DNA of 45,615 nucleotides from assembly GCF_000003605.2 (NCBI RefSeq), contig NW_003105106.1, forward strand, positions 18,202-63,816, given 5' to 3'. Source of the stretch: Saccoglossus kowalevskii (Eukaryota > Hemichordata > Enteropneusta > Harrimaniidae). A program made the translations under genes and the position numbers. Below the pieces are notes generated by a model, which did not search any database, was not told the DNA's origin, and worked only from the letters and a program-made list of their open reading frames with translations. Position 1 is the stretch's first letter. Each line of letters starts with the position of its first letter. Positions 1 through 45,615 of the stretch are shown in pieces.

Positions 1-1237
1 ATATATAATGTAATTAATTGTAAAGAATGTATGACATCTAAAACTCCTCGCTTTCTTTTCTGTGAAGGGAGGTGTGACGAAATGTCAATATTTTATATCA
101 TAATAAAGTATTTTTGCATTTATACAAATTTATTCATTATAGTAATTGTTCTGTCTTAAGTTCATTTAATCTGATTTGCATATTCAATGGCTGCCTGAGC
201 CGTATTTTGATATATGTTAAGCCCACTCCCTAGAAGAACTAAATAGGGTAGCCATGTGGTCTGAATTTCAGCACTGTGGTAGAATTTGGGTTGAACAGAA
301 GCTGCATGGTTCAGGCGTGGTTTGACGGCTACACGTGGTTGTGCACTTTATGGTTATTTCTTGCATATGTTTCAGGAAACTCTCATGGTTTTGCCTTCTA
401 CCTATATGAAAGTCAACTTCATTGTGTACCGGCATCAACCGAATGCTTTTACGGTAAAGGTTGTGAACTGGTCACTTAAACTACCCGAAAATTACTGCCA
501 CTGAGACTATTGTATGCCGGTTCCACGATACCATGGCTACGCTAAGAAGTCCTGCTTTCTACAGCCTGCATCGGTTTCAGTGTGGACAATGAACTGCAGT
601 TAAGTACTACATATAGCAAATTTGAATTTCCAAGAAATAACATTTATGTCACCATTTTACGCTAACTACCACAGTGCTCATCGATTGTGACCTCAGCTAG
701 TTATTCATCATGTTGTACAGTTTTTTTTGTAGCTTGTATGTAACAATCACCGTAATGGAAGAGTAACCATTTGTATTCTCTAATTCTCAAATTCTACGTT
801 CAATTACCCATTAATTATTATGACATTAATCCTTGATACAGCCAATGACGGAAGAGAAATCTATGTCAAGGGAAGCCACATGCCCTCATAGATTTTCTTC
901 CACATTAGTAACCCGTGACTGAGGCAAAGTGGCCAGCGCCATCTTGCCCCATCTTCACTTCCCTTTTTTTCTCCACACGGAGGTGCATTGCAGCAAAACA
1001 GTGCGGTTCAGTCAACAGTTTTTTGACTGAGTTTTCTGAGGTACTCATTCTGTGACCATTGGTAACAGTAAGACATGTTGTCTGGTAAGATAACATATTC
1101 TTATTAGGGGACATGTTCTTTTTGTACTGCACACAAACAACCCGGATGATGCATTTGACCTCTTTTGTAGGGCTTAATTGTGTCAGTTTCAACTGTAATT
1201 GTATTCGACTCATATATGCCTTGGTCATTTCTTAGTG
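1..1237. other. Unassigned non-coding sequence
   Basis: AT-rich sequence without a recognisable exon, RNA or repeat. The longest open frame (905-1228, minus) has no family resemblance and lacks coding character. Confidence 0.5.
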
Positions 1238-3060
1238 TAGTTAAAATGGACTCCAAGAAGAGCTCTTATCCTTCCGGGTCATCACCCAATAAATCGACTC
1301 GGTTTGGCAGGAATTGCCACATAGCAAATGTCACCTTTGTTTAGAATGCGTTTGGGGTTTGTGTTTTTTGCCATGAGTGTGTGTGCTTTAATTGGGACCC
1401 GAAAATCTGGGATAGTTTCAAAACCATGTTCATGTTGCCGAGACTGACCGCATTGCCTGTCCTCGGGCTAGTCGCGCCGTCAGTTTGGGCCCTACAGGTG
1501 TGAGTGAGAGCAGTGTCAGTATGAGTGGGAAGTCCTCCTGTTCGACTTGGTACCTTGGGCCGAGCAGTGGTGAAACCAAGGTCTCACCCCCGGACTGGAG
1601 AGCATCCTTGCAGCCTGTTGTTGCAGGCTGAGGTCTGCTTGATCGTGACGGCAAAGGTCGTGTGCCTGGAGCCTAGTTCTTCTATGAGGCCAGTTGTGGG
1701 GTCGTTTGTTGGTCCATCCTCACTGGTACCGGACTTGCCTCCGAGATTCTGGCGATGTTCGAGAGCCTGTCAGGACAAATTTCGTTTCATTCATGTCGGA
1801 TGGACAAGTTGCAGAGCGTGTTGTTAATACCACGCCCTCCCATTCTGGTAGTTCCGTGGCTTCCGTGATCTGAGACGGCCGGATCCAAGGCAACACTGAT
1901 TGCATGGCTCCCCTGGTCCAGCAGATTGCTGAATGTTGTTGGGCGCACAGATGGTGTTGACGGAAGGCGTTGGTCCTCTGCGGAAGAATATAGTACTAAA
2001 ACCCTAGGTTGGGGTGATCTTATGACTAACACCTTCTGCTGGACCAAGCACTATCCAATCGGTACGATGTTGGGTAATGGAGCCAGCAGAGTCTGGAGCA
2101 AAACATCATGCCCCAAACAGGACAGATTCTCAGTATCGTAGTCAGAAACAGTCCACCACACCCTGAGAGCAGAGTTGCGACCCATCAACTTTTGTGGCTA
2201 GCACACAGGAATGTATTACGGTGCATTTCCGGGACTCAGAAGTCTCCGAGGTGGAACGCACCAGCCTCCTAGACCAGTAGACATATATGTTAGCGAGACA
2301 TCACATGGCTATATGTGAAATCCTGCAGTGTCATCTGGCTGTCTTTGCATAGGCTACCTTTGTGCAGAGGGATGTTTTTCAGTGTACTGAGTCGCGGGTT
2401 GCATCACCACCTCAATTACACAGGCTGTTCTTCCTCCACCTTTTTTGATGGGAAGACGGACGGTACAATTTCAAAGCGTCGGGAAGCCACTGACCAGATG
2501 GTACAGATGAGACTCCAAGCGATGAAAACGTGTCAGCCAAAGTCGACACCCACTGTCTAGAAGCAGCCTACTCTTTCTGCGCACCCCCAGGAAGAAGGGA
2601 CCAGGTGGTGGATCCTCTCCTTCCTCAGGTGGTCGCCCCATGTCACAAGAAGCAAGTTTGATGCTTACATCTGCAACAAGGGGGATGGGCAAGTGTTCAG
2701 CTGGGGCAGAGTCTGAACTTACTCTTACAAACCTTGAGAGGACTCACCTCATCGGAGGAGAGTTTGCCCCAATGTAGAATCATCAAACCCATGGCAGCAT
2801 ATCCCTGTCGCACACAGATTGCGTCAATGTATTCTGGCTTGGAACCGATGGGTAACAGACCTTTAGTCTCAGACCAGACAGTTACAAAACTCTGGTTCTA
2901 TCCTTCCCTGTCAATACCTCCTCCCGTTGGGTGCACTGAATGTTGTAGCGATTATGAACAAACTCCAAGATTACTGGGGTCCAATATGTGTAATGTGACC
3001 CATGAAAATGTTCGAAGGTCAGCTGAGTGTCTCTCATCAATGCCAACGGATGAAACAAAT
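1238..3060 (+). mobile_element. Decayed DIRS-like retrotransposon (gag and start of RT)
   Basis: A block clearly richer in GC than its flanks, with coding-like text broken by stops and frameshifts. It opens MDSKKSSYPSGSSPNKSTRF and, after a frameshift, gives cysteine-rich text (RNCHSKCHLC...HECVCFNWDP) like the zinc-binding gag region of DIRS-type elements. Near 2812-2865, HRLRQCILAWNRWVTD resembles the segment opening DIRS reverse transcriptases (R-L-R-x-C-x-x-x-W...T-x-D). No catalytic RT motif or terminal repeat was recognised. The call rests on remembered family patterns and could instead be another retroelement. Confidence 0.4.
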
Positions 3061-3084
3061 CAATATACACAAATATGACTTGCA

Positions 3085-4232
3085 ACTAATTTATTCCAGT
3101 CCCAATATCGCATGACAAGTAACGATTGACTGCAAACAAACAAAAACAGTCAATAAGGCAAATTGCTGTACATAACAATTCATACAGTAAAATACAGCAT
3201 ACAATAAACTACATGACTTAGGAAACAGCGCCCTCAAGCGGGTGAATTCACATTCACTAAATTCTTACAGTAAATATTCATACAGAGCAAATCTGACATA
3301 AACAAAGAAAACACTGAATTAATAAAGCATTCAAGTGTAACATCAACGAGAATGAATAAATGTGCTGTAAATAGCCGATAGTTTAGTTGATCAAACACAA
3401 TTATATGATGTAATGTTCACTGCACAAGTTATTGATAATCTATAGGCACTTGTATCGAGCAGCAGGGAAAGTTTCAGCACATATAAAACACAGCAAATTG
3501 CAAGAAATGTTATTCTCACCGTATTTATAGATTGACCCAGCAACCAACACAATTCTCAGACTTTCAACCAGTCAGGATTAGGAGTGCTCGATGGCAGTAA
3601 AGCAGACGACTTTTACAGAGCTTCACACAGAACTATTCTCTGTCAGCCATCATTTGGAGTCACTGACCTCTGACCTTGGCTTACCCAAACCTGCCACTAG
3701 AGGCGCTGTTTACTTAAACTAACAATTACATACATATGCATGTTGTATAATAAAGTACACTAACTATTTTTGTGGCGACTAAACATAGTCTCAATAACAA
3801 ACATAATAACAATGAATAAATCTATATTTGGCCATAACAAGAATCGTTTGTATCTGTTTGTTTTGACAGAAGTTAATTATTATAATTTTAACTAGTAACG
3901 CAACTATTCAATCTGCATGCAGAATAGATTTAATGTGGATCTAAAAATATACACAAGTTTATCAACAATCTGTTCATGTGTATTTCAAGATATGTGGCAG
4001 CATAAACACAATTCTAGATTTTATTGTTCATGTACTTATTCTCGAGTGGTACAGGGCTTCTGTACTTCTACTCATTAAGAAAAAAATACCACATATAAAG
4101 GAGATCCAACGACACATTTACAGAACCAATAAAACAAAATGACTGGCAAATAATCAACATAGTCAAAACAACTGACAGTAAGATGTATTCGGGCCGTTTG
4201 AGATCATAATGTACCATATATCACATTTAATG
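3085..4232. other. AT-rich non-coding stretch
   Basis: No exon or known element was recognised. TATA-like (tataaaacaca near 3483) and LTR-like text occurs, but no paired repeats were found. Confidence 0.4.
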
Positions 4233-4352
4233 GTTGATGGCCGTCCCGTAGCGTGTGTTAGGATTTCATGTAAACAAATATTGTATTCTACACGCGTCGT
4301 ATACTTCGCTGTAAGTCCCATGTCGAACAAGACGACGCGCGACGACCGCCGC
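4233..4352. repeat. Dispersed repeat family 1, copy 1
   Basis: About 120 bp similar in the same orientation to 32151-32270. Shared landmarks are catgtaaacaaa, tacacg-cgtatac, tgtccc/agtccc, tcgaacA and gacgaccRcc. Two copies 28 kb apart imply a transposable or SINE-like family; no ends or tail were identified. Confidence 0.65.
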
Positions 4353-4735
4353 CCTTTAAACTATGCACTGAGGATTTTAAAACGTACGCGCTATGATATT
4401 ATGTATTTTAATGTGCCTGTAAAATGTGCCAGTAAAATTCCAACTATTTTCTGTTATGTTATTAAGTACAAAATAAATTTTCAAAGCGAAAAATGCGTTT
4501 GAAATTCAATCTACGCTAATTTTATTTTTATGTATTTTAAAACGAGGTTTCTCTTTAGCTTCTCATTTGCATACTCAAATACCCCTTGTGGTGTATGAAG
4601 GGGAACTTGCTGATCAGCGTGAATTGCCGATAATGTATAAGGCCCATTTCATATTCAATTTTCTTGTCTTGTACTAAATTGCCACTCATGTGTAATGTAA
4701 ATTTATTATTTTGTGTATACTAGAATAAAACGTAC

Positions 4736-5159
4736 TAATAACTCAAAATTATGTACGTATTGGAGGCCGTGGCGTGTGTGTGCGTGCGTGAATGGTGTGT
4801 GTTTTAAAACGACTTGTGTGTTTAAAAATGATTGATGTGTGTATTTTAAATGTCTTGTGTATTAAAATGACGTGCGTTTTAAAACGACGTGTGTGTTTTA
4901 AAATGACGTGTGTTTTAAAAATTATGTATGTAAGAATTATTATGTATGAATTACATTAAAACGTCATTTTAATACACACGCCATTTAAAATACACACATC
5001 ATTTTTTTATACACATACATTTGACGAACACATACACACATCAGTCATTTTAAAACGCATACCATTAAAACGCACAGTCACGCCGTCTTTAAAATGCACA
5101 CATCATTTTAAAACACACACGCCACGGCCTCCAATACGTATGTAATTTTGAATTATTAG
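4736..5159. repeat. Fold-back (long inverted repeat) element
   Basis: Left end taataactcaaaattatgta continuing cgtattggaggccgtggcgtg is mirrored by the right end (cacgccacggcctccaatacg, then tatgtaattttgaattatta). The two arms of about 190 bp are filled with degenerate 17-21 bp units of the type GTGTGTTTTAAAACGAC, read in opposite senses. A single strand could fold into a long hairpin. No coding capacity; this is typical of a non-autonomous fold-back DNA transposon. Confidence 0.8.
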
Positions 5160-8100
5160 AATGTAAATTTATTTACATTCCGCGCCTCGTATATTACGTC
5201 ACTGGTGGTCATTTTAGTCTGAAAAAAAGTGGCAATTGTTTCTGATCGCATTAAAACATGAGTGGGTTCTTGTTTTATGATCTAAATCAGAATAGCTGAC
5301 TGGTAGTCCATTTCTCTGACAAAAAGATTTTGTTCTAAATAATTTCATGATGCACATTGCCCGCTCCTTTAATTTTTATCATTATTTATAAATAGTGCAC
5401 AACAAAGTTATTTGAAAATGTTTCATTAAATTACAGTACAAGTGCAAAAACTTGCTCTAGCTTTCATCTGTTCACGTTTGGCCAATCACCATTTACAAAT
5501 GACATTAGAAAATGCAAATCAAATAATATAAACCAACGATAACTGCTTACTGAATACAGTGTCGAGTAATTTAACCATAAACAAGGATGTCAATTTTGAA
5601 TACAGACTATGAGTATTAACAAAGTCCAGGATCTGTCGGTCCTGTGTACTGTTCATATTATTATTGCATGTAAATATCCAGCTGGTTCTGTCGCAAAAAG
5701 TGGCCGTTTCCGTGGGACAACCGACGCGTTAAAGGTGCAACATATTGGGGCCGTCTTACACGTGTCAGTTTCTGCACCGGATGCTATGCGTGCTAGTCAG
5801 GCGAGAAGGAACTGCAGTCGTCGCTTGGAAATCTGTTTTTAAAACATTCAGCTGCACGCGAATATATTGAGTTTACAAAACTTCTAACTAAAACTCGTTT
5901 AATAAATAGAGATCCTCTAAAATAGAGATTGTCTGTCACTGTAAGTTATAGAGCTTAAGAATGCACTAATTTCATATAGACGTCGTGGATCAATGGAGAA
6001 TGTCCGAAGGTGAAACAATAGCGGATACCCTACAAAAAGCCAACTACCAACACAGACGTTATCAAAGACTACATTAGGAAATTAGTGGAAGATCAGAAAA
6101 ATCAAAACACCAAGACGAAGTTTATGTACGATATATGATATAATTTATAAATTGTTTAAACGGTCGGCAATAATTTCGTGAATGTGTCATATGAACATTT
6201 CTGCTTGCACGTTTTCGACACGGCCTATCATTAAGCTAAAGTGCTAAATCATTAGGATACACAGCTAATGTCAATAGAGTAGCCAAGGTGGTAAAAATAG
6301 GTCATGTACTAGCAAACCAACTATCTGCATAGGTGTGTTTCTAATGCATGCTTTTTCATTCATTTATTGTTCTTTTTTTGACATAATATTACATGTAAGA
6401 ACGTAACAAATCCGTCGAGATGTCACGTTTCCTTGTGTTGGCTGTTGCATCTCTTGACTCAATCCTCACGTGTACTACCAACTCCTTCTACCATGTCATC
6501 ACTTGGTGACGCTTGTCAAGATATAAACGGGCTACAGTACTCATTTTGCCCTATCTCACGCTTTTATCGCTTTTTAATGGACCGCATATCACTTTTTCAA
6601 AAGGAAAACCACCACATTTTTATCCAGTTCTTTTTCCCGCTCACTATTTTAAAACACCAAACATGATCACTGGCACATGAGTGGTCGAAATGGTTGTTTT
6701 AATGGAAAAGTTTAAATTCTGAACGGAACTTTGTATCTTGTATCGTTCGCGAACGCAACCTGAACTATGACCTCTTAAGCTTGTTCTGTAAATCAACCGC
6801 ACTTCACAACATGCTGATAGAGAGCGGGACTATGTTCCTTTTTAATCCATGGCTGCCCCTTTCAACCTCGTGATTATCGAAACAGTTAATTCCATTGTGA
6901 GAGGGCACTTTTTGAAGGTAGAAAGGGGAGGGCACACCCGAACATATATGGGGGTGCCTTAATTCTCGTTAATGACATTTAAAATTGAAAGCAGAAACTA
7001 CATAAAAATTATCCAATACTTTGAATGGAAATGTGCGAAATTGCTCCTTGGCTGCTTCTGTTTTCAACACATATCTCGAGTGCTACCTGTGTCCTCAGCT
7101 CACTCATGTTTATACCACGCTGCTGTTCTATTTATTTATTTTACTTTATATTTTATCTCCAAATATAAATTAAAGTAAAATCTAAATAATGTTAACCATG
7201 AATATTATAACATGTAATTCGAAATTGTTGTGGAATTTGTAACTGAAATAAACTTCCCATCCCACCACCTCCCGGCACTTCAGTATATTGTGCACGTCAC
7301 CGGCGTTCGATCCCGGTGTTCAATAATCTGTATAGGAAACCTCTGCCGAAACATCTTAATATGTTGTGTTTGAAAAAGATTATTGGAAAGTTCCCAGTGC
7401 TCATCATAACTCTCCTACATTCCTTTGCATGTAGCCCTGGAGTAAAACTCTTTTCCACCGGGACCAAATTAACAGGGAGTAAAACACAGTATTGGAAGAG
7501 CTGTCAATGCATTGACCAATCACACGAGAGCTCACAAACATCAACGAAATATTTGTTGTCGTATTTTAAGACAGGAGTTAGCACTAAACACAAAAGAATT
7601 CTATAGGATAAAAGTAGGATTTATTCACAAGAATAGTTTTCTGTATATAACGGCACAGAATATGAACCGGATAATCTCACAAAATTTCAAGATTTACTAT
7701 TTTTTATTCAGGAAGTTGAAAACATCGTACGCATAAGAAAATGATTACACAATGCGACAGAATTAGTCAAATAACCATTCTAAACAAATAATTATGTATC
7801 CCTAGAATAAGACATTTTCTTCACAAATAACAAATAATCACCTAGGGAGTATGAATGTATTCCTATTTTGAGCGTATGGGTTGTTCAGTCTTTGTAAAAG
7901 GTCAGTTGTGTAAGTATCACTGTGTTTATTGTTGTTTTTCCAAACAGGAATCATAGTAATCGAAGGCAGATACGACATAATTACCAATTTCGAATGTCAG
8001 TTGAACTGTAGGCAGACGTATTGCTAAACACCTGAGGTAAGAATCAAATACAGCACAGCAACATATATTACAACAGTTGTTATCAATATCCCTTAAAATA

Positions 8101-9271
8101 GCTGACTTTTAAACACCAATGCAATAACATAGATTCTATATAGGCATAATCTACGTCTAATGCTAACAGACGTATTTTTAATCCCACCGTGTACTATTTG
8201 TATTCCATTCTACTAGTTCTACGGGTAATTTTACTACCGATATAAGACAAGGCCTGTTCTATGAACATTTGAGTATCCGCTGATTAAATTTACATGCCAG
8301 TTAGTACACAATATCTTAGATCTCTTCGAAATGACTTTTTCGGGTTTGTCATTAAACACGTGGCCATCTTTATTTTTTTATTTACTAGAAATCGACAAAT
8401 TCAAGATGTATTTGTCCCTTCGATATAACATTTGACATGTGTCATCTACTATACTTGCGCAACCTATCCTTGGAAATCTTGTTCCAACCATGTTCAGGTC
8501 ATGTACCACTGCCATTGCCTATTTTGGATTTGAATTTTTATATACTGAATGAACAACACCTAATACATTGTGACTGAAAATCTATTTTAAGGATAACTAG
8601 TGGCTGACAATAATTGTTGTAATTGTTGGCCATGTATCATATAGGGTTGTTGTGGATATTCCATTTTCACGATATCAGTACAACATTATTCTTTTTCAAT
8701 TTGACCCTGTCCAGTGAAATCGATTGACAGAAACAAAATGCAAATGGTTAGGTATCGTCGGGTCATTGTGATTCGACAGGCAATCGAAATAGCTCACTTA
8801 AATTTTCCCACCTTCATTATGCATTTTCACTTACATTTTTTAAAAAAAATGCGAGTACAACTTACTCTTCTTTGTGTTTGCAATGTTGATCAATATAATA
8901 CAATCCAGTTTAGTGATATATTAACTATGCTTGATCAACCACTAGATGCTCATGTCATATGAACTACGTTGTTTAGCTTTTGAGAATACTATATTCGAAT
9001 GTTAGGTATATGGCTATGACTAACTATAATTCACAAAATTGGCGCTTGTGTTTTATCATAGTAAATATTGCCATTCTTTGTTTCTTCAAACATGTAAAAA
9101 GGCTGAAAAGGGAGCGTTGAATGTTTGTATTACTAAAATTTCAACAAACTATTATCAATACTATTCTTCAAAGTATCTATATGTCATTACTGGTGCAGAC
9201 TTTGAATATATTGAAATGATACATATTCATTAATATTACGTAATGCATGTCTTTTTATTGAAGGTATTTGT
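5160..9271. other. Region 5' of the channel coding start
   Basis: About 4.1 kb without a recognisable coding exon. It probably contains the channel promoter and one or more 5' UTR exons, but no TATA box or first exon could be assigned. A tRNA B-box-like string (gttcgatccc, near 7305) occurs in isolation. Confidence 0.4.
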
Positions 9272-9535
9272 ATGATACAAATCCGGGAGGATAAACGATC
9301 AGCAGCGCCAAGGATGAAAGAATCAGGCAGTCACGATACAGGAAAACATTTGAAAGCTGTGACGGAAGACTATGGGAAAAATACCACGGCCCACGGTGTT
9401 TCTCATATCTTTTCAGCCACACATCCCTGTACCCGATTTACTTGGATGGCTATAGTGCTCCTGGCACTTGTAATTCTTGTAGTGCAAGTGGGTCTATTAA
9501 TCAGTCAATTTCTTGAATACAATGTTAATGTTGAG
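9272..9535 (+). CDS. Channel exon 1: cytosolic N-terminus and TM1
   Basis: Encodes residues 1-88. The N-terminus contains TTAHGVSHIF, in which H41-G42 is the HG motif conserved in DEG/ENaC subunits and needed for gating. A basic/aromatic stretch then leads into a hydrophobic helix at about 56-79 (WMAIVLLALVILVVQVGLLI) that is TM1. The exon ends GAG|GTGAGT in phase 0. The tract ctttttattgaag just upstream (9250-9263) looks like a splice acceptor, so the coding start probably lies inside a second exon whose 5' UTR partner is upstream; Met1 at 9272 is the first Met in frame, and Met15 is an alternative. Confidence 0.85.
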
Positions 9536-12500
9536 GTGAGTAAATTTATATTCATACTATTAGTGAATAAATATATATTGGAATACTCGAAGAGTATTGA
9601 GACGATCCCTCATTCAAGAAAACAGGCATATATATTATTGGATGTGCCATAACAAATCCGAAACACGCATTGTTCATACAGGAATAGACATTCGTCAAAC
9701 AAACGATAAAAACCACAGAACACTTACTGGAATATAAACTACCGCCAAGCAGTAATTCGGCAAAACCAAAGTGTACACTGGCAACACTGCTACACATTTT
9801 ATATCCATGCGCATTTACATGTACTTTATTTATTACGCTTATCTGTAATAATTCTACTACTCCTTAAACCAAGGGACCTTACTAAATTATATTAATATAC
9901 ACATTTCACCATAAAGCCTTAAATAGGTTATCATCTGCGCAGGCGCGGGAATTGGGTCCCAAGCGACGATAACAGCACACGCTAAAAATGCAAAGGCTCA
10001 TGGGTAACGGCTTGTTTGTAAACGCTATGACCATCTGAGGCATGAGCAGGTGGCGACTCCGCCGCTTTAAGTTGCAGCGGGCCGTAATTTTGTGGTTTTT
10101 CACCGGGTGGATATGCATCCTACCATATTAGGAAATGCCAATTCTAAATATGGAATGATTACGCGCTTAAGCGTTCTTTAATGATAAAAACAAACATGGC
10201 TGCCTAGCATACGTCATTACTTTATTTTAAATTTCACCTGAACATTTCATTCACGATGAAACAATCAATTTCTTTGAAAAAATATTATACGGAAATTAAT
10301 GTTCATTTAAATAAAATATAAACCAATGAATTAATTGCGTTGTCTGCCAATATTCAGACGACACACATCAAGTTGCCGCGTAGTCCTGGCAGCTTAGTTT
10401 CGTTAGCCCCAACAACAAATACGTTTATCTAATTATTTCAACAAGTTATTGGCTGATATGGCACTGAATAAGTCTTGGATGGTAAAAGGTCGTGTCTTAA
10501 ATGGCTGAGAAACATGTCAGATGGTCAACTGAGCGTAGCACCAATGTTCCGTACTCACCACGTGACAACCATCGTAACAGTTCGTCCGTTATTCGAGATA
10601 TTGAGTGCATGGCAAATCGCGGGAAGTTCAACCGGCGAATAGACCGAACAAATGAGAACCTCTGATCATCTGCCAGCGACGAGTCCGCGCTGTTGAAATG
10701 TGTCCAGCTTGGATTCGATAATGAAAAATCCTTCCTAAACACGGTTTGGCTCAACAACACAACAACATTCTTCGATCGGAGGGGTCATGTCTAACACTAT
10801 AAAAAGACGTGCGAGTTGTGGTAGTAAAACAGGACACCGATTGGAATATATAGAATATTCCGAGAGAGAGACCAAAACACGATCGGGCAATTAAACAGTG
10901 AACGCCTATTCAAGCCTGCTGCTTTTGCCACATCAAAAAAGCTAGGAAGATGTCCAGTCAATGTAAACAAATCGTTTTTGTTACATCGCCCGGTAGAGAG
11001 GACCACAGTCAGCTGGCGTACAAGTGAAAATAAAATACATGCGACATTTACTATATACGGCATGAACATAAATAATAAGACAAGCTGTGAAACACGTGAC
11101 CGATGGGGTAGTTAATAAATAAATTTAGGATACTAGGTAACGTCAGTATGATGACTGTAGATATTCTATTTATTGTATCAAGCAAAACCCTATAATGAAT
11201 ATACAAATGAATAAACTGTTATAAATAAATAAAAACATATCTTGCCTACACAAATTACATATACAAGAATAATAATGTAGCAATGCATGTACAGAAATAT
11301 TCAATATTGTCGGTAAAAAATTATAATGTATACATATATAAAAAAGTACCTGCAACAATCCCCTTTAAAAGGACATCATCGACCCTATAACATAAATAAA
11401 ATTTACACAGAAATACGGAAAAAATATTTTCTAAAAATACAATAATTCATTCAGGTCAATAATAATAACATAAAATGTTGAGGGAAATTGTTCAGGGTAA
11501 TCGTCATGTCAAAAAGTTACTTGTACATATATTTCACACACCCTATACAGTCAGTACATCACTGGTGATAATAAATACATGTTCCTGACAAAAAAAGTTC
11601 AACTTGATATATCAACTATTTACCGCGGTCACTTAATGTTTCCCTCTCTATGTCAGTAGCTCTAAAGAAGACTAAATGTAATGTTAGGAGGTAGTTGTTC
11701 AAAAATGATAAGATCCATTCATTTTTGACATTTAACTATAATTGGTATTTGTTTCTGTTCTATTGTAACGATTCTGTCATTTTTCCTTGTTTCATTGTTC
11801 ATTTTATCACCTGATCAACTGGACGACTTGGTTCATATTAACATTAGGAAGTAAGGAGAGTAGTTAGTATGTGAATGTGGCTTAACATTGTATGCATATA
11901 TCATTCTGGAGTGGTGTGATACTCCTCAATGTCACGAATTTCACACAGTTCTTTCGATCACTTCACTCTCAAAGTTTTGACCTTGGTCGCTATGCAGTCA
12001 TCTTGCAACACCGTAATCCACTAATCGTTCTTTGACCAACATCTTCGCTACTGTGCATGCACGTTGATTTCTAGTAGTTATAGCCTGGTTAAATTGCCGA
12101 CCATGCTTTTTCCTGACCGTTTCCTTCGACTCAAGTCATCTGCATTCATATTGTGTCTCACTAAACAATATTTTGTACTGAAGTTGAACTGTGACAACTT
12201 GGAAACCCATCCAATTTGTGGCACCAGGCTTTGATATTTCAAGTTAACATAATGTGTGGTTATATGTGTAAACTGCATAGTCAGCTCAAATCAGATATTC
12301 ACAAAACGTCTGAGTCATTGCCCATTTGAAAGCTGTACTTATTCTTGTTGCATTCTGCTGGTTTGGGACTCCTGTAAGCATATGATACAACTACTTATGC
12401 ATGATCTTGTTCTTGTGACAAAACTGCACCCAAGCCTTCAAAACTGGAAATTGTGTGAAGTCATGATGTCCTAACAGGAGCAGCTATCAATGCTTGTTGA

Positions 12501-15500
12501 AATGAGGTTGTATATTCATCCTCTTCCATCGATCTTTGAATGGCACCTTTCCAGAATTTCTTGATGCCATTTAATAATGCATGTAGGGGTGCTGTGATTA
12601 TAGAGAAGCCAGGTATGAAACGTCAATAGTATCCCATTAGTCCCAGAAGTGTCCCAGTCTGTGACTGCAGCTATTTTTTCTGGTTCTGTTGAAATTCCTC
12701 GCTCTGACACAATATGACTCAGAAAACTGACCTATTGTTTGAACAGATAACATTTATCATGTTCGACTTTTAACCTTTCAACTTCCAACCTTGTAAAGAC
12801 CTTCTCTCACAATTCCATCATTCTGTCAGAACCGAAAATTAAATGTCATCAATATGTGACAACAAACTCTGATCTTCCAAGCAACCCTCTATCAGTTTTT
12901 GAAAACCTGCAGGGCCATTGCAAAGACCGAAAGGCATCTAAATATATTTGAGCAGACAAACGCTGCTGACATGTAATGCTGTCTGTGGGATGTCTTGTTC
13001 ATTCATTGCACACTGTAAGTATCCTTGTGCTAAATCGAGTGTGCTAAAGTTCTTGGCTCTCTTCATTGCTTCCATGGACACCCGGTTTTATGTGACTTAC
13101 GAGGGCTCTATGGTCCATACAATTATGAAGTCCACTATTTTTCTTTCTAACCAGAGTCGCTTATTAACTATAGGGACTCGCACTCGGATGCACGATGCCA
13201 CGTACACACCAGTCTTGTAGCAATTGTTTCACCTCTATTTGTAGATGTGAAGGTATGTGACGATGGGGTAAATAAACTGGTATATATTCAAGGATATGAA
13301 TTTGGTGTTTAATTCAAGTATTGCCATCCTTGCTAAATACAGTATAATGTTTAGTCTGCAGTTTTATCAGGATACCTCTTCAGTCAGAGGTCAAGTCACA
13401 GTCTAAAACATCTAACCTACGAGGAACTCGACAAAGAGCTACCAACCTGACCAACTTTTATCTCTTGTTCTTGGTCTATTTCATCAACACCATGAACTAC
13501 CTCTAAGCGCATACCGGAACATCTTCATTGTCCAAATTTGCAACACACACTGGAACATGGTTATGTTCAATAATAGGATAAAACCTGACTTTCAACAGAC
13601 TTCTAGGCAAAGAACTATCAGAGACCTCCAAATGCTCAATCATTGCGTCATACTTTCCATTACATACATTAATATTGCCACAATGAACTATGGTTTAACC
13701 CTTCTAAAGTGACTGTGATTACCCTCGGCACAATCATAAAGAAAATGATTGAACCGGATGATATTCATAGTAAAAAAACAAATCTTTTGGGCGGAAAATG
13801 GCCATACAGGATTTGGTTGCACCGAAAGTTCAATTTCATCCAACCAAATCGCCCAACTGATCATATACACGAATGTAAACAGTATCAACCAGCCAGTTGG
13901 AACACAAGTCAAAGATTGATGTATCGAAATCTAGCAAGTGTGTTACACGTGTGCGTGTTCAAAAAAACAGTGTTATACATTTGGCGCAAGTTTTGACTGG
14001 ACCCCACACAAAATCAATATATCCAGAATTAAACGCACCATTGTAGGCAAACTATTATCAAATGTCACATTTTTAATATTTTAAGAACCACGTTCTAATA
14101 ACACTCGCAGAAATAGGTAGCCAAAACTCCTTGTATAATAATATGCTATTCTTGGGACATTTATTTGTACAACTGAATACATTATGCTGACATGTATTCA
14201 CCTGTTTGAGGCAGTTTTTCGATACTTAACTTTTGGAAAAATATGAAGTTAAAACTAGTATATTAAAACTTTATTGATCTTGATTATGCAAATTATCTCG
14301 TAACCATTCGTGTCTTTGCATCCAAGAAGCTATATTTAAAATAATTTGAACTGAATTTACACTATTCATCTAATTGTTCTGACTTTTTCAGAGTGGGAAG
14401 AACCGTAACAATTTGTATGTGTATTTTGGGTGAAACTATCAAAATAGATATAATTGATTACAGTGTCATTGCAACACCACACCTTATCTCGATTATGTAC
14501 TCATACTAATCATATCCTCGTTTGGTTTCACACATATCCAGTTGACAAGGGTTGGTTTAATTATATATAGATGTCTAAATAGATTGGTAACTTGGCGAGT
14601 AATACAATTTTAGCTTTTCTAATTTCCGTTACGCTAAATAAATGTAAAAAAATGTGAAATAATTTTGAAATTTTGTGTCTCATACGCCCTCTCATGGAAA
14701 TAATGGAATAACATTCCACTAGCTAAGTAACGCACATTTCTGAAATAATATTCTCATGAGCTGTTAAGCCCAACTTGTTGAAGCATGTAGTCACGTCCTC
14801 ACTAGAACATTACATGTTGTTCAGTTCAAACGTCCACAGAATAGATGCAATAAACAGTTTCCAGATAAACAGCCAGTTCAGTCTTGTCAGCATCAACATT
14901 GTCTTGATGGACCCCATCTTCGCTAGCCAAGGTTTAAGTTTATTCGGCCAAGCCTCTAAACAGACCATGGCAGAACTGCCATCAATTATGCGTATTCTAA
15001 CAGCGCCCCCAGTAGTCAGTTGCGGATAATCATTGTCCAATCAGTTTGCGTGTTACAAATCCCTCTTTGGCGTTTCATTTTAATCAATATAGCGGCGCCC
15101 ATGAATTGTGATATTTGTGATGATAAAATTGCGAAAGTACAGGCAATCGACGCAGTTTTGTTTGGGAAGGATGTCTTCGTAGCAACAAAAACAGGAAATG
15201 GAATTTTGTTTTTTTATAATTTGCCTTACACGTGCTATTATAGAGAAACGATGATAGTTGAATAAAAGTTATGCGCAATTTGATTAGGGGTAACATAAAC
15301 AGTACATAACGTTGTAACCGTCCATATATTTCTTCATTGCAGATGGCCGTTGTTTCACCTAATCAACTGATGTTTCCAAGTGTCACAGTTTGTAATACCA
15401 ACAAACTAAGACGGTCTGCCATACGGGATTCTATTTATAGTGATTTGCTTGTTGTGGATACCAACTTCGTTCTACCATACTATGGTAGGTAGTGCGCGAT

Positions 15501-16540
15501 GCCTGTTTTTTGCGAACTAATAAAACTGTTCATAGAATAGAAGGTATAACTGAATAGAAATCAAACTATTTGAACATGCAAATCGTGACTGTGTTAATAT
15601 TTGTGTGCTGAAATCTGTAGTCTATCTTATACAATTTGGCGTAAGTGGCATATAAAATTGTAGAGCCTTGTTATCAACCTTTTTCTGACAGTAATATATT
15701 GTTTGAGCTCTTAATTGTTGTTATTTTATTTAACAGTATGAATTCGATATATTTAATGATTATTTCACAGTACCCTGTATGATTGGCGACTTCAACTGTA
15801 CCAATGGTATACATTGTATTAAACCTTACCTTGTGTGTGATGGAATAATTCATTGTGAAGATAAAAGTGATGAACATGATTGTTTTTTTGGTAAGCCAAA
15901 CAGGTGTAATAAAAACCAACTCGGCTCAAGTTTTCCTTTAAAAGTTAGGCTTTCAATATTATAAGCCTAAATATAATGATCTCGGCACAGGACGTGATTT
16001 AGAGAGATAACCGTAATACTATTGAATGTAAAAAATAATCAACAATTAAAGTTTGTAGTAGTGTTCGCTGTTCGTATCTCCTTTATACACATATTGTACT
16101 AATGATGCACATAAAGACGTAGTGTGCTTATTATAACATAACGTTTGATAAAAAAAAAACATCAACGTAACATTTAATTATGGAAAATATTGATCGTTTG
16201 GGAGCCTCTTCTATTTAAAAGTTACTGATTTTTACCTCAAACTGAGAATAGTAATCACTGGTAACGCCGAGGATTATTTTTACGTTGTCCTGTCGAAATA
16301 TGCACATCATATCTATCACTACACGTACATGCTTCATTTCAAAAATTATTAAAAAAAAACATGCTTTGATTTTCCAGAGGAGTGTGGAGAGGACGAATTC
16401 CATTGTGATAATGGTAGCGAACGTGGGACATGTATACCCTCAAATCTGGTTTGTGATAAAACTCTCGACTGTTATGATGGCCAAGACGAAGATAATTGTG
16501 GTAAGATTTGATTTGAATTACTTAAACAAACATTGGTTGA

Positions 16541-16606
<66 letters not shown>

Positions 16607-19600
16607 CACTATAAGGGCTGCCAACTTACAAATCATTTTATTAATATTGTCAGAATGTGACGTAATAAAAGATCATAGATGTATCCTCTCATTGGAGTGT
16701 ATTTCTAAGGTCAAAACATGCGATGGTGAATACGATTGTCGTGATGGCAGTGATGAAAGCAACAATGTCTGTGGTAAGCATGTATTATCTCAAAACTTCA
16801 TATGGTCTTGTTCATGAACTGGATAACAATCAAACAAAACACTTTAAGATATATTTTGTTCAGTGTCATTCTTCATGTTTCACCCAAATCTGGCTTGCAC
16901 CCAAACCAAGTGTCTTGTAAACAAACTTATCTAGCAAATATATGAATTAACATCACTTCGTCTAACACAAATTATGTTAAACAGCGGAAATCAATGTCTA
17001 CCAGATTTGTCATTCATAGCAAAAGGTGGTTTGAATACAAACCTCAACTTGATGCCTAAAGCAGCAAACACGTTGAGAAAATGTTCACACTCGTTTTACA
17101 CAATAGAGCGGTCACAACATTTACATGCGATTACTGTAGTCTATTTGTATCTACTAGGATTTAACACGCCTAATTTTAAAAATGCCTTGATCAATAAGTG
17201 TCTAAGTTACAGGGCAACTATTTAGATTTTTCCGAGGAACAATTAATGCATTTGACATGGGATAATTTGTAACAACAATAGCAATTAAACAGCAATTGGT
17301 ACATTATAAGTATGACATCCTTGTCATAATACTGGTTAATGCTAATTTGAATGACCAATTTTATTATGACATGCTAGGCTCAAACTTCCATTTTATTTGA
17401 GGATTCCAAATATAGAAGGACGCTTCAGCCAAACATTTGTCATTATTTAACAAATTCAAACTATATTATGTCATTTAGAGAACTATTTAAAGAAAGAAAT
17501 CACATAATTTATAACTGTTGATATTTTCTATAAATGCATGTTGTGAATATGCATTGTAATACAGCAAAAATACAGCATACACAAATGTTTTTACTCAAAA
17601 ACTGCTTGCTTTTCAACAGAGATCCCCTTGATGAATATTGCACCAATGGCCTTAGCCACAATGCAGAGTGGTACATACGCAAACGATACAGACCCTGACC
17701 AGGCACGTGACGGCGATATCGACACATGCTCTGTGACGTATAATACCTATCAACCATATTGGACAATCAACTTTGGTTCAGCTGCATTGGTACATGAAGT
17801 AACTATAACGCATAATGGAGACTATATATGTACGTAGAATTGTTTATACATTTATACATTAAACAATGTACATGAACGACATGGGACCTTGGTTAGTTTC
17901 TCTTACTAGAATTCTAATAGCTGGCGATCAGCGTGTTTGTTTTCAAAATTCTGCACACTGATCTAGTCCAGCAGTGTACATATTCAGACATTATCAAAGA
18001 TATACCTCCCGAGTTGGCAAATTTGTTATCATTTTACAGGTATTATTAACTGGACAAAGTCCCTGGCGTGCATGGTTAGTGTTGTTCGTACATTAATATA
18101 GCATGACTAATAATAATTGATGCGTCCGATGCGTTTTCAGAAATGCTTTTCAAAAAACAAAGTAATGTTCCAGATGTATATCGATGGGACAAACATATGC
18201 TTGTGTAATAATTCAGCAATTCGAATGACTCCTTCAGGATGTTTAGTCATCAGGCATCGTATTCAGATATTTAATATTGGATCATGCATAAAACAAATCA
18301 TTTGAAAGTAACATTCCAGAATCCAACAAACCATTCCTGTATCAATAGTAGGGGGTAGACATTTTCTGCGATTGTCAATGTCCTTTGCAGTGTTGTAAGC
18401 TGAAATGCATTATACTCGTTGTTCTGACAATTTTATATCCCTGGCGGGCTATATGTCGACGTGAAAATTATATAAAATGTTCACTTGGCAATATAGCTAA
18501 TGTACAACAATTTCAAGGGTCTTAGAGGTTATTGTTTACATGTACGAATTATAGGAGCATATGGGTACTGCATCATCACGGCAAATAACACGCACCAGTG
18601 TATAAACATTTATTTCATGGCAATACTACGATGTGATACGATGGAATACAATGCAATACGATACGATGATATATGAAAGTGTGGTTCTAAAATAATAAGA
18701 AATGCACCAAACTACGATACATAATGCAAAATACACACACTGTAGCAAATTAAATACACATCATAAATTCGAATAAAATGATTATAACAGGCACACTACA
18801 AACATGCATTTCAACAACAATACGTGCTTCCTTGTGAACATGGAAATGATACACAGTAGTGCAGTACGCAATCTTCACAAATATAATGAACAGGTGAATT
18901 CACAGTAAAATACTTTCGCAGAGAACGACACTGCTTACCTTGAATAGTGACGTATCCAAATTTGAACCAACACTGTTCCCAAACTCATCTGTGTGGCCAG
19001 TGGATAAACAAACCGTTTAGGAGCACACTGACTAAAACTGACTACACCTAGCCAGCATAGCACAACAAAGGTCGCTATGCCAGAGTGCAAAAACAAAAGG
19101 CCATCTGCACACCAGAAGAATGAAGGAGTTTGCCAATCACAGCTCAGTTTGCAGTTACATAGTTAATGGATTGGATTGAAATGCGAATAAAAATTTATTT
19201 GTATCAAGTTTTGGTTTGTAAAAAAGGGTATTTGTACTGTCAAAAGTACTGTACACACAGTCATGGATTCAGACTGTTGGCCAATAACTTGAAGAAATCG
19301 CACCTGTTTCATGTACATATTATAGCAAACAACATGCTGTCTTCAATTAAAAACCAACTGCTTAGTTCATACTGAAGGGCGATCATGCGTTTACACAGCT
19401 CGTCAATCTAAAATCCCATCATTTTGGGTGTACCATATGATAAGTTGAATTTATACATATTTGTCGAGTTTCAACAATTCATGAGCATTGCAATCAAACA
19501 ATTCCAATGTGCTCCCTTGCTGACAAATTTATTCATATGAAGTTTATATAGAAATTAGTTAAAACTAAACCGTACGCAAAAGTCAAGTTCTTTAATTTCA

Positions 19601-22600
19601 CATTCAGACATATTGATTATGTATTGAGTATACATTTAAATGATCTATGGTTTAGTATGTTAATTCTCTTTTACACAATAATTCACCTCGTTATAACATA
19701 AGATAATTGCGTTTATTGGTTATCCGACGCTAATAATGCAAAAGATACTTGTTTTACAACTGTTCTTCTGTACTTTTCGTGTCTGTCAGTTACAATTCAG
19801 TTTTGGCAAGAACTAACACTAACTATATTATGAGGTTATTACGAGGATACCGCAAAGTATGCGCAAAGTCATTACAGCGGGATTATCGACCGAACGCATG
19901 ACCCCCCGCTGGCCGATGCGCCTGCGTGAGTGCATACTTTGAGGTAACATTATTATTATACATCTTTTCCTTCCAATGCTACATCATGGGAATGGCGAAA
20001 TCCAAAACGTTTAGAACACAATCAGCGAACTTCATTGTGTGCAGTCCGGTCAAACCCTGGTGGCAGCCATGTTTGTTTTTATTATTATAAGACGCTTACG
20101 CGCGTAAGCATTCCATATTTGGAATTCGCATTTCCTAATATGGTAGGATAAAAATACCCCGTAAAATACCGCAAAATGCTACGCTGTAATTTATGGCGTT
20201 ACGGTGACAGATGTATAATAATAATATACTTTATTACATATTATTATACATCTGTCACCGTTTCCTTGGAAGTAAAATATGTATAATATAACTGCGCGTC
20301 AGATCTGATCTATTAAATTTCAAAGCCGAGACTCGATTTACTACGAATACGGTATGTATACTGGTATATTGTGACACATACGTACATACATGGCATCATT
20401 ATATATTCAAGATGCAAGTCTTACTGGCGCTGAAATAAGAGTTGGCGGAAACAACTATTTCCTAAACAATGAATTGTGTGCGGCGAGACTGCTACCAACT
20501 CAGACATCTAGTTTGACATTCACCGTAGAATGCGACAATCCATTATACGGACGGTATTTAAGTATACAGGTTATGGAATCGTCACAAGCTTTAATATTAT
20601 GTGAAGTGGAAATTATGGCGGTGGGTGAGTTTCAATTCAACACGCTGATACTGAATATTGTATGGATATCATATGCACAGCTATGAAGTATGTGTCAGTG
20701 CAAGCTATATGCTATGACGTAATATATGTTCAATCTAAGGATGTCATTTGAAATGGGGCACGTATACGATCGAAAAGCCGTTCCGCAGCACCTTTGAGCA
20801 ATATAAGAGTTTTTGCTACATGTAATAATCGTGTACTATATGCATGCGGTAAAAATGCTGTCACAAATGAATATAGGAAACATTTATTTATTCGAATATC
20901 CACATATCGCTAAAAAACAATAGAAAGACATTTTTCTCTCGATTTCAGCAAATGCTCTATCGAATGTGGCATATGGCAAACCTGCTGAACAAAGTAGTCA
21001 GTTCAAAGATGGGAGCGCCATTAAAGCTGTAGACGGTGATACAAGCAGTGATTACTCTCATCATAGTTGTATGCATACTCAGTTTGAATATGAGCCGTGG
21101 TGGAGAGTTGATACTGAATGTGAGTGTGGAATAGAATATATTGTGATCACCAACAGACAAGATTGCTGCAGTGAGTAAATATCAACTGGATAGATCGTTT
21201 TGAACTTTGTAATGTAAATTTACGCAAATTACATCAATGTACCGGCGGTCGAACTTTTTAGTGGATTTCAACCATTTATACAGTATATGCACTCACCGCT
21301 TATACCTTTCCTTTAACATTATATCCAACTCATTTCATTGTGTGAAAAACGTTGCACTTAGAAACAAATGATTTATATATTTTAGGCGATCGTTTAATTG
21401 GAGCCGAAGTAAGAATTGGAAATAGTAGGTTTCTTAATGAAAGTAACACGTTATGTGGTACAGTGACACGTGCGAATATTGAGGATGTTGACATTGTCAT
21501 TAACTGTGGCGATACCATTGTCGGAAGATATGTTAGTATTCAGATATTTAACAGAACAGATTACCTCCATGTTTGTGAAGTGAAAGCATTCGGAAACGGT
21601 ATTTTATTTATTTAATTATTTGTCACGTTTAACCAGACCCACAAGTTGAATTTATGTTATAATAAATAATCTACATCTGGCCATCTGACTAAAATCCAGT
21701 GTAGATATAGGCTCGAATTTCTATTTTTACTCTTTTATTTTTGTCATTGTTATTTTTGTTTTTGTTTTATGTTATTAAATTCATATGTATCGTATCTCGA
21801 TCGCCTTAAATGTATTTGACGCAATGCAATTGGAAATCTCGTACAACGGGACTAGTTTTTGACGAGTTTTGTTGACCAGTCACAGAGCGCTTTACAAAAC
21901 AAGTTGTCTGACTAACGCATGCACGATTCGTCGTTCTTTAAAAGAGAGATCGAACGAAGACTGTGATTTGGAGGTAAGTTTAGCAATTTGTATGCAAAAA
22001 TTATAGCTTTTGTGAGTAATTACGGCTGGGGAGCAGAATTTATTGGATTTAAGTGCATTGTGAAAAATATACATACTTTGAAGACGACGTTACCGTCCTA
22101 CCCACAGGCGCTTGTCACGTTTCTTAATGGGTTGTCTGTATGTGTAAGAACGAGATTATATACGTACACGCATATAATAAATATAGACAAGGTAAAAAAG
22201 CTTCGTCCATTTCTTTCTTACACCAACTCGGAAACTGTCCACAATTTATCAATTCACAATGTTTTAATCCCTTAAATTTAGCTACAAATGAAAAAAATCA
22301 CTCAGGCGATCGGTAACAAAACATGCGTACTACTGCCAACTTAACAGGCTCACGACTATGGTGACTTAAAATATAAATCAGCTCTAAGAAACGAAACGAA
22401 ATTACTTAAATGTTAGTTTAGACAACGAATGAAGGTACTTGTTTTAGTCTGTAAACGAGTTTTCGGCGAGTGTCTCAAGTTGTTTGTTGTTCCTCTCCAC
22501 GTTACATTTCGAAGAGTTTGTAACTCGTACTCTGATTGGTTGACTCACGCGAGATTTGCACGAGATTTCAGAGTCAGATGTTGTTAAGACGCCGAGATAC

Positions 22601-25600
22601 GATATATAAACAAATTATAACGGCAAGTCAAACCGATATATATTCAGAAATAAACAAAAAAAAACAATAAAATATATAATAATAAAATAAAATAAAATAA
22701 AATAATTGGACTCCATTATTATTAGAAAGTGTTTTAATTTAATCTTTGTTTTATCTGGAATGAGAAGTGTGTATAGTGTTTCTTACGTTTCACTCTCCAG
22801 TTGTGGCTGAGTCGCTTTCAAATGTAGCATTAAATAAGTCTGCGTATATAAGCAGTGTTTGGTATGGTAATACAGCTGATAAAGCCGTGGATGGCAACAC
22901 CTACCCAGTACTTAATTCAGGAACATGTATCCACAGTGCTGAAGAAAGTGAACCATGGTGGAGAGTTGATCTTGGTGGTATTTACTTTGTGTACAAAGTG
23001 GCTATATACAATAGACAGGATTGTTGTGGTATGTAACATAATATTGAAAATATAGTGAATGCTCTGGTTATGCTCTGATATTTGATAGTTATATTTTAAT
23101 TTTAGAACCATATGTGACAAGTTAGAGAGTAATATATGTACCAACCATAGACGTTGTGGAATACATAACACATATATCTCACATGCAATCATTTGCTCAA
23201 ACAAATGTGTTAGTAGTGATCATTAAAGACAATCAGAGTATACATAGTGATGTTTTTATATGACATTTGATATGTCTATAGTACCATATTGTCCTCTCGC
23301 AGCACAGCGATTGGCCGGAGCTGCTGTTCGTGTTGGTTACTATGAAGATGCAAAACGAAACCACCGATGTGGTCAACAAATAGTCCCTCAGATTTCGCGT
23401 CGATGGAGAATAAATAGGAAATGTCATGTTCCTATTTTGGGCAGATACGTCAGCATACAGCTGGAGGGAGTTGGTAGTGGATTTCTCCATATATGTGAGG
23501 TTAAGGTATTTGCAGATGGTAGGTAAACACACCAGAACTATATGAGGTATTTTGGGGGACAAACGAAAGAATGATTAAAAACTTACAATCTTACAATGGG
23601 CAAAATATCTCAGTATATGAGGTATGTGTATTTGACAATTCAATTATAACTGCACAAAACGTGAAAATAAATCATTCTCCTATATATCGCACATATTGGT
23701 TTTATTATGTTTATGTCTCTACAGTTATCACGCTCCATGAACTAGAGATCTTTGCTTGAACACCTTGAGAAAATACTGCATTAAATTAACAAATGTTAAA
23801 CGGATATATATCTAACATGTAAATGTGTATTATTATGCTTTTTGATTTGATGAATTGTTTCTTTCAGAGTTGGTGATCAATCCAGTTGAAAAAATAAAAC
23901 AGCGAGCACTATTTGCATTCTTTGACAAACAACAATTTAAACGTCTTATGTCGGACAGTGGCAAAGACAAAGTATACAATGACGTGTCGCTTGAAACGTG
24001 TCTAGATAACTGTTACTTCCAGAAAACATTTGTTTGTAAATCGTTTGACTATAGGCAAGATGTACATGAATGTACTATTTATAGCGTCGACGCCAGTGAC
24101 AAAAACTCTAGCTTAATGGTTGACGAGCATTTCAATTATTATCAAAGACTTGTACACGGAGGTATGTACATGAGTTCTCATATTTATATCGTTTGATGTA
24201 TGATCGCAAAAAACATATGTATTGACTGTATAAGGTGAGATGAGCGAACAGAATGTATTCACTTTTCTTATGTACCTTTGTAGTTTTCATTGCATCGGGC
24301 AACTCATCCGATTGTCCATCTGGTATGTGGCAATGTGGTTCCGGCGAATGTTTACATACATACAGAATATGTGATGTCATCAACGATTGCCTAGACTCAT
24401 CTGATGAAGAAGATTGTACTTTCAAAGAAAGTGGTGGGTATAATCCTTCCTGTCAAATGTCATCTCAAAAAGTATTGAAATCTTGAATGCATTAAAATGA
24501 TTTGCTAAAGGAATATGAATATATAGCTATATGATTATTGTTATATTACAACTATGAAATATAATTGACTAATACATACACTGAGGATTCTGAACATATC
24601 CTCTCCTGAGTTTCTTCCTCGTTTCATTTGACAGACCCACCGGCCTTTCCCATCCCTTTTGACAGACCCTACCCTCAGCTCGGATACATATACCACACAA
24701 CACTTTTCTGCACATGTTCTGGTATTTTCCATGTCATCTAACAGTCTCATTGTATCATTTACTATGAGGATTCTGGACATATCCTCCCATAGGACCTTCC
24801 CGCTTTAGTTGGCACACCCTACCGACCTGTCTTCCCCCATTCTGTAGACCACCACCAACCTTAGGTCAAATACATATGCCACATACGCACTCTTTTTTTG
24901 CACACTTTCCGGTATTTTCCTTGTGTTTAATAGTCTCATTGTATCATTCATATACACAGCGTGGAAACTGGAGATATACACCCTCTAGGACCTTTCCCGT
25001 TCCGTTTGGCGGCTCTGCATAACTATATGCCCCCCTGTCAACCATTTGAACATATCCATTTCTGCGAGTATACCTTGGGTATATGCGAAGAACACAACAT
25101 TTGTGCCAGGCTAAAAGTCGAGAAACTGTAAGGTCCATCTTTTCATGAGGGTCCGTAAGGGCAATCCAATTCCTGTACCATGTAGGACTTGTGACAGGGG
25201 AGTTTATTGAGAGATGAAACTCCGATGAGCCTGTGACCGAGATAAAATAGAGGCATATCCTATAGAGACATATCCCTCAACAAGGGATTAAAGATTTATT
25301 TAGCATTTACTAAAGCATTTACTGTCTGGGAGATATATATCCTCCCTTAGCTTGTAAGACTATGGACAGGAAGGCTCACGACTATGTTGACTTGGTGATA
25401 ACAATACGAGTGATCATATTTTCATGCAGACAGAGTGGGTAGTTGGCAGATGGATGTACCTCAAGATCATCCCCTTGGCACTGACCAAAGAGACCAAAGA
25501 GTCGCACATTTCACATTCACAGAAGAGATTAATGTAAAAAAAAGATAATAGCACTCTGCTCAGCTCTATTTCCCATAAAGGACCATGTGGACATGCGCTC

Positions 25601-28600
25601 CAAGTATCTCCAAGTGCTTAGTGGCTACAAAATAATGAATGACAGGTTATCAGCATAACCCCCTAGTTTTTGGGGTGGCATCAATAGAGTTTGAGCAGCT
25701 GGTCCTCAATCTCTGCAATAAGGAATCCTATGTGCTCATCACAAAGGTTCATAGAGCTCTTAAAAAGGAGCCAAATAAGAATGAACACTGAGCTATCCAT
25801 TCAGGTCTCAAGTGGGTAACAATGAATATTTACTGAACAAGTTCAAGAAGACAAACTCAGTAATACAGTCTCATCATGTTGATACGCGCCAATAACAGGT
25901 ACATGATTAGTCCGAGAATTCGAACAATTCCCACTTAACTTTTCTAAATATTGCAGTTTGTAATTCCGTTTTTGCAACTTTCTAGATTGCGAACTGCACT
26001 CACTAACCCTCCAAAATCAAGAAAGTTTAAAGCACATTTAGGCTACAAATCTAGCCACAATGAAACAAGCAGAGCCAGCATAGTCTTTGGCATCACTTCC
26101 TTGATACATCACGAGTGTTGCGGTGTAAAACATACTCAATCAGGTTTAAAATCACATATTTGCCTGAAATAATTACAACGCACGCGCTTAACACAGGAAT
26201 GCCCTGCAATTATGCATAAACAAGACAGACATTATTACAGAAATTTGGGCATTTGCAAAAACACACAGGATTAGTAGCATCTTCAATTTTCCAATTCGAG
26301 CCGACTATTTTTTTTACACAAACACAAACGCCAATATGCAGCTTTTATCACTGAACATTGAAAACTAATGTTATGTCTATGTCATCCGGCTGGCCCTCGT
26401 TACACAATAGATATACAAAATCTGGCAAAGATGGCCTTCTTGTCAGGCTACTTCTGGTAATGCTTGGAGACTTGTGGAAAATTCAAGAATGTGAGAAAAC
26501 TCGCCATGAAAAAGCACATTCTTCATGAGCAGTATAAAAAAGGCCCCCATTAGCAAACTTTTTTTTCCATGGTATGCATGTACTGCTGTCTGAGCGCCAC
26601 CGTATTTATGGGAATTACCTGAACAAAGTATCTCTGTCTCCATTCAACAGCAACCATTTGATTGCTAAAAATGGGATTCGAACTACAGCGTATTTCCACA
26701 GGAATGCTCACAGATAAGATGTTTGGAACATATTAATGGAGAGAGCATATAAATCTGAGAATCTCCACAAGAACCTCCTCCTTAATGAATCCTTGAAGAA
26801 GCCCACCCAGCAGATAATATAGCACATGCTTCCCAGCCTTGGTGCCAGAACATCCAAGTTGGAACACCCGGAAGCATCACACCTAATCTATTGCCCTCGG
26901 ACAGCTACCCTCCAGTTTGCCAGTCTTGTGCAGATACCAAATACCAAAACCTGAGTGCAGCTTTTTCTCTTACATGACCAGGAACTGTAGGGGAGGGGCT
27001 GGTTACTGGTTTTGCCTTGATGGCAGCCTTCTTGCCAGTGAGACTTGTCAATTCTCCATAGGGTCATAGCAACAGCAGTCAGACACGCCACCCATTCAGT
27101 CGACTGAACCTGTGCCTGAAGAAACACCATTTTACCCAGAGCCACTTTTCTGTACACATGAGCTTGCGTCCTGGGTTAACCTAAGGAAGCTAAGAGGGCC
27201 TCAATTTTAGATGCAAAAGAAATCGTCAGAGACCTCTCTGGCTTTTTTCGTAACCACAGATTTGACCTACTTGAAATGCGAGGCAATGTCCAGCACATTG
27301 TCATGTGCCAGAACAAGGAAGCCAGCTTGGTGGACATTTTTGGTGTACTTACGTCAGGTTTTGGATTAGGAATGTGTCATGAGACAAGCAAATAGATCTG
27401 CCAAATAGCCTGCTTCTAGAGCCATATCTTCAGATATTTGCAGCAAGCTTCTTGATGGCTGCAATGCTTTTCAAAGGTTTCGGTAAAACCTTGTAAGCTT
27501 CATATCCATGGTATCACCTTAGGTAGTAGAGTCTTCAAATATTTCAGAACTTTTCAGATTCACAATTATGTAGACATCTTATAGGGCATTACAGCCATCC
27601 CCACGACATTGAAAGCCGATATAAAATGTATCATAGTCAGAAAATTTAGGCTCAGGTTCTCAACCAATATACACGTCTGATTGACCTATGATCTGGGAAT
27701 ACTCATAGACTGTTGATACTGCTGCTCTGGAAAGTGTGCACAGTATGGCTTTGATTAAAAAGTTCAGCATTATTTCAGTCAAAATATTTGGGTAATTTTT
27801 GAGAACAAGCAGTCTGTACAGCTTGGAGTTGCTCTACAGCTAAAACATGAAGCTTATGATACTTACTAATGTCCAAATTTCAATAAGTAATGCTGAGCCA
27901 TTACCTCATAAAATCAGATAGTAGGATAATTAATTAATATATATTTCATGGTGATGGCCTATGGTGATGTCAATGACAACCATGCTTATGTCACAGAGTA
28001 TAAAGACTATCTTTGGGGCAGCACCTCAAATATTATGAATCCAGACACAACAATGTTATGGTATAATGTATTAATAATGTATGTATGTATGTATCACTGC
28101 ATATATCCTCCTTCAACAGCTGACGTCCTTCGAATGAAATGTTGCTAAAGATGGCGGCCACCAATGTCTTATATACTAATTATGCCTGAATAAAAAAGTG
28201 GTAACCATGTGTCTGGTGTCATATGATCATCTTATATGCAGTCAGTTGATCACTCTTCAATACAAGCTTAGTATGATTCATATTTGTAAATAGTTGACGA
28301 GGTAGGGGTTCTCTAGCTGATCAAAGATGAAAACAACTACAACCTCTGCTGTTTTCGTGATCTGCATCGTATCATCTTTCTTTCGAGGCAGTTTCCTACA
28401 CATCTGTCACTGCCATGCCACTGGACATCGTTGAGCTACAGTTCGTACTTGCACAGATGTGAGATATTCTTTCAGGGAAATGTCTGTCAGTCCATGTCTT
28501 TTGTAACCATCATCACTCTAGAATGTTGCTTGCTGCCAAGGAAGCTGCGAACAAGTTCTTAAAAAGTACCATTGCTGGTAGCCATGCATACCATTTCTGA

Positions 28601-31600
28601 AGATCTGGTTTGGGATACCCTAGATCGTTACATCAACCTTCTAGATCTTTGTGTTGCTGTCGTACTTTAGGCTGATGTTGTTGATGATGTATCTGTATAG
28701 ACATGGCCTTATTACCACTGATCTTTATCATGGTCTTCTTCACAATGGCTCCACCCAGGTTTTGCACTACAATGCGATTGTTATCAGGCTGACCATAGAA
28801 GCCAAACAGGCTGTCCCTGAAATGTCATATTCCCTGTGGTTAGGAAACCGGACAACCAATTACTAGTTATGCTCACAAGGGGGTGGTGAGGTGTCTGTAA
28901 GGCTTAAGCTTATGACCATACTGACTTGTAGTCATGGTATTTGAAGTGGCAATACTTTTTAATTATTCACCTAATATGGCAGACTTTATAATCCTGAATA
29001 TGAGCATAATGCCCTTGAGAATGAAGATGCCTTTGATGATGACATATTCATCACAGATGATACGTATATATAGATAGTATGCTTGCCCTTGAAGTGGAGG
29101 CATTGCCCCTGAAAACAGCTGCTGACCTGACCCAAACAAATTTTAGCTTACACGTGGCTGACTCAAGCTCATAAACATATATTTCTACAAACTACTGAAG
29201 CTGTCAACAATAGCCCCGCAACCCATGGGATTAAGGCTGTCACAGTATAAGGCATGCTAATTGATATTGAAAGGACCACCCACAGAACTGACACTAGAGA
29301 GGGGGTTCTCTCACTGCAAAAACGGAGTAGACAATAGTACTGGAAATGCAATACACATACATCAACATATCAAGTTAAATCTCCTGGTTTTAATATCTTT
29401 CAAAATAGGAAATAAAGCACAGAATAATGTAATGAATAAATCCACTAAAACAGGGGATTGCCGAGGGAAGTGTATTGGTGATAATTACAGTTCCAGAATG
29501 TGGAGATTGATAACCAGTAATGGCTTCTGCAACACAACAATGGAGAAATAAAGGAGTCTTGTTTGCAAAGGAACTCTGTCATTCTGGAGGGCACCGCTGG
29601 TAGCAGGAGATCGCAGGGCAGTTCTTACAAGTCTCACAGAATGATGATTGAAGCCTTTATCACTCGTCTCACAATATCTCTACGGCAACACAACGGTTCT
29701 CAGTCTAGCCTATTTATAGGTACACCACATTGATTTCCACATGAGCCAATCAGAATGTGGTCTATGTAGCAGCCGTCTCCCGTAGGAAATTCAGTAGATC
29801 ATAAACATTCTTTGTTATGTAAATCACATGCACACTTGCAGATCATTGAATTTACCAACAATCTAGCAAACCGAATAAATTAAATGACACAATTGCTGTG
29901 GAGCAGACTAAACTGAAGAATCCAAAATTGAGAGGGGTTTTCAAAATCCCACTTCAAGGCAGCCTCCACAGCTCCAAAAAAAGCTGCGTCAGAAACACAA
30001 TTATTTGGATCTTGAGCGTGATCACAATGTTAGGTAAGCGTATCCGCACACTCTTCCTCACTGCGTATGGTCTGGCCATTCCTTGTGGACAGGTGGGGGA
30101 TGGTTTCCGCCCCTAATGCCACCATATTTGTCAGACAAAAGGACATCAACGAGTGAGTCAACAAACACCTACAGAGCCACAGGCACGTCCTGGCCAAGCT
30201 ACCTGGTAAGGCAGCCACAGACGTACCTGATATCATTGGCTCTATTGTCCCTTGAACTTTCTAATTGAGAACACTTGGTGCTTAATGTTGGAGGCATGCT
30301 ACTAGGCGGGGCAAACCAACATTCCACTCCCGAGTCAAGCATAAAAGTGTTTCAGAGGATTGCTATTCTGACTAAGGAAACCTACATTCAATGTGGTGTT
30401 TGATGTTTACTTTGTGAGCGACATCATTAGCCGCCACTCACGTACAGTCCCATACCCAATATGCATCTCCTAACCTATGCTGTATGAATGTTTAGCTTGA
30501 AATGCACCTTCCGACCCCTGTGTTGTGGCTAATACCTGGTTCATGAGACTTGTTAGCTGCTCATTTGTAACCATTGCAGGGTATGTTGCTCTGGTTTGAT
30601 AGTTTGCTTCTTTGGTGAAACTGTATGCAATTATTTAATGCCTAGTTTTTTGTCCGACATGTTTAACATTCCTTGCAAAAGCATAAAGGCTTGTTTGGGT
30701 TCACAATTTTAATTGAGTGGTGTAAGCTTCTTCGAAAAAGGACATGTTCTGAAGGCTAAACCAAATGGTATGTACCGAGGTTTTGTATCATAGCTCATAG
30801 CAGATTTTCAGCTAATTCTAAGACTGAGCGATACCGTCTAAATAAGTATTGTGTCTACAGAGCGATGAGAGACATGAAAAATAAACATGATAATGATGTC
30901 ATCTTTAATAGCCCCACTCTAGCTCATTCGCCTGGTCAGGTAGCCATAACTTTATTTGGGTCAACCATCCAGTCCGCTTATTGTAGATGGCCTTAACCCT
31001 GATGTTCATGTCCATAGTGCCCTACCGCTGTCAAGCTGACAGACGTCAATCAGGTCACAGTCGACTATAAAGTCAGTGACTTAGATGAAAGGCTGTCCAC
31101 AGTCTAGGTACTTTAACACGATCAAAACTGACTAACTCGTTGAAACTATATGGTTTATTAAAGGTCACTTTCCATCCTTTAGCCAACTCTTAGCATACCT
31201 TACCAGTAGATTGGTCTCTATAAAAGATGACTGCTGAAAGGTCTAAAGTGGCTGTTATAAATTGTCAATATAGTTGTTTCCAGGTTTAAGGTGCTTTGAT
31301 ATAGAGACATGTACAGTTATTGAAACTGCAGGCGACCAGCTGACCCATCCAAGGCATTAATGGACTAACGCCCGAGCCTGTATTCACTGGATCTGTTGAT
31401 AAACATATAACCATATAACCTTCAGTTACTTAAACTTAAACAAGATGGATGAACATGTACTCAAAATTACAAATACAGTCATTTAACCTTAAGGAAATCA
31501 GTGAAGTTCCCATGCATTGAAATTTATTTAATCTTATGAATGACATAGTGTCTGCCGAATAGGGCGTGAAAGGCCTTGGGGAGGATACGTCCAGTTTTCT

Positions 31601-34600
31601 ATTTGTATATATGGATGATACATTCAGACAAGCAAATATATGAAAAATACCAGAAAGCGCATAAAAGAGTGTATATGTGGTATATATATAGAGCTGATGG
31701 TAAGGTTTGACAAAATGAGAGGTAAAGAACGATGGGGTCTGCCAAATGTGTGGGAAAGGCTCTAGATATGTCCAGAATATTCATTTGAGACATTATGGCA
31801 AATACATATTTTTGAATTACAGAGATACGAGGACTAGAACATAAAAGTCTGTCAACATGGATGGACGTTTTTAAAGACGTCACACGGGACGTGACTGTAT
31901 ATCAACGCTTTTTCCAAAGTTTCTATCAAGACAGTCTATTTTACCGTGTCAAAGGTGAAGATCCTCCCGACTGGTCCCGATTCAAGACATTTAGCAGCAC
32001 ACCAGATCACAGTGACCTTAGACAAGTTCTGAAACTGACCGAGGTCGAGATGTCTGCACGAGCTCATCAGATCGAGGACTTCATTCTGCAGTGTACCTTT
32101 GCATCAGAGAAATGTGGACCAAGGTATTGCAAGGGAAATGTATACTTAAATGACGGAGGTCGTTGCACAGCACATGACCGAATCTCATGTAAACAAACAA
32201 TGTATATTATACACGTTGTATACATTGTATGTGTCCCTATCGAACACGTCGCCTCAAGACGACCACCATTTTTTCAAAAGTGTTTTTTGTCATGAACACG
32301 TGAATTTGAACAAATATTACCTCCGGATTTGTCATTATACATATACAAGTATATGGTCTTGCAGTTTCTTGAAGTGCATGAGAAATGCCTTGAAATCTTT
32401 GAAAAAAACCTCAAAAACAACTTTACAAAATAGACTAAATTTGAACACGTGATGGAAGTGTAAATTAGATAATTATTGGTTTAATTGAAACATATATATT
32501 CGTGCGACCGACGACTCACCATCGCGTCCGGGAAAGATAATTATAGCGGTATTACAGCGTCACATGTAACGGGGTCTTAGTAATTAGTATTTGCAGTGTC
32601 AACGTTTTTTCTCTTGTTATATGAAAAGTATATATATCGCCAATGTCAAGTTAAATTTTCATAAAAAACAATCATAGAAATGCATAGAGATTTTAAAAGT
32701 GAAAGTTAACAGTGTTCATTCCTGAGGATATATATCGTCAACAGTGCATATATATCGCCAATGTCAAGTTAAATTTTCATAAATAACATTTGTTGAAATG
32801 CATAAAAAGTGTTCATTCATAAGGATATATATCGCCAATGTCAAGTAAAATCTTTATAAATCAAATTGTTATATGTATTATTCATACTTTCAGCGACTTT
32901 CTAACGTTCCAAGATGATAACTATGGAAACTGTTTTCAATTTAATGCAAAAAGCAATGACAAAATACAATGGGCAATGCGACCAGGATCACAATATGGTA
33001 AGTAACGAAAATAAACATAATCCAAGCCACATGTACATTCAGTAAATCCAACCCATAAATTCAGTCACTGAAACAAAACAAAAAACAAGTCCTCAACAAA
33101 CAAACCCTGGTCCTCACAATTAATCATAAACTTATCAAGCCAGGAACATGTTCATTCACTAAACAGAAATCAGTTCAATGATTTTTTGTTTATTGCAGGC
33201 TTGCAACTAACTCTGTTCACGGAGCAAGAAGAGTATCTCAGTATATATGGACAGGATTCTGGTGCTAAGGTTACAATCCTTCCACGTGGCATTGTATCTT
33301 TTCCAGTTGATGAGGGTATTACTGTGAAACCTGGAACGATCACTTCCATAGCTCTACGCAAGGTGAAAGTTTTCACATTGAATGATACTGTAGTCACTCA
33401 ATATTGTTTTGTATGCAACACATACAAGAGTCAGTAAATACTTTGTTGATGAAAGAAAATAAGGTAAAATTCGCAATCCATGGCCAATTAGTTCTTATCT
33501 CGTGACAAGTGAATCGTAATCAGCCTTCTTTATTGAATGACCGGTGTCCTCAATGAGTATTAATCATAATCTCTTTATGGGGTCAATGGTTAATTTAAAA
33601 TGTCCACAGTGAGTCATGTACAGATCATTCTTATATTCGGGAAAAGAATGAGTCTGTTGTTGATAGGTGATATTAGTTTATACAATTACTGATGGGATTA
33701 TAAGTAGTGCGCCCTCATTGGAACATTTTTCATTTTTGTTTTATTTGGTCTTCTTTGTGGCATGAATACATTAAATATATTCTTTATTTGCTTTATGGTA
33801 CCGTAATTCATAATAACATGCAGTTTCTTGAGTTTGGAAATTTTGTTTTGAATTGTTTAGTAAATGTTTCTTGTGAATTTGACTGCCTGGTGTGCCTTAT
33901 TATAGCTGATAGCAAAACGTTGTTAAATGACGATGTCGGAAGGTGTAGTTGTGGGAGTGCCACAGTATTTAGTGAAAATAGTGGTCATGATGGTCTCACT
34001 TGTCTACCCGAACTACACCTATAGGGACTGTGAAGATTCGCAATATCATAAATTGTGAGATCATTTGTACATGTCAGAGTGGAGATCATGATTTCTGTGA
34101 CAAACAATCCTGTTAGTATCAACATCGGATGCAATGTTTTTCGAGGTGTGGCATGACGTTTGGCATGAACTGGTCAGTAATGTGTTCTAGATTTAAAATG
34201 ATTAGATATACAATGATAAGTTATAACTCATTTTCGTGAAGCAGGTATGGCTTGAGTTGAAATGAGATACGTGTGGACAGTATGTGATGATATGATGATG
34301 AGATAGATGCGGATTATGCTGATGGATTCACTAGCTTTTGCACAACACCAGGGCCGTGGGAATGGTCTTCCTGCATGAGATGAATGTTTTGTTCAAACGA
34401 ATAATTGAGAATACGGATTAGTATCTTTGATGAATACATGAGGTGTGGAAGTGTACCAAAATGCTAAATGAAATACACATTCTGTTTTAGAAAAGATAGC
34501 ATTTTATATATAACTAATATCTTGAACAAATAAACAATCACGCAACAACAACAACAACAACAACATACATTTCCCCCCTCATATATATATATACTATGAT

Positions 34601-37600
34601 ACAGACAAGGTGAAACAAAAAAACGTTCAATGCTCATCATCATTAGTGCGTCAAGCGAATTATCAATTTCATCTGACGATTTCAATTTTTAAAATTCAGT
34701 ATTGTGCTATTCCAAGGAATCAAGCGATATATCCACAATTAAGATATCCAGAGTTATCCCATCGAATCGCTGTTAGCCTGCTGTGATTAATTAAGATTCG
34801 GTTACATGACATTGAATAAAAACGAATATTACATGGTATATTGCCCGCGAATGGGATATTACATGGGTATATCACATAGATTGCGTCACTGAAGCTACTG
34901 CGCAACGATACTGCGCATAACAAAGTGTCGTTTGCTGCACTGATACTTCCCCTGCCGCTGTTGCTTTCGGGTTGCTTTGAAGGTTTTGATGGAACTTTGA
35001 CCATCCGAAATAGACAGATAACATGCCAGAATGAATGTTAAGTAAGATACTATGTTTTGATGTTTAGGGTATTCTTTATATGAAGCAAAAATGTACAGCA
35101 AAGCCGCTACTGGAACATCGCAGCCGGGATTTCTGCGGTGCATTCTACGCTGTGAGCTTTTCTGAGCGTTTCCCGCCGATGCTAACCGAAAATGCTCTTA
35201 GCCGAGTGACTTGTGAATAGAAGCTGTGGTACTTTAGTGAGAAAGTAATTTTAGTCAAAATAGAGTGATTCACGCTGCTGAAAAAACTATCCGTGGTTGC
35301 AAATATTTTACTGTGTGTATTTCGCAGACTTTATAAAATATAAAACAGTGCTTTCTTCAAAATAAGCGTTGTTATTTTGTGGGAGGGCGGGTGTGAGTGA
35401 TGTATGGTAGATGTAATTGTGCATGGTGGATGTCTGCTCGATGTGATATTACCCTTACCAACATGTGTTATTATTTAATTGTACATCGGTGAACACAAAC
35501 ATATTGATAAGTTTTACACCCGTATATAATGAGAGATAGTACATTGTGTTTTAGTACATGTATAGCATAATAGTATATTGTTCATGCGAACATGTAAAAC
35601 AAGGTATGGGCTATTTTAATTGAGACACTGGTTAGGGTGGCATAAGATTTGTTGAGCTATTTATCACTGGGATACATTTGTGGACAGGCCTCACCTGACC
35701 ACTCGTTATTACAACTTTAATCGAGTTGCAGAAATGTGATTATTGAGTATGTCTTTATGTTGATGTGTGATATTTGTATTGTCGAAGGATAGGTTATTTG
35801 TTTTGTTTTGTTTATTCCCCTTAGTAAATAAACAATATATTGTTTTTTGTGTTTAATATGTTGGTACTCGAATAAATATATTTTATAATACTATTTATTC
35901 GTTTAGAAAGATACAGATCGACAGTCATGGCCATATGGTAATTGTACCCAAGGACATATCGAACCCACAGTATCAGGCCAGCAGCATAATAGTTCATATT
36001 CTATACTTGTAAGTATTATCACTTAACACGTCAAGTTGAAAGTACTGCTGATTTTACACAGAATAATTTGTATTACTTTGCATTGTGCAAATGCAATTTG
36101 TATATATGTTTACATTAGAAATTTGAAATTATAATCCAGTATAATTTATTATTCCTTGTCCTAATTATAGTCGTGTCAGAAAGCATGCGCAGAAAATGCA
36201 TTAATACACTACTGTGGTTGTGCTGAGTATATATTTACGGACGCACCACGATGTAAACTTTTAAACGAAACACAAGGTATGTTACGGATAACTAGGACAT
36301 ATGTCCCGTTGTATTTGTATTATACGAGTTCGACAGAACTATAAAAAACATGTCTGCGTTTGTCATTAATAGGCATAAATTTTAACATAACAAGCAAAGG
36401 AGGCAATTTTTTTCAAATTTCAAACGTAACCACAAGAACTTTGACTTGAGATTTCAATTATGCAAATTATGTGTGTAAATTTTATCATTTTATGCACAAG
36501 TTTTAATGCCATATCATGTTGTACTTAAATAGATTTATGTCGGCAATTAACCAGATATTTAACCAATATTGGTGAGATTAATTGTAAATGCCCTTCGCCA
36601 TGCAAGTGAGTATTGCAACCTAAATGTAATTATATGTGGCCTCAAGAATTCAGTATTCGCCATTCAATGTTATGCATGCAATTCAAATAAAAATGAACCC
36701 ATTTTTATAATAACATGCGAACGTGTTATAATCATTTGAACATAATTTTACATCACTAATGTTAGCTCATAATGTCAATAGATCATGTACGGACGTTACA
36801 TTTTATTCATCATTCTTCTAATGCTTAATGTCGGCCAAATACAATAAAACGTGTTGATGGGTATTTACGTTTTTAAAAGCAAATAACGTATAAATTACTT
36901 TTTCAGAGAAACCAAGTATGACATGACCTTATCTCAGTCTCAGTGGCCTTCTGATGTATATCTTGTAGGTATTTTATAATATTATGAACTTACTAATAAC
37001 TATCATGTAAATGATTATGTATATAATTAGATGAAGGACGCATTTTGTTATTCTGTACAGAACAAGCTTCTAAAAGCGTTAAAGTGGAAGAATTTCAAGT
37101 TGAAGAATGTGAACGACATGCAATCTGCTAGGTAATGAACATTCACTACTACTATACATTATGTAATAAAGTTGCATAATATTATACATAATATCCGTAT
37201 ATGTGCTGTATTGAATTGAATATAATAATTCACAAACTTAAATGAATTATATGTTGATGCTCTGATATTGCTATATATATATATTATTTAATTCTTCAAA
37301 TAATTATTACCAAACAAACTACATATAATATACATATAGTTTCCATAATTCCACAATAAGATAATATGAGGTTATTACGAAGATACCTCAAATTATGCAC
37401 GAACACAGTACAGCGTGAGTATAGACCAACGCGCAGCGAAGGTCAATGCGACGGCGTACTTTCTGAGTGCATACTTACGGCACGCTGTAACTTATGGCGT
37501 TACGGTGACAGATGTATAATAATATCACTTATTGTATCATAATGTACATGATATTCTCAGTTTCAAATCTGTTTAGCATTTTACAGATTACTTGTATATT

Positions 37601-38243
37601 GGTATTATCTGTACTACCAATTCATGAAACATCCCTGTTTCTGTATATGTTATGGTTGGGGGGTACGTGTGCATTTATATAAAGGGTACATGAAATCTGA
37701 GTGCAATTTATTTGACATAATGATGATTGAGTTTATTTTACAATAATATTTTTAATTGCTGCTTTTATTAATTTGACATGTATACCTCATTAATTGCGCC
37801 ATGATTTAATGATATATACTAACATTTATATTATGTATGGCAGATCAAACCTGGTAAGACTAGAAATATACTTCGAAACATTAAACTATGAATCAGTACA
37901 CGAACAACCTGCGTATAAGGTAATATTTTGTTATGCTAATATGACCATCCAAAGTGCTGTATTTCTAAACTAACTGTTCAGATTACATGAATTAACACAT
38001 GATTGTAGTGTTGTTCTTTTTGTACAAACGATTAATTATCGTCCGTGATTATTTCATATACTCATATTTCAGTGGGAAGACATTCTCAGTGACATTGGAG
38101 GGACAATGGGGCTTTATATCGGCATATCAATTATATCCATCTGTGAATTTGTGAGTTTTATCGTATTACTTTGCTGGAAATTACCCAAGAAGGAAGCTGT
38201 ACAACCACGCGTTGAGGAACAAGAACATTTAATACCACATTAA
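9272..38243 (+). CDS. DEG/ENaC channel with LDLa, F-type lectin and PAN ectodomain (23 exons)
   Basis: Predicted multi-exon gene for an amiloride-sensitive-type cation channel subunit of the plasma membrane. Joining exons 9272-9535, 15343-15484, 15771-15890, 16378-16500, 16654-16773, 17620-17829, 20412-20624, 20949-21170, 21386-21598, 22801-23028, 23303-23518, 23868-24161, 24284-24433, 31823-32123, 32894-32997, 33199-33362, 35907-36008, 36171-36276, 36533-36605, 36907-36964, 37061-37131, 37844-37919 and 38073-38243 gives one open frame of about 1246 residues; every junction has GT/AG and matching phase. Order: cytosolic N-terminus, TM1 (56-79), LDLa x3 (136-256), F-type lectin x3 (257-690), PAN (691-788), LDLa (789-838), DEG/ENaC palm, thumb and remaining ectodomain (839-1190), TM2 (about 1199-1226), short cytosolic tail. 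The family normally has 500-700 residues; the core without the insert is 543. Ion selectivity and ligand are not readable. The start Met is the first in the open frame; an upstream non-coding exon is likely because an acceptor-like tract precedes it. Confidence 0.88.
9916..10203 (-). repeat. MITE-like repeat family 2, copy A
   Basis: Bases 10085-10203 are the reverse complement of 20049-20168 with high identity. Landmarks on + are cctaccatattaggaaatgc, tatggaatgattacgcgc and aaacaaacatggctgcc. The remainder up to about 9916 is GC-richer than its surroundings and probably belongs to the same insertion. No open frame; a non-autonomous DNA element is likely. Confidence 0.65.
10204..11929. other. 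Intron 1 sequence without recognised features
   Basis: Bases 10440-11000 are less AT-rich and carry two open minus-strand frames of 87-90 codons, but neither resembles a known protein. From 11090 the sequence is plain AT-rich intron. Confidence 0.35.
11930..13690 (-). mobile_element. Ty3/Gypsy-like retrotransposon remnant (pol), internally deleted
   Basis: Reading the minus strand from 13690 down: IEHLEVSDSSLPRSLL (pre-RT), then IEVKQLLQDWCVRGIVHPSA (start of RT, near 13190-13240), LVRKKNSGLHN, LQCAMNEQDIPQTA-like text, MPFGL-like AFRSLQWPCRF, SERGISTEPEKIAAVTDW (12655-12710), then RNase H text ending RWVSKL-like WVSKLSQFNF and MNADDLSRR (12120-12220), and within about 60 bp integrase core text RACTVAKMLVKERLVDYG and LHSDQGQNFESEV (11940-12070). 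Many stops and frameshifts make it a dead copy. The 200 or so residues usually between RNase H and the integrase core are missing. No LTRs were recognised. It lies antisense to the channel gene within intron 1. Confidence 0.85.
13700..15342. other. Remainder of intron 1
   Basis: AT-rich; no exon recognised. The overlapping open frames at 13688-13996 and 14775-15040 occur on both strands and have no family pattern. Confidence 0.4.
15343..15484 (+). CDS. Channel exon 2: post-TM1 segment
   Basis: Encodes residues 89-135 plus one base. FPSVTVCNTNKLRRSAI is the family hallmark directly after TM1 (typically FPxVTVCNxNxxRxS), the start of the palm domain. Acceptor ttcattgcag, donor TATG|GTAGGT. It enters in phase 0 and leaves in phase 1; this phase-1 donor is the site at which all the extra ectodomain exons are spliced in. 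Confidence 0.9.
15771..15890 (+). CDS. Channel exon 3: LDLa domain 1
   Basis: A phase 1-1 exon of 120 nt encoding one LDL-receptor class A module (residues 136-175). Six cysteines with typical spacing are present, and the calcium-cage end reads CEDKSDEHDC, matching the family's C-x-D-x-S-D-E-x-x-C. LDLa modules fold around one Ca2+ and bind proteins or basic ligands. A damaged copy of this exon lies at 41394-41500. Confidence 0.93.
16378..16500 (+). CDS. Channel exon 4: LDLa domain 2
   Basis: A phase 1-1 exon of 123 nt, residues 176-216. It starts EECGEDEFHCDNGSERGTC and ends CYDGQDEDNC, with six cysteines. The usual Ser of the calcium loop is Gln (DGQDE), a tolerated variant. Splice sites are tttccag and TGTG|GTAAGA. 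Confidence 0.92.
16544..16601. repeat. (AT)n microsatellite in intron 4
   Basis: About 58 bp of nearly uninterrupted AT dinucleotides, 44 bp after the LDLa2 exon and 52 bp before the LDLa3 exon. Confidence 0.95.
16654..16773 (+). CDS. Channel exon 5: LDLa domain 3
   Basis: A phase 1-1 exon of 120 nt, residues 217-256. Six cysteines and the ending CRDGSDESNNVC identify an LDLa module. It lies only 153 bp after exon 4; the intron between them carries a long (AT)n run. Confidence 0.92.
17620..17829 (+). CDS. Channel exon 6: F-type lectin domain 1, N-terminal half (degenerate)
   Basis: A phase 1-1 exon of 210 nt, residues 257-326. NIAPMALATMQSGTYAND, then QARDGDIDTCS and YWTINFGSAALVHEVTI, follow the F-type lectin (FTP, eel fucolectin/tachylectin-4) pattern N-V-A-x-x-K-x-A-x-Q-S ... 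A-x-D-G ... W-W-x-V-D-L. The usual WWRVDL is YWTINF, the glycan-contacting His is absent, and the paired cysteines at the half-domain end are missing (NGDYI), so glycan binding is probably lost. The donor tatat|gtacgt is less certain than the others, but it keeps frame with exon 7. Confidence 0.8.
17830..19823. other. Intron 6, first part
   Basis: No exon was recognised between the two halves of lectin domain 1. Bases 18640-18680 hold an imperfect run of gatacgatg units. Confidence 0.4.
19831..20261 (+). repeat. MITE-like repeat family 2, copy B, with terminal hairpin
   Basis: It begins tgaggttattacgaggatacc, shared with copy C at 37366, and contains 20049-20168, shared in inverted orientation with copy A. 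It ends in a near-perfect hairpin: acggtgacagatgtataata (20201-20220, pairing two bases further) faces tattatacatctgtcaccgt (20242-20261). Non-coding; inserted in intron 6 about 150 bp before exon 7. Confidence 0.7.
20412..20624 (+). CDS. Channel exon 7: F-type lectin domain 1, C-terminal half
   Basis: A phase 1-1 exon of 213 nt, residues 327-397. LTGAEIRVGGNNYF, then GRYLSIQVME and LILCEVEIMAVG, are the second half of an FTP domain (family pattern L-x-G-A-E-I-R-V-G ... G-R-Y-V-x-I ... L-x-L-C-E-V-x-V). The acceptor attcaag is weak in pyrimidines. The intron before it is long (2.6 kb) and contains a MITE-like insertion ending about 150 bp upstream. Confidence 0.85.
20949..21170 (+). CDS. Channel exon 8: F-type lectin domain 2, N-terminal half
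   Basis: A phase 1-1 exon of 222 nt, residues 398-471. LSNVAYGKPAEQSSQF, AVDGDTSSDYSHHSCMH and EPWWRVDTECECGIEYIVI are a good FTP half-domain. The putative fucose ligand residues His440, Arg467 and Asp469 are here, and the exon ends in the adjacent Cys-Cys pair (NRQDCC). Oddity: CEC inserted where the family has L-G-R. Confidence 0.92.
21386..21598 (+). CDS. Channel exon 9: F-type lectin domain 2, C-terminal half
   Basis: A phase 1-1 exon of 213 nt, residues 472-542. It begins DRLIGAEVRIGNSRF, giving Arg474 as the last member of H-X26-R-X-D-X4-R, and continues VGRYVSIQIFN and HVCEVKAFGN, the normal end of an FTP domain. Acceptor atattttag, donor AACG|GTATTT. Confidence 0.92.
21599..22800. 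other. Intron 9
   Basis: No exon recognised. A short (AAATA)n run lies at 22680-22705, about 100 bp before exon 10. Confidence 0.5.
22801..23028 (+). CDS. Channel exon 10: F-type lectin domain 3, N-terminal half
   Basis: A phase 1-1 exon of 228 nt, residues 543-618. SLSNVALNKSAYISSVWYG, AVDGNTYPVLNSGTCIH and EPWWRVDLGGIYFVYKVAI form the most canonical of the three lectin copies. His587, Arg614 and Asp616 occupy the fucose-binding positions and the exon ends NRQDCC. Confidence 0.94.
23303..23518 (+). CDS. Channel exon 11: F-type lectin domain 3, C-terminal half
   Basis: A phase 1-1 exon of 216 nt, residues 619-690. AQRLAGAAVRVGYYEDAKRN supplies Arg621 of the binding motif; LGRYVSIQLEGVGSGFLHIC and EVKVFADG close the domain. 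Acceptor cctctcgcag, donor GATG|GTAGGT. Confidence 0.92.
23725..23759 (+). other. Lectin-tail fragment: relic or alternative terminal exon
   Basis: After a good acceptor (tttatgtctctacag) the phase-1 frame reads VITLHELEIFA then stop. This imitates the last beta strand of an F-type lectin (compare HICEVKVFADG ending exon 11). It is either the leftover tail of a fourth lectin domain or an alternative last exon that would end the protein before PAN, LDLa4 and TM2. Only about 35 bp can be supported. Confidence 0.4.
23868..24161 (+). CDS. Channel exon 12: PAN/apple domain
   Basis: A phase 1-1 exon of 294 nt, residues 691-788. The pattern ETCLDNCYFQKTFVCKSFDY, followed by HECTIYSVDASDKN and FNYYQRL, matches a PAN_1/apple module (C-xxx-C, then C-x-S-F-x-Y, then C-x-L/I), a disulfide-stabilised protein- or carbohydrate-binding fold. 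Four core cysteines are visible. The family assignment is by pattern only. Confidence 0.82.
24284..24433 (+). CDS. Channel exon 13: LDLa domain 4
   Basis: A phase 1-1 exon of 150 nt, residues 789-838. CPSGMWQCGSGECLHTYRIC and CLDSSDEEDC give the six cysteines and calcium-binding acidic box of an LDLa module. It is the last of the inserted ectodomain exons; a 7.4-kb intron separates it from the resumed channel core. The donor is AGTG|GTGGGT. Confidence 0.92.
24582..25012. repeat. Tandem duplication with about 181-190 bp period
   Basis: tgaggattctgaacatatcc (24582) recurs as tgaggattctggacatatcc near 24764, and both copies continue through cttccc/cctttccc, tacatatRccaca, ctggtattttcc/ccggtattttcc and agtctcattgtatcatt. 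A third partial copy starts near 24957 (tatacaccctctaggacc). Imperfect, about 2.3 units. Confidence 0.75.
25013..28600. other. Intron 13: decayed repeat-rich DNA
   Basis: GC content is higher than in the gene's other introns and coding-like stretches occur on both strands (for example 26888-27157 minus), consistent with dead mobile elements, but no family could be named. Confidence 0.4.
28600..28866 (+). pseudogene. Possible CARD/death-fold-like remnant
   Basis: The + strand reads LYRHGLITTDLYHGLLHNGS then TQVLHYNAIVIRLTIEAKQAVPE, resembling the second half of a CARD (L-Y-x-H-G-(L/I)-I-T-x-x-x-Y...T-x-x-x-x-x-x-I-x-x-L...G-x-x-A). Upstream, in another frame, WDTLDRYINLLDL may be the same coding unit after a frameshift. 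No splice sites join it to the channel gene, so it is probably a dead insertion in intron 13. The resemblance is by eye only. Confidence 0.2.
28870..31822. other. Intron 13, remainder
   Basis: No channel exon was recognised. Bases 29340-29870 have LTR-like character on the minus strand, with a TATA-like string (cctataaataggc) near 29707-29721, but no partner repeat was found. Bases 30000-31100 have coding-like but stop-broken text. Confidence 0.35.
31823..32123 (+). CDS. Channel exon 14: DEG/ENaC ectodomain resumes (finger/palm)
   Basis: Residues 839-938, entering in phase 1 and leaving in phase 2. DLRQVLKLTEVEMSARAHQI then EDFILQCTFASEKCGP matches the family region preceding the first palm cysteines (typically ...DFIxxCxFxGxxC). 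Acceptor gaattacag, donor CAAG|GTATTG. A dispersed repeat begins only 28 bp after this donor. Confidence 0.87.
32151..32270. repeat. Dispersed repeat family 1, copy 2
   Basis: Same orientation as 4233-4352, sharing ctcatgtaaacaaac, cacgttgtatac, tgtccctatcgaacac and gacgaccacc. It lies directly after the exon 14 donor. Confidence 0.65.
32629..32862. repeat. Three-copy tandem repeat in intron 14
   Basis: The unit tatatatcgccaatgtcaag (then ttaaattttcataaa) occurs at 32631, about 32750 and about 32826, with intervening atgcataRagN and gtgttcattc blocks also repeated. Copy spacing is unequal (about 119 and 76 bp). The array ends about 30 bp before exon 15. Confidence 0.85.
32894..32997 (+). CDS. 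Channel exon 15: palm, GNCFQFN segment
   Basis: Residues 939-973, phase 2 to 1. DFLTFQDDNYGNCFQFNAKS is the DEG/ENaC signature around the G-N-C-(F/Y)-x-F-N motif. Acceptor atactttcag, donor TATG|GTAAGT. Confidence 0.93.
33199..33362 (+). CDS. Channel exon 16: beta-ball/palm strands
   Basis: Residues 974-1028, phase 1 to 0. GLQLTLFTEQEEYLS, SGAKVTILPRGIVSFPVDEG and VKPGTITSIALRK are the strongly conserved channel region (family: G-L-x-L-x-L...GA-x-V-x-I-H...F-P...G-x-x-V-x-P-G-x-x-T-x-I). The usual His of V-x-I-H is Leu. Confidence 0.94.
33363..35906. other. Intron 16
   Basis: 2.5 kb with no exon recognised. Contains an (ACA)n run at 34545-34565 and a short (AT)n at 34580-34594. Bases 34880-35220 are less AT-rich, without a family match. 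Confidence 0.5.
35907..36008 (+). CDS. Channel exon 17: upper thumb entry
   Basis: Residues 1029-1062, phase 0 to 0. SWPYGNCTQG is the conserved P-(Y/W)-G-N-C segment opening the thumb. The exon ends NSSYSIL, the run into the cysteine-rich thumb. Acceptor ttattcgtttag, donor ACTT|GTAAGT. Confidence 0.9.
36171..36276 (+). CDS. Channel exon 18: cysteine-rich thumb, part 1
   Basis: Residues 1063-1097, phase 0 to 1. SCQKACAENALIHYCGCAEY then APRCKLL has the family cysteine pattern C-xxx-C...C-x-C...C of the disulfide-stacked thumb. Confidence 0.92.
36533..36605 (+). CDS. Channel exon 19: cysteine-rich thumb, part 2
   Basis: Residues 1098-1121, phase 1 to 2. DLCRQLTRYL and CKCPSPCK contribute the C-x-C-P-x-P-C motif shared by nearly all DEG/ENaC subunits. 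Donor GCAA|GTGAGT. Confidence 0.92.
36907..36964 (+). CDS. Channel exon 20: ETxY / SxSxWPS motif
   Basis: Residues 1122-1141, phase 2 to 0. Only 58 nt, but it reads ETKYDMTLSQSQWPSDVYL, the textbook continuation of C-x-P-C-(x)-E-T-x-Y-x-x-x-x-S-x-S-x-W-P-S. It is found only by joining phases with exon 19. Confidence 0.92.
37061..37131 (+). CDS. Channel exon 21: post-thumb linker
   Basis: Residues 1142-1164, phase 0 to 2. It encodes a lysine-rich helical segment (LLKALKWKNFKLKNVN), lower in family conservation but in frame between two certain exons. Acceptor ttctgtacag, donor CTAG|GTAATG. Confidence 0.85.
37366..37524 (+). repeat. MITE-like repeat family 2, copy C
   Basis: It begins atgaggttattacgaagatacc and ends ggcgttacggtgacagatgt followed by ataataat, matching both ends of copy B with a shorter middle. 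It lies in intron 21, the channel's 21st intron. The region shared with copy A is deleted here. Confidence 0.7.
37844..37919 (+). CDS. Channel exon 22: palm strand before TM2
   Basis: Residues 1165-1190, phase 2 to 0. NLVRLEIYFETLNYESVHEQ and PAYK match the conserved N-L-x-x-L-x-I-Y-F-E-x-L-N-Y-E...A-Y run leading to the pore. Confidence 0.93.
38073..38243 (+). CDS. Channel exon 23: pore, TM2 and C-terminus
   Basis: Residues 1191-1246 and stop TAA. DILSDIGGTMGLYIGISIIS contains the pre-TM2 helix and the G1207-I-S1209 selectivity filter (family GxS), followed by E1215 and a hydrophobic stretch to about 1226. Asp1193 occupies the degenerin gating position. The cytosolic tail is short, about 20 residues (KLPKKEAVQPRVEEQEHLIP). 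No PY ubiquitin-ligase motif is present. Confidence 0.94.
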   Translation, partial: WEDILSDIGGTMGLYIGISIISICEFVSFIVLLCWKLPKKEAVQPRVEEQEHLIPH

Positions 38244-38274
38244 TAGTAACAAGAAACTTTTGCAGTGAAATTCA

Positions 38275-38280
38275 ATTAAA
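38275..38280 (+). promoter_or_regulatory. Candidate polyadenylation signal ATTAAA
   Basis: ATTAAA, the commonest variant of the animal poly(A) signal, lies 32 bp after the channel stop codon. It would give a very short 3' UTR; other AT-rich candidates follow, so the true end is unproven. Confidence 0.4.
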
Positions 38281-39942
38281 AGAAACATTTAGTGACATGA
38301 TTTATTAGGACTAAGATATTTGAATTTATATAGTGGACTACCTAGTCAATAATTTACACAACTATGCATGCAACATTTGGTATGTATGCAGTCGATCAGA
38401 TCTCTCTGTGTCACATAAAATCTCACTTACACGTGAGCATATAATCATTTAAGTAACTCCACAGGGGTTAGTAATATACCGTATCATTCGCAAATGTAGC
38501 TTATTTTCATATTGCAATTTGCAACTACCCTAGCTTATCAAGAGATGCATACAAAATATCAGAATAACATTACTGAATTACATTACTATTGCAAGTATAC
38601 AACTTCAGTCTTTGCTTTTTAAGTATGATTATTTTTCCACCATACCGTGAGGTTGTGTTGTATCCTGTAATGTCTTGTCGAAGCTTGCAAGCTGATATGT
38701 GTGGCATGGGTGGGTTCTTGCGCCATCATAGTGAATCACAAGGGCACTTGAGACTGAATATGATTTTGATCTCACGCATAGAGTCAGTTTCATCAATCAT
38801 AGACGTAAATCCCTCTTAAGTCGGGCCCAAAAAACACGCAGACGACAGGTTCAAAGTACAAGGAATGTTTACTTGTGTAATAACTAATAGAACTCAAAAC
38901 AAGATGACAGCCCTGTCCCAGAATCCCATCTGTTGCTAAGATACCCAACTGATGGCGGGAATATGGCCATGCAAAGTACGATATATGTTTATACTATTAA
39001 TGCTCAGACACAACAACCCCGAAGGCCAGCCTTTTTGAAATGACGCCGTTTACTTTTTGCCTAGTGAGAGAGCGTCATAAACGATTAGTATAATTCACAA
39101 TCGAATGGAATTCCACGTTTTGCTTGCATTGATGCTTGTATGGTGGCAATGCCATTGCGTTATCATAGCATAACTTATTTGTAATCCCTAATACCTAAAA
39201 CACATGCTTATAGACTTTGGCGTGACGTACATAAATTCTAGACAGCTTGCCATTATAAAAAGTCAAGTGAAAGCAAAATAATCATGAACTGGTGTATTTG
39301 ATCAGATCCGCCCCATAAGTCGCCTAGAAATTATGTTATACAATACCAACAGCTTGGATTCGGGAATTTCAACAGAATGAAAAAACGGCCTTTGTTTAAA
39401 GTAATTAATTATATCTGCAATTACGACAATACTTCAATATCTGAAACGTGAACAAAAAGCCATGGCCAATTTAATACAACACCAATTTCTCCAAAACGTG
39501 GGTGCAGAGGGGGTGTTTTTTTAATAATGTAATAATTACCGATAATGTATAATTAAACGATAATGTAACATGATTTAACCGATATTGTAATAAAACCCGG
39601 CCCGATAACGACTCGCAGCCAATATCACAGCAATGATTATGTTGTATTCATGACAATAAATAGTGTACGAGTTGAGATGTTGAACAATAAAAATCAAAAA
39701 CACGAACCAGTTATAAGACTTGTTGATAAGCATGAATAAATAACTGTTGACGTTACGGGATCTCGGCACGTGCCGAAATTTGTAATCCTTCATGTTTAGA
39801 GAGATATTACAGCAGTTGCGTTCACGTTAGTCGAGACCCGCGTCGGAACCCATTCGACTCGTATCGAAATCACGCCCTCATTCGTCGATCTGTTATTTGA
39901 CCCAGACACGGAAAACGATACGCATATGATGATACTAATACC
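38281..39942. other. Downstream intergenic DNA
   Basis: No gene recognised. Bases 38690-38990 look mobile-element derived (less AT-rich, LTR-like text) but no paired repeat was found. Bases 39800-39930 have CG-rich, possibly coding text on the minus strand without a family match. Confidence 0.35.
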
Positions 39943-40009
39943 CAGTGGCGGATCCGTAATGTTAAGCGAAGCTCCCCCCCCCCAATACATTTTGCTGGGT
40001 CCGCCACTG
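39943..40009. mobile_element. 67-bp hAT-type MITE with target-site duplication
   Basis: Left end cagtggcggatcc and right end ggtccgccactg are terminal inverted repeats (one mismatch). The flanking octamers ctaatacc (39935-39942) and ataatacc (40010-40017) match at 7 of 8, fitting the 8-bp target duplication of hAT transposons, whose ends commonly start CAGTGGCG. The middle is only about 40 bp and includes a run of ten C. Confidence 0.8.
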
Positions 40010-40017
40010 ATAATACC

Positions 40018-41393
40018 CCGGTAATTGCTACATTGAAATTATATCAATTTGTTGTTAAGATATGTATTACGAGTCATCGTGCACATGACCGACAAATCAA
40101 ATCGAAAAACAATTGTTTGTTCACATCGATGTAGCATTTGAAGAAAATACCGGTTGCAGCAGCGTCGCTGACAACGGTTTGCATTCATTTCATTCATTAC
40201 TACAACATACGACCATTTGTAGCTTCACTTCCTCCATCGTCACGTCATACTAGTAGGAATCAGTATCAGGGGATCCGATTTATATCTTTTGTTTCCCTTG
40301 TTTCAAGCCTTTTGTTTCAAGTCTTATCGCCATTGTCTGTCTTCATTAACCCATCATTATGATTATTTGCACTACAAAACAGACTGGACTGGCAAAAAAT
40401 CGATTGCAACTCGCTATGCGCATGAGAAAAGAGGCGGCAGTATACATGCATGGACAAGTTTACATGACGTCATAGGTGAATGGCAACTAAACACTAGCTA
40501 TTTGTTTTCCAGCGTGAGTAGACGGCAGACTGATTTGATCCTGTTGGTAAGTTGTCTCAGTTTGAACACGGACAGAATACACGTCCAGGTGCCTCTGAAA
40601 AGTCCAAGTACAGCTGTGTATCATACAATTTCAGATAAGCGCAGTAGATTACATTAGCTATGATGTGTGATGTTGAAAAAAAAAAAAAAACTATTCTCTC
40701 GGAATAGTTTTGCCATTTTACTTCCGGTCTATTCATAACATGTGTGTTTGAAATATGATCCTAGGACAGTGGTAGAATCATTAAAAACTGCTTATTGGGT
40801 CATAATTGAAACATAAACAATGCAAATATTTTATTACACTTTGTTTTCATTTTTGTGCGTGTACGTGTTATCTATCCCTGAATCGTTGTTGAATTTTCGA
40901 GTCGGCATGTGTCGCAAAGTATGTGTGAACGGTTGGGACAGAGTCGGCACGTGCCAAAAAAAATCGATCTTGGTCCCGATAAATGACCGAGATTAGGTGC
41001 CTGCAAGGGGACTCTTGTCACACACCGAAAAGAAGCCCTCGGTGGTGAGAGAACATATACTGATTCATACGAGTATGACATAACGGTGGAGGGAAGATAT
41101 TTTCAGATGCTGTAGTATTGAATGAGATGAATGCAAACCGTCGTCAGTGTATTTATGTGCTGCTGTAACCGGTATTTCTTGCAATGCTACATTTACGTGA
41201 AAGCATAATTGTTTTTCGAATCTTATTTGCATTTCATATGCTCGATGACTCGTAATAAATACCATAACAGAAACATACACCAATAAATCATGCAATTTGA
41301 TTGGATCATGATAATTCTTTCATACTTCAAATACAGTTTATTTAACGTTGTCTGGTTGTACACGTTTAATGATTATTTCATTTTACTCCACAG
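40018..41393. other. Intergenic DNA without recognised gene
   Basis: An open frame of 122 codons at 40289-40657 (+) has no family resemblance and overlaps another open frame. A poly-A run lies at 40678-40690. Confidence 0.35.
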
Positions 41394-41500
41394 TACCCTG
41401 TATGGATGGCGATTTCATCTTTACAAATGCTAAACATTGTATTAAACCATATCTTGTGTGTGATGGAATGATTAGTTGCAATAAAATTATTGGAAAATGA
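41394..41500 (+). pseudogene. Orphan, broken copy of the channel's LDLa1 exon
   Basis: After an acceptor (ttttactccacag) the phase-1 frame reads VPCMDGDF, then HCIKPYLVCDGMISC, against PCMIGDF and HCIKPYLVCDGIIHC in exon 3 (15771-15890). The upstream intron sequence is also alike (ttaatgattatttca). The second cysteine is Phe, the calcium loop is lost, and the frame runs into TGA at 41498-41500 with no donor. It is a relic of a duplicated gene or exon. Confidence 0.85.
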
Positions 41501-41505
41501 AATGG

Positions 41506-41975
41506 CCTTAACTGGTAGTTATTACACACCTACGAACACGTTAATCTAAGATATAGTAGTAATGCTAACCCAGCCTTAACTAGTAGTAATTGTACCCTTA
41601 CGATCACGTTAATCAGATATAGTTAGCAATGCCAACTTGGCCTTAACTGGTAGTTATTTCACCCCTACGAAGCATTAATCTAAAATATTGTAGCAATGCC
41701 AACTTGGCCTTAACTAGTAGTAATTGTACCCCTACGATCACGTTAATCTGATATAGTTAGCAATGTTAATTTAGCCTTAACTGGTAGTTGTTGTACCCCT
41801 ACGAACACGTTAATCAAATATATATCCACAATGTTAGCCCAGCCTAATTGGTAGGAATTGTACCCGTAAGAACACGTTAATCTGAGACATAGTAGCAATG
41901 TTAACCACGACTTAACTGATAGCTATGGAACGCATACGAGTGTGTTAATCTAAGATATAGTAACAATAATATAAA
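41506..41975. repeat. 67-bp minisatellite, seven copies
   Basis: Units begin ccttaactRgtagt at 41506, 41574, 41641, 41708, 41775, 41843 and 41910 (period 67-68) and share tacgaacacgttaatctRaRatatagt. Alternate copies have tagtagtaattgtaccc versus tggtagttatt-cacccc, suggesting past expansion of a two-unit block. The array starts directly after the broken LDLa exon. Confidence 0.92.
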
Positions 41976-43208
41976 TAATTTGCCCAACAAAAATATTTCT
42001 GAATCCGAGCCAACCCTCTGTCACAACTGCACTTTCCGGACTAATCAGGCTTTTACAATCAGACACCAAGATGTAATATAAAGCGTTGCATAATTCGTTT
42101 TTACATTCGTTCATCACATTGCTATGGGGCGATGTTTGATTTTAATATTAAGTCACTGTTACAAGATTGAACACTCGTACATGTGTCGGAAATTGTCAAT
42201 ATCATATAATTTGTCAGGATTTGAAAACCTGGTTAGATTACAGGGAAAAGAAGAAAAAAGTAATTTTAAAGTCTTCAGCGAACTCATGTCAATCAATGTT
42301 ATGTAACAGTGACTGTAAATAAATCACTTTTCGTTATCTCTTTTCTGTATTTACTTATACACTTTCACAGACAACTAACCAACACCTTGAGTTTGATAGA
42401 CACATCTCTACAATTTTACCTAGGATGCTTCACGAAGGCCTTTAAAAGCATAATCGCAGAGTATTGCGCCGCCCTAGTGTCAACCAGGCCCGGCAAAATA
42501 AGAACACCTGATTTTGTCAGATAATGAAGGACCAACCATCAATTGAAAGACAGTACCACTTAAAAAAATAACAATTCTATGAGTGTAAACTTATCAATGT
42601 ATTACAGCACAGTGTACATAGTAGTGAGCAGGTGATAAGAACTAATTAGATAAAACCAGAGAGGATATTTCATACTAATCCTGAGTGAAAAGAAAATAGT
42701 TAAAAAAATGAATAGGATTGTCATATATAATAAAGTTATACAAATGATAATATTTTGTAACCGTATTTCGTCTATTAGCAGCGCGTATGCTGTTCTTCTA
42801 AAGATATAAATTATTTTTAGGGTTTACATGTGCTTCCATTGGAGGTACAAGTCGGTGCCCGAAATTATAAAATACAAATTCCTTATCCAAAATATTTGTA
42901 AATTGTAATAATAATAATTTTATTAACACTTACACATTCCCTGGAGAGATTGGCAATGGTTACAAATGTTAAAAAAAGAATAAAATGTCACACAGAAATT
43001 AAACAAACTAAGCTAAATACTTTACAGAGAAAAAAATATTAAGACTAAATTATAAATATTAAGACTAAATTGTAAATTGTAAAGATGTGAGAGTTACGAC
43101 CCGAGGCTACGATAGGCTCATACTAACACAATGAATAAATGTCAACTGTTTAGAACACTCGCAAATAGCACATTACTATTAAAAATATGCTGTTTTAAGG
43201 TCTATCTT
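41976..43208. other. Intergenic DNA without recognised gene
   Basis: AT-rich; includes short repeats such as attaagactaaattRtaaat (two copies near 43038-43075). Nothing further recognised. Confidence 0.4.
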
Positions 43209-43214
43209 TACAGA

Positions 43215-43365
43215 CGCTTGTGGTGATGGAAATGAAATGGAACTATACCAGCTTGACGGACAATCTTCCTACGTTGACAGAATCTTGCGACAAAATAAAC
43301 GAACATGTGTTTACAGTTTAACCAATACTTCGAGTTTATGGTCTACGTTCATTGAATCTTGAAAT
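43215..43365 (+). other. Possible orphan exon
   Basis: After ctatctttacag the phase-1 frame reads DACGDGNEMELYQLDGQSS then RQNKRTCVYSL, open for about 48 codons to a TGA. Start and phase mimic the channel's LDLa exons (compare EECGEDEF of exon 4), but the cysteine pattern is not LDLa. It may be another relic of the same duplicated locus as 41394-41500, or chance. Confidence 0.25.
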
Positions 43366-45318
43366 GAAATGACCTCGTTTTTACAGGTTAAACGAATATA
43401 AAAGCTGTTGCATCACTGTATTAAATATAACCATTGTATGTAAAACAATCTTACCATCGAACGATATCTCGGTGTATTCTCTTCTCATCACCCACGGGAA
43501 ATGTGAATAATTATTTTAGCAACCGGGAAATAAGAATTTCAATTTCCGAGCAGAAGTACAATTTTAAATAAAAAATAAACATTGTACAGTTTATAATTCA
43601 TCAAATTAGGAGAACATTTCATTATTCACCTAACAGTGTAATACTGCAGCAATCATGGGCCTGCCAGGAGAAAGCTACATATTTCAGGTTTAGTCCAGTC
43701 CCTTTCTATGACACAGTTAACCGCCCCGCTAAAAATGAAATCGGTGAAGTCATTATCCCGTTTTGAGAAAATTAATCAATGCTTTCACCATTGTATTCAA
43801 ACGAATCACGTGGTGCGCTGTTCTCCTTCAACATCCACTGAAAATGAAATATGAGAAGTAGGCCTATATTACACATCCTTGAGTCAAACGCAGAATTCAA
43901 CGCAGAATTAGAAGTATTTCGGTGAAAAACTACATTGCACAAAATACACATTCAACATTTGCAAACCAGTATACTAAAACAGAAATGCTCCGCGATGCAA
44001 AAGAAGGATAGATATTACTTTTCAGTATACACATCTCTTTTGACACAATCCCTCACATATTCCTGTGTAAAATGAAATAGCCTCAATCCTCATAAATATT
44101 CTGAATACAATCACGTGATGGGCTGTTAAAATTTACACACTTCTGTCCGTCTGGAAAATGTGTTTAATTAGCTCACATTCAAGCAACAATGCAGATTTCC
44201 CAGTCGGAGTAGTGAAACTGGCGTGACTCAGCCATAAGAAAATAGGGGTGTTATCAGCAAAAAACAAACAACCTTGGAGTTATCCCAATATGTACAATCA
44301 CCCACCCCTGAAAACAAACTCTTAATACCACGCTGAAGCGTTTGGTAATAAACATGCAAGCTATTTATCAAATTCCTGAAATATATGTTTATAATCTCTA
44401 CCCTAAATATGCAAGTTGTTGATTCTAAATGATTTCTAACGGCGTGTGATTGGAATGTACAAGTCACTATCATAACTGTAAACAGAAACTAACGGATGAA
44501 TGAATTGATCTGTGTCAACGACCTGTTATGATTTTTAAGTATTAAAATATTATGTGTTTACCATGGAGGCTGAAAGTATTAAATGAACGAACACTTTCTG
44601 ATGCATCAAGATATTCTTGTGAATTAAGTAAATTAGTACTATAAACTATTTTACGTACGTCATTCATAACGAATTACACAATGCAAATGGCACAGGAAGC
44701 AATGACAGAGGAAATACTGGCACAGTTGAAATTGCCAAGGCGCCAATAATGGCACGGAAAGACATGATCTGACAAATAAAAGCAAAGGCCTTGTTTTTAT
44801 GGTGTAGTAACATTTACTGTGGAATATCTGAAAATAAATAAAATGCGCTATAATACGTTGGATCTTATAATGTAATGCAGCAATGTGAAAAATGGAACAT
44901 TATATTAAACATAGTTAGCTATTTGTACATCTTCCGGTTGATGACATTTATGTCCACCTACCCAGCAGGTTCTGCGTTTTCGATCAATTTAAATATTTTT
45001 CACAAGTTCATACTAACATGTAACCTGGTGAACGCTTACATATAAGCTTATTAGTTCAGCGAACACTAAATAGCATGTGCCTCGCCACTGTAGGCAGACG
45101 TTCTGGGACGTTCTGTTCCTAGTCAATAACTAGACATGATGATTGTGGGGCCAAATCATGCCACCAGACACACCTTGTGTCAGCCCCACACCAAAAAATA
45201 AAAATAAATTATATGCAAAAATGAGAAGATACCTAACACTCAGGGATGACATAAGGGCTGCCCATGCTAGCCCAACCAGAATATAGGGAAACAACTATTG
45301 CCCATGCTAGTTGCTTGA
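43366..45318. other. Intergenic DNA without recognised gene
   Basis: AT-rich. A short direct repeat, gcccatgctag, occurs near 45258 and 45301, just beyond the 3' end of the recombinase frame. Nothing else recognised. Confidence 0.4.
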
Positions 45319-45615
45319 CTAAAATTGTGCATGTTGACGGGTGTACAGTTTAAATGCATCCGATTTCCACCTTCCCAGACTTCTGATTTGTGCATCAGAC
45401 AAGCCAGAACTTGCTGCCTCTGATGCAGCTCCTATACGGAAACTATGACCCTTATAATAATGGGGGCTTAAGCCACAAAAATGTAGACCTGCATTGAATT
45501 TAAGCATAAAGTAATCACGTGTTATAGGCTGTTGATCTGGCATACAGAACAGCGGCCCAGGTTTTTGCCCCCTAACCGCAACAAAAGTAGAGATTGCTGC
45601 AATTGGACAGTAGGG
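45319..45615 (-). mobile_element. Partial tyrosine recombinase of DIRS-type retroelement
   Basis: The minus strand is open from the window edge to the stop at 45319 (about 98 residues, C-terminal part). It reads KPGPLFCMPDQQPITRDYF, then YKGHSFRIGAASEAASSGL, then LGRWKSDAFKLYTRQ. The H-x-x-R box (HSFR), the R-W and the downstream Tyr (FKLY) are catalytic elements of tyrosine recombinases, with text typical of those in animal DIRS/Ngaro-like retrotransposons. No stop interrupts it, so this part may be recently active. The N-terminal part, including the first catalytic Arg, lies outside the window. Confidence 0.8.

Follow-up and report, generated by a model that had tools for sequence, protein, structure and literature searches.

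A predicted DEG/ENaC channel gene of Saccoglossus kowalevskii with an F-type lectin, LDLa and PAN cassette in its finger region

Results

The window, which is the whole stretch of 45,615 nt of Saccoglossus kowalevskii DNA that was analysed, contains on its forward strand a gene that was rebuilt from the DNA as 23 exons between 9272 and 38243 (Table 1), giving 3741 nt and 1246 residues with a single terminal stop. Exon boundaries were set by eye on frame and splice consensus; all 22 introns are GT-AG, and the frame is kept throughout without an internal stop. The start codon at 9272 is tentative and is the least certain end of the model. The first-pass annotation had described 23 exons joining in frame and a DEG/ENaC core broken after residue 135 by 703 residues, and the rebuilt model reproduces both. 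The intervening cassette corresponds to exons 3–13 (2109 nt, or 703 codons, starting at residue 136). All 11 of these exons are of phase 1-1 and the flanking junctions, at the end of exon 2 and the start of exon 14, are likewise phase 1, so that inclusion, omission or replacement of the cassette would leave the frame intact. Since splicing of exon 2 directly to exon 14 is in frame, a short isoform may exist beside the long form.

Table 1. Exons of the channel gene, with positions in the window and the evidence for each.
Feature	Position	Strand	Basis
Exon 1: cytosolic N-terminus with HG motif, TM1	9272..9535	+	model, Pfam, hydropathy; start tentative
Exon 2: post-TM1 strand FPSVTVCN, start of finger; ends in phase 1	15343..15484	+	model, ENaC alignment
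Exon 3: LDLa 1, phase 1-1	15771..15890	+	model, Pfam, paralogs
Exon 4: LDLa 2, phase 1-1	16378..16500	+	model, Pfam, paralogs
Exon 5: LDLa 3, phase 1-1	16654..16773	+	model, Pfam, paralogs
Exon 6: F-type lectin 1, first half; without fucose-contact motif	17620..17829	+	model, Pfam, motif search
Exon 7: F-type lectin 1, second half	20412..20624	+	model, paralogs
Exon 8: F-type lectin 2, first half; fucose-site His, R-x-D-CC	20949..21170	+	model, motif search
Exon 9: F-type lectin 2, second half	21386..21598	+	model, paralogs
Exon 10: F-type lectin 3, first half; fucose site in register with 1k12	22801..23028	+	model, motif, alignment
Exon 11: F-type lectin 3, second half	23303..23518	+	model, paralogs
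Exon 12: PAN domain, phase 1-1	23868..24161	+	model, Pfam, PAN search
Exon 13: LDLa 4, phase 1-1	24284..24433	+	model, Pfam, paralogs
Exon 14: remaining finger, return to channel core	31823..32123	+	model, ENaC alignment, paralogs
Exon 15: channel core, GNCFQFN	32894..32997	+	model, Pfam, paralogs
Exon 16: channel core	33199..33362	+	model, Pfam, paralogs
Exon 17: channel core	35907..36008	+	model, Pfam, paralogs
Exon 18: channel core, cysteine-rich	36171..36276	+	model, Pfam, paralogs
Exon 19: channel core, CKCPSPC	36533..36605	+	model, Pfam, paralogs
Exon 20: channel core	36907..36964	+	model, Pfam, paralogs
Exon 21: channel core	37061..37131	+	model, Pfam, paralogs
Exon 22: pre-TM2 segment	37844..37919	+	model, Pfam, paralogs
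Exon 23: GIS filter, TM2, short C-terminal tail, stop	38073..38243	+	model, hydropathy

Two minor features were also seen in the window. On the 3′ side of the gene, 41393–41479 (+) holds a decayed extra exon 3 (LDLa 1), 76% alike over 29 residues and with one cysteine lost. Inside intron 1, at 12516–12731 (−), lies a short open frame which we take to resemble a fragment of a retrotransposon pol gene.

The domain types that had been named from the sequence (ASC, LDLa, F-type lectin and PAN) were each recovered by a Pfam search. The ASC match (E 4.6e-88; 296.7 bits against a cut-off of 23.6) falls in two stretches, the better of them at residues 905–1219, C-terminal of the cassette. Within the insert only lectin, LDLa and PAN matches were found, in the order three LDLa, three F-type lectins, PAN and LDLa: Ldl_recept_a in four stretches (E 4.5e-27), F5_F8_type_C_2, the F-type lectin match, in three (E 2.6e-45), and PAN_1 (E 1.5e-6; 28.4 bits against a cut-off of 21.4). 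At the hydropathy threshold used there are just two hydrophobic segments, 51–85 and 1201–1228, at the places expected of TM1 and TM2, suggesting that the cassette is extracellular, given the usual topology. Hallmarks of DEG/ENaC proteins include an HG motif before TM1, a GxS filter and 14 extracellular core cysteines. Here AHG is found at residue 40 and GIS inside TM2, and the 14 core cysteines are present both in this gene and in a paralog (B, below); in a second paralog (A), 13 were counted by a script whose cut-off excluded the exon 2 cysteine, and that cysteine was seen by eye. All three full gene models retain the GIS filter and both TM segments. On the sequence features that were tested, the predicted protein is a DEG/ENaC channel.

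The 572 Mb assembly contains two further genes, A and B on contig C3786, that match all 23 exons in the same order and on one strand, with identities to the 9272–38243 gene of 72–73% in the core and 78–79% in the cassette. Nei-Gojobori dN/dS for the three pairs is 0.18–0.23 for the core and 0.21–0.23 for the cassette. By single segment the ratio ranges from 0.06 to 0.44, the highest values being those of lectin 3 (0.36–0.44), the least constrained part of the head, and of exons 1–2 (0.29–0.42). In the paralog models exons 1 and 6 of A and exons 1 and 5 of B were set by hand, and exon 1 of A has no upstream ATG, which leaves the modelled N-terminus shortened. Equality of phase among the three models is partly built in, because the phases of the 9272–38243 gene were imposed on the splice sites of A and B. 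A check imposing neither phase nor length, which took the nearest AG and GT no more than 9 bases from the alignment ends of exons 2–16 and 18–22 of A and B (leaving out exons 1, 17 and 23), gave the expected phase at 40/40 starts and 39/40 ends (79/80). The sole miss is the end of exon 6 of B, where a second GT two bases further fits.

Five partial copies were collinear where read. Contig C309 carries two of them (exons 2–10, and exons 2 and 5–15) and C3245 a third (exons 8–16), which has its exon-2-like match on the opposite strand. Those on C2851 (exons 1–12) and C3226 (exons 1–4 and lectin exons through to exon 16) are more diverged. Because exon order, phases and a dN/dS of about 0.2 are shared with the paralogs, and the five partial copies agree, the block is read as part of the channel gene. 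Nor is the architecture a chance arrangement, since two other genes have the 23 exons in the same order with dN/dS near 0.2. The proposal of a single gene with a lectin/LDLa/PAN ectodomain inserted in the finger is borne out by these collinear paralogs under purifying selection, and the predicted one-gene architecture is, on this evidence, almost certainly correct.

Two local departures were seen in the A–B comparison. After exon 5 of B there is a GC-AG intron (donor GCAAGT), the corresponding intron being GT-AG in A and in the 9272–38243 gene. The dS between A and B is 0.10 in lectin 3 (exons 10–11), where the remaining segments give 0.28–0.80, a difference suggesting that this lectin underwent gene conversion recently.

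Glycan binding, also proposed at the outset, is supported as far as the fucose-contact motif goes. In passages of the F-type lectin review PMC5712786, the fucose contacts of the eel lectin are given as His52, Arg79, Arg86 and the Cys82-Cys83 pair; the motif is printed there as HX24RXDX4(R/K), and the residue numbers imply 26 residues between His and Arg. With a His–Arg spacing of 24–27 allowed in the search, the motif was found at spacing 26 in lectins 2 and 3 of the 9272–38243 gene, A and B (6/6), and was absent from lectin 1 in all three full models. When lectin 3 was aligned with the eel structure 1k12, the His, Arg, Asp, Cys-Cys and Arg fell in register. Lectins 2 and 3 are thus predicted to bind fucosylated glycans, with somewhat better than even confidence. 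In the partial copies, inspected by eye, lectin 2 has lost its final basic residue in the C309 copy at 15 kb and its His in the C3226 copy, while lectin 3 has lost its CC pair in the C309 and C3245 copies. With a site that varies in this way, some copies may bind sugar differently or have ceased to bind it; the variation would reflect either diversified specificity or loss in some members.

To place the insertion, the core without its cassette was compared with solved structures, and matched ENaC, ASIC and FaNaC chains (32 distinct sequences at E ≤0.001), the best being gamma ENaC (9blr_C, E 3.4e-50). That alignment, which does not fix exact helix boundaries, stops at query residue 122 (chain 116) and resumes at 216 (chain 250), and the insertion point after query residue 135 falls inside the gap. 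According to passages of PMC6197857 and PMC7413742, the GRIP domain of ENaC sits between α1 and α2 of the finger and controls gating, and in the ENaC cryo-EM work GRIP cleavage is proposed to move finger and thumb (PMC6197857). The gap thus holds the insertion point, and GRIP lies between α1 and α2, which places cassette and GRIP in the same interval. The cassette itself carries no sign of kinship to GRIP. Two cleavage patterns were searched for, RX[KR]R and RxxR. The extracellular part of all three full gene models has no RX[KR]R, and RxxR within the head is confined to three places in lectin 3 of the 9272–38243 gene, being found in neither paralog; two matches lie outside the head, RCRR beside TM1 on its inner edge and RQYR within the tail of A.

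Other loci in the genome also show modules after an exon like exon 2. At least 33 such anchors (query start ≤10, end ≤60) were obtained with 150 of 390 candidates scored, and 22 of the 33 listed have LDLa matches within 8 kb downstream on the same strand, LDLa being absent at 11. Four families (F-type lectin, kringle, PAN and C-type lectin) were searched for within 22 kb past these 22 anchors: seven are followed by F-type lectins, five by kringles, one by PAN only and nine by none, with a PAN match also present at 6/7 F-type lectin loci and 3/5 kringle loci. Anchored spans hold 16/97 F-type lectin, 14/86 kringle and 17/52 PAN matches. These head assignments are associations by position, order and strand, most loci not having been read base by base. 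One kringle gene, on C4796, was read in the DNA and has exon 2, LDLa exons, two kringles (E 9.2e-23 and 3.2e-20) and then, on the same strand, exons matching 16–23, exon 20 only at E 0.004; exons 14–15 were not found in the pieces read, which leave out C4796:101001-103000. At another locus (C2340), exons 1–2 are followed by three LDLa, and exon 14 was not found within the 10 kb examined. As judged from these associations, the gene belongs to a family in the S. kowalevskii genome whose members have differing heads at one and the same site.

C-type lectins were rejected as an alternative head, 0/147 matches lying within anchored spans (150 of 480 candidates scored). Elsewhere, C-type lectin exons occur about every 8 kb on both strands of C4110:4287-36599, a tandem array, and at C4257:95160-232529 F-type lectin exons are densely clustered, again on both strands, with no ASC match listed for that contig. 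Six ASC matches of about 200 profile positions each, five on C3473 and one on C2355, were also seen; 5/6 have no internal stop, suggesting that these are probably intron-poor channel genes.

Discussion

Vertebrate ENaC (alpha, beta and gamma) gives the best sequence matches to the core among solved structures and likewise has a regulatory insert between finger α1 and α2. The ENaC insert is a small β-strand domain with protease sites, whereas here the interval is filled by lectin, LDLa and PAN modules, 703 residues in all, in which no furin-type motif is conserved, and a protease-sensitive GRIP domain as in ENaC proper was not found. ASIC (ASIC2 6l6p, E 4.3e-44) and FaNaC (7yvb, E 5.9e-43) share the DEG/ENaC core sequence, but the finger of the present gene holds additional modules. 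Matches to LRP2, VLDLR and LDLR, members of the LDL-receptor family, were obtained for the three tandem LDLa repeats; unlike in that family, these repeats open a channel insert. Lectin 3 matches the F-type lectin structures 3cqo (E 4.6e-37) and 1k12 (E 1.4e-21), presumably striped bass FBP32 and eel AAA, respectively.

The published setting of these modules is broad. Parts of PMC5712786 describe F-type lectins as single domains, as tandem repeats, and in combination with pentraxin, CCP, transmembrane and other domains, and the word 'channel' does not occur in the available main text of that review. Similarly, 'LDL' does not occur in the available text of the DEG/ENaC papers PMC10507113, PMC9949801 and PMC9234716, nor 'lectin' in that of the two queried for it. 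Among the matches listed from the titles and abstract beginnings of the open-access literature, no channel of this layout was described. The modules themselves (F-type lectin, LDLa and PAN) are ordinary; their combination and placement are new to us.

The reading that we prefer is that the gene encodes a DEG/ENaC subunit with a 703-residue head in its finger, and that ligand binding to this head shifts channel opening; the probability of this whole chain is put at about 0.45. Insertion into the finger most likely came about by phase 1-1 exon shuffling, class 1-1 modules being, according to passages of PMC8001218, the usual currency of exon shuffling in metazoans. Subunits would form a trimer, and several heads would thus be displayed per channel, with lectins 2 and 3 binding fucosylated glycans and the LDLa and PAN modules binding protein ligands. 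Ligand binding, or a pull on the head, would be passed to finger and thumb and shift the opening of the channel, as GRIP does in ENaC; alternatively, binding by the head would leave the channel anchored. We infer a gating role from the position shared with GRIP, not from homology of the insert, and the proposed coupling of head to gate falls somewhat short of an even chance. The initial proposal that glycans gate or localise the channel would be consistent with this position.

An anchoring or tethering role is, at well under even odds itself, nearly as likely as gating. Here the head would only hold the channel to glycans of the matrix, mucus or cuticle; this would set where the channel sits or tether it mechanically, and direct chemical gating would play no part. 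Lectin, LDLa and PAN all belong to the binding modules, several such modules per chain would fit adhesion, and the heads vary between paralogs. A pure anchor, however, could be placed at any extracellular position, whereas the copies that were read have the block after exon 2, within the interval through which ENaC gating is controlled.

The finger interval common to GRIP and the insert would also suit an inhibitory plug removed by proteases, like the ENaC GRIP, but we consider this improbable. Of the two patterns searched for, neither gave a conserved furin-type motif, so a GRIP-like release is not supported; the RxxR sites, present in one gene and neither paralog, tell against it as well, as does a Pfam search that sees only lectin, LDLa and PAN in the insert. 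About as improbable is a product that serves in recognition without conducting ions, the channel fold being kept only as the scaffold of a receptor. A very large binding ectodomain and multiple copies with differing heads would accord with such a product, but the retained GIS filter and TM segments of the three full models, the 14 core cysteines of the 9272–38243 gene and B, and the constraint on the core (dN/dS 0.18–0.23) argue against it. Finally, the lectin/LDLa exons might constitute a gene of their own within intron 2 of an otherwise ordinary channel, as the long intron between exons 13 and 14 (7.4 kb) and the in-frame exon 2 to 14 junction might allow. This is highly implausible and is rejected on the collinear paralogs: nesting and order are repeated in both, with exon 13–14 gaps of 0.6 and 1.4 kb, and in parts of the five further copies, and the cassette is uniformly phase 1-1 in a model without a stop.

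Extended to the family, the preferred gating reading would make the one finger site a socket for exchangeable heads (F-type lectin, kringle, PAN and LDLa), yielding a family of ligand-gated sodium channels that includes a glycan-gated class. We regard this wider proposal as rather unlikely on present evidence.

DEG/ENaC channels open to protons, peptides, force or proteolysis, and channels of the present family may sense sugars or proteins outside the cell. The gene is a probable case of an ion channel that gained modules by class 1-1 exon shuffling, and its relatives provide natural insertions for studying how the finger controls the pore. Lectin and kringle heads in the gating interval, if their role is as proposed, would give sugars, mucus, microbes, gametes and matrix outside the cell a direct route to membrane voltage. 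If the finger site does act as a socket, exon shuffling would give one channel core many chemical specificities, including gating by fucosylated glycans.
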